Assembly (NCBI GenBank): GCA_017552435.1 | Contig: JAFZPZ010000027.1 | Location: 20,544 to 84,543 of the forward strand | From: Bacteroidaceae bacterium | Lineage (GTDB): Bacteria; Bacteroidota; Bacteroidia; Bacteroidales; Bacteroidaceae | Length of the DNA stretch: 64,000 nt | Direction of reading: 5' to 3' | In this document: piece by piece, positions 1 to 64,000 of the stretch | Position numbering within the stretch: position 1 is the stretch's first letter | Layout: each line of letters starts with the position of its first letter | The notes under the pieces: generated by a model | What the model was told of the DNA's origin: nothing | Databases searched by the model: none | What the model saw: only the letters and a program-made list of their open reading frames with translations | Position numbers and translations under genes: made by a program

Positions 1-1
1 C

Positions 2-505
2 ATCACTTTGCCCAATGTCTTCAACCTGATGTTCGGCGAGATGCCCGTTGTGGGTTATGTCTTTGCCCTGCTCTTCTATGTGCTTCTGTTGCTGGCAGCC
101 TTGACAAGCAGCATCAGCATGCACGAGATATGCACGGCTTTCATTTCCGAGCATTTCCAGACAGGCCGACGCCGGGCTGCGACCATCGTGACTCTCATTT
201 GCTTGTTGCTGGGCGCTTTCTGTTCCCTTTCCTTCGGACCGTGGCAGGAAGTGACGGTCTTTGGCAAAGGTTTCTTCGACCTCTTCGACTTCACTGTGAC
301 CAAGTTCCTGATGCCACTTGGCGGTCTCCTGATGACGCTCTTCGTGGGCTGGTACCTCGACCGACGGCTTGTGGAGCAGCAGCTGACGAACGACGAAGCG
401 CTTTCTGTCCGCACGATGCGCCCATTGCTGGTTCTCATCCGCTGGGTGGCGCCGATAGGCATCCTTGTCATTTTCCTCAACGAACTTTTCCCTTTGTTTA
501 TATAG
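2..505 (+). CDS. Sodium-dependent transporter, NSS/SNF family, C-terminal part (5' end outside window)
   Basis: This is the C-terminal part of an inner-membrane Na+-coupled amino-acid-type symporter of the neurotransmitter:sodium symporter family. The open frame runs in from the left edge, so the start and first membrane segments are missing. What remains has several hydrophobic segments and closely matches the end of the next gene. Both share SSISMHE/SAISLHE, LGxxCSLSFG and a GWYLDRxxVExxLTN motif. It ends 6 nt before the next start, so the two are tandem paralogues and probably co-transcribed. The substrate cannot be told from sequence; amino acids are usual for bacterial members. Confidence 0.9.
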   Translation: MTLPNVFNLMFGEMPVVGYVFALLFYVLLLLAALTSSISMHEICTAFISEHFQTGRRRAATIVTLICLLLGAFCSLSFGPWQEVTVFGKGFFDLFDFTVTKFLMPLGGLLMTLFVGWYLDRRLVEQQLTNDEALSVRTMRPLLVLIRWVAPIGILVIFLNELFPLFI

Positions 506-511
506 AAATGT

Positions 512-1864
512 ATGGAAACAAGACATAACTTTGGCAGCAAGTTGGGTGCGGTGTTGGCATCTGCCGGTTCCGCCGTGGGGCTTGGCAATGTGTGGCGCTT
601 CCCTACAGAAGTCGGCAACAACGGCGGTGCGGCGTTCATCTTCATCTATCTCATCTGCATTGCCGTAATAGGCATACCAGTGATGATGAGCGAGTTCCTC
701 ATCGGCAGGCATACCCACGCCAACACCATCTCTGCCTTTGCCAAGTTGGCCCCCGGCAAGTGGTGGCGCATCGAGGGCATTGCGGGCGTGTTTGTCGCCT
801 TCCTGATTCTTTCCTATTACATCGTTATCAGCGGGTGGACGCTCTTCTATCTCATCGAGTCGCTCAGCGGACATCTGCAGGCCGACCGCGATTACACCCT
901 TGTCTTTGATAACTTCGTGAGCAATCCCTGGCTGCCTGTGCTGGCGGGTGCAGCGTTCATGGGACTGACACACTTTATTATAGCCCGAGGCGTTCAGTCG
1001 GGCATCGAGCGGTCTTCGAAGCTGATGATGCCCCTGTTGCTATTCATCATCGGCATCCTGGTGGTTTGCTCGTTCGGTATGCCCGGTTCCTCCGCCGGTC
1101 TCCGCTTCCTGCTCAAGCCCGACTTCTCGAAGATAACGGCCAATGTCTTCCTCAGTGCTGTCGGACAGGCTTTCTTCTCGCTGAGCCTGGCGATGGGTTG
1201 CCTCTGTACCTATGCCTCGTATTTCCGGCACGACACCAAGCTCCCCAAGACGGCTGTCGGCGTGAGCGTCATCGACACCTTTGTCGCCATCCTGAGCGGC
1301 TTCATCATCTTCCCAGCCGTCTTCAGCGTGGAGGGCGTCAGCGTGGATGCCGGACCGGGCCTGGTATTCATCACCTTGCCGCATGTCTTCAACATCGCCT
1401 TCAGTCATGTGCCCGTGCTGGGTTACATCTTCTCCAGCTTCTTCTATCTGCTTCTGCTTCTTGCAGCATTGACCAGTGCCATTTCTTTGCACGAGAGTGT
1501 TACGGCCTACGTCTTGGAGGCCTTCCACGTTTCGCGCCGCAGAGCCGCCGCTATTGTCTCCATCGCCTGCATGACGCTTGGCGTGGCCTGTTCCCTCTCG
1601 TTCGGCGTGTGGAGCGACCTGACGCTTTTCGGCATGAATATCTTCGAGATCTTCGACTTCACGGCCTCGAAAATCATTCTGCCCATAGGCGGCATCATCA
1701 TCTGTCTCTTCACGGGATGGTATCTGGACCGCAAGATGGTCGAGAGTGAGCTGACGAATGGCGGCACCCTCCGCTTCCGCCTGTTCCGCCTCTATTACTT
1801 CATCATCCGCTATGTAGCACCGCTTGCCATTGCGGCAGTCTTCGTGCAGGAACTGCTCTCATGA
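512..1864 (+). CDS. Sodium-dependent transporter, NSS/SNF family
   Basis: This is a complete 450-residue inner-membrane symporter of the NSS/SNF family, which couples inward Na+ movement to uptake of amino acids or related amines. The N-terminus carries the family signature GSAVGLGNVWRFP (about residues 19-31), the unwound TM1 region that forms the Na+ and substrate sites. About eleven to twelve hydrophobic segments follow. The start ATG overlaps a second ATG four bases upstream that is in another frame. It is a tandem duplicate of the preceding transporter and overlaps the next gene by 4 nt (ATGA), implying translational coupling. The substrate is unknown. Confidence 0.93.
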   Translation: METRHNFGSKLGAVLASAGSAVGLGNVWRFPTEVGNNGGAAFIFIYLICIAVIGIPVMMSEFLIGRHTHANTISAFAKLAPGKWWRIEGIAGVFVAFLILSYYIVISGWTLFYLIESLSGHLQADRDYTLVFDNFVSNPWLPVLAGAAFMGLTHFIIARGVQSGIERSSKLMMPLLLFIIGILVVCSFGMPGSSAGLRFLLKPDFSKITANVFLSAVGQAFFSLSLAMGCLCTYASYFRHDTKLPKTAVGVSVIDTFVAILSGFIIFPAVFSVEGVSVDAGPGLVFITLPHVFNIAFSHVPVLGYIFSSFFYLLLLLAALTSAISLHESVTAYVLEAFHVSRRRAAAIVSIACMTLGVACSLSFGVWSDLTLFGMNIFEIFDFTASKIILPIGGIIICLFTGWYLDRKMVESELTNGGTLRFRLFRLYYFIIRYVAPLAIAAVFVQELLS

Positions 1865-2838
1865 AGCGTCTGCCATTCCTTACACCGTCACAGCGTCGAG
1901 GCTTGCTTGTCCTCGAGTGGGTGCTGCTCATAGGCATCATCGGCGTAGCTGTGTGGAAGGCCGGGAGTCCCCAGCCCAGGACCCCCCAACCCCCTTTAGG
2001 GGGAGAAACAAGACCCTCTAAATCTCCCTTAAAGGGAGACTCTTTCTCCTCCCCTTTAAGGGGAGGTTGGGTAGGGTCTGTTCCTCTGGAGCAACCTTTC
2101 GAGACATTTTCCTTCGATCCGAATACGGCTGATTCAACGACACTGCTACGTCTGGGTCTTTCTCCTTGGCAGGTGCGGAATATCTATCGTTATCGAGCCA
2201 AGCATGGGCGCTATCATAAACCAGAGGACTTCAAGCGTATGCGTGGCTTGACAAACGAGCAGTGGGAACGATTGAAGCCATTCATCCGAATAGCGAGGGA
2301 ATACCAATATGTAGAGCCAGCCCCTTCCTCAGTTCCCTTCCCTAAGGAGGGGAAAAAGGAGCTTGATAATCTTAACACAAGCGGGACAGATAGTTCAAAG
2401 GCACTCCCCCATTGGGGGAGCAGGGAGGGGGCTGTACAGAAGATTAAGCCCGGCCAGACTATTGACATCAACACGGCCGATACGGCCCAGCTGAAGATGA
2501 TACCGGGCATCGCGTCGAAGCGGGCGGCCCGGATTGTGGCCTATCGGAACAAGTTGGGCGGCTTTGTCTCTGCCGAGCAGGCGATGGAGGCCGTCGAGCT
2601 GCCGGACAGCTTGCTCCAGTACATGAACGTCACGTCGCAGCCGGTCCGGAAGATCAACGTCAACAAGCTCTCCGTTCAGCAGATGATGAAACACCCTTAC
2701 CTCAACTTCTATCAGGCAAAGGCCATCTTCGAGCACCGCCGCAATAAGGGCAAGTTGCATTCCGTCGAGGAACTGTCGCGCCTGGAAAGCTTCCGTCCCG
2801 CCGACATCGACCGCCTCCGTCCCTACGTGGAGTTCTGA
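1861..2838 (+). CDS. ComEA-like helix-hairpin-helix protein with repeat-derived inserts
   Basis: This protein has one N-terminal membrane segment (about residues 15-33) and several helix-hairpin-helix modules, as in ComEA-type DNA-binding competence proteins. The clear modules are FDPNTADSTTLLRLGLSPWQ, IDINTADTAQLKMIPGIASK and INVNKLSVQQMMKHPYLNF. Helix-hairpin-helix pairs usually bind the DNA backbone without sequence specificity, so a role in periplasmic DNA handling is likely but inferred. Two low-complexity stretches, about residues 41-74 and 155-195, are encoded by GC-rich palindromic repeats (1981-2080 and 2330-2436) and look like in-frame insertions between domains. The start overlaps the transporter stop by 4 nt. 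dprA, another natural-transformation gene, lies at 15991-17118. Confidence 0.85.
   Translation: MKRLPFLTPSQRRGLLVLEWVLLIGIIGVAVWKAGSPQPRTPQPPLGGETRPSKSPLKGDSFSSPLRGGWVGSVPLEQPFETFSFDPNTADSTTLLRLGLSPWQVRNIYRYRAKHGRYHKPEDFKRMRGLTNEQWERLKPFIRIAREYQYVEPAPSSVPFPKEGKKELDNLNTSGTDSSKALPHWGSREGAVQKIKPGQTIDINTADTAQLKMIPGIASKRAARIVAYRNKLGGFVSAEQAMEAVELPDSLLQYMNVTSQPVRKINVNKLSVQQMMKHPYLNFYQAKAIFEHRRNKGKLHSVEELSRLESFRPADIDRLRPYVEF
1981..2080 (+). repeat. GC-rich double-hairpin element (half copy plus full copy) inside the ComEA-like gene
   Basis: A half copy (hairpin around 1988-2006) is followed by a full 69-nt copy at 2012-2080. The full copy has ends GACCCT and AGGGTC and two inner palindromes, TCTCCCTTAAAGGGAGA and CTCCCCTTTAAGGGGAG. 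By eye it matches 7561-7629 at 66 of 69 positions. Here it is read in frame as part of the protein. 69 nt is 23 codons, so insertion keeps the frame. Confidence 0.85.
2330..2436 (+). repeat. Two diverged GC-rich hairpin half-elements inside the ComEA-like gene
   Basis: Palindromes near 2336-2354 (TTCCCTAAGGAGGGGAA-like) and 2403-2430 (CTCCCCCATTGGGGGAG followed by a GGAGGGGGC run) resemble the arms of the double-hairpin element. They encode a non-conserved linker between helix-hairpin-helix modules. Confidence 0.6.
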
Positions 2839-2846
2839 CGGACTCA

Positions 2847-2870
2847 GAAATTCGGGCTTTACCGAAATTC
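2847..2870 (+). terminator. Possible weak terminator after the ComEA-like gene
   Basis: The arms GAAATTCGG and CCGAAATTC flank a 6-nt loop with one internal mismatch. The T run begins about 10 nt later, so this is a weak candidate. Confidence 0.35.
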
Positions 2871-2880
2871 TTTCCGCCGA

Positions 2881-2958
2881 TTTTTTTCCTCTGGCTGTAT
2901 TTTTTTTCCTCTGGCTGTATTTTTTCTTTCCTCTGGCTGTATTTACAGCGAAAGGAAA
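2881..2958 (+). promoter_or_regulatory. Operator-like cluster: three direct copies and one inverted copy of a 15-bp motif
   Basis: The motif TTTCCTCTGGCTGTA occurs three times in direct orientation, the first two inside identical 20-bp units. It is followed after 2 nt by an inverted copy, TACAGCGAAAGGAAA (2944-2958). The third copy and the inverted copy form a 13-of-15 dyad. The cluster ends about 20 nt before a promoter-like box at 2980, which suggests regulator binding, but a structural RNA role is also possible. Confidence 0.5.
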
Positions 2959-2979
2959 ATATGTTTCCATATTTTTTTG

Positions 2980-2987
2980 TACCTTTG
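2980..2987 (+). promoter_or_regulatory. Bacteroidetes-type -7 box for the secreted repeat protein
   Basis: TACCTTTG fits the TAnnTTTG -7 element of Bacteroidetes primary-sigma promoters and sits 36 nt before the start codon. No convincing TTTG -33 element is present at the usual spacing. Confidence 0.5.
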
Positions 2988-3022
2988 CAGCCGAAATTGA
3001 AAAAACAAATCCATAGAAGACA

Positions 3023-5524
3023 ATGAAGAAATCTTATCAGGAGCCAGCGAGGCTGGCGATGCGGGCAGCGATGACGCTCGTCCTCATGGTTCTCACGACG
3101 GCGACGGCGTGGGCGATTAAGACGGAGACGCCTGTCACTTACACGGTGTCTTGCAACATCAGCGACAACACCATTACTATTATGAACGGAAGCACAACCA
3201 CCGCTTCCTGGACTGCTACGACCAGCGGTGTCGAACGCCATTGGGTTACCAACGACATCCACAACCTCTCCAACGGTATGACCATCAAGCCAAGCGCTGA
3301 CGTACATGTTCAATCAGGTTCTCCCACTACCAAAACGAGCACCACGTTCACCTTTACCGCCCCAAACAACATCGCCATCACCGGCGTGACGTTCAAGAAG
3401 GGCAGCACCGTCGTGGCCGCCACCTCGTCGGAGCCGGGCACGACGTTCACCGTCACCCTCGCCTCGGGTGAGACCTTCACCGGCTTCGTGGTGACCTACG
3501 GCTATATCAGCGGGACGTGCGAGGGCAGCATCACCACGTGGAGCCTCGACAAGGAGAATGGGCAGTACACCGCCCTGACCATCGGCGGCAGCGGGGAGAT
3601 GAGCGGCAGCAACGCCCCGTGGGGCACCGACCTGACCAGTGCGACCGTTGGCAGCGGCTTCACCGCGATAGGCAACAACGCCTTCAACGGCTACACCGCC
3701 CTCAAACGCGTAAATATCCAGAAGACCGACGGCCTCGTCACCCTCAGCAGCAGCGCCTTCAACGGCTGCAACGCCCTCCAGTACATCGTCGCTCCCACGC
3801 CCGCCCTCGCCGTCGAGTATAAGTCGGCCGCGAACTGGAGCGCCCACGCCGAGAAGATGCGCGCCGACTTCGGCGGCTACGCCTTCCGCATCGATTACAC
3901 CACCACCGCCGACGCCGCCTACGCCGTGGCCGACGACGACGACCTGCGCCACCTCGCCGCCGCCGTCAATGCAGGCAACAATGGCAGCAGCCTGACCTTC
4001 CGCCAGACCGACGACATCACCTTCACCGGCGGCAGCAACACCGAGAGCAACTATACGGCCATCGGCAGCCAATACCGCGCTTTCTGCGGCACCTTCAACG
4101 GCCAGGGCCACGTTGTCCGCGGCATCCGCATCTATCAGGGCGATAACGATCCCGATGTTGACGACTACCAAGGTCTCTTCGGCAACATAGACAGCGGCGC
4201 CAAGGTCGAGAACATCATCCTCGCCGACGCCCGCATCACCGGCTTCAACCTCACCGGCGGCATCGCAGGCTACAACACCGGCACCGTCGAGAACTGCCAC
4301 GTCCTCAGCAACGTCACCGTCCATGCCGTCCAGAGCACCTGTTATCACCACGGCGGCATCGTTGGCTCGAGCAGGCTCGGCGGCACCTTCACCGGCTGCA
4401 CCAGCGCCGCCGCCGTCACCACCGCCGACAATCTCACCAACTGCCATAACTACGGCGGCATCGTAGGCCTCAACGGCGCCACCGTCAAGGACTGCATCTA
4501 TCTCGGCACCACTGTCGAAGGCAACGAATCCGTCGGCGCCATCGTAGGCTACAACAGTTCCAAGGTCCAAAACTGCTACTTCACCGACACCAACATCTGC
4601 GGCAAGGACGGCAGCGGCGATGCCCTCTCCAACGCCAACAGCGCCGTAGGCTATAACTCCTCCGGCACCTTAGAGAACTGCGGCCTCGCCCTGCAGGACG
4701 CCGCCGACAACTCAGGCTTCATCAGCCTCATGGCCGCCCGTAACACCGCCCTCACCGCCGTCAGCCGCACACCAGCTCTGAGCACCGCTGCAGATATTAC
4801 TCTCTCGGGCCGCACGCTCTATAAGGACGGCTACTGGAACACGCTGTGTCTGCCGTTCAACATTGCCGACATCAATGCGAAGGACGCCAGCGACAACTAC
4901 ATCTGTCCGCTGCATGGTGCCACGGTGAAGACACTCGTATCTTCCAGCTTCAGCGGCGGCACACTGTCGATGAACTTCACCGAGGATAAAGACAACCTCA
5001 CCGCCATCGAGGCGGGCAAGCCCTACATCGTGAAGTGGACTCCCGTCGAGGGCTACGTGAACGACGACGAGCATAACATCGTCAGCCCCGTGTTCGCCGG
5101 CGTGACCATCAGCAATGCCAGTGCCAATGTCGAGACCGAATACGTGAACTTCGTAGGCAGCTACAGCCCCGTCAACATCGCGGGCGAAGACCGCAGCATC
5201 CTCTTCCTTGGCACCAGCACCGACAGTCAAGGTACCCACAGCACCCTCTTCTATCCCAACGCGGCGATGCAGATCGGTTCCTGCCGCGCCTACTTCCAGC
5301 TGAAAGCCTCCCCCGACCCCTCCCAAGGAGGGGTGAAAGAATTCAGACTCAGTTTCGGAGAAGATGACAGCGCCGATGGAATCAGCCTCACCCCCGACCC
5401 CTCTCCCGTGGGCGAGGGGAGCAATGTGGGCGAGGATGCTATCTACAACCTCGCTGGTCAGAGATTGAACACGATGCAGAAAGGCATCAATATCGTTAAC
5501 GGGAAGAAGGTTGCGATTAAGTGA
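3023..5524 (+). CDS. Large secreted repeat protein (BspA-type LRR and GLUG repeats) with C-terminal sorting-like tail
   Basis: This is a probable exported protein of 833 residues, beginning with a basic N-terminus and a hydrophobic signal segment ending near residue 30 (TTATAWA). A BspA-type leucine-rich-repeat fragment follows (GSGFTAIGNNAFNGYTALK, about residues 212-231). GLUG-like repeats come next (GGIAGYNTGTVENC, GGIVGLNGATVKDC, about residues 415-530), a pattern seen in bacterial surface and adhesin-like proteins. The last about 27 residues (IYNLAGQRL...GINIVNGKKVAIK) match the Prevotella secreted-protein tail, probably for type IX-like sorting. Two GC-rich half-elements encode PDPSQGG and PDPSPVGEG just before that tail. 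Its ligand is unknown. GC content is very high and the antisense frame is open, which produces shadow frames. Confidence 0.8.
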   Translation: MKKSYQEPARLAMRAAMTLVLMVLTTATAWAIKTETPVTYTVSCNISDNTITIMNGSTTTASWTATTSGVERHWVTNDIHNLSNGMTIKPSADVHVQSGSPTTKTSTTFTFTAPNNIAITGVTFKKGSTVVAATSSEPGTTFTVTLASGETFTGFVVTYGYISGTCEGSITTWSLDKENGQYTALTIGGSGEMSGSNAPWGTDLTSATVGSGFTAIGNNAFNGYTALKRVNIQKTDGLVTLSSSAFNGCNALQYIVAPTPALAVEYKSAANWSAHAEKMRADFGGYAFRIDYTTTADAAYAVADDDDLRHLAAAVNAGNNGSSLTFRQTDDITFTGGSNTESNYTAIGSQYRAFCGTFNGQGHVVRGIRIYQGDNDPDVDDYQGLFGNIDSGAKVENIILADARITGFNLTGGIAGYNTGTVENCHVLSNVTVHAVQSTCYHHGGIVGSSRLGGTFTGCTSAAAVTTADNLTNCHNYGGIVGLNGATVKDCIYLGTTVEGNESVGAIVGYNSSKVQNCYFTDTNICGKDGSGDALSNANSAVGYNSSGTLENCGLALQDAADNSGFISLMAARNTALTAVSRTPALSTAADITLSGRTLYKDGYWNTLCLPFNIADINAKDASDNYICPLHGATVKTLVSSSFSGGTLSMNFTEDKDNLTAIEAGKPYIVKWTPVEGYVNDDEHNIVSPVFAGVTISNASANVETEYVNFVGSYSPVNIAGEDRSILFLGTSTDSQGTHSTLFYPNAAMQIGSCRAYFQLKASPDPSQGGVKEFRLSFGEDDSADGISLTPDPSPVGEGSNVGEDAIYNLAGQRLNTMQKGINIVNGKKVAIK
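5305..5424 (+). repeat. Two GC-rich hairpin half-elements before the secretion tail
   Basis: Palindromes at about 5309-5334 (CCCTCCCAAGGAGGG core) and 5389-5422 (CCCCTCTCCC...GGGCGAGGGG) resemble single arms of the double-hairpin element. They are read in frame within the linker before the C-terminal tail. Confidence 0.65.
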
Positions 5525-5631
5525 GAGAAGAATCGAGCTAGTTCGAGTTCTTCCGAGCGTGAGCAATCTCGGCGAAGCCAGGTACTGAAATAACCCCATT
5601 ACGATATATTCGCCCCCTAAAGGGGGTCCTT

Positions 5632-5665
5632 GCTCTCACTCTTCACGGAGTGGGAGCTTTTTTTT
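5632..5665 (+). terminator. Rho-independent terminator
   Basis: Stem GCTCTCACTC pairs with GAGTGGGAGC (one wobble) around a 6-nt loop and is followed by eight T residues. It lies about 110 nt after the stop of the secreted repeat protein. A short GC-rich palindrome (CCCCCTAAAGGGGG, 5613-5626) precedes it. Confidence 0.85.
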
Positions 5666-6058
5666 GTGCGGAAAAGGCGCCGGATGGGGCGGAAAAGGTG
5701 GCAATTTTGCTGCGATTCTGGAAAAATGCGGGGAATTATCATTTTTTCCCCTAAAGGTGACCCGGGTTACTGGAATTTTCGCTAACTTTGCAAACGCAGC
5801 ACTAATAAAATATTTTGGAATAATTGCGTTCTGTACGCAAGCTATCCAAACAATTTTGTAAATAAAACGTTATTCACTTAATATTATCAAATCATTTTTA
5901 AATTAACAAGTACAGAACTCTTTATTTCCAAAACTGTTTGATGTCACTGCGTTTAGAACCGTTTATCTCCAAATTCATTTGGAGTATCTGAGAATTATAC
6001 GTAATATATACAAAAACGTTTAGAAAAATAGAGTAATAAAAATAAACCTTCCAAAAGC
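5666..6058 (+). promoter_or_regulatory. Intergenic region with promoter-like box and long AT-rich leader
   Basis: This stretch of about 390 nt has no convincing gene. TAACTTTG at 5783-5790 fits the -7 box and would give a leader of roughly 260 nt for the downstream gene. Within the AT-rich leader is a perfect dyad CTCCAAAT/ATTTGGAG (5967-5984). An open frame at 5664-5861 has no plausible protein character. A leader RNA or small RNA is possible but not shown. Confidence 0.4.
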
Positions 6059-6817
6059 ATGAGTAAATTCTACCGGCCAAACAAAGTGAATCTGAGGAAC
6101 GCTCAGCATTTCACCTTTATTGAAGCTTTCCTGGCAGTTGTCGGGGCATCCGATTTCCGGCAAACTAAAATACAGAATCTCATTGTACAATTGACTGCTG
6201 CCTTTCAGGAGGAAGACCGTTGGTTTATGATAGCCCGCACAAGCGAACTAATCGCTCAACGCGTTGCGGCCGACCGGCGCCGTACTAATCTCTACAGCCG
6301 TCTGTATATGCTCGTGCGGCTATGGGCGGGAAGCGGTCTCGGTCAACTCGATGATGCTGCGACGCGTCTGAAGCAGGTGTTCAGGCTCTACAAGCTGAAG
6401 ACAAATGCACAAATGGATGCCAAGTCGGGACATCTGGAAAATCTCATCAACGATATATCGACGGAGGAGATGCAGGCCGACATTTCGCTCATTGGAGGCA
6501 AGGTGCTCTTCGATGAAATGGTGGCAGCACACCAGTTGGTGAGGTCTATTCGCCTGGAAGAGGGTGTCCAAATGAGCCAAAAAGTTACCGGGGCATTGGT
6601 GGCTGCCCGCAAACGGTGTGATGAGCTTTATGATGAGTTGACCTACCTAATCGAGGCCTTTGCGAAGACGGCCGATGATGAAACGCCTTTCGAGGAGTTC
6701 ATCACCCGTTGGAACGGTTCGCTGATGCTTTATCAGGAAATCTTGGATCGCAAAAGCACCGCGCCATCCGACGGTCCGAAAGCTGATGCCTCAGTTCCTT
6801 CACGGGATAAGCAGTGA
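6059..6817 (+). CDS. Uncharacterised Bacteroidetes protein, probably DUF6261 family
   Basis: This is a 252-residue, mostly alpha-helical soluble protein without signal peptide or membrane segment. The N-terminal pattern LRNAQHFTFIEAF recalls the DUF6261 family found in Bacteroides and Prevotella, whose function is unknown. I recognise this by pattern only. A long leader precedes it. Its last 18 nt overlap the end of queA on the other strand, a tail-to-tail overlap that makes the C-terminal residues double-coding. No function is assigned. Confidence 0.65.
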   Translation: MSKFYRPNKVNLRNAQHFTFIEAFLAVVGASDFRQTKIQNLIVQLTAAFQEEDRWFMIARTSELIAQRVAADRRRTNLYSRLYMLVRLWAGSGLGQLDDAATRLKQVFRLYKLKTNAQMDAKSGHLENLINDISTEEMQADISLIGGKVLFDEMVAAHQLVRSIRLEEGVQMSQKVTGALVAARKRCDELYDELTYLIEAFAKTADDETPFEEFITRWNGSLMLYQEILDRKSTAPSDGPKADASVPSRDKQ

Positions 6818-8161
6818 GCTGTCGCCGTAGCTGAGGAAGCGGAAGTCGTGCGAGAGGGCGTAGTCATAGACTTCGTGCCAGCCGTCGCCGATAAAGGCGC
6901 TGACCAGCAGCAGCAAGGTGCTCTGCGGCTGGTGGAAGTTGGTTATCATGCGGCGCACGATGTGATACTGGTACCCCGGAGCGATGATAATCTGCGTGGT
7001 GGCGTGCAGCACCTCCTCTCCCTGCTCGTCCATGTAGCGAAGCAAGGCCTCCAGCGCCTCTCTCGTCGAGAGCGCGTTGTCGTATTCGTATGGCATCCAC
7101 TGGGGGACGTGGAGAAGTGAAGAGTTAAGAGTGAAGAGTGAAGAATCAGCTTCATTTTTTATAATTGCTCCCAGATAATACAGGCTTTCGAGGGTGCGGA
7201 CGCTGGTGGTGCCGACGGCAATGGCTTCGCAGTTATGCGCCAGGAGCCGCTCGATGGTGCGGCGATGGACGGCAATGTGCTCGCTGTGCATATCGTGGCC
7301 GCCGATGTCTTCGCTCTTGACGGGACGGAAGGTGCCAGCACCGACATGCAGCGTCACCTCCTCGCGTTCGATGCCCCGGGCGTCGATGTCCGCCAGGACG
7401 CGCTCGGTGAAATGCAGGCCCGCCGTGGGAGCTGCCACAGAGCCTTTTATCTTGGAATAGACGGTCTGGTAGGTCGTCTTGTCGCTCTCCTGCGTCTCGC
7501 GGTTCAGGTAGGGTGGGATAGGGAGCTCGCCCGCGGCATCGATGAGTTCGGCGAAGGAAAGACCCTCTAAATCTCCCTTAAAGGGAGACTTACTCTCCTC
7601 CCCTTTAAGGGGAGGTTGGGTAGGGTCTGCTGTCCACTCAAACTCAATCAGCTGGCTGGTGCCGTGCGTGCCTTTTCGCGTCGCCGTAATTGTCAATTGT
7701 CCATTATCAATTGTCAATTGTCTCGTCAGCGGTCCTTCCTTCCACTTCTTCAGGTTGCCGACGAGGCAGTACCACGAGCACTTGCCGCGCCGGGCAAAGT
7801 TCTCCTGATACTCCGCAGGCTCTGCCGGTTCCAGCAGGAAGATTTCGATCAAAGCCCCGGCCCCCTCCAAACCTCTCCGAGTGGAGGCTTCAGGGACGGA
7901 CTCTCCCCCTCGGGGGAGCAGGAGGGGGGCTGTATTCTTCCTGAAATGCAGTCTCGCCTGGATGACGCGGGTGTTGTTGAAGACCATGAGTGCTCCCTCG
8001 GGCAGCAGCTCTGGCAGGGAGCGGAACGTTGTCTCGCCGATGCGGCCACCGTCATAGACAAGCAACTTGCTGCTGTCACGCTCGGGAAGCGGGAACTTTG
8101 CAATGCGCTCTTCGGGCAAAGGATAGTCGTAATCGCGTATCTGTATGTGCTTTGTGTCCAT
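6800..8161 (-). CDS. queA: S-adenosylmethionine:tRNA ribosyltransferase-isomerase, enlarged by four inserts
   Basis: QueA transfers and isomerises the ribosyl group of S-adenosylmethionine onto 7-aminomethyl-7-deazaguanine in tRNA, giving epoxyqueuosine in the cytoplasm. The start (MDTKHIQIRDYDYPLPEERIA) and FNNTRVIQARL, AAPTAGLHF and FHQPQSTLLLL segments are typical. A frame extending 21 nt upstream is rejected because the -7 box lies at 8172-8179. The protein has 453 residues against about 350 usually. The excess lies in four blocks: two GC-rich elements (7561-7629 and 7860-7930) and two heptamer arrays (7113-7147 and 7687-7721), all in frame. Conserved motifs between the blocks look intact, so activity is plausible. 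The downstream enzyme of the pathway, queG, lies at 24313-25203. Confidence 0.93.
   Translation of the reverse strand: MDTKHIQIRDYDYPLPEERIAKFPLPERDSSKLLVYDGGRIGETTFRSLPELLPEGALMVFNNTRVIQARLHFRKNTAPLLLPRGGESVPEASTRRGLEGAGALIEIFLLEPAEPAEYQENFARRGKCSWYCLVGNLKKWKEGPLTRQLTIDNGQLTITATRKGTHGTSQLIEFEWTADPTQPPLKGEESKSPFKGDLEGLSFAELIDAAGELPIPPYLNRETQESDKTTYQTVYSKIKGSVAAPTAGLHFTERVLADIDARGIEREEVTLHVGAGTFRPVKSEDIGGHDMHSEHIAVHRRTIERLLAHNCEAIAVGTTSVRTLESLYYLGAIIKNEADSSLFTLNSSLLHVPQWMPYEYDNALSTREALEALLRYMDEQGEEVLHATTQIIIAPGYQYHIVRRMITNFHQPQSTLLLLVSAFIGDGWHEVYDYALSHDFRFLSYGDSSLLIP
7113..7147. repeat. Heptamer array inside queA
   Basis: Five 7-bp units of AAGAGTG type (plus strand) are read in frame on the minus strand as SLFTLNSSLL, between conserved QueA segments. 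Confidence 0.85.
7561..7629. repeat. GC-rich double-hairpin element inside queA
   Basis: This is a 69-nt copy with GACCCT/AGGGTC ends and two palindromes. It is nearly identical to 2012-2080 but is translated from the opposite strand of the element (as DPTQPPLKGEE...DLEG). The element is therefore open in both orientations. Confidence 0.88.
7687..7721. repeat. Heptamer array inside queA
   Basis: Five units of CAATTGT type. In the minus-strand reading direction pure ACAATTG repeats would give TGA after two units. A variant middle unit (CCATTAT) restores the open frame, encoding QLTIDNGQLTI. Confidence 0.85.
7860..7930. repeat. Diverged GC-rich double-hairpin element inside queA
   Basis: Two hairpin arms (CCTCTCCGAGTGGAGG and CTCCCCCTCGGGGGAG) are flanked by GCCCCCTCC and GGAGGGGGGC, with the same architecture and length as the other copies. 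Confidence 0.75.
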
Positions 8162-8171
8162 AAAACGGCTG

Positions 8172-8179
8172 CAAAAGTA
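8172..8179 (-). promoter_or_regulatory. Bacteroidetes-type -7 box for queA
   Basis: The reverse complement reads TACTTTTG and lies about 11 nt upstream of the chosen ATG. The transcript leader would be only a few nucleotides, which supports the shorter start. Confidence 0.6.
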
Positions 8180-8183
8180 CAAA

Positions 8184-8220
8184 AATTAATTCATAATTCA
8201 TAATTCATAATTGTTCATTC
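8184..8220. repeat. Heptamer array (CATAATT type) between queA and the metallopeptidase
   Basis: Three perfect CATAATT units with diverged flanking units lie between two divergent promoter-like boxes. Confidence 0.75.
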
Positions 8221-8235
8221 TGTCGAAAAATTTGC

Positions 8236-8243
8236 TATATTTG
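8236..8243 (+). promoter_or_regulatory. Bacteroidetes-type -7 box for the metallopeptidase
   Basis: TATATTTG followed by GCAG fits the TAnnTTTG consensus and lies 129 nt before the start codon. Confidence 0.6.
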
Positions 8244-8265
8244 CAGACGATAAAACAATAATCTC

Positions 8266-8369
8266 CCAAACGACTAAACGACTAATTTCCCAAACGACTA
8301 AACGACAAATCTCCCAAACGACAAATCTCCCAAACGACTAAACGACTAATTTCCTAAATACCTAAAATG
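8266..8369 (+). repeat. Octamer array forming the leader of the metallopeptidase gene
   Basis: Thirteen consecutive 8-bp units (CCAAACGA, CTAAACGA, CTAATTTC, CAAATCTC and variants) fill the leader. They run from about 22 nt after the -7 box to 2 nt before the ATG. No separate Shine-Dalgarno site is visible, so the ribosome-binding region is itself repeat. Confidence 0.85.
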
Positions 8370-8371
8370 CT

Positions 8372-9241
8372 ATGAAACTGAACGGAAGAAGAGAGAGTAC
8401 CAACGTGGACGACCGCCGCGGAATGTCTGCTGCCAAGGCCGGCGGCGTCGGCATAGTTGGCGTTATTATTGCACTTGTGATGACATTCATGTCCAAGGGC
8501 AGCCTTGACCTCACCGACATCATCAGCAACGTCGGACAGATGGGCAACGTTACGGAACAGGCCGAGGGCGGTCGCGAGTTCACTGCCGAGGAGCAGGAAC
8601 TGGCCAAGTTCTCGAAGCAGATCCTGGCAGGCACCGAGGATGTCTGGGCCCAGGAATTCAAGAAAATCGGCCGCACCTACGAGCCGCCCAAGATGGTGCT
8701 CTACACGGGCAGCGTGCAGACCGGTTGCGGCAACGGCTCGGCAAGCATGGGCCCCTTCTATTGCTCTGCAGACCAGTGCCTATACATCGACCTTTCCTTC
8801 TTTACCTCCATGAAGCAACAGCTGGGAGCCGACGGCGACTTTGCCTATGCCTACGTGATTGCCCACGAGGTGGGACACCATGTGGAGTACCTGTTGGGCA
8901 CGCTGGGCAAGGTGCATCAGCAGATGTCGAAGCTCAACTCGACCGAGGCCAATAAGCTGAGCGTGCGCCTGGAACTCCTAGCCGACTTCTATGCCGGCGT
9001 CTGGGCCTATCACGACAACGAGATGTTCGGGAGCATAGAGGACGGCGATCTGGAGGAGGCCATCCGCTGTGCACAGGTCATCGGCGACAACTACTTGCAG
9101 GAGAAGGCGCGCGGCTACTCGCAGCCCGAGACGTTCACCCACGGCACCAGCAAGCAGCGCATGAAATGGCTGAAGCTCGGTCTCAGCACCGGCGACATCA
9201 CCAAGGGCACCACCTTCCAGTGCAGCGACGCCGAGCTCTGA
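8372..9241 (+). CDS. Membrane-anchored neutral zinc metallopeptidase, YpfJ/PF04228 family
   Basis: This 289-residue protein belongs to the putative neutral zinc metallopeptidase family (YpfJ-like). It has one N-terminal membrane segment (GIVGVIIALVMTF, about residues 27-40) after a basic start, so the catalytic domain should be outside the cytoplasm. The zinc site HEVGHH sits near residue 168, followed by LELLADFYAGVWAY with the third ligand region. The family segments YTGSVQTGCGNGSASMGPFY and FYCSADQCLYIDLSFF are present. The substrate is unknown for the whole family. Its leader is made of an octamer array. It is followed by pfkA after 54 nt. Confidence 0.9.
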   Translation: MKLNGRRESTNVDDRRGMSAAKAGGVGIVGVIIALVMTFMSKGSLDLTDIISNVGQMGNVTEQAEGGREFTAEEQELAKFSKQILAGTEDVWAQEFKKIGRTYEPPKMVLYTGSVQTGCGNGSASMGPFYCSADQCLYIDLSFFTSMKQQLGADGDFAYAYVIAHEVGHHVEYLLGTLGKVHQQMSKLNSTEANKLSVRLELLADFYAGVWAYHDNEMFGSIEDGDLEEAIRCAQVIGDNYLQEKARGYSQPETFTHGTSKQRMKWLKLGLSTGDITKGTTFQCSDAEL

Positions 9242-9295
9242 TTCCTCACCCCGGCCACTGTTTACTCCTGAAGAACAAGACAAACACATATAACT

Positions 9296-10273
9296 ATGAG
9301 CAAGATTAAGACTATTGGCATCCTGACGTCGGGCGGCGATGCTCCCGGCATGAATGCAGCCATCCGCGCCGTGACACGTGCAGGCATCAGCAACGGATTC
9401 AACATAAAGGGCATCTACAGGGGTTACGACGGACTCATCAAGGGCGAAGTGAAAGACTTCACCACCGAGGACGTGAGCGGTATCATCACCCGCGGCGGTA
9501 CCATCCTGAAGACAGCCCGAAGCAAGGAGTTCATGACTCCCGAAGGCCGGCAGAAGGCCTACGAGACCTGCCAGAGGGAAGGAATAGACGCCCTGGTGGT
9601 CATCGGCGGCAACGGCTCGCTGACCGGTGCCCGTGACTTCGGCATGGAGCACGACTTTCCCGTCATCGGCCTGCCCGGCACTATCGACAACGACCTCTAC
9701 GGCACCGACGCCACCATCGGTTACGACACGACGATGAACACCATCATGGAGTGTGTGGACCGCATCCGCGACACGGCCAACTCGCACGAGCGCATCTTCT
9801 TCGTCGAGGTGATGGGCCGCGATGCCGGCTTCCTGGCTCAGAACTGCGCCATCGCCTGTGGTGCCGAGGCTGCCATCGTGCCCGAGGAGACAACCGATGT
9901 GGACCAACTGGCAGCCTTCATGGGCCGCGGCATCCGCAAGTCGAAGAAGTCCTGCATCGTCATCGTATCGGAGAGTCCGAAGTGCGGCGCCCTCTACTAT
10001 GCCGACCGCGTGAAGAAGGAGTTCCCCGGCTTCGACGTGCGCGTTTCCATCCTGGGCCATCTGCAGCGCGGCGGCAGTCCGTCGGCTCGCGACCGCATCC
10101 TGGCCAGTTGCACGGGCGCAGGTGCCATCGAGGCCATCAAGCAGGGTCAGCGCAATATTATGGTGGGCGTCAGGAACAACGAGGTGGTCTATGTGCCCTT
10201 CTCGGAATGCATCCGCACCGACAAGCGCTTCGACAAGCGTCTCATCACCGTGCTGGACGAACTGAGCATTTAG
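9296..10273 (+). CDS. pfkA: 6-phosphofructokinase
   Basis: PfkA phosphorylates fructose 6-phosphate to fructose 1,6-bisphosphate, the committed step of glycolysis. Length (325) and motifs fit: [15 protein letters not shown] (10-24), [12 protein letters not shown] (substrate loop with catalytic Asp) and [13 protein letters not shown]. The nucleotide loop reads GGNGSLTGA (104-112), where most PfkA proteins have GGDGS. Asn106 thus replaces the Asp that helps hold Mg-ATP (E. coli Asp103), while Gly107 keeps the residue typical of ATP rather than pyrophosphate users. It is adjacent to glgP, suggesting joint glycogen breakdown and glycolysis. A heptamer array separates them. Confidence 0.95.
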
Positions 10274-10284
10274 GTGCGCTTCGC

Positions 10285-10320
<36 letters not shown>

Positions 10321-10329
10321 TAAAAGGCT

Positions 10330-12897
10330 ATGAAGATAAAAGCAGATTACGCAAATGCACCACAGTGGCGGGTGCTGACCGTGAAGGCTACACTGCCCGA
10401 TGAATTGAAGTGCCTGGACGAGATTGCCCACAATATGTGGTGGGTATGGAACTATGAGGCTCGCGACCTGTTCCGTGAACTGGACCCCCAGCTTTATCAC
10501 GATGTGAAGCACAACCCCGTGATGCTCCTGGAACAACTCACCTATGCCCGCAAGGAGGAAATCCTGAAAGACAAGGCCCTGATGAAGCGCGTGAAGGATG
10601 TCTATGCCAGGTTCCGCAAGTATATGGATGTGGAGCCGGACAGGAGCCGTCCCTCTGTGGCCTATTTCTGTATGGAGTACGGCATCCACTCGGCCCTGAA
10701 GATATATAGCGGCGGCCTGGGAATGCTGGCCGGCGACTATGTGAAGGAAGCCAGCGACAGCAACGTCGATATGTGTGCTGTGGGCTTCCTCTATCGGTTC
10801 GGCTATTTCACACAGAGCCTCTCGATGGACGGACAGCAGATTGCCAACTATGAGAGCCAGAACTTCGGGATGCTGCCCATCGAACGTCAGCTGGACGATA
10901 GCGGCAACCCCTTAGTGATAGACGTGCCCTACAACAACTATCAGGTTCATGCCTGCGTCTGGCGCGTGAATGTGGGCCGCGTGAAGCTCTATCTGCTGGA
11001 CACCGACAACGAGATGAACTCGGAGTTCGACAAGCCCATCACTCACGCCCTGTATGGCGGCGACTGGGAGAATCGCCTGAAGCAGGAGATCCTGCTGGGC
11101 ATCGGCGGCATGCTGCTGCTGAAGAAGCTGGGCATCAAGAAGGACATCTACCACTGCAACGAGGGTCACGCCGCGCTGTGCAACCTGCAGCGTCTGTGCG
11201 ACTACATCGACGAAGGCCTGACGTTCAACCAAGCTATGGAACTGGTGCGTGCCTCGTCGCTCTATACCGTCCACACACCCGTGCCCGCCGGTCACGACTA
11301 CTTCGAGGAGGGTCTCTTTGGGAAGTACATGGGTGGCTATCCCCAGAAGCTGGGTATCACTTGGGACGAGTTCATCGGCATGGGTCGTACCAATCCTGAT
11401 AATCATGAGGAGAAGTTCTGTATGTCAACCTTCGCCTGCAACACCTGTCAGGAGGTGAACGGCGTGTCGATGCTGCACGGTTGGGTGTCGCAGAAGATGT
11501 TCGCCAACATCTGGGCAGGCTACTACCCGGAGGAGAACCATGTGGGCTACGTCACCAACGGCGTGCATTTCCCCACCTGGTGTGCCACCGAATGGCGCCA
11601 GATATATGCCAAGTACTTCGACGAGAAGCACCTCAGCGACCAGTCGAACGAGGAAATCTGGCACGGCATCTACAATTGCCCAGACGAGGAGATATGGGCT
11701 ACCCGCCAGACACTGAAGAAGAAACTCTTCGAATACGTTGCAGAGCAGTACCAGGAAACCTGGCTGAAGAACCAGGGCGACCCGGCACGTGTGGTCAAAC
11801 TCTTGGAACGGTTCAAACCGAACTCTCTGGTCATCGGTTTCTGCCGGCGTTTTGCCACCTACAAGCGTGCCCATCTGCTATTCACCGACCTGGAGCGCCT
11901 GAGCCGCATCGTCAACAATCCCGAGCGCCCCGTCATCTTCCTCTTTGCCGGTAAGGCTCACCCCGCCGACGGCGCAGGACAGGGACTCATCAAGAAAATC
12001 TACGAAATCAGCCAGCGCCCTGAGTTCCAGGGCAGGATTATCTTCGTCGAGGACTACGACTTCATGTTGGCCCGTCGGCTCGTCTCGGGTGTGGACATCT
12101 GGATGAATACGCCGACACGTCCGATGGAAGCCAGCGGCACCAGCGGCGAGAAGGCCGAGATGAACGGCGTCGTCAACCTCAGTGTGAAGGACGGCTGGTG
12201 GCTGGAGGGCTATCGCGAGGGTGCCGGATGGGCTCTGACCGAAAAGCGCACCTATCAGAACCAGGAGTATCAAGACCGTCTCGACGCCGCCACCATCTAT
12301 ACGCTGCTCGAAAACGAAATTGTACCTCTCTACTATAATAAGGACAAGAACGGCATCTCGAAGGGCTGGATCAAGGTCATCAAGAACTCCATCGCCCAGA
12401 TTGCACCACACTACACGATGAAACGCCAGCTGGACGATTACTACAGCAAGTTCTACGAGAAGGAGGCCAAGCGCTTCCACGAGATTGCTGCGGACGGTTA
12501 CCGTCTGGCCAAGGAAATTGCCCAGTGGAAGGAAACCGTTGCCGAGCGCTGGGAGGCCATCAGCGTAGTTAGCGCCGAATGGAACTTCCCGTGGGCAGGT
12601 GGCAAGGCTGGTCAGAAGTACCACCTGAAGTATGTCATCAACGAGCAGGGACTCGACGATGCCGTCGGACTGGAGTTGGTCAACATCTATACCAACGACG
12701 AGGGCGAAGAGCGCATCTTCTCTGTCAAACCGCTGGAGATGACGGGTCACGAAGGTAACAACTATACCTTCGAGGGCACTCATACTCCTCAACAGTCCGG
12801 TCAGTACCGAAGTGCCGTCCGAATGTATCCCAAGAACAAACTTTTGCCCCACCGTCAGGACTTCTGCTACGTCAAGTGGCTGGAACTGCCGGAATAA
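10330..12897 (+). CDS. glgP: Alpha-glucan (glycogen/maltodextrin) phosphorylase
   Basis: This enzyme releases glucose 1-phosphate from the non-reducing ends of alpha-1,4-glucans using pyridoxal phosphate. It is of the short bacterial/archaeal type with an N-terminal DUF3417-like domain ([19 protein letters not shown], about residues 29-47). [20 protein letters not shown] and [16 protein letters not shown] follow. The PLP region near residues 595-625 has [17 protein letters not shown] and [12 protein letters not shown], where the Lys of EKAEMNG is the expected cofactor ligand. The 855-residue length is normal. It ends just before a strong bidirectional terminator. Confidence 0.95.
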
Positions 12898-12924
12898 AAG
12901 CTGAAGACTGAAGGGCATAAAAAA

Positions 12925-12961
12925 GTTATGAGTTCATAGTTTAGGGCTATGAACTCATAAC
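12925..12961. terminator. Bidirectional terminator between glgP and manC
   Basis: A perfect 15-bp inverted repeat (GTTATGAGTTCATAG and its complement) surrounds a 7-nt loop. It is flanked by A-rich sequence on the left, which gives a U tract for the minus strand. It separates convergent genes. Confidence 0.8.
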
Positions 12962-12986
12962 TATAATATAACCTATGACCTAAGAA

Positions 12987-14063
12987 CTATTTCTTAGGAT
13001 CGCCAAACTTAGTATCTGTATGCATGCGTCGCATAGCGGCGATGTCCTGGCTGGGGCAAATCATGAGGATTTCACCCTCTTCGGCCACGACATAGTCATG
13101 CAATCCCTTGATAACCACTGTACGGCCTTTTGGCGTGCGGATGACATTCCCCGAGCATTCGTAGAGGAAAGCTTTGGTGTCGAGCAGGACGTTGCCATTG
13201 GCATCGCAGGGAGCATCCTTGCCGATGCTGGCCCAGGTGCCTATGTCCGCCCATCCAAAGTGTCCACGTTGCACATAGACCTGACTGCTGCGCTCCAGGA
13301 TGCTGACGTCCATATTGTAGTTGGGCAGCATGCTGAAGAATTCCGGCACAAGCTTTGGGTCGGAGCTCTCGGCCTCTGCCATCATGCGCGGAATCTCCAC
13401 TCTGTACTCGGGGACGAGCATGAACAGATTGTCGAGCATGACGCGTGTGCTGAAGCACAGCAAACCTGTATTCCATAGGAAGTCGCCCTCCTGAATGAAA
13501 ACATTGGCGAAGTCGGAGTCGGGCTTCTCGGTGAATGACTTGACAGGGAAGATGTCGCCGGAAAGCGGCTTTTCGTCGGCCATCTGGATATAGCCGTAGC
13601 CTGTCTCGGGGCGTGAGGGTGTAATGCCCATCACGAGCAGCCCATCGTTCTGGCTGACGAAATCCAACCCGGCAAGCACATCCTGCCGATACTGCTCTTC
13701 GCGCAGGATAATCTGGTCGGAAGGCGTGACGAAAAGGACGGAGTTGGGGTCTTGCTTGGCCAGAAAGACCGAGCCCCAAGCCACAGCAGCAAGCGTTCCT
13801 CGGCGTAACGGCTCTTCCAGGATATGCATGTCATCTACCTCGGGCAGTTGTTCATAGACAAGCGGCAGATAGTCAACAATGGTGCTGACGTAGATGTGCG
13901 AAGGGTCGATGAACTGTGCAACACGGTCGTAGGTCTGCTGCAACAGAGTGCGCCCCGTGCCGAAGAGGTCGAGGAACTGCTTGGGCTTTACCGTACGGCT
14001 AATGGGCCAAAGACGACTGCCGTTGCCACCAGCCAAGATGAGACAATATTTATTGTCGGCCAT
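12987..14063 (-). CDS. manC: Mannose-1-phosphate guanylyltransferase
   Basis: This enzyme makes GDP-mannose from mannose 1-phosphate and GTP for surface polysaccharide and fucose pathways. The nucleotidyltransferase signature LAGGNGSRLWPISRTVKPKQF is at residues 10-30, followed by VTPSDQIIL and FTEKPD segments. At 358 residues it is the short form without the C-terminal isomerase domain found in long bifunctional ManC/AlgA. It starts 5 nt after the SGNH hydrolase stop and is the last gene of a minus-strand group that may begin at greA. Confidence 0.93.
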   Translation of the reverse strand: MADNKYCLILAGGNGSRLWPISRTVKPKQFLDLFGTGRTLLQQTYDRVAQFIDPSHIYVSTIVDYLPLVYEQLPEVDDMHILEEPLRRGTLAAVAWGSVFLAKQDPNSVLFVTPSDQIILREEQYRQDVLAGLDFVSQNDGLLVMGITPSRPETGYGYIQMADEKPLSGDIFPVKSFTEKPDSDFANVFIQEGDFLWNTGLLCFSTRVMLDNLFMLVPEYRVEIPRMMAEAESSDPKLVPEFFSMLPNYNMDVSILERSSQVYVQRGHFGWADIGTWASIGKDAPCDANGNVLLDTKAFLYECSGNVIRTPKGRTVVIKGLHDYVVAEEGEILMICPSQDIAAMRRMHTDTKFGDPKK

Positions 14064-14068
14064 GAGAA

Positions 14069-14761
14069 TTAGCGCAGTTTCTTAATGACAGGCAGCAGGA
14101 GATTCTCCATAACCTCGTAGCCCTTTTTGTTGGGGTGAACGGCAGGAGTGTCCTCGCCCAGTTCGGGCTTCATGCCACTGCCGTCTTCGGCAACCAAAGC
14201 GCTGAAATAATCAACATAGGGAATTTTGTTGGCATCGGCGTAAGCCTTGACGCGGGCATTGAGGCTGCGAATCTTGTCCATAGCATCGGTGATGTTGGGA
14301 TGCCAGTTGAAGCCGGCTGCAGGAAGACAGCTGGTCAGGATGACCTTGCACTTGTGGTAGCGAGCCAGTTCGACCATCGAAAGGACGTTGCCATAGGTGA
14401 GATCCTCGTTGTAGGCACCAGTATTCTCTGCAACGTCGTTAGTACCGTAGTTGATGACTACGACCTTGGGTTGCAGGTTGATGACATCCTCGCGGAAGCG
14501 GAGCAGGAACTGATAGCTGGTCTGCCCGCCGATGCCACGACCAATCAGGTTGTTGTCCTTGAAGAATTCGGGACGCTTGCCTGGCCATCCGTCGGTGATG
14601 GAGTTGCCCATCAGAACGACGCGCTTCTCGCCCTTGGCGGGAGCACCGAGTTCCTTGTTGGCGTTGGCGTAACGTTTCCAGTTAGCGAAATCGTGTTTCT
14701 GAGCTTGTGTGCCGAGTGCGATGCTGAGCAGTGCAACAGCGGCAATGATTCTTGTCTTCAT
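14069..14761 (-). CDS. Secreted SGNH/GDSL-family hydrolase
   Basis: This is a 230-residue exported esterase-type hydrolase. It has a signal peptide (MKTRIIAAVALLSIALGTQA) and SGNH blocks: GNSITDGWPG with the catalytic Ser (block I), GRGIGGQTSYQ (Gly), NYGTNDVAEN (Asn) and a C-terminal VHPNKKGYEVM with the catalytic His/Asp pair. Bacteroidetes members often deacetylate carbohydrates, but the substrate is not determined here. It is followed by manC after 5 nt. The gap before it holds a nonamer array. Confidence 0.9.
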   Translation of the reverse strand: MKTRIIAAVALLSIALGTQAQKHDFANWKRYANANKELGAPAKGEKRVVLMGNSITDGWPGKRPEFFKDNNLIGRGIGGQTSYQFLLRFREDVINLQPKVVVINYGTNDVAENTGAYNEDLTYGNVLSMVELARYHKCKVILTSCLPAAGFNWHPNITDAMDKIRSLNARVKAYADANKIPYVDYFSALVAEDGSGMKPELGEDTPAVHPNKKGYEVMENLLLPVIKKLR

Positions 14762-14778
14762 GATTTATTGTTGTTAAT

Positions 14779-14832
14779 TGTTATGGGGCTAATGGGGCCT
14801 ATGGGGCCTATGGGCCTTATGGGCCGAATGGG
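14779..14832. repeat. Nonamer array between the HIT and SGNH genes
   Basis: Units of the type CTAATGGGG/CCTATGGGG with a 9-bp period fill most of the 71-nt gap. The same unit type occurs inside the wbqC-like gene at 21478-21536. Confidence 0.8.
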
Positions 14833-15228
14833 TTATTTAATTTCTTTTCTGATACTCTCTGCAATCTGTTCGAACTCCTCGGGAGTGAGTTTGAGATGCG
14901 GGTTTGTAAAACGCATATCGGCTTCGGACTGCATGGGAACGAGATGGATATGTGCGTGGGGCACTTCCAACCCGAGTACGCATTGTCCGACTTTGACGCA
15001 AGGAATGGCGCGCTTGATGGCAAGGGCCACTTTCTTTGCAAAGACTTGGAGTCCTGCCAGTTCATCGTCCTCAAGGTCGAAGATATAATCTACCTCGCGC
15101 TTGGGAATAACCAGAGTATGTCCCTTCTGCAGGGGACTGATGTCGAGAAAGGCGTAGTAACGCTCATCCTCAGCAATCTTGTAGCTCGGTATCTCGCCGG
15201 CTACAATGCGGGAGAAAATGCTTGGCAT
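14833..15228 (-). CDS. HIT-family nucleotide-binding protein
   Basis: This is a small cytoplasmic histidine-triad protein of 131 residues. It carries the family motif HAHIHLVP, in which the second His of the triad is the nucleophile for hydrolysis of nucleoside phosphoramidates or dinucleoside polyphosphates. FSRIVAGEIPSYKIAED at the N-terminus and GHTLVIPKR in the middle are typical of the HinT branch. It lies 41 nt after greA and is probably in its operon. Confidence 0.93.
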   Translation of the reverse strand: MPSIFSRIVAGEIPSYKIAEDERYYAFLDISPLQKGHTLVIPKREVDYIFDLEDDELAGLQVFAKKVALAIKRAIPCVKVGQCVLGLEVPHAHIHLVPMQSEADMRFTNPHLKLTPEEFEQIAESIRKEIK

Positions 15229-15269
15229 TTTTGGATGAAGGATTAAAGATTAAGGAATAGGAATTGGTG

Positions 15270-15737
15270 TTAATCAAAAGTGATGCTGACTACTTCGAGT
15301 TGAATTGTGCCCTGGGGCACTTTAATCTCTGCTATGTCGCCCACTTTCTTGCCGAGCAGGCCTTTGGCGATAGGTGTCTCCACGCTAATCTTTCCGCTCT
15401 TGAGGTCTGCCTCTGTGGCGCTGACGATGGTGTATTTCATCGTCATTTTGTTCTTTACGTTGCGCAGTTCTACGGTAGAAAGAATCTGTACGGTGCTAGT
15501 GTCAAGGTGTGTGGTGTCGATAATCTTCGCCTCGATGATTGTCTTCTTGAGCATAGCAATCTCAGTTTCCAGTTTGCCCTGCCATTCTTTTGCCGCATCG
15601 TACTCGGCATTCTCTGAGAGGTCGCCTTTGTCACGGGCCTCTGCGATGGCAGCACTTGCGGCGGGGCGGTCGATGCTTTCCATGTGCTGCAACTTGGCCA
15701 CGAGCTCGTCGTAGCCCTTCTGTGTCATATAAGCCAT
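15270..15737 (-). CDS. greA: Transcription elongation factor GreA
   Basis: GreA enters the RNA polymerase secondary channel and stimulates cleavage of backtracked transcripts. The 155-residue length, the N-terminal coiled coil (about residues 5-75, with ARDKGDLSENAEYDAAKEWQ carrying the acidic tip) and the C-terminal FKBP-like domain (SPIAKGLLGKKVGD-type segment, here TPIAKGLLGKKVGD) are all present. A -7 box at 15864-15871 gives a leader of about 120 nt. Confidence 0.96.
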   Translation of the reverse strand: MAYMTQKGYDELVAKLQHMESIDRPAASAAIAEARDKGDLSENAEYDAAKEWQGKLETEIAMLKKTIIEAKIIDTTHLDTSTVQILSTVELRNVKNKMTMKYTIVSATEADLKSGKISVETPIAKGLLGKKVGDIAEIKVPQGTIQLEVVSITFD

Positions 15738-15990
15738 TTATAGTTTGTTTTAGTTATACATTATCTATTATTATATAGCCTTTCGGCGAAACACGAAAAA
15801 AAGAAGAATCCTGACCGATGGCCAGAACCCTTGTCTTTCTACCATATTTATGTTTATCGGATGCAAAGGTAGGACTATTTTCCCAAACTGCAAACTTTTT
15901 TGCAAGAAAAACGCTCATTAGGGGAGAATTATGCCTTCTCGAGCAAGCGAAACCGCCAATTTTCCTGCAAAAAGCTGTTTTTGGTGATGC
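15738..15990 (-). promoter_or_regulatory. Intergenic region with greA promoter
   Basis: The reverse complement of 15864-15871 is TACCTTTG, a Bacteroidetes-type -7 box followed by GCAT. The remaining 250 nt between dprA and greA carry no convincing gene. A small frame on the plus strand has no coding character. Confidence 0.5.
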
Positions 15991-17118
15991 CTATTTCAGC
16001 ATTTTGTATTTGCCGCCGACAAGCATCTGAACGGCACCTTTCATTTCAAGTGAAAAGAGGAGGCTGGAGAGTTCTCCGACAGGGATATTCGTCTCGACAG
16101 CAAGGATGTTTATCTGCTTGCTGTCATCTTTCGAGAGAGCACGCAGGATACGTTGCTCTTCCTCGGAATAGTCGGCAAGGAATTCCTGCTGTACGCCTTC
16201 GGAGAGCATTTGTTGGTGTTGCATGTCGTCTGTCCATCCCATTGCCAGACAGAAGTCCTCGGCACCGGTGAGAAGAGAGGCACTGTTCGAACTGATAAGC
16301 CGGTTGCAGCCAGCCGAGTGCGTGTCGTGGATGCGCCCGGGGAAAGCCCACACCTGACGGTCATAGCTGACGGCGATGTCTGCTGTAATGAGCGAACCGC
16401 CTTTCGTTGCACTTTCCACCACGATGACGGCATCCGTCATGCCAGCCACGATGCGGTTGCGTTGTACAAAGTTGCGTTTGTCAATCGGCGTGCCGGACAT
16501 ATACTCTGTGAGAACACCACCCTGACCGACCATCTGTTTCGCTGTGTCTCGATGATAGCGCGGATAGATCTGGTCCAATCCATGCGCCAGGACTCCCACT
16601 GTATCGAGTCCGTTGTCTAGAGCCGCCCGATGGCAATGTACATCAACACCGTAAGCCAGGCCGCTCACCACAAGTGCATCGGGGCATAGCATCTTCAGGT
16701 CGCACACAAAAGAACGGCAGAGGTCTTTGCCGTACGAGGTTATCTGTCGGGTGCCGACCATACTGACGATGTGACGGGCGTTCAGGTCGGCTGTGCCTCG
16801 ATAGTAGAGCAGAACTGGCGCATCGACGCAGTTCTGCAGACGCTGGGGATAAGCCTCGTCATTGATGCCTAGGCATTGTATGCTCCCCTTTCGGCAGAAA
16901 GCCAACTCTTGCTCGGCGCGAGTCAGGTGGCTATCCATCGCGGCCAAAGCATCGAGCGTATTCTGTGATGCGGCTGTCAGGAGTTCTCGCAGCGATTTGC
17001 GGTTCTCATAGACAGCCGTGGCTGATCCCAGTTCCTCGATGAGCAGATGCAGGTTGGTCAGACTGAGCGACGGCACCTGCGTCAACGCCATCATGTATAG
17101 GGTCTCTTGCTCTGTCAT
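15991..17118 (-). CDS. dprA: DNA-processing protein DprA
   Basis: DprA loads RecA onto incoming single-stranded DNA during natural transformation. The Rossmann-like core is clear: VSMVGTRQITSYG, VVSGLAYGVDVHCHRAAL, GVLAHGLDQIYPRYH and RNRIVAGMTDAVIVVESATKGGSLITA. An N-terminal helical domain (about residues 1-80) and a C-terminal winged-helix-like domain (ILRALSKDDSKQINILA region) complete the usual form at 375 residues. It overlaps the thioesterase start by 4 nt. Together with the ComEA-like protein at 1861-2838 it suggests competence genes in this genome. Confidence 0.95.
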   Translation of the reverse strand: MTEQETLYMMALTQVPSLSLTNLHLLIEELGSATAVYENRKSLRELLTAASQNTLDALAAMDSHLTRAEQELAFCRKGSIQCLGINDEAYPQRLQNCVDAPVLLYYRGTADLNARHIVSMVGTRQITSYGKDLCRSFVCDLKMLCPDALVVSGLAYGVDVHCHRAALDNGLDTVGVLAHGLDQIYPRYHRDTAKQMVGQGGVLTEYMSGTPIDKRNFVQRNRIVAGMTDAVIVVESATKGGSLITADIAVSYDRQVWAFPGRIHDTHSAGCNRLISSNSASLLTGAEDFCLAMGWTDDMQHQQMLSEGVQQEFLADYSEEEQRILRALSKDDSKQINILAVETNIPVGELSSLLFSLEMKGAVQMLVGGKYKMLK

Positions 17119-17522
17119 GATTCAGAGTAATAGGGAATCAACTTGTCTTCCAGCTCTGGGCAGCGACTCAGTTTGCCGTTCACGAGGCAGACAGTATCGA
17201 CTGTGCCGCGGGCCGCCAACTTCATGTCAGAGAGGCGGTAGATGTCTTGGCGGAAAACGTAGCGAAGACCTTCCTGCCGAATGTTCAGACAGGAAAGAAA
17301 CTCATCACGACTCCGCAGCGGTGTCTTGTAGGCAATCGTGACACGCGCCACCACAGCATCTATGCCTCGGTCGTGCATATCGGCAAAACTGATGCCAGCC
17401 TCAAGCAGAAATTCATGGCGTGTGTGTTCCATGTAGTGCTGATAGTTGGCATTGTTGACAATTCCCTCCAGGTCGCACTCATAGTCGCGCACCTTCATCT
17501 TCAGTTCGTATGCGTATTTCAT
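17115..17522 (-). CDS. Acyl-CoA thioesterase, hotdog fold (4HBT-like)
   Basis: This is a 135-residue cytoplasmic single-hotdog thioesterase of the 4-hydroxybenzoyl-CoA/YbgC-like group. MKVRDYECDLEGIVNNANYQ contains the Asp and Asn positions of the catalytic helix region, and the YMEHTRHEFLLEAGISF helix follows. Members hydrolyse acyl-CoA or acyl-ACP; the exact substrate is unknown. It overlaps dprA by 4 nt and follows the DUF2851 gene by 18 nt of heptamer repeat. Confidence 0.9.
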   Translation of the reverse strand: MKYAYELKMKVRDYECDLEGIVNNANYQHYMEHTRHEFLLEAGISFADMHDRGIDAVVARVTIAYKTPLRSRDEFLSCLNIRQEGLRYVFRQDIYRLSDMKLAARGTVDTVCLVNGKLSRCPELEDKLIPYYSES

Positions 17523-17525
17523 TTC

Positions 17526-17554
17526 TCTAATCCCTAATCCTTAATCCCTAATCC
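17526..17554. repeat. Heptamer array spanning the DUF2851 stop codon
   Basis: Four units of TAATCCC/TAATCCT type. Read on the minus strand they encode the last residues and the stop of the DUF2851 protein and fill the gap to the thioesterase. Confidence 0.8.
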
Positions 17555-18764
17555 TTTTCAGGTATTCATATCCAAAGCGGCAACGAAGGCAGTCGATGCG
17601 GTCGCAATACTGGCGTTTGAGTTGTATGAGTGCCTGACTGTCGGCTGCGGTGCTGAAGGTCAGCCCGCAAGCCTGCCATTGTCGCAAGATGTAATTGTTC
17701 TCGGCCGGTAATTCCTCCAGGAGGCGAATGGCGCGCATGCAGATATCCTCGTCGCCGATATGGCGACCGTATGCAAAAAGCAGCGGCACAACCGTGTTGA
17801 TAATGAGGAGGCGTCGGCTGTTGGCTGTGGTTCCCTTCACCGTCAGACATCCTTGCAGTTCTTCGATGCTCTTTGCCTCAAGGAGTTTGCTCATCTGGGT
17901 TTTGCCGTTGTGATAGAGCTCTGATATCTGCAGGATGCGCATAAAGGGGAAGTTCTTGGGGCGTGTGCGGAGGAAACGCCAGTCGGAGCGTTGCATCGAT
18001 TCTCCCAGACTGAATTTGTGTTTGAGATAAGCAAACTCCTGCTGGAGCAGTTGGACTTCCTTGTCACTTCTCACCGCTAGAACCTCGTCGATGAGACCTG
18101 CCATCCCGAGGAAGAGCGCTTCTATCTGGAAGAGGTTGTCGCGATGTTTGCCTGCCGCCTGTAGTGGAATCCTCATGGCCCACCGTTCGAAGGCATCGCC
18201 ATTGAGGCCGAAGCCAAAACTGCGGCTCAGCGTGACGAATGTGGCGCGTTCCCAGTCGCCTCCGGTCCTGTTAGCCCTTTCCGCCACCAACTCCGAGCGT
18301 TCCTTCAAGCGCTCCACGAGCAAGGCATCCATCCACTGGTGCACTTTCATCGTCGGTACTGTCGGGATGATGCGGTGACAGCGCGGATAGTCCTCCGTCC
18401 GGCACAGCTCTTCGTAGCTTTGGCGGATGCCGTGAGGGATGTCGAGTCGCACCTGGGGTATCGTCTTGCCCTCAGCATTCTTCACCTCCCCGTCTATTTC
18501 GCCCACAACATGCAGGATGACGCTGTTGTAGGCCGGGTCGTTGTCGTGGCTGTGCCTGTACCAGTCCGACGAACGCAGATGCACCTCGACGTTGCCTGCC
18601 CAAAGCGTGCCGCCCAGCCGTATCTTGGCGTTGAAGAAATCCGGTCCTTGGTCGTGATTGTGCAGGCCCGGATCGATGACCTCGATTTCCTGCCCGTCGG
18701 ATGTGGTAAGCGTCTTCAGGGGAAGTATCTTGTGCTTCCAGACATAGTGCAGCAGCTTTTCCAT
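17541..18764 (-). CDS. DUF2851 family protein
   Basis: This is a 407-residue cytoplasmic protein of the Bacteroidetes-wide DUF2851 family, function unknown. The N-terminal block LHYVWKHKILPLKTL and the segment GPDFFNAKIRLGGTLWAGNVEVH, rich in conserved acidic and His residues, are typical. They have been noted to look like a nuclease-type core, though I cannot prove this. A -7 box lies at 18799-18806. The gene probably heads an operon with the thioesterase and dprA. The C-terminus ends inside a heptamer array. Confidence 0.88.
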   Translation of the reverse strand: MEKLLHYVWKHKILPLKTLTTSDGQEIEVIDPGLHNHDQGPDFFNAKIRLGGTLWAGNVEVHLRSSDWYRHSHDNDPAYNSVILHVVGEIDGEVKNAEGKTIPQVRLDIPHGIRQSYEELCRTEDYPRCHRIIPTVPTMKVHQWMDALLVERLKERSELVAERANRTGGDWERATFVTLSRSFGFGLNGDAFERWAMRIPLQAAGKHRDNLFQIEALFLGMAGLIDEVLAVRSDKEVQLLQQEFAYLKHKFSLGESMQRSDWRFLRTRPKNFPFMRILQISELYHNGKTQMSKLLEAKSIEELQGCLTVKGTTANSRRLLIINTVVPLLFAYGRHIGDEDICMRAIRLLEELPAENNYILRQWQACGLTFSTAADSQALIQLKRQYCDRIDCLRCRFGYEYLKRIRD

Positions 18765-18798
18765 CCTTATTTTGGCTCCGTTAACTTATTTTGTGAAA

Positions 18799-18806
18799 CA
18801 AAAGTA
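18799..18806 (-). promoter_or_regulatory. Bacteroidetes-type -7 box for the DUF2851 operon
   Basis: The reverse complement reads TACTTTTG, 35 nt upstream of the start codon, and is divergent from the dapB box. Confidence 0.6.
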
Positions 18807-18828
18807 CGCATAATTTGGCGAAAAGCAT

Positions 18829-18836
18829 TACTTTTG
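18829..18836 (+). promoter_or_regulatory. Bacteroidetes-type -7 box for dapB
   Basis: TACTTTTG followed by CA lies 23 nt before the dapB start. The two divergent promoters share about 30 nt. Confidence 0.65.
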
Positions 18837-18858
18837 CACGAGAATTATTACAAAAGGC

Positions 18859-19572
18859 ATGAAAATAGCACTGATAGGGTACGGCAAGATGGGCCGTATG
18901 ATAGAGGAAATTGCCCTTTCCCGAGGCCATGAGATAGTTAGCATTATCGACATCGACAATCAGGAGGAATTCGAGTCGGAGGCTTTTGCAAGTGCCGATG
19001 TCGCCATCGAGTTCACAACCCCATGGACGGCTTACGACAATTATTTGAAGGCATGGAAGGCAGGCGTAAAGGTCGTGAGCGGCAGCACAGGATGGATGAA
19101 GGACCACGAGGCCGAGGTACGCAAGGCTTGTGCCGAAGGTAAGACGCTCTTTTGGGCCAGCAACTTCAGCGTGGGCGTCGCCATCTTCAGCGCCGTGAAC
19201 AGTTATCTGGCCAAGATTATGAATCAGTTCGACCAGTACGATGTCAATATGGTGGAGACGCATCATGTGCACAAACTGGATGCCCCCTCCGGTACGGCTA
19301 TTACGTTGGCCGAGCAGATTGTAGCCAATCTGGACCGCAAGGAACGCTGGGGCCTGCATGAGACAAAGCCCGGCGTCCTCCGCATCGACGACATCCGTCA
19401 GAAGGAGGTTCCCGGCATCCATACCATTACCTACGATTCGCCCGAAGACATGATTACCATCACCCACGATGCCCATGGTCGTCGCGGCTTCGCTATGGGT
19501 GCTGTCTTGGCTGCCGAATACACGGCCCAGCACACAGGCTTGCTTACAATGAAAGATTTATTTAAATTCTAA
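18859..19572 (+). CDS. dapB: 4-hydroxy-tetrahydrodipicolinate reductase
   Basis: DapB reduces 4-hydroxy-tetrahydrodipicolinate in the lysine/diaminopimelate pathway. The N-terminal nucleotide-binding motif is IALIGYGKMGRMIEE, and the substrate-binding segment VETHHVHKLDAPSGTA carries the catalytic His and Lys (HHxxKxDAPSGT). At 237 residues it is the short Bacteroidetes form. It is followed by lepB and a wbqC-like gene, a neighbourhood I recall from other Bacteroidales. Confidence 0.96.
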   Translation: MKIALIGYGKMGRMIEEIALSRGHEIVSIIDIDNQEEFESEAFASADVAIEFTTPWTAYDNYLKAWKAGVKVVSGSTGWMKDHEAEVRKACAEGKTLFWASNFSVGVAIFSAVNSYLAKIMNQFDQYDVNMVETHHVHKLDAPSGTAITLAEQIVANLDRKERWGLHETKPGVLRIDDIRQKEVPGIHTITYDSPEDMITITHDAHGRRGFAMGAVLAAEYTAQHTGLLTMKDLFKF

Positions 19573-19617
19573 GGCCCATAAGACCAATAAGCCATATAGG
19601 CCCTATAAGTCATATAA
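19573..19617. repeat. Diverged short tandem repeat between dapB and lepB
   Basis: CATAAG/CATATAG-type units with a period of about 9 fill the 49-nt gap. Degeneracy makes the exact unit uncertain. Confidence 0.5.
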
Positions 19618-19621
19618 AGTC

Positions 19622-21070
19622 ATGGAAAAGAAAAGATACAAAGCCACAAAGAAAGACTGGGCGAAAGCCATCATTGCCATTGCCCTTTACATTGCGTTCC
19701 TCTATTGGGTGGACGCGTGGTGGGGAATCATCGTTATCCCCTTCATCTTCGATGCTTACGTTACACGCCGCATTCCCTGGACCTGGTGGAAGGATGCCGA
19801 GAATCCCGTCGTCCGTACTGTGATGAGCTGGGTGGACGCTATCGTCTTCGCACTCGTTGCAGTCTATTTTGTCAACATCTACTTCTTCCAGAACTACACC
19901 ATTCCGTCCAGTTCGCTGGAGAAGAGCCTGCTTGTGGGCGACTATCTGCTGGTGAGCAAGATGAGCTACGGACCGCGCGTGCCGCAGACACCTCTGCACA
20001 TGCCGCTTTGCCAGCACACGCTTCCTTTCGGCGGTAAGAGCTATATCGAATGGCCGCAATGGGAATACAAGCGTGTGACACCGAAGCCCGTGCAACTCAA
20101 CGACATCGTCGTCTTCAATTACCCTGCAGGCGACAGCATCGTCAGCAATGTCAAGTATCAGACAGAATACTATGCGCTTTGCTACGGCATTGGTACACAG
20201 CTCTTCGAGCAGCAGACGGGCCGCGAGCCGCAGCCGGAGGACATGACGCCGGCCGAGCAGCGCCAGTACTACAGCACGGTGTATGAGATGGGCCGCCAGT
20301 ATGTCCTGCATTCGCCCCAGGATTTCGGCGAAGTTGGTTGGCGTCCTGTCGATAGGCGCGAGAATTACGTGAAGCGTTGCGTCGGCTTGCCCGGGCAGAC
20401 GTTGGAGATACGCGACCGCATCGTTTATCTGGACGGTGTGGAGAACCCTGCTGCCAAGAACGTGCAGTTCAACTACCATGTGGAGATGAACACCAGCTAT
20501 CTCCCCGAATCCCTTGTCTATGAACTTGGGCTGAGCATGAAGGATGTACAGGACATGTATCAGACTGGTTGCATTCCTCTGACACAGGCTGCGAAGGAAG
20601 GTCTGGAGCAGCATCCCGAATATATTGCCAGCATCACGCCCATCATTGATCATGATACCGAGAGACTCTATCCGCAGAACGGCTACACAGGTTGGACGTG
20701 CGATAACTACGGTCCCATCTGGATTCCGAAGAAGGGCGAGAGCATTCAGTTGACACAGGAGAACCTGCCGATATATGAGCGCCCCATCCGTGTCTATGAG
20801 GGCAACGACCTCCGTGTGACGCCCGATGGTAACATCTACATCAACGGCACGAAGACCTCGGAGTACACCTTCAAGATGGACTACTACTGGATGCAGGGTG
20901 ACAACCGCCACTGCTCTGCCGACTCGCGCTACTGGGGCTTTGTTCCCGAAGACCATATCGTGGGCAAACCCATTTTCATCTGGCTGAGTACCGATGTGGA
21001 CCGTCCTTGGTTCAGCGGGCACCATATCCGTTGGAACCGCCTCTTCTCGCTGGTGGATAATATAAAATAA
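19622..21070 (+). CDS. lepB: Signal peptidase I (long Bacteroidetes type)
   Basis: LepB cleaves signal peptides of exported proteins at the outer face of the inner membrane. Hydrophobic segments lie near residues 16-45 and 66-88. The catalytic Ser lies in NYTIPSSSLEKSLLVGDYLL (about residues 92-111) and the catalytic Lys in YVKRCVGLPGQTLEIRD. The box D/E region GDNRHCSADSRYWGFVP is intact. At 482 residues it is longer than the E. coli enzyme because of inserts between the Ser and Lys boxes and before box D, as is usual in Bacteroidales. Its stop overlaps the next start (TAATG). Confidence 0.95.
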   Translation: MEKKRYKATKKDWAKAIIAIALYIAFLYWVDAWWGIIVIPFIFDAYVTRRIPWTWWKDAENPVVRTVMSWVDAIVFALVAVYFVNIYFFQNYTIPSSSLEKSLLVGDYLLVSKMSYGPRVPQTPLHMPLCQHTLPFGGKSYIEWPQWEYKRVTPKPVQLNDIVVFNYPAGDSIVSNVKYQTEYYALCYGIGTQLFEQQTGREPQPEDMTPAEQRQYYSTVYEMGRQYVLHSPQDFGEVGWRPVDRRENYVKRCVGLPGQTLEIRDRIVYLDGVENPAAKNVQFNYHVEMNTSYLPESLVYELGLSMKDVQDMYQTGCIPLTQAAKEGLEQHPEYIASITPIIDHDTERLYPQNGYTGWTCDNYGPIWIPKKGESIQLTQENLPIYERPIRVYEGNDLRVTPDGNIYINGTKTSEYTFKMDYYWMQGDNRHCSADSRYWGFVPEDHIVGKPIFIWLSTDVDRPWFSGHHIRWNRLFSLVDNIK

Positions 21071-21642
21071 TGGTATTGCCTTGCTGCTATCTTGCTCCTG
21101 TTTCCCATTACAGCGCTTATTACCGCGCCGATGAGGTGCGCCTCGAGGTCTGTGACCATTTCACGAAGCAGACGCTCCGCAACCGTTGCTGGATAGACAG
21201 TCCCAATGGGGCGCTGGCGCTCACCATTCCTGTTGTCAAGACAGAAGGCAAGACGCCGATGCGCGACGTGCGCATCAGCGACCACGGCAACTGGCGGCAC
21301 CAGCATTGGGTGGCACTGGAGAGCAGCTACCGGCAGTCGCCTTTCTTCGAGTACTATGCCGATGACTTCGCCCCGTTCTATGAGAAGAAGTGGGAGTTCC
21401 TTGCGGACTTCAACGAGGAGTTGATGGCGCTCGTCGCCTCGCTGCTCGACATCCAGAAGCCTGTGGCTCGGACAATGACCTATGGGGCTAATGGGGCCAA
21501 TGAGGCCAATGGGGCTTATGGGGCCAATGAGGCTGCGCGTCCCTATTACCAGGTCTTTGCTTCGCGTCACGGATTCCTGCCCGACCTCAGCATCGTCGAT
21601 TTGCTCTTTAATCTTGGACCGGAGGGCGTGCTATGGCTATAG
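21070..21642 (+). CDS. WbqC-like family protein with nonamer-encoded insert
   Basis: This 190-residue protein belongs to the WbqC family, which is linked to polysaccharide loci but has no established biochemical role. The N-terminal LAPVSHYSAYYRADEV and the VALESSYRQSPFFEYYADDF segment are typical. Residues about 138-156 (YGANGANEANGAYGANEA) are encoded by a 9-bp tandem array, a period that keeps frame whatever the copy number. It starts on the lepB stop codon and overlaps the next gene by 10 nt. Confidence 0.88.
   Translation: MVLPCCYLAPVSHYSAYYRADEVRLEVCDHFTKQTLRNRCWIDSPNGALALTIPVVKTEGKTPMRDVRISDHGNWRHQHWVALESSYRQSPFFEYYADDFAPFYEKKWEFLADFNEELMALVASLLDIQKPVARTMTYGANGANEANGAYGANEAARPYYQVFASRHGFLPDLSIVDLLFNLGPEGVLWL
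21478..21536 (+). repeat. Nonamer array inside the wbqC-like gene
   Basis: About six units of GGGGCTAAT/GGGGCCAAT/GAGGCCAAT type are translated as Gly/Glu-Ala-Asn/Tyr triplets. Similar units occur in non-coding DNA at 14779-14832. Confidence 0.88.
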
Positions 21643-23309
21643 CAATTCATCCCCTCCCCCACAGTGTTCAGACGGTTCAGCCGCCTGAATTGTTCACCTA
21701 TCCTTTCTGCTACGAGCCGCACCCGCTCTGCATGGCGGCGGCCGACGAGGTGCGCCGTTACCTTGTCCAGCGGTCCGAGTGGCGCGAGGAGTTGCAGAGG
21801 GGCAAGATGTTCGGGGTGCTGGTAGTGGACCCTACCAAACCTCCCCTTAAAGGGGAGGCTTTAAGGTCCTCCTCCTTTAAGGGGGAGTTAGAGGGGGTCT
21901 CCTTCCTCGCCGCCTTTTCCGGAACGCTCGATGGCAAGACGCAGCACGAGTACTTTGTGCCGCCTGTGTTCGACCTGATGTCTCCGGGCTGTTACTTTCA
22001 GGAGGAAGAGGCCGTCATCAGTGCCATCAATCGTCAGATAACTTCACTCTCCCCCCTCGCGGGGGAGTCGGAGGGGGTCTCCTTGCGCGCCAAGATGGAG
22101 CGGGAGTTGGTCGAATACAGAGAGCAAATGCGGCGAAGCAAGGCTGAGCGCGACGCCATTCGGCAAAGCTCTTCCCTCGGGGAGGATGGGAGGGGTCTTC
22201 TCATCCGCCAGAGTCAGTTTGAGAAGGCAGAGTACCGCCGCTTGAAGCAGGCTTGGGAGCAGCGCATCGCTGCCGATGAGGCTCCGCAGCGGGCCCGTCG
22301 AGAGCAGATCGAGCACTTGCAGCGCGAGCGGCACCGGCGCAGCATTGCCCTGCAGCAATGGCTCTTCCGGCAATTCTCCTTCCTGAATGCAAAGGGGGAG
22401 CGGAAGAACCTCACGGAACTATTCCATGGAGCTGTTCCGCCCAGCGGTGCCGGCGAATGTTGTGCGCCCCGTCTCCTGCAGGCTGCGTACCTCGCCGGAC
22501 TCCGTCCACTCTGTATGGCGGAGTTCTGGGTGGGCGACTCTCCGCGCGACGAGTTGCGGCAAGAGGGACATTTCTATCCCGCCTGCAACAGCCGCTGCAA
22601 GCCCATCCTGGCTCACATGCTCCAAGGGTTGCAAGTGGAAGAGAATCCGCTGTTAAATACAAACTCTCAGCCGCTGGAAATCCTTTTCCAGGATACAGAG
22701 ATGGCTGTCGTGAGCAAACCCGCGGGTATGCTCTCCGTGCCCGGGAAGGATGGTCAGCCCAGCGTGCAGGAGCTCGTGAGGGAGATGTTCCCCGAGGCCA
22801 CAGGGCCGCTCATCGTGCACCGGCTCGACATGGACACCAGCGGCCTGATGCTCATCGCGCTGACCGAGGAGAAGTACCACGAACTACAGACGCTCTTCTT
22901 GCAGCGGCGCATCCACAAGGTCTATCACGCTCTGCTCGAGCGCGAGATGCCCGTCGGACAGGAGGGCGACATCAGCCTTCCCCTGCGGCCCGACTTCGAC
23001 GACCGGCCTCGCCAGATGGTGGACACTGAGCACGGCAAGCAGGCCCAGACGCATTACCGCGTGCTGGAGAACCGCGACGGTCATGCCTTCGTTGAGCTAC
23101 GCCCGATAACAGGCCGCACGCATCAGCTCCGCGTCCACTGCGCCCATCCCCTCGGCCTGGGCAATCCTATCGTCGGCGACCGCCTCTACGGCACCCCCGC
23201 CGCCCGCCTCATGCTACATGCGTATAGTATAACAATAGAGACCCCCCAACCCCCTTTAGGGGGAGCAATGTTCAATGTTCAATCTTCAATGTTCAATGAT
23301 AAAGCTTGA
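21633..23309 (+). CDS. RluA-type RNA pseudouridine synthase with long coiled-coil N-terminal region
   Basis: The C-terminal part (about residues 345-545) is a pseudouridine synthase of the RluA group. It has the catalytic motif HRLDMDTSGL (Asp399), a FLQRRIHKVYHALLE segment and the RPITGRTHQLRVHCAH motif. It should isomerise uridines in rRNA or tRNA. The N-terminal 310 residues include a long charged helical region (about 150-250) seen in larger Bacteroidetes homologues; its role is unknown. Residues about 66-89 and 139-155 and a stretch near 180-190 are encoded by GC-rich hairpin elements. The C-terminus runs into a further half-element and a heptamer array. The target site is not predictable. 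Confidence 0.88.
   Translation: MAIAIHPLPHSVQTVQPPELFTYPFCYEPHPLCMAAADEVRRYLVQRSEWREELQRGKMFGVLVVDPTKPPLKGEALRSSSFKGELEGVSFLAAFSGTLDGKTQHEYFVPPVFDLMSPGCYFQEEEAVISAINRQITSLSPLAGESEGVSLRAKMERELVEYREQMRRSKAERDAIRQSSSLGEDGRGLLIRQSQFEKAEYRRLKQAWEQRIAADEAPQRARREQIEHLQRERHRRSIALQQWLFRQFSFLNAKGERKNLTELFHGAVPPSGAGECCAPRLLQAAYLAGLRPLCMAEFWVGDSPRDELRQEGHFYPACNSRCKPILAHMLQGLQVEENPLLNTNSQPLEILFQDTEMAVVSKPAGMLSVPGKDGQPSVQELVREMFPEATGPLIVHRLDMDTSGLMLIALTEEKYHELQTLFLQRRIHKVYHALLEREMPVGQEGDISLPLRPDFDDRPRQMVDTEHGKQAQTHYRVLENRDGHAFVELRPITGRTHQLRVHCAHPLGLGNPIVGDRLYGTPAARLMLHAYSITIETPQPPLGGAMFNVQSSMFNDKA
21827..21898 (+). repeat. GC-rich double-hairpin element inside the pseudouridine synthase gene
   Basis: This 72-nt copy (24 codons) lies in the orientation opposite to 2012-2080. 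It has GACCCTACC and GAGGGGGTC ends and arms CTCCCCTTAAAGGGGAG and CTCCTTTAAGGGGGAG. It is translated in frame. Confidence 0.85.
22049..22083 (+). repeat. GC-rich hairpin half-element inside the pseudouridine synthase gene
   Basis: CTCCCCCCTCGCGGGGGAG hairpin followed by a GGAGGGGGTC end, read in frame. A weaker copy (GCTCTTCCCTCGGGGAGG) lies at 22169-22200. Confidence 0.75.
23238..23300 (+). repeat. GC-rich half-element fused to a heptamer array at a gene junction
   Basis: A hairpin half-element (23238-23265, CCCCCTTTAGGGGG core) is directly joined to five CAATGTT-type units (23266-23300). Together they supply the C-terminal codons of the pseudouridine synthase and the start region of the PHP gene. 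Confidence 0.85.
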
Positions 23310-24009
23310 CGTCCACACCCACACTATCATGAGCGGTCATGCCTACAGTTCCCTGCAGGAGATGGTCGCTGCTGCCCAGCAGAAAGGCCTTGACATCCTC
23401 GGCATCACAGAACATGCTCCGGGCATCCCGGGCACTTGCAATCCCATCTACTTCCGCAACCTGCACGTCGTGCCGCGCCAGTTCGGCGACCTGCGTCTCC
23501 TGCTCGGTGCCGAGCTGAACATCCTCGACACGAAGGGCACGCTCGACCTCGACGAGTACTACTACCGCATGCTGGACATCCGCATCGCCGGCATCCACTC
23601 GCTCTGCTGGCAGGGCGGCTCCATCGAGGAGAACACCGATGGCATGGTGGCCGCCATCCGCAATCCCTGGACGCACATCATCTCCCATCCCGGCGACGGT
23701 ACCGCCAAACTTCTCTTCGAGCCCATCGTTCTCGCCGCCAAGGAGACGCGCACGCTGCTCGAAATCAACAACAGCAGCCTCAATCCCAACCGCCAGAAGG
23801 AGAGCGCCCTCCGCAACAACCTTGAGATACTGCGCCTCTGTAAGCGTTACGACGTACCCATCATCATGGGCAGTGACGCTCACATCAGCTATGATATTGC
23901 CAACTACTGCTTCATCTGGCCCCTGCTCCAGGAGACCGACTTCCCCGACGAGCTCATCCTGAATTACTTCCCCGAAAGGTTTTTAGAATATATCGAGCCT
24001 AAGGGATAA
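23296..24009 (+). CDS. PHP-domain phosphatase (YcdX-like)
   Basis: This is a cytoplasmic metal-dependent phosphoesterase of the PHP family, YcdX branch. Metal-binding clusters include LDVHTHTIMSGHAYS at the N-terminus, GITEHAP, LGAELNIL, ISHPGDG and MGSDAHISYD near the C-terminus. The chosen ATG gives MIKLDVHTHT, matching where the family starts. An in-frame ATG 21 nt upstream lies inside a heptamer array and would add only repeat-encoded residues. It overlaps the preceding gene by 14 nt. The physiological substrate is unknown. Confidence 0.9.
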   Translation: MIKLDVHTHTIMSGHAYSSLQEMVAAAQQKGLDILGITEHAPGIPGTCNPIYFRNLHVVPRQFGDLRLLLGAELNILDTKGTLDLDEYYYRMLDIRIAGIHSLCWQGGSIEENTDGMVAAIRNPWTHIISHPGDGTAKLLFEPIVLAAKETRTLLEINNSSLNPNRQKESALRNNLEILRLCKRYDVPIIMGSDAHISYDIANYCFIWPLLQETDFPDELILNYFPERFLEYIEPKG

Positions 24010-24010
24010 T

Positions 24011-24246
24011 GCGGGGCCCCCGCGAGCGAGAAAACAAGTGCTGGCTGATTTGCGGGGGCCCCGCGAGCGATAAAACAACTGCTGGCTGATTTGCGGGAGC
24101 CCCGCGAGCAAGAAAACAACTGCTGGCTGATTCGCGGGAGCCCCGCGAGCAAGAAAACAAGTGCTGGCTGATTTGCGGGAGCCCCGCGAGCGATAAAACA
24201 ACTGCTGGCTGATTCGCGGGAGCCCCGCGAGCGAGAAAACATCTGT
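24011..24246. repeat. Tandem array of 41-bp units with internal GC palindrome
   Basis: Five full units (24011, 24052, 24093, 24134, 24175) and one partial unit each start with GCGGGAGCCCCGC or a variant and end with CTGGCTGATTT or CTGGCTGATTC. There are no spacers. It lies between convergent genes, directly after the PHP stop codon. Each unit can form a short GC hairpin followed by an A-rich stretch, so a transcription barrier is possible. Confidence 0.9.
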
Positions 24247-24312
24247 TTCTTTAGCGACAAGAATTTTTCTTCCCTCCCTTACGGAGTTGGGGTGGGGGAG
24301 AGGCTTTCCTTT
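24247..24312. other. Short gap with a GC-rich hairpin
   Basis: Between the 41-bp array and the end of queG there is a hairpin-like stretch (CTCCCTTACGGAG, 24279-24291) followed by a GGGGTGGGGGAG run. It resembles a half-element. Confidence 0.4.
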
Positions 24313-25203
24313 TTATTCCTCCAGCCAGCGGTCGATGTTGCGCTTGAGGCCGTCGTACTTGGCCCGCTTGACGGCTGACCCGCGGAAGAGCTCTCGGTAT
24401 TGCTCCTCGGTGAGCCCTTGCCAGTCCTCGGGTGTCATCTTCAGCAGGGCTTCGGAGGGTTGGAACGCAGGCTCGTCTGTGGGTTGCGCCTCGGCGAACT
24501 GCGGTGTAGCGCGCAGGCAACGGTCGCAACCGTAGAACGTGCGCTTCAGGCGGATCTCCTCCGGCAGCGGCCCGCGGTGTTCGATGGTCTGGTAGCTGAT
24601 GCAGCGGCGTGCATCGAGTCCTTCTGGCGTCAGCGCGGGGCACACGCCTCCTCCCATCCTTCCCTGTGGCGGTGAGGCTATGGGACTATCGTAATGGTCA
24701 GCTTCGGTCAGGAGGAAGAGCTCTCCGAGGAAGACTGTCGGGCCATATCCGGGAATGCTGACGAAGCCGCCTTCCTCTGTAATGATTCCTATTCCGCTCT
24801 TCCAAGCCCAGTATCGCTCCAGCACGGGTGCTGTATCGACGAAGCAGCGTCCCTCGAGCTTCATGTCCTCCATGAGCTGTCGCATCCGCCCTCGCATCAC
24901 GTCGTGGTAGTCCTGTCCCTGGGCGTAGAGGCTGATGGCGGGCTGCCGGTTGCCGGGCATGAAGTTCATGGCCAGGCTGACGATGGTCCGCACACCGGGC
25001 ACGAGGAGGTCGGGGTGCAGCCGCATATCGACGTTCCGCCGCATGTAGTCCATCTCGCCGCAATAGTCGAGCTCGAGCCAATGATGGAAGAGGGCGGCCA
25101 CGTCGTCCGCTACGGGCTCGGCCTTGGCCAGTCCACATGCAACAAAGCCCAAGCGCGAGGCCTGGGCTTTGATGTCTTTGCTATTCAATAACGCGGAACT
25201 CAT
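24313..25203 (-). CDS. queG: Epoxyqueuosine reductase with only one predicted Fe-S cluster
   Basis: QueG is a cobalamin and 2x[4Fe-4S] enzyme that reduces epoxyqueuosine in tRNA to queuosine. The N-terminal cobalamin-binding part (PGVRTIVSLAMNFMPGNR, WAWKSGIGIITEEGGFVSIP, GYGPTVFLGELFLLTE) and C-terminal region (FRGSAVKRAKYDGLKRNIDR) are typical. The ferredoxin-like motif normally reads CxxCxxCxxxCP...CISY...GCDxCxxxCP. Here the first three Cys positions are P178, G181 and G184, within ASPPQGRMGGG, which looks repeat-derived. The final Cys is T233 (CLRATP). C188, C201, C226 and C229 remain. In the usual crossed pattern these four bind one cluster and the missing four bind the other. The gene may be a variant or decaying enzyme. 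It overlaps the deacetylase by 23 nt. Confidence 0.88.
   Translation of the reverse strand: MSSALLNSKDIKAQASRLGFVACGLAKAEPVADDVAALFHHWLELDYCGEMDYMRRNVDMRLHPDLLVPGVRTIVSLAMNFMPGNRQPAISLYAQGQDYHDVMRGRMRQLMEDMKLEGRCFVDTAPVLERYWAWKSGIGIITEEGGFVSIPGYGPTVFLGELFLLTEADHYDSPIASPPQGRMGGGVCPALTPEGLDARRCISYQTIEHRGPLPEEIRLKRTFYGCDRCLRATPQFAEAQPTDEPAFQPSEALLKMTPEDWQGLTEEQYRELFRGSAVKRAKYDGLKRNIDRWLEE
24640..24680. repeat. Repeat-like GC-rich stretch replacing the first Cys motif of queG
   Basis: On the coding strand this reads as a CTCACCGCCACAGGG...GGATGGGAGGAGG stretch, resembling a diverged arm of the GC-rich element. It sits where CxxCxxC is expected. Confidence 0.45.
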
Positions 25204-25795
25204 ATCCTTCTTGCTTGAGCCAAGCCAGCGCCTCGGGGAGCGCGTGCTTGAGCTTTTCGATGCTCTTCAGCGAGTCGTGGAGCGTGATGATGCTGCCGTT
25301 GCGCGTGTAGCGCTTGATGTTGTTCAGGACGTCCTCTGCTGTGAGCAGGCGGCTGTAGTCGCGCGTCACGACATCCCACATCACCACCTTGTATCCGCAG
25401 TAGCGAATCACGCGATACTGTACCATCCCTATCCATCCGTGCGGCGGTCGGAAGAGCTTGGTGTGGAGCAGGTCGTCGGCCCGCTTGGCATTGGACAGAT
25501 AGGTCCATGGCGTGTGACGTGCTCCGGAGAGGTGGCTGTAGGTGTGGTTGCCGATGCCATGCCCACGCCTCTTCACTTCCTCGGCCAGGTGCGGGTACTT
25601 CTCGACATTCTCGCCCACCATGAAGAACGTCGCCTTGACCCCGAAGCGATCCAGCGTGTCGAGGATGAAGGGCGTGGCCTCGGGGATGGGGCCGTCGTCG
25701 AAGGTGAGGAACACCGCTTTCCTGTCCGGGTCTATCCGCCACAGCGCGTGCGGATAGAACCATCGGAAGATCTTAGGGGGCTGCTCGATGAACAC
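25181..25795 (-). CDS. Polysaccharide deacetylase (NodB domain)
   Basis: This is a 204-residue NodB-type metal-dependent carbohydrate deacetylase. It has the catalytic/metal motif FLTFDDGP (about residues 29-36), the zinc-binding HTYSH (about 83-87), RPPHGWIG in motif 3 and LHDS near the C-terminus with the final His. There is no clear signal peptide, so its location is uncertain. Possible substrates are peptidoglycan or surface glycans. It lies between a DUF2723 protein and queG, overlapping queG by 23 nt. A heptamer array separates it from the DUF2723 gene. Confidence 0.9.
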   Translation of the reverse strand: MFIEQPPKIFRWFYPHALWRIDPDRKAVFLTFDDGPIPEATPFILDTLDRFGVKATFFMVGENVEKYPHLAEEVKRRGHGIGNHTYSHLSGARHTPWTYLSNAKRADDLLHTKLFRPPHGWIGMVQYRVIRYCGYKVVMWDVVTRDYSRLLTAEDVLNNIKRYTRNGSIITLHDSLKSIEKLKHALPEALAWLKQEGYEFRVIE

Positions 25796-25798
25796 TAC

Positions 25799-25836
25799 TC
25801 TATTTACTATTTAACGATTTACTATTTACTATTTAT
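25799..25836. repeat. Heptamer array between the deacetylase and DUF2723 genes
   Basis: ATTTACT-type units (about five, one diverged) cover the gap and the stop region of the DUF2723 gene. Confidence 0.8.
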
Positions 25837-28800
25837 AGCGTATCGTCATCGTACTCATCATATTCCTCCTCGGTGTCGTCGTCCGGGGCACTCATGCCTA
25901 CACTGCCATAGAGGCGAGCCTGGAGGAGCTGGTTGTAGAGGTCGAGCTGCTTGGTGAGCTCAATTGTCTTGTCGCTGCCAGCACTTCCCAGAACGCCCAG
26001 GGCGCTGTGCATCTGGTACAGGTAGTACATGCAGTCCTTCTCGCTGATCAAGAGTATTTTGTTGGGAAGGCTCAGGTACCACTCCAGATATTCGGCAGCC
26101 TGGACGGCTACGGGATATGCGATGTCGCAGGCCTCCTTCTTGCCGCCGATGATGCACCAGACGCGGGCCAGTTCCAGCGAACCGCTGCCGTAGCTATGGG
26201 GAACAGTCGTGGGCGGGATGGCTTGCTCGGCCTTAGCCACAACCGCGGCGGCCTTGTCGTTCTTGCCCTCCTGCACGAGGCGCGAAGCCAGCTGTGCGAA
26301 GATGCGACGGTGAGTGGCGCACATGCGCATGACGGTCTCGTCGAGGTAGATGCCCGGCTTGTCGATGCCGCCGAAGGTGAAGCGCGTCATCAGGTTCTCG
26401 TACATCTTCTCCGTGTCGATGGTCTTGCCGCTCTTTGCCGTGTTGAACGGCGTGATGCGATAGACGAGACCCTCCTGTACGAAGAAGTCCTGAACCGTGC
26501 CCTTGTTCTCGGGACCAACCGTCATAGCCATGTAGATGGGACGTTCCCAGTTGCACTGGTCGATCATCTCGTACATCATCATCTCGCTCTTATAGACGGC
26601 ACGTTTGCCCTTCAGGCTGATGTGCATTTTGTCGGGGATACTGTCGGCAGCTATCATCATACCGCTGCGACGGACAGCCTCCTTGTCGATGGTGAGGACG
26701 ATGCTGTCGGTGGGGATGAAGCGCAGTTCCGGGTTGTCGTTGAGCACCCACTTGTCGATGATGTTCCGCAGCTCGTACGGGTCATCGCCCAGCAGCTGGT
26801 GCAGCATGACAGGATCATCCTGGTACGATGCGATGAGGCGCTCCAGAGTGCCCGGACGGACTGAGACGCCCTCGCGGGTGCCGGCCACGTACTGCAGACG
26901 GCTCCAGTGGATGGGCACAGCGGGACTGTCGTATGCCGGGCGCTTCATCTGGTCGATGTACCAGTCGGTCTGCAGATAGGAGAGGTTGCAGACGCGGGCA
27001 TCGGTACGGAAGCCCTCGGTCTCCTGTGCGTACCACAGGGGGAACGTGTCGTTGTCTCCGTTGGTATAGATGATGGGGAAGCGTGTCTGGTCGAGCGACT
27101 CCAGGTAGTTGCGGCCGAAGTCGCGGCAGGCATAGCGTCCGCTGCGGTCGTGGTCGTCCCACGTCTGGCCTGCCATCTGGATGGGTACCAGGACGCAGAG
27201 GCAGCTGAGCAGAGCACAAACCTTCTCGTTCTTGAGGAGCTTCTGCAGGTAATAGGCGATGCCAGCCACGCCGAGGCCGACCCAGATTGCGTAGGCATAG
27301 AAGGAACCGGCGTAGGCGTAGTCACGTTCGCGCGGCTGCATCGGTGTTTGGTTCAGGTAGAGCACGATGGCCAGACCCGTCATGAAGAAGAGGAAGAAGA
27401 CGATGCCGAACTGCTTCTCGCCTTCGCCCAGGGCCTTCGCGTTGCCCACGTTTCTCTCCTCGTTCCGGAAGAGCTGCCACAGCAGACCGATGAGGCCCAG
27501 CAACAGTGGCAGACAGTAGAAGACATTGTGGCCCTTGTTCTCGCGCAGCTCGCTGGGCAGCTTGCTCTGGTCACCCAGTCGCATGTTGTCCAGGAACGGG
27601 ATGCCCGTAATCCAGTTGCCGTGCTCCCATTCGCCGTTGCCCTGCTGGTCGTTCTGTCGTCCTGCGAAGTTCCACATGAAGTAGCGCCAGTACATGAAGT
27701 TGACTTGATAGCTCAGGAAGAAGCGCAGGTTCTCCAGCTGGGTCGGTGTCTTTATCTGCACCATCTCGCCGCAACGCTCGTAGCTCTTCACGGTGCCCTT
27801 CACGCCGCCCATCCAGCTCTCGTAGGCGCTGGAATGTGCCTCGCTGTACATGCGGGGGAAGAACATGTTCTGCTGATAGATGTATTCGGTCTTGTGGCGC
27901 TGAATCTCATAGCGGTCGGGCTCATCGGGTGTCTGCTTCTCCTTACGCTGATAGACGGGATCGCCCTTCTCGCTGACGGGTACGCAGTAGTTGCCGTCGG
28001 GCTTGAGCAGCACCTGGCTGGTATATGCTGGTCCGTAGAGGAGTGGACGGTCGCCGTACTGTTCGCGGCTCAGGTAGGTGCCCAGAGTGAAGATGTCCTC
28101 GGGCGAGTTCTGGTCCATCGGCGTATTGGCCGAGCTGCGGATGACGATGACCGCATACGAGCTGTAGCCTATCATGATCATCAGCATGCACAGCAGGGAG
28201 GTGTTCATCAGGCGCGCCGTCACGACATGCTTGCCATCTCGCTTCCATCCGAGGGCGAAGTATAGCAGAGCCAGCACCACGACACCGCAGAGGATGCTCG
28301 TCCAGCCATAGCCGTAGAACGGGATGCCCAGCATGCCCACGCTCAGCAGATAGGAGAGCGTCATGCGCATACGGCTCTTCTGCTTAATGGTTTCCCAAAT
28401 GCTCCAGAGCACAATGCCCACGAGCAGGAAGATATAGACGATGACGCCGGTGTTGAAAGGCATGCTGAGGCTGTTGACAAAGAGCAGCTCGAACCATCCG
28501 CCCACCTTCACGATGCCCGGCACGATGCCATAGAGTACAGCGGCAATGAGCACGCCGCTGCCTGCCAGCGAGAGCAATGCGCCCTTCATCGTGGCATTCC
28601 TGACTTTTCTATAGTAGAAGATAAGCACCAGGGCGGGCAGACAGAGCAGATTCAGCAGGTGAACGCCGATGCTCAGACCCGTCAGGTATGCAATCAGGAT
28701 GAGCCAGCGGTCGCTGCCCGGCTCGTCTGCATGGTCCTCCCACTTCAGCATCAGCCAGAAGACTACGGCTGTGAAGAGGCTGCTGTAGGCATAGACCTCA

Positions 28801-29231
28801 CCCTCCACAGCGCTGAACCAGAACGTGTCGCTGAAGGTATAAACCAATGCGCCAGTCAGCGCACTTGCCTCGATTGTAATCAACTGTGCCAGGTTTTGTA
28901 CCTGCCCGTTCCTACCCACCAGTTTGCGCGCCAGATGGCTGATGCTCCAGAAAAGGAACATGATGCAAGCTGCGCTAAAGAGGGCGCTCATCATGTTGAC
29001 CATGAGGGCAACCTTTGTCGGGTCGCTGACGAACTGCGTGAAGAGGTTGGCCGTCAGCATGAAGAACGGTGCCCCAGGCGGGTGACCGACTTCCAGCTTG
29101 TATGCTGTTGTGATGAACTCTGGGCAATCCCAGAAACTGGCCGTGGGCTCTACAGTGCTGCAATAGACGTAGGCCGCGATGGCGAATGTGAGCCAACCCA
29201 TCAGGTTGTCCACCAGTCTAAAATGTTTCAT
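25833..29231 (-). CDS. Large DUF2723 membrane protein (TMEM260-like, putative glycosyltransferase)
   Basis: This 1132-residue inner-membrane protein belongs to the DUF2723 family, which in animals includes the O-mannosyltransferase TMEM260. The N-terminal half has about a dozen membrane segments, with the conserved ASFWDCPEFITTAYKLEVGH and GHPPGAPFF near residues 31-58. These contain the acidic residue expected in GT-C type enzymes. A second conserved block, TPMQPRERDYAYAGSFYAYA, lies near residues 635-655. The C-terminal third is soluble with helical repeats and an acidic tail. Bacteroidetes glycosylate many exported proteins, so protein O-glycosylation is a reasonable inference. A -7 box lies at 29274-29281. 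Confidence 0.88.
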   Translation of the reverse strand: MKHFRLVDNLMGWLTFAIAAYVYCSTVEPTASFWDCPEFITTAYKLEVGHPPGAPFFMLTANLFTQFVSDPTKVALMVNMMSALFSAACIMFLFWSISHLARKLVGRNGQVQNLAQLITIEASALTGALVYTFSDTFWFSAVEGEVYAYSSLFTAVVFWLMLKWEDHADEPGSDRWLILIAYLTGLSIGVHLLNLLCLPALVLIFYYRKVRNATMKGALLSLAGSGVLIAAVLYGIVPGIVKVGGWFELLFVNSLSMPFNTGVIVYIFLLVGIVLWSIWETIKQKSRMRMTLSYLLSVGMLGIPFYGYGWTSILCGVVVLALLYFALGWKRDGKHVVTARLMNTSLLCMLMIMIGYSSYAVIVIRSSANTPMDQNSPEDIFTLGTYLSREQYGDRPLLYGPAYTSQVLLKPDGNYCVPVSEKGDPVYQRKEKQTPDEPDRYEIQRHKTEYIYQQNMFFPRMYSEAHSSAYESWMGGVKGTVKSYERCGEMVQIKTPTQLENLRFFLSYQVNFMYWRYFMWNFAGRQNDQQGNGEWEHGNWITGIPFLDNMRLGDQSKLPSELRENKGHNVFYCLPLLLGLIGLLWQLFRNEERNVGNAKALGEGEKQFGIVFFLFFMTGLAIVLYLNQTPMQPRERDYAYAGSFYAYAIWVGLGVAGIAYYLQKLLKNEKVCALLSCLCVLVPIQMAGQTWDDHDRSGRYACRDFGRNYLESLDQTRFPIIYTNGDNDTFPLWYAQETEGFRTDARVCNLSYLQTDWYIDQMKRPAYDSPAVPIHWSRLQYVAGTREGVSVRPGTLERLIASYQDDPVMLHQLLGDDPYELRNIIDKWVLNDNPELRFIPTDSIVLTIDKEAVRRSGMMIAADSIPDKMHISLKGKRAVYKSEMMMYEMIDQCNWERPIYMAMTVGPENKGTVQDFFVQEGLVYRITPFNTAKSGKTIDTEKMYENLMTRFTFGGIDKPGIYLDETVMRMCATHRRIFAQLASRLVQEGKNDKAAAVVAKAEQAIPPTTVPHSYGSGSLELARVWCIIGGKKEACDIAYPVAVQAAEYLEWYLSLPNKILLISEKDCMYYLYQMHSALGVLGSAGSDKTIELTKQLDLYNQLLQARLYGSVGMSAPDDDTEEEYDEYDDDTL

Positions 29232-29273
29232 TCCGTATACTTAATATTATATAGACTCTTGCTTTTGCGGCTG

Positions 29274-29281
29274 CAAAGGTA
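29274..29281 (-). promoter_or_regulatory. Bacteroidetes-type -7 box for the DUF2723 gene
   Basis: The reverse complement reads TACCTTTG followed by CAG, about 43 nt upstream of the start codon. Confidence 0.6.
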
Positions 29282-29287
29282 CAAAAA

Positions 29288-29340
29288 AAAGTTAAGAGTT
29301 AAGAGTGATGAGTTAAGAATTAAGGATTAAGCGTAAGAAT
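29288..29340. repeat. Heptamer array between the GH35 and DUF2723 genes
   Basis: About seven units of AGAGTTA/AGAATTA/AGGATTA type fill the gap after the GH35 stop codon. Confidence 0.8.
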
Positions 29341-29349
29341 TAGTGTTTT

Positions 29350-31719
29350 TTAATACACATATACCTTGAAGTTCTTGATGCTGCCGGGCGCACCCTGCTC
29401 GGCACGGGGCAGGTATTCGAGGGCTTTAACATCTTGTTCAGAGCCGAGGTCGATGACGAGGAGATGAGGCGTTGAGGCACCCTTCTCCGTCTGCCAATAG
29501 GTTGACTCCTGCAGGTCGAAGACCTTATCGCCCATGTGGTTGCCGTTCTCCTCCTCAGAGTTGGCGTACTTCGTTTTCCACGGCTCGCGACTGATGCGCT
29601 TGCCGTCAGTGTCCTGCAGATAGAGCTCTGCAATGGCTACGCGGTCGCCGTCCTTCTGGGTAGAGAGGCACTCAATGGCGAGGTAGCGACCCTTGGCGGT
29701 CTTATTGAATTGGATGGTCTGCCAACCGTTACCAGCCTTGAAAGCTCCTGTGGCTACAGGAGTTGCACTATTCAGGTCAGGCTTGTCGCCAATGTTATTG
29801 TGCTTGTTGCTCTTCTCGAGTTGAAGCTTGTTGAGTTCAGGCTCAGCCTGTCCCCAGACAACGGCCTCCTTAGGACCTACGATATCGTGCACGATGATTT
29901 CGTTCTTGCCTTTCTTCAGCCAGCAGCCAGGCACATAGAGCGTCTGTTGCGGACCGATGCTCCAAAAACGCCCCATAGCATGCCCGTTCACATAGACTTG
30001 GCCCTTACCCCATGTCTCGAAGTTCAGGAACGTGTCGCCCACCTTCTTCAGTTCAAAGTAACCGCGGTAGTAGCCACGTCCACCCATATACTCTTTATCA
30101 CTTATGGTTGCAAACAAGTCCTGATAGCCCTTAATAACATCGCCAGTTATGACCTCGTCAAGTACTTCCTTGGCTGTTTCGTAGTCATCGGGGTAGGTGT
30201 AATTGTACCATGTCTTTGGTTTCCACACCACCTCGCAGTTATCGATGTCAGCAGTAATCGTCACATCACCCACGATACCTTTGAAGTCCTTGATGGCGCG
30301 ACCGAAGTTGATGCGCCCCATACCCTCGATGAAAATCATCATGACCATGCCCTTTTTCACGGGAGGCAACGTGAGGCTTTTCTCATTCTTTACACGGTCA
30401 ATCTTTCCAATGTACTTACCTTCAATGAAGACCTGTGCATAGTCGTGGCACTCAGCGGTGAGCACACTCTGTGTAGGAATATCGGGAAGGATAGTACAAT
30501 AGGCCATCATGCCCCAACCCATGTCCATCTCCTCGAATGTCTTAATGTCACCAGTCTCATGTTTCTCGCTTGCTGCAAACATGGGTGCAAACTCTTTCAG
30601 TTCGAACTTTGGTATCGTGATGATGGGCATGGGAGCCTTGGGAACGGCAGGCAGTTTCTTGTCACTGTATTTCTGCATCATCTTGCGCAGTTCCCAGAAC
30701 TTCGGCGTGGCGAGGCCATACTCGTTGATGGGAGCGTCATAGTCGTAAGAGGTAACGTCGGGTGCAAAGCCGGGTGAGTTAGCGCCTGCCCAATGGCCGA
30801 AACTAGTTCCTCCATGCGTCATATAGAGCGAGAAGCTGATGCCCTTCGAGAGCATTTCGTCCATACCATCGACCATATCCTTGGCAGGACGTGTCTCGTG
30901 GCGTGCACCCCACTTGTCGAACCAGCCGCTCCAGAACTCAGAGCACATCTTCGGGGCGTTTGGGCGCAGCTCGCCTAGGCGACGGAACTGGTCGTCGATG
31001 TTGGCACCCGTGCCGAAGTTCATCGTCCAGGTGAGGTTGTCGAGGCCGTTTTTCTCAAAGTTGCTGCTCCAGTCGCACTGGAAAAGTGTCAGTTCTTTGC
31101 CGTAGATAGAACGGAGGCAGTCGCGAATTTCGCTGACGTACGGTTTATCCTCGCCATACGAACCGTATTCGTTCTCTACCTGCATCATGATGATGGGACC
31201 ACCGTTTTGGATGGTGAGAGGACGGAGCTGTTCGCCCACCTTCTCCTCGAATATCTTTACGCGCTCCATGAAGTAAGGGTCGCGTTCACGCAGTTTGATG
31301 TCCTTCTTCTTGAGCAACCACCAGGGAAGGCCGCCCATCTCCCACTCGGCGCAAACGTAGGGCCCAGGGCGCACGATGACATACATGCCGTTCTTCTGTG
31401 CTAGTCGGCAGAACTCGGCAATGTCGTTATTGTCCGTAAAGTCGAACACGCCCTCTTGCTGCTCGTGGATGTTCCAAAAGATGTAGATGCACACGGCGTT
31501 CATGCCCAATGACTTGCACATCTGAATACGGTGCTCCCAATAGGGACGCGGAATGCGGGGGTAATGAATCTCGGCAGCCTTCACAATGAAGGGCTGGCCG
31601 TTCAACAGGAATGTCTTGTCGCCCATTGTAAAGGTGCCGGACGTGTTGTCTGCCTGCATCGGGGAGGATGCAACGAACAACAAGGCAGCAAGAGCGAAAT
31701 AACGGAATAAGTTTTTCAT
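29350..31719 (-). CDS. Beta-galactosidase, glycoside hydrolase family 35, with C-terminal discoidin-like domain
   Basis: This is an exported GH35 beta-galactosidase of 789 residues with a signal peptide ending near MQA (residue 23). The catalytic domain has NGQPFIVKAAEIHYPRIPRP, RPGPYVCAEWEMGGLPWWLL, the acid/base Glu in QVENEYGSYG and the nucleophile Glu in MCSEFWSGWFDKWGA. Beta-sandwich domains follow. The last about 150 residues (TGAFKAGNGWQ to the end) look like an F5/8 or CBM32 galactose-binding domain. It lies 15 nt downstream of the GH30 gene. Together they suggest breakdown of beta-galactan side chains of plant arabinogalactan. Confidence 0.93.
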   Translation of the reverse strand: MKNLFRYFALAALLFVASSPMQADNTSGTFTMGDKTFLLNGQPFIVKAAEIHYPRIPRPYWEHRIQMCKSLGMNAVCIYIFWNIHEQQEGVFDFTDNNDIAEFCRLAQKNGMYVIVRPGPYVCAEWEMGGLPWWLLKKKDIKLRERDPYFMERVKIFEEKVGEQLRPLTIQNGGPIIMMQVENEYGSYGEDKPYVSEIRDCLRSIYGKELTLFQCDWSSNFEKNGLDNLTWTMNFGTGANIDDQFRRLGELRPNAPKMCSEFWSGWFDKWGARHETRPAKDMVDGMDEMLSKGISFSLYMTHGGTSFGHWAGANSPGFAPDVTSYDYDAPINEYGLATPKFWELRKMMQKYSDKKLPAVPKAPMPIITIPKFELKEFAPMFAASEKHETGDIKTFEEMDMGWGMMAYCTILPDIPTQSVLTAECHDYAQVFIEGKYIGKIDRVKNEKSLTLPPVKKGMVMMIFIEGMGRINFGRAIKDFKGIVGDVTITADIDNCEVVWKPKTWYNYTYPDDYETAKEVLDEVITGDVIKGYQDLFATISDKEYMGGRGYYRGYFELKKVGDTFLNFETWGKGQVYVNGHAMGRFWSIGPQQTLYVPGCWLKKGKNEIIVHDIVGPKEAVVWGQAEPELNKLQLEKSNKHNNIGDKPDLNSATPVATGAFKAGNGWQTIQFNKTAKGRYLAIECLSTQKDGDRVAIAELYLQDTDGKRISREPWKTKYANSEEENGNHMGDKVFDLQESTYWQTEKGASTPHLLVIDLGSEQDVKALEYLPRAEQGAPGSIKNFKVYVY

Positions 31720-31733
31720 ATAGCTTTAATATT

Positions 31734-33242
31734 TTATAATGATACAAACGTGGTGATGCTGCGGGGTGGCAATGATATTCTACCTTTACAGGGAGTGAGG
31801 GGCTTCAGTGTCTCGCCTTCGGCATCGCTGGTGCGATAGGGCTGCCATTTGTTCTTTTTCTTATAGACAGAGAATGAGAATGGCTTTTCCTGCTGACTAT
31901 AGTTGATGACGACGACTACCCACGAGTTGTCCTTGTTCTGGAAGGCAGAGGCCATCAGACCGTAGGGGTCTTCTTCCTGATCGGAGGTGATGTTGTAGCG
32001 CACGGCACCCGGACGCACGAAGCGGCTGTAGTTGCCCAGTGCCCAGAGGAGACGGCTGTCGCGGCCACGGTGCTCACGGTCATAGACGCGGATGAGCCCG
32101 TCCTTGTAGTCGGCACCGCAGGCACGCCACCACGACCAGCTTCGGGCGTTGGCGTAACAGAGGTCATGATGGATGATGCGTGCCACATAGAGGGCCGTCT
32201 TCATGGTGAAGTCGTAGCCACCGCCGCCGCCTATCTCCTTGTCATTGCTCATGATGCAGATTTCCGACTGCCAGAACCCTACGCCGTACTTCTTGAGTTC
32301 GTCGCGCAACAGGAGGCGAATTTTCTTCATGTAATCGACGGGCGTGTTTGTCCAGTAGCTATGGGCCAGTTGGAGCCGAGGCACCAGCGGCGTGTCGCCA
32401 AGATAGGAGGCGGTGCTGTCCTTCGACCAGAATGCGGTGATGCCATTAGCGCGCTCCCAAGAGGTGTCATGGATGCCAAGCAGGCAGCGGAGGTCGCTGG
32501 ACTCGTCCACTACGATCTGCGTCTTTAGTCCGCGTTCCGTGAAAGCCTGGCTGGCAAGGCGTGCCACGCGGGCTATCTCCCTGTTTGTGGCAGGCGATCC
32601 TTCCTGCTTGGGCCCCTGCCAATTCCAGCTGCCGTCGGGTTCATTCACCGGCGAGAGGTAATCGATGTGAATTCCATGTTCGCGCTCCAAGCCGCCGATA
32701 GACTCTGCCATGAACTGTGCGAAGGCATCGTAGCACTCGGGGCGCAGGTTCAGCGTGCCGCCCCTGCCCGTATTGGTAGCCAGCCCGTTGGCGGTAAAAT
32801 GAACAGGCGGCGAGTTGAGGAAAGCCAGCAGATAGGGTACGCCCCGTTCCTTGGCCATCTTGAGGAAACGCACTTGCCCCGCTTGGCGAGTCCAATCATA
32901 AATGCCGTCAGCCTTCAGAAAGCACTCGGTACGTGTTCCTTTATTGATATAGGATGAATCGCCTTGCTCACTACTGCCTGCCCCAAGGTTGAAACGCCAC
33001 AGCGAAAGCCCGATGCCCTGGGGCTGGCCATTCTCGTCGCACTCGGTGGAGAAAAGCCAGTCAGCAATCTGCCTTTGCGCATCCTCCTCTGGCCATAGTC
33101 CGATGTTCAGCATAGACCAAGCATCCGAGGCTCCGAAGTGCTCAATGGTCTGTTCTGGATGTTGGGTGTCTATGACATAAGTCTGTCCCGCAGCTGTTAT
33201 GGTCGTCAGCATCAGGAACAAAGTGGCTTGTAGAGATTTCAT
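31734..33242 (-). CDS. Glycoside hydrolase family 30, probably endo-beta-1,6-galactanase type
   Basis: This is a secreted GH30 enzyme of 502 residues (signal peptide about residues 1-19, TAAGQ). The start of the barrel, QTIEHFGASDAWSM, the acid/base Glu in YLSPVNEPDGSWNW and the nucleophile Glu in GFWQSEICIM are visible. The C-terminal beta-domain ends in SLPPRSITTFVSL. The overall pattern, including IGLSLWRFNLGAGSSEQG, is like GH30 subfamily 5 endo-beta-1,6-galactanases, though the subfamily call is by eye. The downstream GH35 beta-galactosidase fits action on type II arabinogalactan. Confidence 0.88.
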   Translation of the reverse strand: MKSLQATLFLMLTTITAAGQTYVIDTQHPEQTIEHFGASDAWSMLNIGLWPEEDAQRQIADWLFSTECDENGQPQGIGLSLWRFNLGAGSSEQGDSSYINKGTRTECFLKADGIYDWTRQAGQVRFLKMAKERGVPYLLAFLNSPPVHFTANGLATNTGRGGTLNLRPECYDAFAQFMAESIGGLEREHGIHIDYLSPVNEPDGSWNWQGPKQEGSPATNREIARVARLASQAFTERGLKTQIVVDESSDLRCLLGIHDTSWERANGITAFWSKDSTASYLGDTPLVPRLQLAHSYWTNTPVDYMKKIRLLLRDELKKYGVGFWQSEICIMSNDKEIGGGGGYDFTMKTALYVARIIHHDLCYANARSWSWWRACGADYKDGLIRVYDREHRGRDSRLLWALGNYSRFVRPGAVRYNITSDQEEDPYGLMASAFQNKDNSWVVVVINYSQQEKPFSFSVYKKKNKWQPYRTSDAEGETLKPLTPCKGRISLPPRSITTFVSL

Positions 33243-33263
33243 AACGATGAAAATGATGCTTTT

Positions 33264-34172
33264 TTATGGTTTCCGGAGTACCCATTCCCGATAGGTGCCA
33301 ATGCCAGCATTGCCGGAGTCATAACCCAGATATCCCAAGATGATATTGGCGACAAACTGCTCAGGCAGGAACCAGAACATCAGCCTTGCCACCATAGGCC
33401 GCTTCATAATCTTTGCAGCCTTGCGCTCTAGACGCTTGAGGTCGGGAAGCGTCTCGCGAGTGTAATCCGTGGATTTCTCCAGTTTCAGTCCGCAATTGGC
33501 GTAGTGGGCATTCAGTTCCTCGAGCGACTCAATCATCGCCGCTGCACCGCCTTTTGATAGTAGGGTAATAACCTTCTGGAGATATGGGTCATATGTCTCA
33601 AACCTGTCGCTGAGGGCGTAGTCATAGACGACAACCACACCACCTGGCTTCAGAACACGGCAGACCTCGCGATAGATTTTTTCCTTGTCAGTATTATGTA
33701 CGATGGTCTCGAAGGCATAAAGTACGTCTACCGAGTTATCCTCTAACTGATGGAGCGAACTGTAGTCTTGCTGGAAGGTGGTGACGTTGGCGGGCACATC
33801 CTTTGTCTTCAGGGGATATAGGTCGAAGCCGATGAAGCGGGCATCGGGATAACAGTGAGCTAGATACAGCAGGTTGGCTCCCCGTCCGTAGCCCAGTTCT
33901 ACCACCACGTCGCCGGGCTTGATAAAATTCGAGACCGAGTCGGGCTGGTGATACACATCTTCGTCTGTGAAGTAGCCGTTCTTAGCAATTCGAAAGTGCA
34001 TAAAGCCATCCTGCGAGTGGAAACGTTTATAGGCCCATTCGTTGATTTTAAAATAGGAGCGAATTTGTTCAATGGAATTCTTCTCGCCTTGAATGAACTT
34101 GCCTAGGTTGATGAACTTCGCCATCTCGTCGATTTTGGCGTGCAGTAGAAACAGACTGTAGTTAGGATTCAT
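33264..34172 (-). CDS. Class I SAM-dependent methyltransferase
   Basis: This is a soluble methyltransferase with the SAM-binding motif VVELGYGRGANLLYLAHCYP (about residues 93-112 from this start) and motif II/post-I ARFIGFDLYP. LYAFETIVHNTDKEKIYREV and LKPGGVVVVYDYALSDRF complete the Rossmann core. The substrate is unknown; the C-terminal region is alpha-helical and partly hydrophobic. The frame extends to 34214, but a -7 box (34212-34219) overlaps that upper ATG, so the ATG at 34172 is the likely start. It is divergent from the sensor-phosphatase operon. Confidence 0.87.
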   Translation of the reverse strand: MNPNYSLFLLHAKIDEMAKFINLGKFIQGEKNSIEQIRSYFKINEWAYKRFHSQDGFMHFRIAKNGYFTDEDVYHQPDSVSNFIKPGDVVVELGYGRGANLLYLAHCYPDARFIGFDLYPLKTKDVPANVTTFQQDYSSLHQLEDNSVDVLYAFETIVHNTDKEKIYREVCRVLKPGGVVVVYDYALSDRFETYDPYLQKVITLLSKGGAAAMIESLEELNAHYANCGLKLEKSTDYTRETLPDLKRLERKAAKIMKRPMVARLMFWFLPEQFVANIILGYLGYDSGNAGIGTYREWVLRKP

Positions 34173-34211
34173 ATTTCTGATGATTTTTCCTCTTTTTTTG
34201 AATATTTGCTG

Positions 34212-34219
34212 CAAATATA
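34212..34219 (-). promoter_or_regulatory. Bacteroidetes-type -7 box for the methyltransferase
   Basis: The reverse complement reads TATATTTG followed by CAGC. It excludes the upstream in-frame ATG as start. Confidence 0.6.
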
Positions 34220-34224
34220 CGACT

Positions 34225-34292
34225 TTTAATTCATAATTTGTAGTTCATAATTCATAATTCATAATTAATTCTTAATTCTTAACTTTTAATTC
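34225..34292. repeat. Heptamer arrays in the divergent promoter region
   Basis: CATAATT units (three perfect) and AATTCTT units lie between the divergent -7 boxes of the methyltransferase and the NRPS-operon regulator. Confidence 0.75.
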
Positions 34293-34304
34293 CTATTTTT
34301 TTTG

Positions 34305-34312
34305 TACATTTG
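34305..34312 (+). promoter_or_regulatory. Bacteroidetes-type -7 box heading the regulator-NRPS operon
   Basis: TACATTTG followed by CAG lies 17 nt before the first ATG. Up to the next clear box at 53521, eight genes follow in one direction with gaps of 0-39 nt, so it may drive about 19 kb. Confidence 0.6.
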
Positions 34313-34329
34313 CAGGCAAAATAGCAAGT

Positions 34330-36579
34330 ATGAAAAGGATGTCTTGCCTGTGCTTGAAAGGTGCGAGGTCCCGCCTGCGCCCGAGCGATGCGAAGAGCTT
34401 TTGGGGTTGGCTTGTGAATGCCTTCAGAACGAACGCCAGTTTATCGCTCATCATTGCTGCGGCATTGTTGCTGGAGTTGTTATCAGCAGCACAGTACTAT
34501 TATTCACACCATCTGATGGAGGATGAGTTGGAGAAGCGTGCCGAGATGGAACTGACAACAAAAGCTATCATTGCGGACGGAATGATAAATAATTCGGAAC
34601 GATCCCTCAAGAGCCACATTATGGAGGTGAAGAAGAGCCTTGCCTATCCCGACTCCCTACCGGGCATCCTGGCATGGATTCTCAAGTTCTCTCCCAATCT
34701 GAGGGGATGCGGCATCGCATTCAATCCAGGCTACTACAAGGATAAAGATTACCTGTTCGAGCCATACGCGCTGAGAACAGACAGTGGCATCCAGCGCCTG
34801 CAAGTGGCCGGAGAAGGGTTCGACTACACAAAGGATGGCTTCTACAGGTACATCGAGGAGAAGAAGACTAACAGCTGGGTTGGGCCATACGACGACGCCT
34901 ATCTGAAGAAACAACTCATCACCTATGCCGTGCCTATCTACGAATTCACAGGAGACACGGTGGCTGTGCTCGGCATCGACATCGAAACCCAAAGGCTGAG
35001 CGATACGCTCAACTATAGGCACATCTATCCGTCGTCGTTCGACCTCCTGCTCACAAAGGATGGCCAACTGATAGCAGGCCCACGTGACCCCAGCTTGAAT
35101 AAGAAGGTGGAAGACGTAATCCGTGTCATCAATGACAGCACAATCAAGAAATCTTGGATTAAAGAGAGCAGAATGCACACGACTTCCTATTATGACGAGG
35201 AGGCAGGCGACGAAATGTCCATCTTCTTTGCCAACATAAAGGAAGACCCGCATTGGCAGATTGCCGTAGTGTGCTATGACGACGAGGTATATGGTTCGCT
35301 CAGGGCACTGCGGATTCGTTTACTTCTGCTTTCCATGCTGGCTTTCGGCATACTGCTATTCATTGTGGGATTCTTTGCGAGGAACGAGGTGAAACTGAAA
35401 CAGAAGACTCTAGAGGAAGAGCGCATAGCAAGCGAGTTGCGTGTGGCCAGTCAGATACAGCAGAGCATGTTGCCCCCCAGCCACCTGCAAACAGACGATG
35501 TGAATATCAGCGCTTCGCTGGTGCCGGCCCGTGAGGTGGGCGGCGACCTCTATGACTACTTCATCCGCGACGAGAAGTTGTTCTTCTGTATTGGCGATGT
35601 CAGCGGCAAGGGTGCACCATCGGCCATGCTGATGGCTGTAACCCGTGCGCTGTTCCGTTCAGCATCGGCTCATGAGAGTGTTCCCTCTCGTATCATGCAG
35701 TCTATCAATGAGACTATCTCTCAAGGGAATGAATCAAATATGTTCGTCACCCTATTCATTGGCGTACTCGATCTGCCCACAGGCCGCCTGCGTTATTGCG
35801 ATGCCGGTCACGACGCTCCTATTATAATTGAGAATGGGAAATTGACTATTGATAATTGTAATCCACATCTTCCCATCGGTGTGTTCGATGACGTGAAGTT
35901 TGGCCTGCAGGAGACTCAGCTACAGCCCGGCAGCACCATCTTCCTTTATACCGACGGACTGACGGAGGCGAAGAACGAGGAGCGCAAGCAATTCGGTCTG
36001 GAGCGCGTAGAGTCGGTACTCGGTACCCAGGTCGCCAAGCAGCCCCAGGAGATACTTGAACAGGTCACTGAGGCCGTCCACGGATTTGTGAAGAATGCAG
36101 AGCAGAGCGACGACCTGACAATGCTCGCAATCCGCTATACCCCCAAACAGTTTAAGAGCAAGTTGACGGAGACACTTGTGCTGAAAAACGATGTCCATGA
36201 GGTCTCGCGCTTCAGCAGTTTTATAAAGCAGGCAATGGAGAAATTGAATATTGAGAAGTCACTGGCCCGCAGGTTGCGACTCGCCGTCGAAGAGGCGGTG
36301 GTAAATGTCATCGATTATGCTTATCCTGCCTGCACCGAGGGTGAAATTACGGTCAGAATTATGTCCGACGGCCAGAGACTCCATTGTCAGATAATAGACT
36401 CTGGTGTACCCTTTGACCCTACAGCGAAGGAAAAGGCCGACACCTCACTCTCGGCCGAAGACCGCCAGATAGGTGGATTGGGCATCCTGCTGGTGCGCGA
36501 GCTAATGGACAGCATTAACTATGAACGAACTGACGGCAGGAACATCCTGACGCTCATCAAAAGGATTGGAAAACAGTAA
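34330..36579 (+). CDS. Membrane sensor fused to SpoIIE phosphatase and RsbW-like ATPase domain
   Basis: This 749-residue protein appears to combine the two enzymes of a partner-switching module. Two membrane segments (about residues 36-55 and 325-345) flank an extracytoplasmic sensor with Cache-like features (WVGPYDDAYLKKQLITYAVP). A short coiled coil leads to a PP2C-type SpoIIE domain (about 385-600) with VPAREVGGDLYDYF, IGDVSGKGAPSAM, CDAGHDAPIII and QSDDLTMLAI. An HATPase_c domain like RsbW/SpoIIAB (about 610-745) has RLAVEEAVVNVIDYAYP (N box) and GGLGILLVRELMD. The two activities are expected to dephosphorylate and phosphorylate the downstream STAS protein. A heptamer array encodes about residues 499-510. 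Confidence 0.9.
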   Translation: MKRMSCLCLKGARSRLRPSDAKSFWGWLVNAFRTNASLSLIIAAALLLELLSAAQYYYSHHLMEDELEKRAEMELTTKAIIADGMINNSERSLKSHIMEVKKSLAYPDSLPGILAWILKFSPNLRGCGIAFNPGYYKDKDYLFEPYALRTDSGIQRLQVAGEGFDYTKDGFYRYIEEKKTNSWVGPYDDAYLKKQLITYAVPIYEFTGDTVAVLGIDIETQRLSDTLNYRHIYPSSFDLLLTKDGQLIAGPRDPSLNKKVEDVIRVINDSTIKKSWIKESRMHTTSYYDEEAGDEMSIFFANIKEDPHWQIAVVCYDDEVYGSLRALRIRLLLLSMLAFGILLFIVGFFARNEVKLKQKTLEEERIASELRVASQIQQSMLPPSHLQTDDVNISASLVPAREVGGDLYDYFIRDEKLFFCIGDVSGKGAPSAMLMAVTRALFRSASAHESVPSRIMQSINETISQGNESNMFVTLFIGVLDLPTGRLRYCDAGHDAPIIIENGKLTIDNCNPHLPIGVFDDVKFGLQETQLQPGSTIFLYTDGLTEAKNEERKQFGLERVESVLGTQVAKQPQEILEQVTEAVHGFVKNAEQSDDLTMLAIRYTPKQFKSKLTETLVLKNDVHEVSRFSSFIKQAMEKLNIEKSLARRLRLAVEEAVVNVIDYAYPACTEGEITVRIMSDGQRLHCQIIDSGVPFDPTAKEKADTSLSAEDRQIGGLGILLVRELMDSINYERTDGRNILTLIKRIGKQ
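35824..35858 (+). repeat. Heptamer array inside the SpoIIE domain
   Basis: Five diverged units of ATAATTG type are read in frame as ENGKLTIDNC, in a loop between conserved phosphatase motifs. Confidence 0.75.
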
Positions 36580-36618
36580 ACAAGTAAATAGCAAATCATT
36601 AAATCGTAAATTACAAAG

Positions 36619-36921
36619 ATGGACACAAGAATTGAAGAGACCGAAGGCAGGTATGTTGCCATATTAGAGGGAGAAATGGATACGGCCGCCGCAGTTGAGG
36701 CCGAAGAAGTGCTGAAACCACTCTATGAGGCTGGTGGCAAGGATGTAGTTATCGACTGCACTGGGCTGGAATATATCGCTTCCAGCGGCCTTCGCATCCT
36801 GCTAAGCATTTTGAAGGGCGCAAAAACCAGCGGTAGCCGCGTGGTGTTGCGTGGCGTGAACGACGATATCAAGAATGTTTTCAAACTGACAGGCTTCATC
36901 AGTATCTTCGAGTTTGAATAA
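36619..36921 (+). CDS. STAS-domain anti-sigma factor antagonist (RsbV/SpoIIAA-like)
   Basis: This is a single STAS domain of 100 residues. The core DCTGLEYIASSGLRILLS carries the Ser (Ser56, just before Gly) that partner kinases phosphorylate in SpoIIAA and RsbV. It lies 39 nt after the sensor phosphatase/ATPase and is presumably its substrate. When unphosphorylated, such proteins bind and sequester the ATPase domain. Bacteroidetes do not have SigB, so the output may be another sigma factor or a non-sigma partner. No obvious output regulator is encoded nearby. Confidence 0.92.
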   Translation: MDTRIEETEGRYVAILEGEMDTAAAVEAEEVLKPLYEAGGKDVVIDCTGLEYIASSGLRILLSILKGAKTSGSRVVLRGVNDDIKNVFKLTGFISIFEFE

Positions 36922-36946
36922 TGATATGGGAAGATATAATACAGTA

Positions 36947-39196
36947 ATGAGACGTTTTTTGTTTAGCATTGCATTGATCACTCTGCACTCTGTGCTCTTT
37001 ACTTTTGCAGGTCAGGCGCAGACTGATTCTACAATTGTAGAAAGCCGTCAGGCCGATGATCGCAATGTGATGCTCGATGCCTCGGCGTCGGCCAAGCCAC
37101 GTGACATCCCTATCGGACTTCCCGGCGAGACGGGTGGCACCATGATTATGGAGGATGGTATGCCGGTGGCATCTACGTGGAGCCCCGTCTATCCATACGT
37201 CCATTGGGCGGGTGGCAGCAGCTACGCCGACGTGGGACTTATGGGCATTGAGGAGACCGCACTAAGAACCGGCGTACTGGGATTCTCCGTGGGCAGCCAT
37301 ACGGTCCTTGGTACAGATTCGCTGCACGGCACGTTGAGCGCTAAGACCAACAACGATGGACTGATTCTCCTGGACGGCAACCTGAACGGTGCCCTGGCCC
37401 GCGGATGGTATTTTACTGTCGGGGCCTATGCCAATTTGGACCCTACATCGGTGCATCCCAAGCATGTCACTTTTGTCAACAACACCCAGATATACAAAGC
37501 CGGACTGACATACCGCTGGGGGCGTTCGGAGGCATCGCTGCTATATAAACTTACGGTGAACCGCGACGGCCTGTTTGGTTGCGACCGGGCACCGTTCATC
37601 TACAACGGCGACGGAAGCATAGGCCAACTGAACGGCTTCCGTTTGGGACGCGACTCTTATATGCCCACTGATGTGGCATTCACTTACATGGATTTGGAGA
37701 ACGGGCAGCTTGTCAGCACAAACATCAACGACGAGAACCGGCGCTTCATCCACGACCTGACGTTTATGATGACTAATCGGCTGAACGACGCTTGGAGTGT
37801 GGAAAGCCGTCTACATCTGACGGGAACAAAGGACATGGCTATGATAGGATTTTCCGAGACGGGGATAGACCAGATCTCAGCCGGACGGGATGCCCAAGGA
37901 CGGCGCGTCACCACAGCTGATGGCTGCGACTATACCGGCCTAATGCAGCAGCGGCTGCTGTTTGCCCAGCACTTCGATTTCTTCGAAACGCTGGCGCAGA
38001 GCGAACTGGTCCGCAGGAAGCATGGCCGCCAGACGAATCTGGGAATAGGGTATTGGTTTTCGTACCAATATGCCAGGGCGGCCACTGTGACCATGGCCCA
38101 GTGCGTGGAAAACGACCCCAGAAGGCTGATGGTGGACGGTCAGCGCCAGTGGGACTACAACAGTTCGGCTAATTACGGACGGGGTCGTGAGCACTTCCTG
38201 AGTTTCTATGCCATGGAGGACTGGCAGGTGGCGCCCAAGTTGAACCTCTACTATGGGCTGCGGGCAGAGCTGTTCCACAGCGACTATGACCTGGCTGTGA
38301 ACTACATGGACGGCCAGACCAACAATTCGCGGCACAGCGGATTCTATACGGCTGACGGCACGGTGAGCATCAGCAACCACAGGCGGACAAAGATGAACAT
38401 CACAGGTGTGGCGCGTGCCAACTACAGGCTGGCAGGTCCCCTCTTCCTCTCGGGGGAATACATCTATCTGAATCAGCAGCGGCGCTTCGACCAGTTCCGT
38501 TTCGAGACGATGCCCAGCGACAGACCCTACGTGAAGCAGCTTCTGCGCTTCGGCGTCAGCTACGAGAAGGCGTGGCTGCGGGCATCGGCCATGCTCAGTT
38601 ACATCAACAGCAGAAATATTGGTTCCACTCAGTATTTCACCAAGCAAATAAATGGCGTCAGCGAGACACAGGGAAAGAATACCACGTATGACATCGGTAC
38701 TCTGGGTATTACGGCCGATGCTACAGCCACATGGGACGGCTTGGCCATGCATGTGCTTGCCACGTATCAGGAACCCCGGTACCGCAACTTCTGTGTTCCC
38801 CTCACCTTCAGCGACGGTTCGACAGTGGTCCTGGACTATAATAGCAACTATGTGACGGGAATGTCCAGGGTGCTGCTGGAACTGGACCCCAGCTACCGCC
38901 TTGGTGACTGGCGGCTTTGGTTCAGTGCACGCTACTACAGTCGGCAGTACGCATCGCTGGTGGGCAACGTTTATTTCGACGGTCACTGGGAGACGTTTGC
39001 CGGACTGGACTGGACCGCCACCCAGCGACTCTCGCTGGGGCTGTCCGTTACCAACCTCTTCTGCCAGAGCGGAGCCAATGGCAGTATAGCAGCAGCCAAT
39101 ACCATCACAGACAATTCGTTGCTGCAGGGCTATTGTACCGCGGGCACCTTCATCCGCCCTTTCACGGTCAGCCTTTCGGCCACCTATAAATTCTAA
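36947..39196 (+). CDS. TonB-dependent-receptor-like outer-membrane barrel
   Basis: This is an exported outer-membrane protein with a signal peptide (MRRFLFSIALITL...FAGQAQ) and a C-terminus ending in aromatic SLSATYKF, as barrels do. The first about 120 mature residues (DIPIGLPGETGGTMIMEDG, then DSLHGTLSAKT) resemble a TonB-receptor plug. The rest alternates as in beta strands, with YxLxGPLFLSGEY and ITDNSLLQGY-like turns. I chose the third in-frame ATG because it starts the signal peptide. The earlier ATG at 36914 overlaps the STAS gene. It lies 22 nt before the NRPS and could import a cognate compound or export the product. Confidence 0.78.
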   Translation: MRRFLFSIALITLHSVLFTFAGQAQTDSTIVESRQADDRNVMLDASASAKPRDIPIGLPGETGGTMIMEDGMPVASTWSPVYPYVHWAGGSSYADVGLMGIEETALRTGVLGFSVGSHTVLGTDSLHGTLSAKTNNDGLILLDGNLNGALARGWYFTVGAYANLDPTSVHPKHVTFVNNTQIYKAGLTYRWGRSEASLLYKLTVNRDGLFGCDRAPFIYNGDGSIGQLNGFRLGRDSYMPTDVAFTYMDLENGQLVSTNINDENRRFIHDLTFMMTNRLNDAWSVESRLHLTGTKDMAMIGFSETGIDQISAGRDAQGRRVTTADGCDYTGLMQQRLLFAQHFDFFETLAQSELVRRKHGRQTNLGIGYWFSYQYARAATVTMAQCVENDPRRLMVDGQRQWDYNSSANYGRGREHFLSFYAMEDWQVAPKLNLYYGLRAELFHSDYDLAVNYMDGQTNNSRHSGFYTADGTVSISNHRRTKMNITGVARANYRLAGPLFLSGEYIYLNQQRRFDQFRFETMPSDRPYVKQLLRFGVSYEKAWLRASAMLSYINSRNIGSTQYFTKQINGVSETQGKNTTYDIGTLGITADATATWDGLAMHVLATYQEPRYRNFCVPLTFSDGSTVVLDYNSNYVTGMSRVLLELDPSYRLGDWRLWFSARYYSRQYASLVGNVYFDGHWETFAGLDWTATQRLSLGLSVTNLFCQSGANGSIAAANTITDNSLLQGYCTAGTFIRPFTVSLSATYKF

Positions 39197-39218
39197 AAAA
39201 TAACTCATTTCCACAAAT

Positions 39219-42200
39219 ATGAAAACTTTCGCACCATTATCAAAAGTACAATATGGTCTGTACGTAGAGTGTGTAGCACACCAAGGAGAGGCATGTTATA
39301 ACTTGCCCTATTTATATGTTCTCGACGGTACTTTGGACGAGGAGAAGCTTTGCCGGGCCATCGAAACCGCCGTGGCAGCGCATCCGACGCTGTTCACACG
39401 TATAGAGCTGAACGATCAGGGCGATCCCCTGCAAACTGTCGATGATACAGAGACGTTCAAGTTGAACGTTGAATATATTGAGAATTTAGGGCTGGAAGGA
39501 AAATCTTTCAACTCTCAACTCTCAACACTCAACTATCTCATTGTTCCCTTCAATATCTACGAGGACCGTCTCTTCCATATCCGGTTGCTCAGAGATAAGG
39601 AGCATTTCTATTTTTTCCTCGACATTCACCATATTATCGGCGATGGCACCACGCTGAAAGTGATGCTGGCGGATCTTGAGAAGGCATACGCAGGCGAGGC
39701 GCTTGAACCAGAGGCCATGACAATGGCTGAAGTGGCCTTGGCTGAAGAAGCACTGCGCAAGACGTCAGCCTTTGAAGAAGGTAAGCAATGGTATGCCCAG
39801 AACTTCGACTGCAGCGACTGCTATACGCCATTGATGCCCGACCTTGACGACCCCGTACATTCAGAGGCCTCGATGGTGCGGACGCTTGGTATTGATATGG
39901 CGCGGGTAGATCAGTTCTGCAAGGACAACGGCATCTTCAAGAGCAACTTCTTCACGACAGCCTACAGTTTCCTGTTGGCCCGATACAACAACGAACAGGA
40001 GTCGCTGTTCACCACCATCTATAACGGCCGCACCGACAAGCGTTTCCTGCATTCTGTAGGTATGACGGTGAAGACGCTGCCCGTGTATGCCAAGTTCGAC
40101 AACGAGACCAAGGTGCTCGACTATCTGAAAGCCGGTCAGGACCAGATGGGCGGAGTGCGCAAGCACGAGGCATACGCCTTCAGCGATGTGGTCAACGACC
40201 TCGGTCTGCAGAGCAACACGATGTTCGCCTGGCACGGCATGATGTTTGCCGACGAACAGCTCTGCGGCAAACCCATGAAGACCATCCGCCTCTGTAACAG
40301 CACGCTGGAGGCTTCGCTCTATCTGAAAGCCTTTATCCTGAATGGCAAATATCAGATCAAAGCAGAATACAACAGCAACGAGTATTCCGAGGCGCTGATC
40401 AGCCAGTTCTTAGAGAGCTACGAGGCCGTGGTGGAGGGATTCCTTACCAAGGAGTATCTGCGCGATGTGAACATCACTACGACTTCTCAGATAGTGTTGC
40501 TCGACAGCTTCAACGATACCGACAGGCCCTACGACGACACCCAGACCGTGGTATCACTGTTCCGTCGCCAGGTCAAGGCCACGCCAGATGCAGAGGCCGT
40601 AGTGTTCAAAGACCATCGCTATACCTACGCACAGGTAGATGAAATAAGTGACCGCCTTGCAGGTTATATCGCATCGAAGGGGCTTGGCGTGGGTGATGCC
40701 GTGTCCATTATTATTCCTCGCTGCGAATGGATGGTTATCGCCTCCTTCGGTATTCTGAAAGCCGGCTGTGCCTATCAGCCCCTCGACCCCAGCTATCCCA
40801 AGGAGCGTCTGAACTTCATGGTGAAGGATGCTGCAGCAAAGTTGCTGATTGCCGACGAGGAGCTGCGCGACTTAGTAGACGAATACCAAGGCGAAGTGCT
40901 GCTGACGAAAGACATCCAAAATATCGAAATATCGGAATGTCAACATGTCGAAATAAAACCATCAGACCGTTTCATCCTGCTCTATACCAGCGGATCGACA
41001 GGCGTTCCAAAGGGCTGTCAGCTGACGCATGGCAACCTGGTGTGCTACTGCAACTGGTATTGGAAATACTATGCGCTGAAGCCAGAGCACAACGTAGCCG
41101 AATATGCCAGCTACGGCTTCGACGTACACCAAGAGGGTATCTATCCGCCACTGACCGGCGGTGCCACCGTACACATCATCCCTGAGGAGCTGCGACTGGA
41201 CCTCGTATCGCTCAACGACTATCTGGAGCGCGAACACATCACCCATACCTTCATGACGACACAGGTGGGTTATCAGTTTGCGACAAACATAGAGAATCAC
41301 TCCCTGATTCACATGTCAGTGGCTGGTGAGAAGTTGGCAAGTATCGCTCCACCAGCTGGCTATCAGTTGCACAACGGCTATGGTCCTACAGAGGCCACTA
41401 TCATCATTACTGTCTATCCCGTCACGAAGAAGAATGCGGACGTGCCCATTGGCAAACCGTTGGACAACGTAAAACTCTATGTAGTCGACCAGCAGGGACG
41501 CCGTCTGCCTGTGGGCGCTTTGGGCGAGCTGTGGGCAGCCGGACCACAAGTGGCACTCGGTTACCTGAACCGACCGGACAAGAACGCAGAGGTATTCATT
41601 CAGAATCCCTTCACCACCGAAGAGAAATACATCCGCGCTTATCGCACTGGTGATATCGTACGTTACCTGCCCGATGGCAACATCCAGTTTGTGGGCCGTA
41701 AAGACGGACAGGTGAAGATTCGTGGCTTCCGCATCGAGTTGAAAGAGGTGGAGGCTGTCATCCGCGAGTTCCCCGGCATCAAGGACGCTACCGTACAGGC
41801 TTTCGACGACGAAAATGGCGGCAAGTTCATCGCTGCTTATATCGTCAGCGACTCTGAAATCGATATTGAGGCGCTCAACGACTTCATTCTCGACCAAAAG
41901 CCGCCGTATATGGTTCCTGCTGTGACGATGCAGATCGACGCTATTCCGCTGAACCAGAATCAGAAGGTGAACAAGAAGGCTTTGCCAAAACCTGTTAAGT
42001 CTGCTGCGACTGAGTCGCAACAAGCGATACAGGCCCCGATGAACGTCCTTGAACAAGAACTTCACGAGATGATTGCGGGTATCATTAACCATTCCGATTT
42101 TGGTATCACTACCGTACTTGGCTTTGCGGGCCTGACCTCCATCTCAGCCATCAAACTCGCCGTACAGGTGAACAAGCGCTATGGCATCACGCTCGATGCG

Positions 42201-45200
42201 AAGTCGCTGGTGAAGAGCGGTACGTTGCAGAGCATTGAGAATGAGATACTGGAGCAGATGCTCAATGGACAATTGAAAATTGACAATGGACAATTGGACA
42301 GCGTCCCTCATAATTCTCAATTATCAATTGTCAATTGTCAATTGGAGTCTGCCCCTCTGTCCTTTGCCCAGCAGGGTGTATTTACCGAGTGCCAAGCCAA
42401 TCCTGACGCGGTTCAGTACAATATACCTATTGCACTCCATTTCCCGAAAGAGATTGGAGAAGAGCAACTGGCCGATGCCGTGCGCAAGGTGGTTGACGCA
42501 CATCCGTATATCCTGTGCCACTTTGTGGCCGACGGTGACAACGGGATCATCCAGGAACCCATTCCAGACTTTACACTCGACATACCCGTCAAGACCATGA
42601 CGGCCGATGAGTTGGAAGCCTATAAAAAGGAGTTTGTACGTCCTTTTGATTTAGAAAAAGGACCCTGCGTGAGATTTGAGATTGTTAAAACCGACAAGCT
42701 GACACTGCTGGCTGACACGCATCATCTGGTCAGCGACGGTGCTTCTGTCGACCTGCTCATCACGCAACTCACCCAGGCCCTAGACGGGACTGTTCCCCAA
42801 AGGGAGGACTACACCTACTACGACTTCGTACGCGACGAAGAGATTACTCCTGAGACAGAGCGTTTCTTCGAACAGCAGATGGCAGAGGTCGAGGAACCTA
42901 CACAGCTGATTCCTGACGTGTTTGTACAGAACCTGCCGCATATCCAGAAGAGCGTGTTTGTTGCCACTGACATCCAGGCTGTCAAGGCGTTTGCCCAGAA
43001 AAACGGCATTACGCCTGCTGCTGTCTATCTCGGAGCAAGCTTCATCACATTTGGCCGTTACGTATGCGAAGATCTGGTGTCCATCGTGACCGTATCAAAC
43101 GGAAGAAGCAATATAAAGGTATGGAACACCATGGGAATGTTCGTTAATACACTCCCACTCGTGACAACACTCGACAATCACGAAAAGACGGCAGACTTCC
43201 TACGTCGTGTGTCGCAGAACTTCTCAGACACCATCGAACACGAGAACTATCCCTTTGCACGTATCGCCAGCCGTTACGACTTCCATCCCCAGATATCCTA
43301 TGCCTATCAGATTGGTGTGCTGAATGACTATCGCACCAAGTACGGTGCTGTTGAGATGGAAGGACTGGCCCTTGAACTGGCGAAGCTTCCTGTTGCCGTT
43401 TATATTGTAGGCACGGAGGGTGACGCCCGGATTAAGGTAGACTACGATACAGCCCTGTTCAGCGAGGAGATGATGACGGGACTTGCCAAGAGCATAGACA
43501 ACGTGGTTAGCACGCTGATGGAAAGCGAGAACCTATCGGAGGTAAGCCTCACCGGAAAAGAAGAATGGAAGATGCTGGACAGCTTCAACGCCGACTGGGA
43601 TCTGGATTTCGATAAGACCGACACGGTAGTGAGCGTATTCCGTCGCAATGCCAAGAACCAGCCCGACAAAGTGGCTGCAGTATTTAAGGACAAGGCATAT
43701 ACATATAGAGAGTTAGACAAATTGACTGACCAGTTGGCTGCAAAATTGTATGCTCATGCCTGTCAGGCAACGGGAAAGACGGTTCTTGCGGAGGAAGTAA
43801 TTTCCATTCTACTCAACCGAAACGAGAACGTGTTCATCCTGCCTCTGGCTGCTGTCAAGGCAGGACTGGCTTACGAGCCATTAGACCCCAGCTATCCCAA
43901 GGAGCGTCTCAACTTCATGGTGAAAGATGCTGGTGCCTGCCTGCTTGTGGCCGAGGAAAGCCTGCTGGGACTGGTGGATGAATATGAAGGCCCGACAGTA
44001 ACAGTCGAGGAACTTTATGCATCGCCTGACCTCACAGCAGATAATTGTCAATTATCAATTGTCAATTGTCAATTAAAACCATCTGATTTGCTCATCATGC
44101 TCTACACCTCTGGTTCAACAGGCCTACCAAAGGGTTGTCAGATAGAGCACCGCAACATGGTGGCTTATGCCCATGGTGTGAGAAATGATTTCTACAGACG
44201 TGACGACAGAATAGCTGCTTACGCCTCATTCGGTTTCGACGTGAACATGTCGGATGTATTCTGTACCTTACTCAATGGCGGTACCGTATATCTGATTCCA
44301 GAAGAGATCCGTATGAACCTGGATGCATTGGCCAGATATTTCGACGAAGCAGGCATCACAGCCCTGCTGCTGACCACGCAGGTGGGAGTGCAGTTCCTCC
44401 AGAACTATCCGCAGCTGAAGACATTGCGCATGCTGGTGATGGGTGGTGAGAAGCTGCCCGCCGTGGATCCCTCACGCCTCAGCTATACGATTGTCAACGG
44501 CTACGGACCTACGGAAAACTGCTGTGGCGTCAGCTTGTTCCCCATCCGCGCATGGGAGCCCAACATCCCTATCGGAAAGCCCATGGCCACCATCCACGGA
44601 TATGTCTTGGACAAGTCCGGACACCGGCTTCCTGCCGGCGCTGCTGGAGAATACTGTCTCTCTGGACCACAGGTCAGCCGAGGTTATCTGAATCGCCCCG
44701 ACAAGACGGCTGAGGCCTACGAATCCAGCCCCTTCGATGAGTTCCGCATGTACCATACCGGCGATATCGTGAGATACCGTCAGAATGGCGACGTGGAGTT
44801 TGTGGGCCGTAAGGACGGACAGGTGAAGATCCGTGGTTTCCGCATCGAGACCAAGGAGGTGGAAGCTGTCATCCGAGGCTTTAGCGGCATCAGCGATGTG
44901 ACTGTACAGGCTTATGACTATGAGGGAGGCGGCAAATACCTCGCAGCCTTTGTGGTAAGCAATAACACCATCGACATCGACGCGCTCAGGGAGTTTATCA
45001 AGAGTCAGAAACCTGCCTATATGGTACCCGCTGCCATCGTACAGATTGAAAAGATACCTCTGACGGTGAACCAGAAAGTCGATAAGAAAGCACTTCCCGA
45101 GCCGAGGCTCCAGAAGGCAGCCTACGTGGCTCCGAAAGGAAAGACAGAGAAGGACTTCTGCGCCATCTTCGAAGAGGTGCTTGGCGTTGAGCGTGTGAGT

Positions 45201-46634
45201 GCAGAGGACGATTTCTTCGAAGTGGGTGGTAACTCTATCCTCGCCATGAAGGTGGTCATTGCCGCTGAGAAAGCAGGATACAGCATTGTCTATAACGATG
45301 TATTCTCATACACTACACCTCGATTAATGGCAGAATTCCTGGGTGCAGGCTCAGAAGAAAGTGAGGAGACTAGCGAGACAACGGGAACGACAGAAGGTGG
45401 CATATGGGTACCACCGGTAGTTGGCAGCGACAAGTACGACTACACACAGATTCACGAGTTGCTCTCTCATAATACGATTGAGGCATTCCGCAATGGCGAA
45501 CATCAAGCCATTGGCGACGTGCTTCTGTTAGGTGCGACGGGCTATCTTGGCAGTCATGTGCTTCACGAGTTGATTGTGAGCCATAACGGCAAGATATACT
45601 GTTTAGTTCGTCCGGGAAAAGAGGAGAATGGACAGGCCCGTCTGAAAGCCATGCAGCGTTATTATTTCGGTGACAACGATGCCTCGATTGCCGATGCTTT
45701 ATACGACTCACGTATCATCGTCATCGACGGCGATGCCACTGATCCCGCTTCGTTAGAGCAGTTTGAGGCGCCTCATAGTGGCATGACGGTCATCAACTGT
45801 GCTGCCAGTGTCAAGCACTTTGCTAAGGGCAACGAGATTGACCGCGTGAATGTCGAGTCGGTAAAGAATCTGACGGCATGGTGTCTGCGCTGGGATGCAC
45901 GTCTGGTACATATCTCAACCGGTAGCATCATGGGTAGTCGTAAGAACGGTCTGCCGCCAACCACATATCGGTTTAATGAACAAGTGCTTTATGCAGGTCA
46001 GGAAATCAATTTCAACCAGTACGTACACTCCAAGTTCATGGCCGAACGGCACATCTATGAGGAGATTCTGGAGCATGGACTGAAAGCAAAGGTAATGCGT
46101 GTGGGAAATCTGGCACCGAGAGCACAGGACGGCGAATTCCAGATAAACTACTCGACCAACACCTATATGAACTCACTGCAGGCATATCAGGCCCTGGGCT
46201 TCATTCCATACGACGCTCTGGTCAAGCTGACGGAGTTCTCACCCATCGATGCGCTGGCAAAGGCCATCCTCGCCTTGGCAACTACACCGGAGGACTGCGT
46301 ATGCTTCATTCCTATGAATACCCATCGACCACTGATGGGAGACGTCATCCGCGTGTTGAGTGCCCTCAAAGATCCTATTCAAGGTGCTGAGAACGAGACA
46401 TTCGCAAAGGCTCTGAATGAAGCACTTGCCTCTGAAGCCAAGAGCCAGTCCGTAAGCACTTTGATTGCCTACAAGAACAATGATAACATCCAGACCATCG
46501 GTCTTGAATGCTTAAACAGCGACTATACCAACAGAGTTTTGGAACGCCTTGGATTCTCTTGGCCAGAGACGGGTTCTGCCTACATCCGTCAGTTCATTGA
46601 ACGATTGGCAGAAAAAGGTTTTTTCAAGTGCTAA
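39219..46634 (+). CDS. Nonribosomal peptide synthetase, C-A-T-C-A-T-reductase
   Basis: This dimodular 2471-residue NRPS has C1 (about 1-430, HHIIGDG at 137-143), A1 (440-935, LYTSGSTGVPKG, GYGPTEA, specificity loop at D635), T1 (Ser974 in GLTSISAI) and C2 (1045-1440, HHLVSDG at 1168-1174). A2 (1455-1955, loop at D1674), T2 (Ser2006 in GGNSILAM) and a thioester reductase (2060-2471, GATGYLG at 2105-2111, Y2268/K2272) follow. By-eye specificity residues are D-V-E-F-S-A-G-I-I for A1 and D-V-S-L-V-G-G-C-G for A2, neither a code I can assign. Starting with an intact C domain, it needs an upstream acyl or aminoacyl donor. The reductase should release an aldehyde or alcohol. Four short-repeat arrays are read in frame. 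Confidence 0.95.
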   Translation: MKTFAPLSKVQYGLYVECVAHQGEACYNLPYLYVLDGTLDEEKLCRAIETAVAAHPTLFTRIELNDQGDPLQTVDDTETFKLNVEYIENLGLEGKSFNSQLSTLNYLIVPFNIYEDRLFHIRLLRDKEHFYFFLDIHHIIGDGTTLKVMLADLEKAYAGEALEPEAMTMAEVALAEEALRKTSAFEEGKQWYAQNFDCSDCYTPLMPDLDDPVHSEASMVRTLGIDMARVDQFCKDNGIFKSNFFTTAYSFLLARYNNEQESLFTTIYNGRTDKRFLHSVGMTVKTLPVYAKFDNETKVLDYLKAGQDQMGGVRKHEAYAFSDVVNDLGLQSNTMFAWHGMMFADEQLCGKPMKTIRLCNSTLEASLYLKAFILNGKYQIKAEYNSNEYSEALISQFLESYEAVVEGFLTKEYLRDVNITTTSQIVLLDSFNDTDRPYDDTQTVVSLFRRQVKATPDAEAVVFKDHRYTYAQVDEISDRLAGYIASKGLGVGDAVSIIIPRCEWMVIASFGILKAGCAYQPLDPSYPKERLNFMVKDAAAKLLIADEELRDLVDEYQGEVLLTKDIQNIEISECQHVEIKPSDRFILLYTSGSTGVPKGCQLTHGNLVCYCNWYWKYYALKPEHNVAEYASYGFDVHQEGIYPPLTGGATVHIIPEELRLDLVSLNDYLEREHITHTFMTTQVGYQFATNIENHSLIHMSVAGEKLASIAPPAGYQLHNGYGPTEATIIITVYPVTKKNADVPIGKPLDNVKLYVVDQQGRRLPVGALGELWAAGPQVALGYLNRPDKNAEVFIQNPFTTEEKYIRAYRTGDIVRYLPDGNIQFVGRKDGQVKIRGFRIELKEVEAVIREFPGIKDATVQAFDDENGGKFIAAYIVSDSEIDIEALNDFILDQKPPYMVPAVTMQIDAIPLNQNQKVNKKALPKPVKSAATESQQAIQAPMNVLEQELHEMIAGIINHSDFGITTVLGFAGLTSISAIKLAVQVNKRYGITLDAKSLVKSGTLQSIENEILEQMLNGQLKIDNGQLDSVPHNSQLSIVNCQLESAPLSFAQQGVFTECQANPDAVQYNIPIALHFPKEIGEEQLADAVRKVVDAHPYILCHFVADGDNGIIQEPIPDFTLDIPVKTMTADELEAYKKEFVRPFDLEKGPCVRFEIVKTDKLTLLADTHHLVSDGASVDLLITQLTQALDGTVPQREDYTYYDFVRDEEITPETERFFEQQMAEVEEPTQLIPDVFVQNLPHIQKSVFVATDIQAVKAFAQKNGITPAAVYLGASFITFGRYVCEDLVSIVTVSNGRSNIKVWNTMGMFVNTLPLVTTLDNHEKTADFLRRVSQNFSDTIEHENYPFARIASRYDFHPQISYAYQIGVLNDYRTKYGAVEMEGLALELAKLPVAVYIVGTEGDARIKVDYDTALFSEEMMTGLAKSIDNVVSTLMESENLSEVSLTGKEEWKMLDSFNADWDLDFDKTDTVVSVFRRNAKNQPDKVAAVFKDKAYTYRELDKLTDQLAAKLYAHACQATGKTVLAEEVISILLNRNENVFILPLAAVKAGLAYEPLDPSYPKERLNFMVKDAGACLLVAEESLLGLVDEYEGPTVTVEELYASPDLTADNCQLSIVNCQLKPSDLLIMLYTSGSTGLPKGCQIEHRNMVAYAHGVRNDFYRRDDRIAAYASFGFDVNMSDVFCTLLNGGTVYLIPEEIRMNLDALARYFDEAGITALLLTTQVGVQFLQNYPQLKTLRMLVMGGEKLPAVDPSRLSYTIVNGYGPTENCCGVSLFPIRAWEPNIPIGKPMATIHGYVLDKSGHRLPAGAAGEYCLSGPQVSRGYLNRPDKTAEAYESSPFDEFRMYHTGDIVRYRQNGDVEFVGRKDGQVKIRGFRIETKEVEAVIRGFSGISDVTVQAYDYEGGGKYLAAFVVSNNTIDIDALREFIKSQKPAYMVPAAIVQIEKIPLTVNQKVDKKALPEPRLQKAAYVAPKGKTEKDFCAIFEEVLGVERVSAEDDFFEVGGNSILAMKVVIAAEKAGYSIVYNDVFSYTTPRLMAEFLGAGSEESEETSETTGTTEGGIWVPPVVGSDKYDYTQIHELLSHNTIEAFRNGEHQAIGDVLLLGATGYLGSHVLHELIVSHNGKIYCLVRPGKEENGQARLKAMQRYYFGDNDASIADALYDSRIIVIDGDATDPASLEQFEAPHSGMTVINCAASVKHFAKGNEIDRVNVESVKNLTAWCLRWDARLVHISTGSIMGSRKNGLPPTTYRFNEQVLYAGQEINFNQYVHSKFMAERHIYEEILEHGLKAKVMRVGNLAPRAQDGEFQINYSTNTYMNSLQAYQALGFIPYDALVKLTEFSPIDALAKAILALATTPEDCVCFIPMNTHRPLMGDVIRVLSALKDPIQGAENETFAKALNEALASEAKSQSVSTLIAYKNNDNIQTIGLECLNSDYTNRVLERLGFSWPETGSAYIRQFIERLAEKGFFKC
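39510..39537 (+). repeat. Heptamer array inside C1
   Basis: Four units of CAACTCT type encode NSQLSTLNY, in a loop about 30 residues before the catalytic HHIIGDG. Confidence 0.85.
40916..40955 (+). repeat. Octamer array just before core motif A3 of A1
   Basis: Five 8-bp units of TCGAAATA type encode QNIEISECQHVEI, immediately upstream of the ATP-binding LYTSGSTG loop. Confidence 0.75.
42263..42345 (+). repeat. Head-to-head heptamer arrays in the T1-C2 linker
   Basis: Five CAATGGA/CAATTGA-type units (42263-42297) and five CAATTGT-type units (42311-42345) lie around a 14-nt spacer. The two arrays are largely complementary because the core CAATTG is palindromic. Both are open in frame and extend the linker by about 28 residues. 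Confidence 0.88.
44042..44076 (+). repeat. Heptamer array just before core motif A3 of A2
   Basis: Five CAATTGT-type units encode DNCQLSIVNCQLK. The position matches the arrays in A1 and in the second synthetase. Confidence 0.9.
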
Positions 46635-46640
46635 CTGACG

Positions 46641-49600
46641 ATGGAGAAACTACTTCATGAACGAATCGCGGCTTATGCAGCTGTAAACCCTTCGAAGACA
46701 GCCTTGCTGGATACGCAAGGGGAAATAAGCTACGGGCAACTGGAGGCCATGAGTGCCTCCCTTGCCTGTGAGCTCGCTGCGAGGGGTGTCCGTCAAGGCG
46801 ATGCCGTGGCAGTATATGTGCCCTATGGCAAGGACATTCTGGTGGGTGCAGTGTCTGCACTTCGCGCTGGCGGCATATTTATCCCCTTCGACGAGGCGTA
46901 CCCTGTGGAACGCCTGGAGAGCATACTGCAAGATTCCGAAACCAAGGCTATTCTGACTGTACAGGAGTTGTGGAACAGCAAAACCCTGCACTTCCCAAAA
47001 GAAAGGGTTATCTTTATGGATGAGACAGTGCCGGTGGAAGATAATTCTCAATTGTCAATTGTCAATTGTCAATTATCAATTCACGAGGACTCTCCCGCTA
47101 TGCTGCTCTACACATCCGGAACGACGGGCCGTCCCAAGGGCGTGCTTCACACCCATAAGATGCTGACGCACATCGTGGATTGGATGAATATTCACGAAGG
47201 TGCTGAGATGGATGAAAGCACTCGCACAGGAGTCATGTCAGGCATCTCCTTTGTAGGTACGCAAATGTTTCTGTTAGGACCGCTCAGCAAAGGCGGTACC
47301 GTATGTTTTGCACCGGAAGCGGCACGAAAGGATGTAGGATTCCTCTACCAGTTTATCCAGGAAGTAGGCATTACCCATATCTTCCTGCCTGCAGCACTGG
47401 CAGCCATCATGGCAGAGGATTATGACATCAGCGGCCGGTTCATCTTCGCTGCCGGAGAAAAACTGCGCAATTTTAGGGCGCATAACCCGGGCAATGTGCT
47501 CATCAACAGCTACGGATGTACAGAAACCAGCGGTGTGCTGTCGAAGAAGGTATATGGAGGCGAGGAGCGTGTCCTGGTTGGCAAACCGTTTTCCAACACC
47601 AAGACGCTCATCGTCGATGATGCGCTTCGTCCGGTACCTCGCGGAGAAGCCGGGGAACTGGTGATTTCCAACGACTTCATGTCGCGGGGCTATTTCAAGT
47701 TGCCGGAGCAGAGTGCTGAGAAATGGAAGCAGATCGACGGTGTCTGCTGGTATCGCACTGGTGACAGGGCGAGATACACGGATGAGGGGGACGTAGAGCT
47801 TCTCGGACGCATCGACAATATGGTGAAGCTACGCGGTTTCCGCATAGAGACCGGCGAGGTGGAGGCTCAGATTGCCAAGGCCATCTCTAAACTCTCATCT
47901 CTAAACTCTAAACCCACATTGGTTGTAGTCGTCAAGAACTTAAACGGCGTTGACCACCTGTCGTGCTATTATGAGGCGAAGCGTGAACTAGATAAGAATG
48001 CGGTAAAAGCCGAAATTGCAAAAAGTCTGGCGGAATACATGATACCCGATGTATGGGTACGGATGGACGTTCTGCCACGTAATGCCAATGGCAAAGTGAT
48101 GCGAGGGGAACTTCCGAATCCAAAGAGAGAGCGGATCATCACGGGTGTCATTGACAGCGAAGTGCTGTTCAGAATATTGGCAACTGCCGAGGAAGTATTA
48201 GACGGAGACACCCATATCGGACCTGACGAGAGGTTTACTGACGTCGGTGGAACGTCGCTTGTCGCTATGAAATACGCCACAGCACTACGCCAGCAAGGTA
48301 TCAAGATAACCGGTAAGCAGATATTACAATATAACGTTTTCCGCAAGATTTCCGAGGTCGCCGAGGTGGCCTACGAGCAGCTATGGAGCCAGGAGGAGTT
48401 TGAAAGCATCGTTCGTGACTTTGCAGCAAGGGGTGAACACATCGAAAAAGTGTTGCCTATTACGAACTGGCAGAACGAGATGTTGTTCCGACAGTTAATC
48501 AAGCCCGATTCCCACAGCTACCGGAATGTAGTTTTCCTGCAGGTCGACAGCATCGTCGGCGAAGCACATCTGCGCGAAGCCCTCGACATCGTAGCCCGTG
48601 AGAACGAGCAGCTGCGGTCGGCCATCGTATTCCATGGCATTCCCGTCATACAGCAAGTCATCACCGACCGCAGGATACCCCTGGAGATGCTGGACGCGGC
48701 TGTTTACGACCACCAGACGCTTGGAAAGGTGCGCGATGCATTGTATAGTGCCCCCATCGACCTGCAATTCAGCCCGATGATGCGGATGGTTTGCCTGCAT
48801 GCCAACGGAAAGAGCTTCCTCTACGTGATGACCCATAACATCGCAGTGAGCCAACAGCAGCTGAGGGGGTACTTGTTAAGGCTGATGCAGGTGCTGGCAG
48901 GCCATTATCCCGACGATGTCTCTATCAGTGGATGGGTAGAGATATTAAGTGAAAAGGGAATTGAAAATAGTGATAAACTTGCAACCTCCGAAGTGGGGAG
49001 CGCGGAAGGAAATTCTTCTTCGCAAAGCTCAGGCGCAGGCGGAACACTCTTCACTCTTCACTCTTCACCTTCCGAGATGTGTGTATATTCAGCAAACGAT
49101 GGTCCAAAGATGGTATTCGTACATACAGCCAATACCGGCAGCGACGCGTACTACCAATTAGCCGACAGAATAAGCGATACGGTGTCCTTCGCTGTCATCG
49201 AGCCGTACAATCTGTACCATCCCGATGATGTGCGCCGCAGCATCAAAGCTATTGCCTCGAACTATATCCGTATTCTCAAGGCGTATCAGCCCGAAGGTCC
49301 ATATATTCTCGGCGGCTGGTGCTACGGTGGAATAGTGGCACACGAAATGGCTTGTCAGCTCCGAGAAGCAGGAGAAGACGTACAGCATCTCATCATGCTT
49401 GACTCCCATGCATTGGGAAACAGCACACTTCGTGAGATGTCCAGGGGGATGTTCTCTGAAGTCAATGTGGCGTATTTTGAGACATGTCCATTGTTTGCTG
49501 AGCTTAGAGAGGCGGGCATGCTGGAAGCGATGGTCAATAATGCCGCCAACGTAGCCGACGACTTGATGCACCACAGTCTATCGTTCTTCGATGGCAACGT

Positions 49601-49814
49601 GACGTATTTCAAGCCCGACCAAATCCCTGCCGGAGTGACGGGCGACAACCTGAAATACTGGGCAAAGATGATGGAGTTTGAAGCAGGCAATTTCGAAAAC
49701 TACTGTGACAAGTCGAAACTCCATATCATTCATACCCCCCACGAGCACGACCTCATGATGGACGATGCTTCGCTGGATATTATTGTACCTGAGTTGTATA
49801 AAATACTTAAGTAA
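46641..49814 (+). CDS. Second NRPS: A-T-half C domain-thioesterase with Cys nucleophile
   Basis: This 1057-residue protein starts directly with an adenylation domain (about 10-490; LYTSGTTGRPKG, RGFRIETGEVEAQ, catalytic Lys in NANGKVMRG). At the first specificity position the usual Asp is Val205 (SFVGTQMF), and core A5 reads YGCTE instead of YGPTE. A carrier domain follows (Ser539, GGTSLVAM). Only the N-terminal lobe of a condensation domain remains (about 590-765), with the motif degenerated to HNIAVSQ. After a repeat-encoded linker comes a thioesterase (about 815-1057) with GGWCYGG (Cys894), then LDSHA and HEHD. Lack of a leading C domain suggests an initiating module that loads a substrate without an alpha-amino group. 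It lies 6 nt after the first NRPS. Confidence 0.92.
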   Translation: MEKLLHERIAAYAAVNPSKTALLDTQGEISYGQLEAMSASLACELAARGVRQGDAVAVYVPYGKDILVGAVSALRAGGIFIPFDEAYPVERLESILQDSETKAILTVQELWNSKTLHFPKERVIFMDETVPVEDNSQLSIVNCQLSIHEDSPAMLLYTSGTTGRPKGVLHTHKMLTHIVDWMNIHEGAEMDESTRTGVMSGISFVGTQMFLLGPLSKGGTVCFAPEAARKDVGFLYQFIQEVGITHIFLPAALAAIMAEDYDISGRFIFAAGEKLRNFRAHNPGNVLINSYGCTETSGVLSKKVYGGEERVLVGKPFSNTKTLIVDDALRPVPRGEAGELVISNDFMSRGYFKLPEQSAEKWKQIDGVCWYRTGDRARYTDEGDVELLGRIDNMVKLRGFRIETGEVEAQIAKAISKLSSLNSKPTLVVVVKNLNGVDHLSCYYEAKRELDKNAVKAEIAKSLAEYMIPDVWVRMDVLPRNANGKVMRGELPNPKRERIITGVIDSEVLFRILATAEEVLDGDTHIGPDERFTDVGGTSLVAMKYATALRQQGIKITGKQILQYNVFRKISEVAEVAYEQLWSQEEFESIVRDFAARGEHIEKVLPITNWQNEMLFRQLIKPDSHSYRNVVFLQVDSIVGEAHLREALDIVARENEQLRSAIVFHGIPVIQQVITDRRIPLEMLDAAVYDHQTLGKVRDALYSAPIDLQFSPMMRMVCLHANGKSFLYVMTHNIAVSQQQLRGYLLRLMQVLAGHYPDDVSISGWVEILSEKGIENSDKLATSEVGSAEGNSSSQSSGAGGTLFTLHSSPSEMCVYSANDGPKMVFVHTANTGSDAYYQLADRISDTVSFAVIEPYNLYHPDDVRRSIKAIASNYIRILKAYQPEGPYILGGWCYGGIVAHEMACQLREAGEDVQHLIMLDSHALGNSTLREMSRGMFSEVNVAYFETCPLFAELREAGMLEAMVNNAANVADDLMHHSLSFFDGNVTYFKPDQIPAGVTGDNLKYWAKMMEFEAGNFENYCDKSKLHIIHTPHEHDLMMDDASLDIIVPELYKILK
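47042..47083 (+). repeat. Heptamer array just before core motif A3 of the second NRPS
   Basis: Six CAATTGT-type units (42 nt, 14 codons) encode NSQLSIVNCQLSI, at the same position as the arrays in A1 and A2 of the first NRPS. Confidence 0.9.
47888..47915 (+). repeat. Heptamer array in the small subdomain of the second NRPS
   Basis: Four TAAACTC-type units encode KLSSLNSKP, in the loop after the EVEAQIAKAI helix. Confidence 0.8.
49045..49072 (+). repeat. Heptamer array in the linker before the thioesterase
   Basis: Four CACTCTT-type units encode TLFTLHSSPS, between the truncated condensation lobe and the thioesterase. Confidence 0.85.
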
Positions 49815-51170
49815 ATGATACAAAAGTCTTTTAACAGGGAGTACTGGGTATTCCTGTGGTCATCCATCCTCATTGCCCTCTCGGCCTGTCTGGGCACTGT
49901 GTTGGATGCCATCATTGTGGGTAACTTGATAGATGAGGACTCGGTGAGTGCCATCAACATCTCGCGCACCATGGTGCAGTTCTTGTTCACCCTGAGCATG
50001 CTTCTGGCACTGGGTGCGGGTATGCTGGTGGGTATGCAGCTGGGAAAGAAGGACCAGCGGCATGCCTCCTATATTTTCACCGTGTCGATGGCGGCCTATG
50101 TTGCCGCGGGTCTGGTCATTGCGGCTGTCGGATTCCTGTTCCCCGATGCTTCTACCAGGCTGTTCTGTAACAACGAGCGTTTCTTTGAACCTACCAAGGC
50201 CTATCTGCAGGTGATGATGCTCGGTGCACCGGTCTATCTGCTGATGTGGGGCCTGGATGCGATGGTTAGCGTGGATGGCAGTCCGAAACTGGTATCGCTC
50301 TCCATTTTCGTCGATAATGTGGTCCATCTTGTGCTCGACATCGTGTTCATCAAGTATCTGGGTTGGGGTATTGCCAGTTCGTCTGTGGCAACTGTCATCG
50401 GCCATGCCGTTGGCATCGCCTTCATGGCTTTCCATTTCCTCTCGCCTCGGAACAACCTGCGGCTTGTGTGGAGGAGTGACGGGAAAGACTATACTCTTCG
50501 CTCTACACTAAAAGACATCATTTCGCAGGGTGCACCGCTGGCCATTGCCTCCATTTGTTTGACGCTGCTGCTGTTCAGTTCCAACCGCATCGTGCTGTCC
50601 ACGCTGGGGCGTGCAGGTATTTTTGCTTTCTCGCTGTGTTTGTATCTGTTGCAGATCTACAATCTTTTCCTGTCGGGTGTCTGCCGCACGATCCAGTCGT
50701 TGGGTTCCATCCAGGTGGGGAAGGGCGACAACGAAACGTTCAAACTGGTGCTGCGCAAGTCGTTCAACTTCATCACCGTGGCGATGGTGATTACCTGTGT
50801 GTACGTATGGATATGGCCGGAGTCGATAGCGATACTCTTCGGCGCCAACGAGCCGGAGCTGATAGCTGCGTCGCATAGTGCGCTGCGACTGTTTGCGCTC
50901 AGCTTTATTCCGTTCTGCTATATCAACGCCATCATGATTGTCTACAAGCTCTACGGCCACCACAAGATGGCGCTGTTCATCTCTTTCGCCCTCTCGTTGA
51001 CCGTCATCCCTGTGCTCTGGGTTATGTCCATGCTCATGCCGGACCTGCTCTGGTACAGCTACCTGATTGCCTACGTCATAGAGATGGCCGCTATTGTTAT
51101 TCTGCATAAGGCGATGCACATCAGGTTCGTTCTGCCAATGGCGAAAAGCAGTTCCGACACTGCCACCTGA
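49815..51170 (+). CDS. MATE-family efflux transporter
   Basis: This is a 451-residue inner-membrane protein with about twelve hydrophobic segments in two homologous halves, the MATE/NorM-like pattern of cation-coupled drug or metabolite export. The N-terminal segment GTVLDAIIVGNLIDEDSVSA corresponds to the conserved first helix/loop. Its ATG directly follows the NRPS stop codon (TAAATG), the tightest coupling in the operon. It is therefore the likely inner-membrane exporter of the peptide product. Confidence 0.92.
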   Translation: MIQKSFNREYWVFLWSSILIALSACLGTVLDAIIVGNLIDEDSVSAINISRTMVQFLFTLSMLLALGAGMLVGMQLGKKDQRHASYIFTVSMAAYVAAGLVIAAVGFLFPDASTRLFCNNERFFEPTKAYLQVMMLGAPVYLLMWGLDAMVSVDGSPKLVSLSIFVDNVVHLVLDIVFIKYLGWGIASSSVATVIGHAVGIAFMAFHFLSPRNNLRLVWRSDGKDYTLRSTLKDIISQGAPLAIASICLTLLLFSSNRIVLSTLGRAGIFAFSLCLYLLQIYNLFLSGVCRTIQSLGSIQVGKGDNETFKLVLRKSFNFITVAMVITCVYVWIWPESIAILFGANEPELIAASHSALRLFALSFIPFCYINAIMIVYKLYGHHKMALFISFALSLTVIPVLWVMSMLMPDLLWYSYLIAYVIEMAAIVILHKAMHIRFVLPMAKSSSDTAT

Positions 51171-51204
51171 GGGGTAGTTCCACCTTTCAATACTTTTATC
51201 TGAC

Positions 51205-52557
51205 ATGAAGAAGATTACTATCATCCTGGCTTTATTGCTGTCCACCGGCATCTGTGCACAGACGGACTCCCTCCGGAAAGAGAAAATCAACCAGTTTGAC
51301 CTCGGACTGAATTTTCTGGGGCATGGTGAGGTGCGCGGTGGAGGTTTGCCCCGTTCCTCCGATCCCGACGTGCAGGTGGAAGGCCATGCGAACTTCCTGC
51401 AGAGTCGCTTGCGCCTCATACTGGGCTATAAGCGCAAGTGGCTCGAGGCAAAGGCAGTCCTGCAGAACAACGCCATCTGGGGCGCGAAGAACAACACGGA
51501 CATCAAGATGTACGAGGCTTGGGTGAAAGCGACGGCGCGGTGTGGACTTTTCGCACAGGGCGGTCGCATTGCACTGGCTTACGACGACGAGCGCATCATC
51601 GGTCCCAACGACTTCGCGACGGCTGCCGCATCGCACGACGTACTTCGTGTGGGCTACGAAGGGCATGGCCATAAGGTGCATGCCATATTGGCATTCAACC
51701 AGAACATCAGCAACATCAACACGGGTACCTACTATAACGATGGCGCGGAGTACTACAAGAGTATGCAGACGCTGTGGTATCACTACGATATACCTCGGTT
51801 CCCGATTGGTGTCTCGTTGCTCTTCATGAATTACGGCTTCCAGGCCGGGTTCCCCGATGATCAATATAACCCTGCCCGTACGGAATACCAGCAGATGTTC
51901 GGTGGCTACGTGAACTACCAACCGAAGTACCTGCAACTTGAACTCTCGTACTACAGGCAGACTGGCAAGGAGGTGATTCAGAAGATGTCGAACGACATCA
52001 GGGCCTGGATGGCCGGTGTGAAACTCACCATCAAACCCACAGACCGCTATGGCTTCCTGCTGGGTTACGACTATCTGAGCGGTGATGACTACGTGTCCGT
52101 CCCTCGCTCCGGCACTTTGGGCTCCTCCAATAGCCTCCAGCTGGTGCAACATCAGGTGGAGAGGGGCTTCGCGCCGATGTACGGTTCGCGCACGAAGTTT
52201 TACGGTATGATGGACTACTTCTACGAGAGTGCCTACATCAACGGCTTTACGCCCGGCCTGCAGAATGCTTTTTTCGGGGCTTTCGGCAAGCCCGTTCCCA
52301 AGTTGAACATAGGTCTCTTTTACCATTATCTGGCTGTTGCCACCGAGTTGAAGGGACTCGGACGCACGCTGGGCCACAACATCGACCTACTGGCCAAATA
52401 CGAATTCACGAAGGACGTCTCTCTCTCGGTGGGCTACACCCAGATGCTCGGTACCGAGACGATGAATCGCCTGAAGCAAAGCAGCGATAGCAAGCACGCA
52501 GAATGGGCATGGTTCTCGCTTGTCATTTCACCTAACCTGTTCACGACAAAGTGGTAA
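51205..52557 (+). CDS. Outer-membrane beta-barrel protein (alginate-export/porin-like)
   Basis: This is an exported 450-residue protein with a signal peptide (MKKITIILALLLSTGICAQ). Its body has alternating hydrophobic strands, many Tyr/Phe girdle residues and a terminal Trp, consistent with a 16-18-stranded porin-like barrel. Segments such as LQSRLRLILGYKRKWLEAKA and YEAWVKATARCGLFAQGGRI are like alginate-export-type barrels, but I cannot name a family firmly. Its position after the MATE exporter suggests passage of the product through the outer membrane. Confidence 0.75.
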   Translation: MKKITIILALLLSTGICAQTDSLRKEKINQFDLGLNFLGHGEVRGGGLPRSSDPDVQVEGHANFLQSRLRLILGYKRKWLEAKAVLQNNAIWGAKNNTDIKMYEAWVKATARCGLFAQGGRIALAYDDERIIGPNDFATAAASHDVLRVGYEGHGHKVHAILAFNQNISNINTGTYYNDGAEYYKSMQTLWYHYDIPRFPIGVSLLFMNYGFQAGFPDDQYNPARTEYQQMFGGYVNYQPKYLQLELSYYRQTGKEVIQKMSNDIRAWMAGVKLTIKPTDRYGFLLGYDYLSGDDYVSVPRSGTLGSSNSLQLVQHQVERGFAPMYGSRTKFYGMMDYFYESAYINGFTPGLQNAFFGAFGKPVPKLNIGLFYHYLAVATELKGLGRTLGHNIDLLAKYEFTKDVSLSVGYTQMLGTETMNRLKQSSDSKHAEWAWFSLVISPNLFTTKW

Positions 52558-52560
52558 GGT

Positions 52561-53457
52561 ATGAAAAGAATTCTCGTTTCCTTGCTTCTTGCATCCTGCT
52601 TCTTATCCCTTTTACAGGCACAGACGCCTCAACGGTTCCCGAAGGCCTTGCCTGCGGGAAACTATAGTGGGATAACGCCCTTAGCCGACGACCGTTATGC
52701 CCTGGTGAGCGACAAGTCGGAGGAGGAGGGGTTCTTTGTTGTGCGTATCGTCATCGACAGCATCCGGGGACGCATCTTTAGCTTGGAAAACGAGGGATTC
52801 CGTTCCAGCGGCCTGCCGAACAGAGACATCGAGGGCATTTGCTATTGCCCCTCAACAAACACTGTTTTCATTTCTGGCGAACAGGACAACGAAGTGTTCG
52901 AATACACCCTCGACGGCCAGCGTACTGGGCGGCGGTTGGAGATGCCCGCGATATTCAAGGAAGCCGACCACAACTATGGGTTGGAATCGCTCACCTACGA
53001 TGCCAGACGTCATCTGTTCTATACGACCAGCGAAAGACCTCTGAAGGGTGATTCCCTGCTCCGCATCCAGTCTTTCGGTGATGATCTGAACCCCGGGCGC
53101 TTCTACTTCTATCGGCCCGATGCCCCCATCAGCGCGAAGCACTTCCATGGGGTGTCGGCGCTTTGCGCGTTAGACGACGGACGACTGTTGGTGCTCGAAC
53201 GACAGATTCGTGTTCCTCGGCTCAAGCTGGGCGCTTCCACCGTCATCCGCATCTATGAGATTACGCCTGCAGACGACCCCATGCCTGCAAAACGGCTCCT
53301 AAGGGAGTTCCGTACTCGCCTGACCTTGACAAGCCGTCGGTTTGCCAATTACGAAGGGCTTTGCCAGCCCGCTCCCAACCTCCTTCTGCTCGTTGCCGAT
53401 TCCCAGAACCGGTACAAAGGTTTCCTGCGCGATTGGTTCGTGGTAATTAAGGATTAG
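52561..53457 (+). CDS. Secreted phytase-like esterase (PF13449-like)
   Basis: This is an exported 298-residue protein with a signal peptide ending near LLQAQ (residue 21). It has the pattern of the esterase-like activity of phytase family, a beta-propeller-type fold: SGITPLADDRYALVSDKSEE, NRDIEGICYC, FISGEQDNEVFEY and GLESLTYDARRHLFYTTSE. Biochemical function in most members is unknown. It starts 3 nt after the outer-membrane protein and may process or sense the product, but this is speculative. The last codons (VVIKD and stop) lie in a short GGATTAG-type heptamer repeat. Confidence 0.8.
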   Translation: MKRILVSLLLASCFLSLLQAQTPQRFPKALPAGNYSGITPLADDRYALVSDKSEEEGFFVVRIVIDSIRGRIFSLENEGFRSSGLPNRDIEGICYCPSTNTVFISGEQDNEVFEYTLDGQRTGRRLEMPAIFKEADHNYGLESLTYDARRHLFYTTSERPLKGDSLLRIQSFGDDLNPGRFYFYRPDAPISAKHFHGVSALCALDDGRLLVLERQIRVPRLKLGASTVIRIYEITPADDPMPAKRLLREFRTRLTLTSRRFANYEGLCQPAPNLLLLVADSQNRYKGFLRDWFVVIKD

Positions 53458-53520
53458 GGATTATGCAGCACAATAAGGATAAAAGTGTTTTAGATTCTTT
53501 GCTATGTGCGGATAAAAGCT

Positions 53521-53528
53521 TACTTTTG
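53521..53528 (+). promoter_or_regulatory. Bacteroidetes-type -7 box for the sensor kinase-like gene
   Basis: TACTTTTG followed by CAG lies 28 nt before the ATG at 53556. It falls inside an upstream extension of the reading frame, which argues for the later start. Confidence 0.65.
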
Positions 53529-53555
53529 CAGTACGAAATAAAAATACAGCATTAT

Positions 53556-55058
53556 ATGAGTAGAAAAGTAGTGTTATTATTGTTCAGCTTGTTCCTGGCC
53601 TGCGCTCCTATGGACGCTCAACAGAAGAGCGATTTGTGGCAGCGTGCCGAGGCTGAGGCTGCCAACGGCAGGACAGTCAGTGCCCGCTCGTTGTTCCTGC
53701 GTGCCTCGAAGGATTATGCAGCCAAGGGGCAGACGGCTGGGTGTGTGGAATGTGGCGCGAAGGCAGCTGCACTTTACAGCATAGAGAATAAATACCAAGA
53801 AGCTTTCGAGCTGCTGCGAGACCTGGATCACACCATTTCCCAGAACAGCGAACTGAAGCCCGACGAGGTGGCTGCCCTGCGCTATCCGGTGACAAGGGAG
53901 CGCATGAACATGTATCTTCGCATGCATCGTGGCGAGCGTGTCCTGGAGCAGATAGATATTATGGAGCGCCACGCTAATGCCTCGGGCGACGAGGCACTCA
54001 AGAACGACCTCCTCTACAACAAAGCCATCTATTACTATACCTTTGGGCAGACAGCCCTGGGCAACCAGGTGTTCCAGGAGATGGCCACGAAGCTCATGGC
54101 CAGCAAGGAATACGACAAGATGGAGGATGTTTACAAGACACTCATCGCCAATGGGCGGAAGTCGGGCAGTGCTAACATGGTGGCGCAGGCCTATAGCGGC
54201 TACATCGCCTGGAAGGACTCCGTGAATGCCCTGAAGGCAGCGGATGAGACGCGTGCCCTGAAGGATCAGATTGCAGCGGGCGAAGCATCCATTGCTGAGA
54301 GGGATGACGCCCTGGCATCGCGAACCCACATCATCATCGGCCTTTGCATCTTGCTGGCTATCCTGGCGGGCGTGCTCGTCGTGGGCGCCCTCCTGCTCCT
54401 GCGTTTCATCTATCTGACGCGCAAGCAGAAGAAGACGATTCGCATGGCCAACGAGAACAATGCGCTGAAAGCCAAGTTCATCAGCAACATCTCTGCCCAA
54501 CTGAGTCCCACCCTTCAGCGGCTCGACAGCCAGAAGCCGGAAGTCAAGGCGCTGCAGGACTTTGCAACTCATATCCAGACACTCTCCGGGCTGGAGACCA
54601 ACATCGACGGGACGGTGGAGAAGGAGGAGATTAATCTGCCTTCCTACTGCGAGGGCATTATGGACCAGATTCGGGGCAAGGTTCGGAGCGGCGTTGCCCT
54701 CAATATAGATGCGCCCAAGATGAGTGCCGAGTTCAACAAGGAATATGTCACGTACATTCTGCTCCATCTGCTGGGGAACGCGGCGGATTTCACGCCCGAG
54801 GGCGGACATATTTGGTTGGACTTCAAGAAACGCGGCGCCCACAAGTTCCAGTTCATCGTCTCCAACACAGGCCCCGTCATTCCCGAGGAGAAGCGCGAGG
54901 ATGTCTTCAAGCCCTTCCTGGAAGTCAGGGACCTCACGAAGGGAGATGGTCTCGGCCTGCCTATTTGTCGGCAGATGGCCGTGAAGATGAATGGGGATCT
55001 TTGTATCGATCCTGAGTTCACAAAGGGAACACGCTTCGTCCTTAGCCTGGTTTCATAG
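53556..55058 (+). CDS. Membrane sensor histidine-kinase-like protein lacking the phosphoacceptor His
   Basis: A signal peptide (MSRKVVLLLFSLFLACAP) is followed by a helical, TPR-like periplasmic region (about residues 25-235), a membrane segment (about 255-280, IIIGLCILLAILAGVLVVGALLLL) and a cytoplasmic kinase part. The H-box reads FISNISAQLSPTL, with Ala314 where kinases have the phosphorylated His. The N-box helix (LLHLLGNAADFTPEGG) is present, the G1 motif is changed (SNTGPVIPEE for DxGxGI), and GDGLGLPICRQMAVKMNG forms G2. It is therefore probably a pseudokinase or an ATP-binding regulator that cannot autophosphorylate at the usual site. It directly follows the NRPS operon. Confidence 0.87.
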   Translation: MSRKVVLLLFSLFLACAPMDAQQKSDLWQRAEAEAANGRTVSARSLFLRASKDYAAKGQTAGCVECGAKAAALYSIENKYQEAFELLRDLDHTISQNSELKPDEVAALRYPVTRERMNMYLRMHRGERVLEQIDIMERHANASGDEALKNDLLYNKAIYYYTFGQTALGNQVFQEMATKLMASKEYDKMEDVYKTLIANGRKSGSANMVAQAYSGYIAWKDSVNALKAADETRALKDQIAAGEASIAERDDALASRTHIIIGLCILLAILAGVLVVGALLLLRFIYLTRKQKKTIRMANENNALKAKFISNISAQLSPTLQRLDSQKPEVKALQDFATHIQTLSGLETNIDGTVEKEEINLPSYCEGIMDQIRGKVRSGVALNIDAPKMSAEFNKEYVTYILLHLLGNAADFTPEGGHIWLDFKKRGAHKFQFIVSNTGPVIPEEKREDVFKPFLEVRDLTKGDGLGLPICRQMAVKMNGDLCIDPEFTKGTRFVLSLVS

Positions 55059-55067
55059 CTGCCAAAC

Positions 55068-56015
55068 CTATCTGACGCAGCGCAGGTTCTTCTCCAATTG
55101 GGCAGTGGAGCTGGCGCCGATAAGTACCGATGTGACGGCTTTCTGGTGGAGGACCCAGGCGAGGGCCATTTCGGCCAGCGTTTCGCCGCGTTCTTGGGCC
55201 TGCTCGTTCCAATTTCTCAGCTTTGCCAACAATTCGGGGGTAAGCGTTGATTCCTTCAATGTCTTGCCCCTCGACATCCGGCTGCCTTCGGGAATACCGT
55301 CGAGGTAGCGGTCGGTAAGGAGCCCTTGTGCCAAGGGTGAGAAGGAGATGAACCCGATGCCTGCCTCTTCGCAGAAGTCGAGGATACCTTCGTCCATCGG
55401 CTCGCGGTCCAGCAGGTTCAGCCGTCCCTGATAGATGAGCAGGGGCACGTCGCGCTCCTTCAGATATTGGTGGGCGAAGCGCGTTGCCTCGAGGGGCCAT
55501 CGGCTGATGCCGACGTAGAGCGCCTTGCCTTGGCGGACGGTATCGACGAGTGCCTGCAAGGTCTCGTCCAGAGGTGTTTCGGGGTCGAAGCGGTGGCTGT
55601 AGAATAGGTCAACATAGTCGAGCTTCATGCGGCGCAGGGATTGGTCGAGCGAAGCCATCAGGTACTTCCGGCTTCCCCAGTTGCCATACGGTCCGGGCCA
55701 CATGTCGTAGCCGGCTTTCGTCGAGATGAAGAGCTCGTCTCGGTAGGGGCGGAAGTCCTGGTCCATCAGCCGTCCGAAGGTCTCCTCAGCAGAGCCGTAA
55801 ACAGGGCCGTAGTTGTTGGCGAGGTCGAAATGCGTGATGCCGTGGTCGAAGGCGTAGTGCGTAATCTCGCGGCTACGCTCGTAGGGATCGACGCTTCCGA
55901 AATTATGCCAGAAGCCGAGGCTCACCTTAGGCAAGAGTACGCCCGAAATGCCGCAGCGCTCGTATTTCATCCGGCCGTCGTAGCGGCCAGCGTCTGCCAG
56001 ATACCTTTCTTTCAT
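55068..56015 (-). CDS. Aldo/keto reductase, YghZ/GpR-like
   Basis: This is a cytoplasmic NADPH-dependent reductase of 315 residues, close to E. coli YghZ (L-glyceraldehyde 3-phosphate reductase). The catalytic tetrad region is visible: FDLANNYGPVYGSAEE (Asp and Tyr), STKAGYDMWPGPYG (Lys) and FYSHRFD (His). The C-terminal cofactor segment is TSVLIGASSTAQLEKNL. The N-terminal extension before MKYERCGISG matches YghZ, supporting this start. It overlaps the SGNH gene by 4 nt and may detoxify or reduce sugar aldehydes. Confidence 0.92.
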   Translation of the reverse strand: MKERYLADAGRYDGRMKYERCGISGVLLPKVSLGFWHNFGSVDPYERSREITHYAFDHGITHFDLANNYGPVYGSAEETFGRLMDQDFRPYRDELFISTKAGYDMWPGPYGNWGSRKYLMASLDQSLRRMKLDYVDLFYSHRFDPETPLDETLQALVDTVRQGKALYVGISRWPLEATRFAHQYLKERDVPLLIYQGRLNLLDREPMDEGILDFCEEAGIGFISFSPLAQGLLTDRYLDGIPEGSRMSRGKTLKESTLTPELLAKLRNWNEQAQERGETLAEMALAWVLHQKAVTSVLIGASSTAQLEKNLRCVR

Positions 56016-57127
56016 AATATTACCTTGTGCTTTGACTTGGGGAGTATCTTGCGAATCTTGCGGAGGTATGCATCGGCGTACTGGCGCATGCCGAGGTCAT
56101 TGGGGTGCAGGCCCTCGACCATCGAATCCTGAGTGAATCCCAATTCGTCGTGGCTCAGGTAGTAGAGGTTCTTCACACCTTGTTTCTTCAGGGTCTTGTA
56201 GGCGCGTTGCTGCTCGCTGTTGGCGCCGGTGTACCAATCCACGTTCTGCTGCGAGCTGACGCCGTTGGCGTAGTCGTGCTCCACCAGCAGGATGGGGGCC
56301 GCGCTCTTCTCGCGCAGCATGGCGACGCCCTTCAGCAGGCGGTCGTAGATGAGCTCAGTGCGTTCCGTCGCCATGTTCGGCATGCAGTCGATGACAAAGA
56401 GACTGGCATCAATCTCCGCCAGGAAGGTGAACACCTCTTCCTCCAGCTGACCGTTGCCCGAGAAGCCCAGGTTGATGACGGGGTAGCCCGATTCGCGGTG
56501 CACGATGTTGGTCCAGGCCATACCGGGCCGCGAGGCACAGGCACCGTGGGCGATGGAGGTGCCATAGACCATGATGGGTTTCTCGTCGGAGACTGGGATG
56601 AAGCGCAGTTCGCGGTCCTCCGGCACGCCGATTTCCATCCATGCCACCTCGTTGTAGAGGGGCAGGAAGAGCTCGAAGTCGTAGCCGCGGTCCTCGCCCG
56701 TGAAGTAGGTCAGGTCCTTGAACTCATAGTTGATGGTGTCCTTGTACGAGAGGTTGAACTTGCTGGCGCACCACCGCAGTTTGCCGTTGGCATCTGTGGC
56801 GTATAAATCGACGCCCGAGACGCCCGTGGTGGGCATGTGGAACATATTCAGGCCGCCCGTCACCTTGTAGCGCACCTTTACGCTGGGCGCATTCGTGTGG
56901 AAGCAGACCGACAGCCCTGCCGACTGCTTCGCGAGCCTCCAAACGGCGCTGCGCACCTTGCTTTCGGCTCTGGGCGACAGGCGGTGGTAGCAGTCCTTCA
57001 ACTCGCTGTTCCACCAGCGGCCGCGGACGATGTTCTCGCCCTGCTCCAAGGGGTTCATCCACTTCGTCTGCGCTGCCAGCGGCAGCAGGCAGCATGCACA
57101 CAGTACAATCAATAATGTCCGTTTCAT
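56012..57127 (-). CDS. Secreted SGNH-type carbohydrate esterase (two-domain)
   Basis: This is an exported 371-residue enzyme with a signal peptide (MKRTLLIVLCACCLLPLAA). An N-terminal beta-sandwich (about 25-165) is found in Bacteroidetes SGNH esterases. The catalytic domain has YGTSIAHGACAS (Ser), INLGFSGNGQLEEE (Gly), DCMPNM (Asn region) and a final EGLHPNDLGM (Asp/His). Such proteins often remove acetyl groups from hemicellulose. Its neighbour is a GH5-GH43 fusion, which supports a xylan or related role. Confidence 0.87.
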   Translation of the reverse strand: MKRTLLIVLCACCLLPLAAQTKWMNPLEQGENIVRGRWWNSELKDCYHRLSPRAESKVRSAVWRLAKQSAGLSVCFHTNAPSVKVRYKVTGGLNMFHMPTTGVSGVDLYATDANGKLRWCASKFNLSYKDTINYEFKDLTYFTGEDRGYDFELFLPLYNEVAWMEIGVPEDRELRFIPVSDEKPIMVYGTSIAHGACASRPGMAWTNIVHRESGYPVINLGFSGNGQLEEEVFTFLAEIDASLFVIDCMPNMATERTELIYDRLLKGVAMLREKSAAPILLVEHDYANGVSSQQNVDWYTGANSEQQRAYKTLKKQGVKNLYYLSHDELGFTQDSMVEGLHPNDLGMRQYADAYLRKIRKILPKSKHKVIL

Positions 57128-57162
57128 CCTTTATTTATCTAATGATTATCTCGGTTCTTCTC

Positions 57163-60100
57163 TCACTTAATCGCAACCTTCTTCCCGTTCACAATGTAAA
57201 TGCCCTTGGGCAACTGTGCATTATGAATTGAGGATTGTGAATTCACCCTGCGTCCGCTGAGGTCGTAGATGGCATCAGCCTCATTTTGAATTCTGAATTC
57301 TGAATTTTGAATTTCTTCGATGCCGGTCCCTTTCTCGCGTGTGTAGTCTTCGTTGTTGGTCAGGTACATGTCATCCACTACGATGGAAACTTTGTTGGAC
57401 CAGAAGGAGATAATGCGCACGTTCTTCGTGTCGAGGGGCTCTCCTGTTCTTTCGCCGCTGGTGTATGTGGCGGTTCGCAGGTCAAGGACAATCTGCTTCT
57501 TACTGCCGAAGTCGGGTGTGGCACAGCAATCACCCCAGATGCTGTTGGAGGTGAACACGTTGATGTGTGCTCCACTTGCAGTTTTCTTGAGATTCAGTAC
57601 GAGATATTTGTAGCCCGACATATCTGCGCCGCTGGGATATTCCCAACCCATCTGTCCATACTGACCGGGTTTGAAGATGCGGCTCCTTTCATTGTAGGTG
57701 CCTTCCGAGAAGAGCGATGTATTGATAAATTCGGCTCCGAATGGGAAGAATGCTGAACTTACCTTGAAGGCACTTCGCAGTTCGTTGCCCAGGGGGTCGG
57801 TGTAAATGACTGTCACGTCGGTGAAACCTTCACCCAGACCGCGTGCTATTCCATTCATGAATGTAACGATGCCTTCCCTGTCCATCAGATAGCTTGCCTT
57901 TGTGGCTACGTCCTCGGTGTGTCCGTCGGCAAAGGTGGCGGTGAGTTTTATCGGCTTGCTGTTGCCCACCATCACCTCGACTTCTTCGGCATCCAACTCT
58001 ATCTTCTCTGCCGTGAGCATGTCGGCATTGTAGCCCTCGAAGGTGTCGGGGAAGAATCTGCTTTCGTCGTATTTGTCCTCGGTGGAGAACCAGTCGAAGT
58101 CGGCATAGCCGTTGCTGCCGTCCTTCGTGTTGTAGCAGAACAGGCCGAAGCGGGCGCCGACGAAGACGGTGAGGCTGTACTTCAGCGTGGTCTGGTCGCC
58201 CAGGTTCGTGTAGGTCTTGTTGTCGAGCGAGTAGGAGAATTGCGTCTTGCTGGTGCCGTAGGTGATGGCGGCACGCAGGTAGATGATGCTGTCTGTCTTG
58301 ATTTCCTGCGTCTGCTGTGTGGGTGTGAAGCTGTTATCCACACGCAGGGTGTCTTGCCACCATACGAGCTGCTGCTTGCCGTCCTTCACCTCCAGGGCGA
58401 TGGCGGCGTAGGGGTCTTGCAGGATGCAGATACCGGCGCGGTCACCTTCCTGCAGGTTCCTGACGTCCAGACGGATGGTGCCTGTCGAGGGCGTCGAGGA
58501 CTTGTCGTGGAAGGCATAGATGCGTTGCGTGAGCATGTTGCGGGCCTGTGTCAGACGTTTGGCAGAGCCCGAGGGCCTCAAGCGCAGCCATCCCTGACGC
58601 TCGAAGAGGCTCCAGGCTGCGTCATTGGGATTGTGGTTCCATTCCCATTGCATGCCGAGTGGGAACGAGCGGAAGTTGTCATTCGTGGGCAGAGCGGCTC
58701 TGGGTGAGTAGTTGCCGGTCTTGGGCTTCGTGTAGGTGGCGTAGGGCACGCCCTTGTTGCCCACCACAGGCCAGTCGTCGGTCCACTTCACGGGCTGCAG
58801 GTTGGGCATGCGTCCCATTGCGCCCAGGTCTTGCTGCAGGATGGTCCACCATTCGCCGGTCTGCGTCTCGACGAGGGCTCCCTGGTGAACGGTGTTTGGA
58901 TTGCCGTTGATGATCTTCTCCACCAGCATCTTCTCCTCGTAGGGACCGAAGATGTTCTTCGAGCGGAAGATGGCCTGTCCTGAGGGCCAGCCGCCGTAGG
59001 TGGCATAGATATAATAGTAGTCGCCTATCTTGTAGAGGTGCGAGCCTTCCAGCCCGTCCTTGTCCTTGATGACGTTCTGTTCGCGGATGAGGTTGAAGTC
59101 CTCGTCCAGTTCGCACATCTGGATGTTGCCGATGCCGCAGGCCACATAGACCTTGCCTTTGTCGAAGAGCATACCCGGGTCGTAGTAGATGCGGGGCAGC
59201 TTTTTCTTATCCCACTTGCCCTCGGGGTTGGTGGTGGAGAGGACGTAGCCGCCCGCGTCGTTGCCGTTGATGAGCAGGTAGAACTTGCCGTTGTGCCATG
59301 CCATCGAGCAGGCCCACATGCCGGCGGCGTAGGCGTTCTCGTCGTTCAGCAGGTTGTAGCGGTCCTTCGTGGAGAGCTGTTCCAGCGGCTGTGCGCAGTA
59401 CTCCCAGTTCACCAGGTCTTTCGACTTCAGGATGGTGGCGCCCGGGAAATGGTGCATGGTGGTGGAGACCATGTAGTAGGTGTCCTCCACGCGGATGACG
59501 TCGGGGTCGGGGAAGTCGGCAAAGATGAGCGGGTTCTTGTACCGCCCGTTGCCCTGGTCGCTTATCGAGACGTTCAGGTAGTCGGGGTGTGCCCAGTCAA
59601 CATTGTAGTAGTCGGCGTACCAGTCCATGCAGGCTTTGCCGCAGGCCTCCTCATAGCCTCCGAAGGCGGGCACGACTTTTCCGTTATTCAGGAGTGTGTT
59701 GATGTCGATGAGGCAGTGCGTGCCGCTCAATGTCATGGAGATGTTGCCGTAGTAGTCCAGCGTTGCCTTGTAGGCTTTGCCCCATTTCGAGGTGCTTCCT
59801 GTGGCCCAGGTGCCGTAGTTCGACTCCACCCATTCGCCGTGCTCGTTGTAGTGTCCGGTTCCCTCCTTCTTCGGGCTCCAATCGACCTCGGTGATGATGA
59901 TGGGCGCCATGTCCACCACGGGCACCTGCTTCTTGAACTGGTTTATCTTGCTCTGCGGGTCGGGTGTGGCGTCGCTGCATCCGTACCATCCGCAGTAGTC
60001 ATGCACGGCATAGCCGATGTTGGCGCCCTCGATGGGGTAGCTCTCGTAGCTGGTGTAGTTCGACTGCCATCCTGTGCCGGGTGCCCAGATGATGCCCGTG

Positions 60101-60834
60101 AAACCGTTGGAGCGGATTTTGTCCACGATGGGCTGGAAGAAGTCATGCAGGGCCTTTGGGTCGTCCTTGCCCTCGGCGTTCTTCAGCGACACGGGCTCGT
60201 TGGCCAGCTCGATGCTGATCTGGCCCGCGTACTTCTTGATGTTCGCGTTTTGCGAGAACATGTCCCACACCGTCATCAGGTAGTCGTTGTAGTAGTCGCC
60301 CACCTTCAGGCTGCCCGGACAGACGCCTGGGGGACGCACCACCACATACATCTTGTGGTTCATGGCCTTCTGCATGATGGGCCAATAGACCGAACTGAGG
60401 AAGGTCTTCAGTCGCGTGGGGTTGAACTTCGAGATGTCGGCCTCGCCGCCCGTGCCCTCGGGTTGCCCTGCGGAGCCGGGATAGACATAGCTGCTGGACG
60501 GGTCGTTGGTCCAGGCAGGGTCCATGTGGAGGCGGAAGACGTCGCAGTTGGACTTCTCCAGTGCGCCCAGTATCTTCTCGAAGTAGTTCAGGCAGTTCTT
60601 GGCGCCGGTGTCGTTGTAGCCGCCCGTCCAGTAGCTGTGGTGGCCGCTCTCGTCGTCATAACCGTTGAACCACATGCTCGGAGTGTCCATCACGCCGTGC
60701 AGGACCACATGGTTGCCGTAGTTGTCGCAGAGCCATTTTCCCTCCACGTGCAGGGTGGGCAGCGGCTTTTCCAACTGGGCACTCATGCCAGCCGCAAACA
60801 GCACCGCCCCCGCGAAAAGAAGTAGTCGTTTCAT
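57163..60834 (-). CDS. Secreted bifunctional glycoside hydrolase, GH5 plus GH43, with C-terminal binding domains and tail
   Basis: This is an exported multidomain enzyme of 1223 residues from the chosen start (MKRLLLFAGAVLFAAGMSAQ, an evident signal peptide; the upstream extension is rejected). The GH5 domain (about 25-440) has ISIELANEPVS (acid/base Glu) and PIIITEVDWSP (nucleophile Glu). GH43 (about 455-770) begins PLIFADFPDPDVIRVEDTYY, with catalytic Asp, and continues with SMAWHNGKFYLLIN and KDGLEGSHLYKIGDYYY. A DUF1349-like sandwich, a Big-like domain and a further beta domain follow. The tail is YDLSGRRV...KGIYIVNGKKVAIK. Endo-acting GH5 with debranching or exo GH43 fits arabinoxylan or a related glycan. 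Heptamer arrays flank and interrupt the tail. Confidence 0.9.
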   Translation of the reverse strand: MKRLLLFAGAVLFAAGMSAQLEKPLPTLHVEGKWLCDNYGNHVVLHGVMDTPSMWFNGYDDESGHHSYWTGGYNDTGAKNCLNYFEKILGALEKSNCDVFRLHMDPAWTNDPSSSYVYPGSAGQPEGTGGEADISKFNPTRLKTFLSSVYWPIMQKAMNHKMYVVVRPPGVCPGSLKVGDYYNDYLMTVWDMFSQNANIKKYAGQISIELANEPVSLKNAEGKDDPKALHDFFQPIVDKIRSNGFTGIIWAPGTGWQSNYTSYESYPIEGANIGYAVHDYCGWYGCSDATPDPQSKINQFKKQVPVVDMAPIIITEVDWSPKKEGTGHYNEHGEWVESNYGTWATGSTSKWGKAYKATLDYYGNISMTLSGTHCLIDINTLLNNGKVVPAFGGYEEACGKACMDWYADYYNVDWAHPDYLNVSISDQGNGRYKNPLIFADFPDPDVIRVEDTYYMVSTTMHHFPGATILKSKDLVNWEYCAQPLEQLSTKDRYNLLNDENAYAAGMWACSMAWHNGKFYLLINGNDAGGYVLSTTNPEGKWDKKKLPRIYYDPGMLFDKGKVYVACGIGNIQMCELDEDFNLIREQNVIKDKDGLEGSHLYKIGDYYYIYATYGGWPSGQAIFRSKNIFGPYEEKMLVEKIINGNPNTVHQGALVETQTGEWWTILQQDLGAMGRMPNLQPVKWTDDWPVVGNKGVPYATYTKPKTGNYSPRAALPTNDNFRSFPLGMQWEWNHNPNDAAWSLFERQGWLRLRPSGSAKRLTQARNMLTQRIYAFHDKSSTPSTGTIRLDVRNLQEGDRAGICILQDPYAAIALEVKDGKQQLVWWQDTLRVDNSFTPTQQTQEIKTDSIIYLRAAITYGTSKTQFSYSLDNKTYTNLGDQTTLKYSLTVFVGARFGLFCYNTKDGSNGYADFDWFSTEDKYDESRFFPDTFEGYNADMLTAEKIELDAEEVEVMVGNSKPIKLTATFADGHTEDVATKASYLMDREGIVTFMNGIARGLGEGFTDVTVIYTDPLGNELRSAFKVSSAFFPFGAEFINTSLFSEGTYNERSRIFKPGQYGQMGWEYPSGADMSGYKYLVLNLKKTASGAHINVFTSNSIWGDCCATPDFGSKKQIVLDLRTATYTSGERTGEPLDTKNVRIISFWSNKVSIVVDDMYLTNNEDYTREKGTGIEEIQNSEFRIQNEADAIYDLSGRRVNSQSSIHNAQLPKGIYIVNGKKVAIK
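57210..57315. repeat. Two heptamer arrays in the tail of the GH5-GH43 enzyme
   Basis: 57282-57315 (TGAATTC units) encodes EIQNSEFRIQNE just before the sorting tail. 57210-57245 (diverged ATTGAGG/ATTGTGA units) encodes NSQSSIHNAQL inside the tail itself. Confidence 0.8.
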
Positions 60835-60884
60835 TGTATTTTTGCTAATTTGGTTGTTGCCTGTAAATGTTAAGAGTAAGAAAA

Positions 60885-62063
60885 CTAGTAGATGACCTGT
60901 TTCCCATTGTGAATGTATAGTCCGCGTTGCGTCGGCTTGCCCCCGAGCTTCCTGCCGTCCAGGTCGTACCACACGTCAGCTTCATTCTTAATTTTTAATT
61001 TTTCATTTTTAATTTTCTCAATGCCGTCTCCGCCTTTATACTCCTCCCAGATTCCAATACCCTCATCGTCCAGGCCGGTGCAGGCAAGCGGCAGCCAGCC
61101 CTTGGCCTTTGCCGCCGCAGCCTGCTTGGCGGTCATCATGTTCTCCTCGTCCTCGTAGTACAGAACGTACATATAGCTCTCAGTTACTGTCGGCAGGCTC
61201 TCTACAAGGGCATCCATACTTTCGCCATAAATCTGGTTCTTGTAGCAGCCCAGCATTTGCAGCTCAGTGTTCTTTGAAACATCGAGCGATGTCAGCTGGT
61301 TGAAACCGCAGTCCAGTGTTGTCAGAGCCGTATTCTGCGACACATCAAGCGCCGTCAGTTGGTTGTCACTGCAGAGCAGTTCTACCAGTGCGGTTTGCTT
61401 TGACACATTAATGGCAGTCAACTGGTTATAGTCGCAGTAGAATGTAACCAATCCTGGGTTATTTGAAATGTCAAGCGATGTCAGCTGGTTGAAACCGCAG
61501 TCCAGATAATCCAATGCGGTATTCTTCGACACATCAAGCGAGGTGAATAGGTTTGCCCAGCAATTCAGTGTTGTCAGAGCCGTATTCAGCGACACATCGA
61601 GCGCCGTCAGTTGGTTGTTGCTGCAGCTAAGGAATGTCAGCGCGGTCAGCTTCGACACATCGAGCTCCGTCAGTTGGTTGTCGCTGCAGCCAAGACTTGT
61701 CAGCGCGGTATTCTGCGATACATCGAGCTCCGTCAGTTGGTTGGTAATGCAGTCCAAATCTTCCAACGCAATATTCTTCGACACATCGAGCGCTGTCAGT
61801 TGGTTTTCCCCGCATTCCAGCTTTTTCAGCGCGGTGAAGAACTCAATGCCCTTCAGGCTCTGAATATCTTTGCCGGTCACATCGATACTGGTAACACCTG
61901 CTATCTCGGCATCCGTCAGTACCCCGTCGCTGCCATATTCCTGCTCGAGCAGGAAGCTGCGGAATTTCCCGTCGGGGAAGTTTTCTTCGTTTATATCAAC
62001 ATCAGCCCAAGCTACAGTAGCTGTGAACAACGCAATAAGCGAAAGAAGTATTGTCTGTTTCAT
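60885..62063 (-). CDS. Secreted leucine-rich-repeat protein with sorting-like tail
   Basis: This is an exported 392-residue protein with a signal peptide (MKQTILLSLIALFTATVAWA). A cap of about 75 residues is followed by nine full 21-residue leucine-rich repeats of the form NQLTxLDVSxNTALxxLxC (about residues 90-285). This is the bacterial internalin-like/BspA-related type used for protein or glycan binding. A short C-terminal domain and a tail (YDLDGRK...GLYIHNGKQVIY) follow. A heptamer array encodes KIKNEKLKIKNE just before the tail. Its start overlaps the M4 peptidase stop (TAATG). The ligand is unknown. Confidence 0.88.
   Translation of the reverse strand: MKQTILLSLIALFTATVAWADVDINEENFPDGKFRSFLLEQEYGSDGVLTDAEIAGVTSIDVTGKDIQSLKGIEFFTALKKLECGENQLTALDVSKNIALEDLDCITNQLTELDVSQNTALTSLGCSDNQLTELDVSKLTALTFLSCSNNQLTALDVSLNTALTTLNCWANLFTSLDVSKNTALDYLDCGFNQLTSLDISNNPGLVTFYCDYNQLTAINVSKQTALVELLCSDNQLTALDVSQNTALTTLDCGFNQLTSLDVSKNTELQMLGCYKNQIYGESMDALVESLPTVTESYMYVLYYEDEENMMTAKQAAAAKAKGWLPLACTGLDDEGIGIWEEYKGGDGIEKIKNEKLKIKNEADVWYDLDGRKLGGKPTQRGLYIHNGKQVIY
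60984..61019. repeat. Heptamer array before the tail of the LRR protein
   Basis: About five TAATTTT-type units are read on the minus strand as a KIKNEKLKIKNE stretch. Confidence 0.8.
61250..61820. repeat. 63-bp periodic coding repeats of the LRR protein
   Basis: About nine diverged 63-bp units encode the 21-residue leucine-rich repeats. Several adjacent units share long identical stretches, so copy number may vary by recombination. Confidence 0.75.
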
Positions 62064-64000
62064 TATTTTATCGCTATCTTTTTCCCATTCACGATGTTGA
62101 TGCCGTGCTGCATCTTGCTCAGGCGCTGACCGGCGAGGTTATAGATGGCGTCAGCCTCATTGAATTCTGAATTCTGAATTTCATTGATGGCTGTCTGCGA
62201 TGTGCCTACGCCTACGGCTTTCCACGCCTCGTCAACGGTCTTCACCTCATCGGAGTTCTCGCCATAGAGGTCCTTGGCTGCCTGCAAGGAGGCAAGACGG
62301 ATGTCGGCGTACTGCGACTCCTGGGTAGCGTACTCGGTCAGGGTGCGGTAGGCTATCTGCTGCGACTTCTCTATGCCGATGCCATCGACCTGGTAGCTGT
62401 AGCCATTGTCGTTGGTGCCGGAATCGCCGTCGGTAAGCAGGTAGTACCACTTGTTCTGCACACCGCTGTTGGTGTGTACGCCGCCATTGTCGTTTGCTTC
62501 ATCCTCAGTATCCACCCAGAACTCTCCTTGATAGGTATCGGGACTGGGATCCTTGCCGTCCATGCTCGTTTTGGGGAACGACATGGAGCGCAGGTTTGAG
62601 GCGTATTCCATCATACCTTCACCAATGGTCCATGTGGCATCGTTGCCCTGTACGTACTTCTTGACACTGATGCCCAAGAGGTCGGAGAACGACTCGTTCA
62701 GGGCACCGGACTCTCCCTGATAGACCAAATCGGCAGTGGCGAAAGTCACCAAGTGGGTAAACTCGTGGGCCATGGTGCTCAGTTCTACGGCGGGGTACAT
62801 ACTGCCTAATCCACCCACGCGGTTGCCCATGCCATAGACCATATAGGGCCCAGAATGAACGGCCATGGCATTGTTCATGGGCGTGGTGACGTAGTAACCT
62901 TTCAGGCCGAATTTGCACGGCAAATAGAACAGGTTTAAGATGGGCGCCCCGTTGTCGTCGAAGCTGTTGCGGTCAAAGGTGTTCAGGTAGAAGTCGTAGG
63001 TCTGCTGCATGCCCCAATGGATGTCGGCAGCCGACCACGGACCCTTCTCGAAGGTGGCCGTTGCCTTCACATTATTAGTGTTCCATACCCTACGACCGCC
63101 GGTATTGGGCTTGAGGTTGAGGTACGTCAGGTATATGATTGTTGAGTCGCCTACCTCTTCTGTGGTCTCGTTCTCTACGATAGCTTTGAACTCGATATTG
63201 ACACCGGCGGCGGGAATCTCGTCGTTGTATTTTTTCAAGTCGAGCGTAAACGGGAAGCCGGTAATGGTTTTTTGGACCTGCTCTATTATTCCGTCGGTGC
63301 CGGGATAGTAAATTTCGGTTAAGAGGACGAGCGGATTGTCTTCCGTAGGCACGATTTCCCTCAGTTTTCCCTTGTCGTCTGTAGAAGCCAGCTTGTCAAT
63401 GGTGATGGTATTCAGAACGTAGCTGTCGAAAATCGATTTGGTGCTGCTGGCATAGACGGCATTGCGGCTAGCAAAGTTCAGCATGTTGACAGTACTCAAG
63501 TCAATTGTAGGTTCCGTAGTATAAACCCATTCGTACCACATCTCTAACGTCATCTCGTTCTCTGGGACCGGCAGTGTCGCCGCCATTTCGGGGAGGTTCT
63601 CTGTCAGGGTATGCTCGTTTATCATCTGCTCAAGCGAAGGAATGGTGGCACCTATCATGGTGTGGATGTTGCGCTGCTGGTCCAAGAGCAGATAGGCTTT
63701 GCTCTTTCTGTCGTAGGAGGCGTCCATCTGCACCTCGCCGCTGTAGATGGTGCTGCCCGTCACCTTCACGGGTTCTACAGCCAAGCTATGGCGCGTGGGG
63801 ATGCGCTTCAGCACCTCGTCCGTGTCCGCATCGGTATAGATCCATTCGCTTCCGTCAACCGAGAGCGCCTTCGTGGCATAGCGGTAGCCCTCCTTGGTGC
63901 TGACGAGATAGAGCTGGCGGCCCAGCAGGTCGGTGGGGGTGCCGTTCTTATACATAGCGCTGCCGCGACGCAGCTTGGCAGGCATGTGCGGAGCCTCCAT
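62063..64000 (-). CDS. M4-family (thermolysin-like) metallopeptidase, 5' end at or beyond window edge
   Basis: This is a secreted zinc endopeptidase of the thermolysin family. A propeptide-like region occupies about the first 320 residues seen. The catalytic part has AHEFTHLVTFATADLVYQGE (zinc-binding HExxH) and SGALNESFSDLLGI (third ligand Glu). GGVHTNSGVQNKWYYLLTDG carries the C-terminal His region. The tail IYNLAGQRLSK...GINIVNGKKIAIK is the same sorting-like tail as in neighbouring secreted proteins, preceded by a repeat-encoded EIQNSEFNE. The frame is open to the right edge and no signal peptide is seen, so the true start is probably outside. Confidence 0.9.
   Translation of the reverse strand: MEAPHMPAKLRRGSAMYKNGTPTDLLGRQLYLVSTKEGYRYATKALSVDGSEWIYTDADTDEVLKRIPTRHSLAVEPVKVTGSTIYSGEVQMDASYDRKSKAYLLLDQQRNIHTMIGATIPSLEQMINEHTLTENLPEMAATLPVPENEMTLEMWYEWVYTTEPTIDLSTVNMLNFASRNAVYASSTKSIFDSYVLNTITIDKLASTDDKGKLREIVPTEDNPLVLLTEIYYPGTDGIIEQVQKTITGFPFTLDLKKYNDEIPAAGVNIEFKAIVENETTEEVGDSTIIYLTYLNLKPNTGGRRVWNTNNVKATATFEKGPWSAADIHWGMQQTYDFYLNTFDRNSFDDNGAPILNLFYLPCKFGLKGYYVTTPMNNAMAVHSGPYMVYGMGNRVGGLGSMYPAVELSTMAHEFTHLVTFATADLVYQGESGALNESFSDLLGISVKKYVQGNDATWTIGEGMMEYASNLRSMSFPKTSMDGKDPSPDTYQGEFWVDTEDEANDNGGVHTNSGVQNKWYYLLTDGDSGTNDNGYSYQVDGIGIEKSQQIAYRTLTEYATQESQYADIRLASLQAAKDLYGENSDEVKTVDEAWKAVGVGTSQTAINEIQNSEFNEADAIYNLAGQRLSKMQHGINIVNGKKIAIK
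62156..62183. repeat. Short heptamer array before the tail of the M4 peptidase
   Basis: Three to four TGAATTC/TGAATTT-type units encode NEIQNSEFNE, at the same place relative to the tail as in the two neighbouring secreted proteins. Confidence 0.7.

Follow-up and report, generated by a model that had tools for sequence, protein, structure and literature searches.

A partner switch encoded beside a reductase-terminated NRPS locus of a gut Bacteroidaceae bacterium, and its possible action on a MATE exporter

The stretch of DNA analyzed here (the window, 64,000 nucleotides) belongs to a Bacteroidaceae bacterium, a gut inhabitant resembling rumen Prevotella, whose genome assembly is 88% complete. 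Reading frames and Pfam matches bear out an earlier note on this DNA, which had described eight genes of stated domain content on one strand behind a promoter-like box. They occupy positions 34330-53457 of the + strand, with successive intergenic gaps of 39, -8 (4 from the ATG start of the third gene), 22, 6, 0, 34, and 3 nt. The run is longer than had been proposed: after a gap of 5 nt a ninth gene extends it to 55058, and the gene beyond that lies on the opposite strand. The box is a TAnnTTTG sequence (TACATTTG, 34305..34312, + strand), which we take to be a promoter element of the Bacteroidota -7 type, located 25 nt upstream of the first ATG; of 16 such boxes on the + strand of the whole window, no other lies 150 nt or less upstream of a gene of this nine-gene run. 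Terminator-like sites in the window show no excess (15, both strands, versus 16.3 expected by chance). It is plausible from the sequence that the nine genes form one transcript.

The first two genes encode the components of a partner switch. The protein specified at 34330..36579 (+ strand, 749 aa) fuses a membrane sensor (dCache/PDC) to a PP2C (SpoIIE) phosphatase and an RsbW-like HATPase (Pfam PF22673, PF07228, and PF13581), and its kinase domain has both the N-box Asn and the G1 Asp. It is followed at 36619..36921 (+) by a single-domain STAS protein of 100 aa (PF01740/PF13466) bearing a phosphorylatable Ser in the motif ASSGL, so that the window contains all three parts by which we define such a switch: PP2C phosphatase, RsbW-like kinase, and STAS protein with phosphorylatable Ser. 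Across alignments that include unlinked loci and one duplicate record, the N-box Asn is conserved in 43 of 43 kinase domains and the STAS Ser in 45 of 46 STAS domains. The window STAS protein would be expected to undergo a cycle of phosphorylation and dephosphorylation. Of the genome's other SpoIIE loci, one (C100) wraps a transporter and another (C34) lies among amylase-type genes.

This arrangement shares a PP2C, a HATPase kinase, and a STAS protein with conserved Ser with RsbU/RsbV/RsbW and SpoIIE/SpoIIAA/SpoIIAB. Unlike in those systems, the window's sensor, phosphatase, and kinase are one membrane protein, and no SigB- or SigF-like factor was found in the genome. SiaABCD of Pseudomonas likewise combines a membrane-sensor PP2C, a kinase, and a STAS protein, with a non-sigma output according to the available text of PMC9239204; the Pfam matches of our nine genes include no GGDEF diguanylate cyclase, and an NRPS and an exporter are present instead. 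Two candidate roles were rejected. In CahR-type dCache_1 receptors, AI-2 recognition is assigned, in the part of PMC9540692 at hand, to R126, W128, Y144, D146, and D173 of PctA. The Tyr and two Asp align with the window sensor, but the R-x-W pair falls on D-G-F, and by this five-residue rule AI-2 was rejected as the signal; the D-G-F placement was read through 6pxy, which aligns there without gaps, since the alignment to PctA begins only after it. Membership in a defense system was discarded on the basis of PADLOC, which returned 0 matches for the seven of nine genes scanned (all but the two NRPSs).

N-acyl dipeptide aldehyde synthetases begin with a condensation domain and comprise two amino-acid modules, with a reductase at the end. 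This is the Pfam order of NRPS1 (39219..46634, +, 2471 aa), a C-A-T-C-A-T-R protein with two Condensation, two AMP-binding, and two PP-binding domains and NAD_binding_4. In its translation HHxxxDG is intact in both C domains (HHIIGDG and HHLVSDG), and the A codes are DVEFSAGII and DVSLVGGCG. The R domain, which carries the SDR-type motifs GATGYLG and YVHSK and aligns with 6vtj, has that entry as its nearest PDB structure and the AusA R domain (4f6c) as the next. NRPS2 (46641..49814, +, 1057 aa) has the order A-T-half C-TE (AMP-binding, PP-binding, half Condensation, and Thioesterase in Pfam). Its A code, VGMFFASGV, lacks the amino-acid-binding Asp235 (GrsA numbering), which is replaced by Val or Ile in the NRPS2 A domains of 10 of 10 loci, with positions set by motif. 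HHxxxDG was not found in the translation of its half C domain, and its TE nucleophile motif carries Cys (GGWCYGG). We infer from these domains an N-acyl dipeptide aldehyde product. NRPS2 would load an acyl starter and NRPS1 would add two amino acids, after which the R domain would set the peptide free in the form of an aldehyde (or alcohol); the reductive release proposed earlier is supported by the gene content.

Among known systems, the nearest are the gut NRPS clusters for N-acyl dipeptide aldehydes, namely that of ruminopeptin (Ruminococcus bromii) and BGC0001686 (Clostridium); the likeness lies in gut habitat and in the predicted window product, a short peptide with a reduced terminus and an acyl cap. 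Unlike the window, those clusters are clostridial, and the portions of PMC12327764 and PMC8518294 available to us make no mention of a partner switch, a TE-bearing starter protein, or an outer-membrane barrel. The aureusimine synthetase AusA of Staphylococcus, whose R domain is related to that of NRPS1, is the best NCBIfam match of NRPS1 (1058.9 bits versus a cut-off of 2500); NRPS1 differs in beginning with a condensation domain and in being accompanied by a second NRPS protein. A rumen catalog counts 5,346 NRPS clusters, 934 of them in Bacteroidaceae, treating such loci in bulk, and the terms SpoIIE, aldehyde, and reductase are absent from its main text as available (PMC8241843).

The remaining genes include a putative export route, as the earlier note had it: a MATE exporter (49815..51170, +, 451 aa, PF01554 only, no kinase tail) and a probable outer-membrane barrel, OMbar2 (51205..52557, +, 450 aa), would together take the product out of the cell. 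OMbar2 matches Alginate_exp weakly (PF13372, 4.3e-06; 26.2 bits versus a cut-off of 25.2), the only one of four scanned to exceed the cut-off, and kin at 53-65% recur in Bacteroidota NRPS loci (L008, L009, L011, L026, L034, and L041). Barrel1 (36914..39196, +, 760 aa from TTG, with an ATG at 36926), the TonB-receptor-like protein of the earlier note, is a putative outer-membrane beta-barrel; neither Pfam nor NCBIfam matches it, nor does Pfam match two kin of 79% identity. Kin at 79% adjoin NRPS genes in L015 and L027, others at 29-39% occur in 37 other genomes among 201, and barrel1 is found in 3 of 68 NRPS-bearing loci, window included, many of these loci being incomplete. A phytase-like domain protein (52561..53457, +, 298 aa, PF13449) is followed by the ninth gene (53463..55058, +, 531 aa, PF02518), a HATPase pseudo-histidine kinase with Ala at the expected H-box His position (FISNISAQL). 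Among 71 loci, the phytase-like and HK N-terminal models match the window alone. The full eight-gene order appears in no other locus mapped. A core does recur, consisting of the dCache sensor-PP2C-RsbW kinase, the STAS protein, an outer-membrane barrel, the C-A-T-C-A-T-R NRPS, and the MATE exporter; the genes for barrel1, the phytase-like protein, and the HK-like protein fall outside it.

We compared the gene neighborhoods of NRPS loci across genomes. The 121 sampled genomes of the family contain 38 condensation-domain loci, of which 18 have a SpoIIE gene no more than 12 kb away, versus 0.94 expected, and 18 linked loci were reached in 0 of 1e6 random draws. Partner-switch genes occur within 6 kb of 9 of the 21 R-type NRPS loci having 3.5 kb on both sides and are missing from that distance in 12. 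These two counts are less biased than a third, 24/38, which is enriched through loci (L058-L077) picked from the C-domain scan mostly for a nearby SpoIIE. The tie between regulator and NRPS that had been proposed is supported by gene content, and relatives do not consistently lack the regulator. Switches are strongly linked to R-type NRPS loci on both the Bacteroidota and the clostridial side, cross-phylum statements resting mostly on metagenome bins; Butyrivibrio L006, not marked as such a bin, has neither NRPS2 nor switch genes nearby.

The linkage is uneven among relatives. In L004, L014, L042, and L045, NRPS1 and NRPS2 are 57-66% identical to those of the window and the switch genes 27-32%. 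The nearest relative, L001 (NRPS1 86%), has NRPS1-NRPS2-MATE and no switch gene within 6 kb, and the clade with A2 code DAEGTGVDD is mostly MATE and NRPS alone (12 of 15 rows without a switch, some with short flanks). An alternative reading is that mobile NRPS-MATE units landed by common sensor genes and that the neighborhood carries no function, as the different NRPS units flanked by genes of the same families in L001 and L015, and the 16 changes of the switch label needed on the R-domain tree, might suggest. We regard this as very unlikely given the 18 of 38 linked loci, the tight same-strand spacing, and the construction of the same architecture from unrelated PP2Cs. By eye, the flanks of L001 and L015 resemble RelA/SpoT, arabinofuranosidase, and transketolase.

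A single clade, and hence one origin, of the NRPS-linked PP2Cs was rejected in a tree of hand-picked rows (p-AU 1.6e-5), as it was when L142, which lies near an NRPS and had first been placed among the unlinked PP2Cs, was retested as linked (p-AU 2.9e-6). Five linked phosphatases of the Lachnospirales side (the order sampled around the L045 genome, Lachnospiraceae by title) group instead with other phosphatases of that side. The wiring therefore arose more than once, and phosphatases were recruited to NRPS loci repeatedly.

An RsbW-like domain stands at the C-terminus of many MATE exporters, some of them within NRPS loci of this type, an association that is new here. MatE and HATPase_c_2 both exceed the Pfam cut-off in L066, L117, and L118, and the tail falls below it in L116 and in the second frame of L067; L083, in which Pfam finds no HATPase, and L084 were dropped as tailed MATEs. 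Our 40 tailed-MATE loci are a hand-made subset, mostly one per genome, in which 3 of 20 family loci proved to have no tail and were dropped. The N-box Asn is absent from 11 of 42 tails. In the Lachnospirales sample, switch genes lie within 7 kb of 6/20 tailed versus 0/20 untailed MATEs (p=0.020), the controls being more distant MATEs taken as the first untailed matches of distinct genomes, with that of L121 passed over. Including the L121 MATE, which is untailed and adjoins NRPS, STAS, and PP2C genes, gives 6/20 versus 1/21 (p=0.045). Neither switch nor C/R NRPS domains occur within 7 kb of 12/20 Lachnospirales and 11/17 family tailed MATEs.

In a tree of 41 chosen rows, the untailed window-type MATEs (6 rows) group with the tailed MATE of L145 (support 100/99), which STAS and NRPS genes adjoin. 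Several independent tail fusions had first been read from four tailed MATEs, for which a single clade was rejected (p-AU 2e-5) in a test that left out L045, L121, L129, L130, and many untailed rows and counted as untailed L076, whose 567-aa protein has a long, HATPase-like, unscored tail. That reading was withdrawn on the wider tree, where untailed MATEs fall among tailed ones and at least four changes are forced; in this unrooted tree, an ancient tail that was lost repeatedly fits as well as repeated gain. For a role of the switch in export, convergence no longer counts as evidence, and the relatedness of the window MATE to tailed ones now does, leaving its odds as they were.

What, then, does the switch act on? 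Sequestration of a sigma or anti-sigma factor (perhaps of ECF type) by the kinase or STAS protein, controlling operon transcription as in Bacillus, is the classical role of RsbW/SpoIIAB-type kinases, and the regulator is the first gene after the sole -7-type box. However, a Sigma70_r3 search of the 88%-complete genome, ECF factors being outside its scope, found one region-3 protein (a 297-aa frame), so no SigB/SigF-type target of the classical Bacillus form is evident; the Pfam matches of the run include no sigma or DNA-binding domain, and RsbW-like tails occur on MATE exporters. We consider this explanation unlikely, and the "stress-type" switching envisaged in the earlier note is not supported: the genome has the single region-3 protein, and the kinase-like exporter tails point to the membrane. 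Control of a cytoplasmic target, be it the NRPS or some other, in the manner of SiaC on the cyclase SiaD, strikes us as more doubtful still. The SiaA model ranks second among the NCBIfam matches to the window phosphatase and first for those of L118 and L045, far below cut-off in each case; NRPS and switch genes adjoin without a MATE within 6 kb in, for example, L018, L020, and L064; and sigma-free outputs of this kind have been reported (PMC9239204, in the text available). Yet none of the mapped loci has an NRPS with a switch domain fused to it, whereas MATE tails are found.

The MATE tails and the single region-3 sigma factor together suggest export, rather than stress transcription, as the likeliest output. 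Our preferred reading, to which we give a little short of an even chance, is that the locus encodes a peptide-aldehyde cassette controlled by a partner switch of its own, one that acts mainly on export, via the MATE, rather than on some alternative sigma factor. The periplasmic dCache sensor would tip the balance between the PP2C phosphatase and the RsbW-type kinase fused to it, with STAS alternating between phosphorylated and free forms. Weighing against this reading are the lack of a switch near the NRPS genes of L001 and in most rows of the DAEGTGVDD clade, the tail-less window MATE, the majority of sampled tailed MATEs with neither switch nor NRPS nearby, the tails that lack the N-box Asn, the untailed L121 MATE beside switch genes, and the amylase-type surroundings of C34. 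A more specific proposal, which we advance only tentatively, is that MATE and RsbW/STAS/PP2C constitute one machine gating nonribosomal peptide release, with the exporter as switch output (or sensor); the RsbW-like domain would sit on the MATE in relatives and on the sensor-phosphatase in the window lineage, where the MATE is tail-less.

We found no paper in the open-licence literature on NRPSs with SpoIIE/STAS or on MATEs with RsbW tails, and we know of no account of how the making and release of gut peptide aldehydes are controlled. Gut bacterial peptide aldehydes inhibit proteases, as stated in the accessible part of PMC8518294. The repeated recruitment of a switch to peptide-aldehyde-type loci offers a testable handle on their control. 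If our reading is true, an RsbW-bearing MATE would provide a very common bacterial signaling module with an output that needs no sigma factor, and would represent a new way of regulating a major family of exporters. Because the same parts are found in both rumen Bacteroidota and clostridial-side genomes, results would speak for many uncultured species.

The source genome (3.5 Mb in 129 contigs, 88% complete) carries nine same-strand genes at 34330-55058 of the window: the eight of the earlier note and a ninth lying 5 nt downstream. Pfam matches bore out the domains claimed for the eight, with the exception of the putative outer-membrane barrel encoded by the third gene (barrel1), for which neither Pfam nor NCBIfam returned a match. 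The promoter-like box described ahead of gene 1 was also recovered, as one Bacteroidota -7-type box, with none within 150 nt upstream of the other eight genes; terminator-like sites in the window number at chance level. The same eight-gene order did not recur among the loci mapped from relatives, many of which are ended by contig edges. The ninth gene (53463-55058) encodes a HATPase protein whose H-box, FISNISAQL, has Ala at the expected His position. Of 11 further homologues, taken from a family-wide search rather than from NRPS loci, 8 conserve this Ala; in the remaining three (L217, L219, L220) our search patterns did not match the motif.

Pfam gives the domain order C-A-T-C-A-T-R for NRPS1 (39219-46634), whose R domain has 6vtj as its best PDB relative and AusA as the next, and A-T-half C-TE for NRPS2 (46641-49814). 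In translation, the half C domain of NRPS2 lacks HHxxxDG and the TE nucleophile motif has Cys. With specificity positions mapped by motif, the NRPS2 A domain proved to lack Asp235 in all 10 loci compared, and this favours a starter lacking an alpha-amino group; we infer that the product would be an N-acyl dipeptide aldehyde or alcohol. The same ten loci all have a last A code of the form DV[AS]L[VI][AG]GCG, found also in L006, L010 and L042, where no complete NRPS2 was seen. R domains of NRPS2-bearing loci form one clade of 11 rows (support 100/100), L006 included though it lacks NRPS2. Because this clade contains both Bacteroidota and clostridial records, mostly metagenome bins, the NRPS1/NRPS2 unit seems to have crossed phyla. 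Elsewhere, the first A domain of the NRPS lacks Asp235 in L064, L065 (alignment gapped nearby), L072 and L119, which are perhaps acyl-starting within one protein. Five loci (L013, L016, L026, L032, L047) hold two such NRPS genes with differing A codes, and in L001 and L015 the same flanking gene families enclose different units, NRPS1-NRPS2-MATE and NRPS1-barrel1, as if swapped at one site. Both window synthetases contain in-frame TCAATTGTCAATTGTC-like repeats (39510-39527, 42264-42296, 42312-42344, 44043-44075, 47043-47075) encoding NSQLSIVNCQL-like peptides; a pattern search of L001, L003, L020, L026 and L036 found none, and the repeats look like insertions.

Excerpts of published work describe acyl dipeptide aldehydes from gut Clostridia (PMC12327764, PMC8518294), bulk counts of rumen NRPS clusters (PMC8241843) and partner switches without sigma output (PMC9239204). 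In the open-licence literature searched, we found no account of an NRPS combined with a partner switch, or of a MATE exporter with an RsbW tail.

Searching genome contigs with NRPS1 yielded 47 loci, mostly from rumen Bacteroidales, together with loci whose records are titled otherwise: L004 (Clostridia), L006 (Butyrivibrio), L042 (Clostridiales), L045 (Lachnospiraceae) and L014 ("bacterium"). The recurrent Bacteroidota core comprises PDC-PP2C-HATPase, STAS, often the second outer-membrane barrel (OMbar2), NRPS1 and MATE. A sample of 121 family genomes included 29 with condensation domains and 50 with SpoIIE, the latter present in 25/29 condensation-domain genomes versus 25/92 of the remainder (p=2.7e-8). 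At 18 of 38 C-domain places, fragments included, spread over 18 of the 29 genomes, the contig also carries SpoIIE no more than 12 kb away (0.94 expected; a count of 18 was reached in none of 1e6 draws). Counting against the linkage, switch genes are absent within 6 kb in 12 of 21 R-NRPS loci from the NRPS1 search with 3.5 kb on both flanks. The nearest NRPS relative, L001 (NRPS1 86%, NRPS2 88%), has no switch gene nearby, and most loci in the clade sharing the A2 code DAEGTGVDD show only MATE and NRPS.

Judged from sequence comparison, the switch was wired to such loci more than once. PP2C-HATPase and STAS genes adjoin NRPS1 and NRPS2 in L004 and L045, and STAS is present in L014 and L042; between these loci and the window, NRPS1/NRPS2 share 57-66% identity versus 27-32% for BLAST-matched switch genes. 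In the PP2C tree, NRPS-linked L045, L117, L118, L119 and L121 group with other clostridial-side phosphatases (support 96/86). A single clade of all NRPS-linked phosphatases was rejected (p-AU 1.6e-5; 2.9e-6 with L142 relabelled). The clostridial side has 15 R-type NRPS loci, counting L014; in 8 of them switch genes lie no more than 6 kb away, in L116 solely as the MATE tail.

The MATE adjoining an R-type NRPS has a C-terminal HATPase domain in L066, whose genome is of the same family as the window, and in three loci from the order of L045 (L116, L117, L118), with Pfam scores under the cut-off in L116 and above it in the other three. L067 has the same tailed MATE with a split frame, and L118 reads NRPS, MATE-HATPase, STAS, PP2C, HATPase. 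Tailed MATEs are frequent in both samples, most with neither switch nor NRPS near; those of L137-L176 occupy many settings without NRPS, some lacking the catalytic Asn. Across 42 aligned tails, the N-box Glu is present in 42, the Asn in 31 and the G1 Asp in 35; with catalytic residues thus missing in part, some tails are probably not active kinases. Tailed and untailed rows interleave in the 41-row MATE tree, forcing at least 4 changes, gain and loss being indistinguishable as the tree is unrooted. Six window-type untailed MATEs group with tailed L145 (support 100/99), and untailed L070 falls among tailed L066, L137, L138 and L139. In the L045 order, switch genes lie within 7 kb of 6/20 tailed MATEs, and switch or NRPS domains within 7 kb of 8/20, versus 0/20 untailed controls (p=0.020, 0.0033), or 1/21 once the untailed L121 MATE, at first left out of the controls, is added (p=0.045, 0.0089). 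For 17 tailed MATEs of the family, the counts are 4 with switch genes, 4 with C or R domains and 6 with either.

The window genome encodes one Sigma70 region-3 protein, so no SigB/SigF-type target is evident. Given this and the MATE tails, we infer that export would be the likeliest output of the switch. A third sensor-PP2C-HATPase gene in the same genome, among amylase- and isoamylase-type genes (L055), does not fit such an output, whereas L056 (contig C100, 6665-11146), where a CitMHS-type transporter lies between a second gene of this kind and a STAS gene, fits it.
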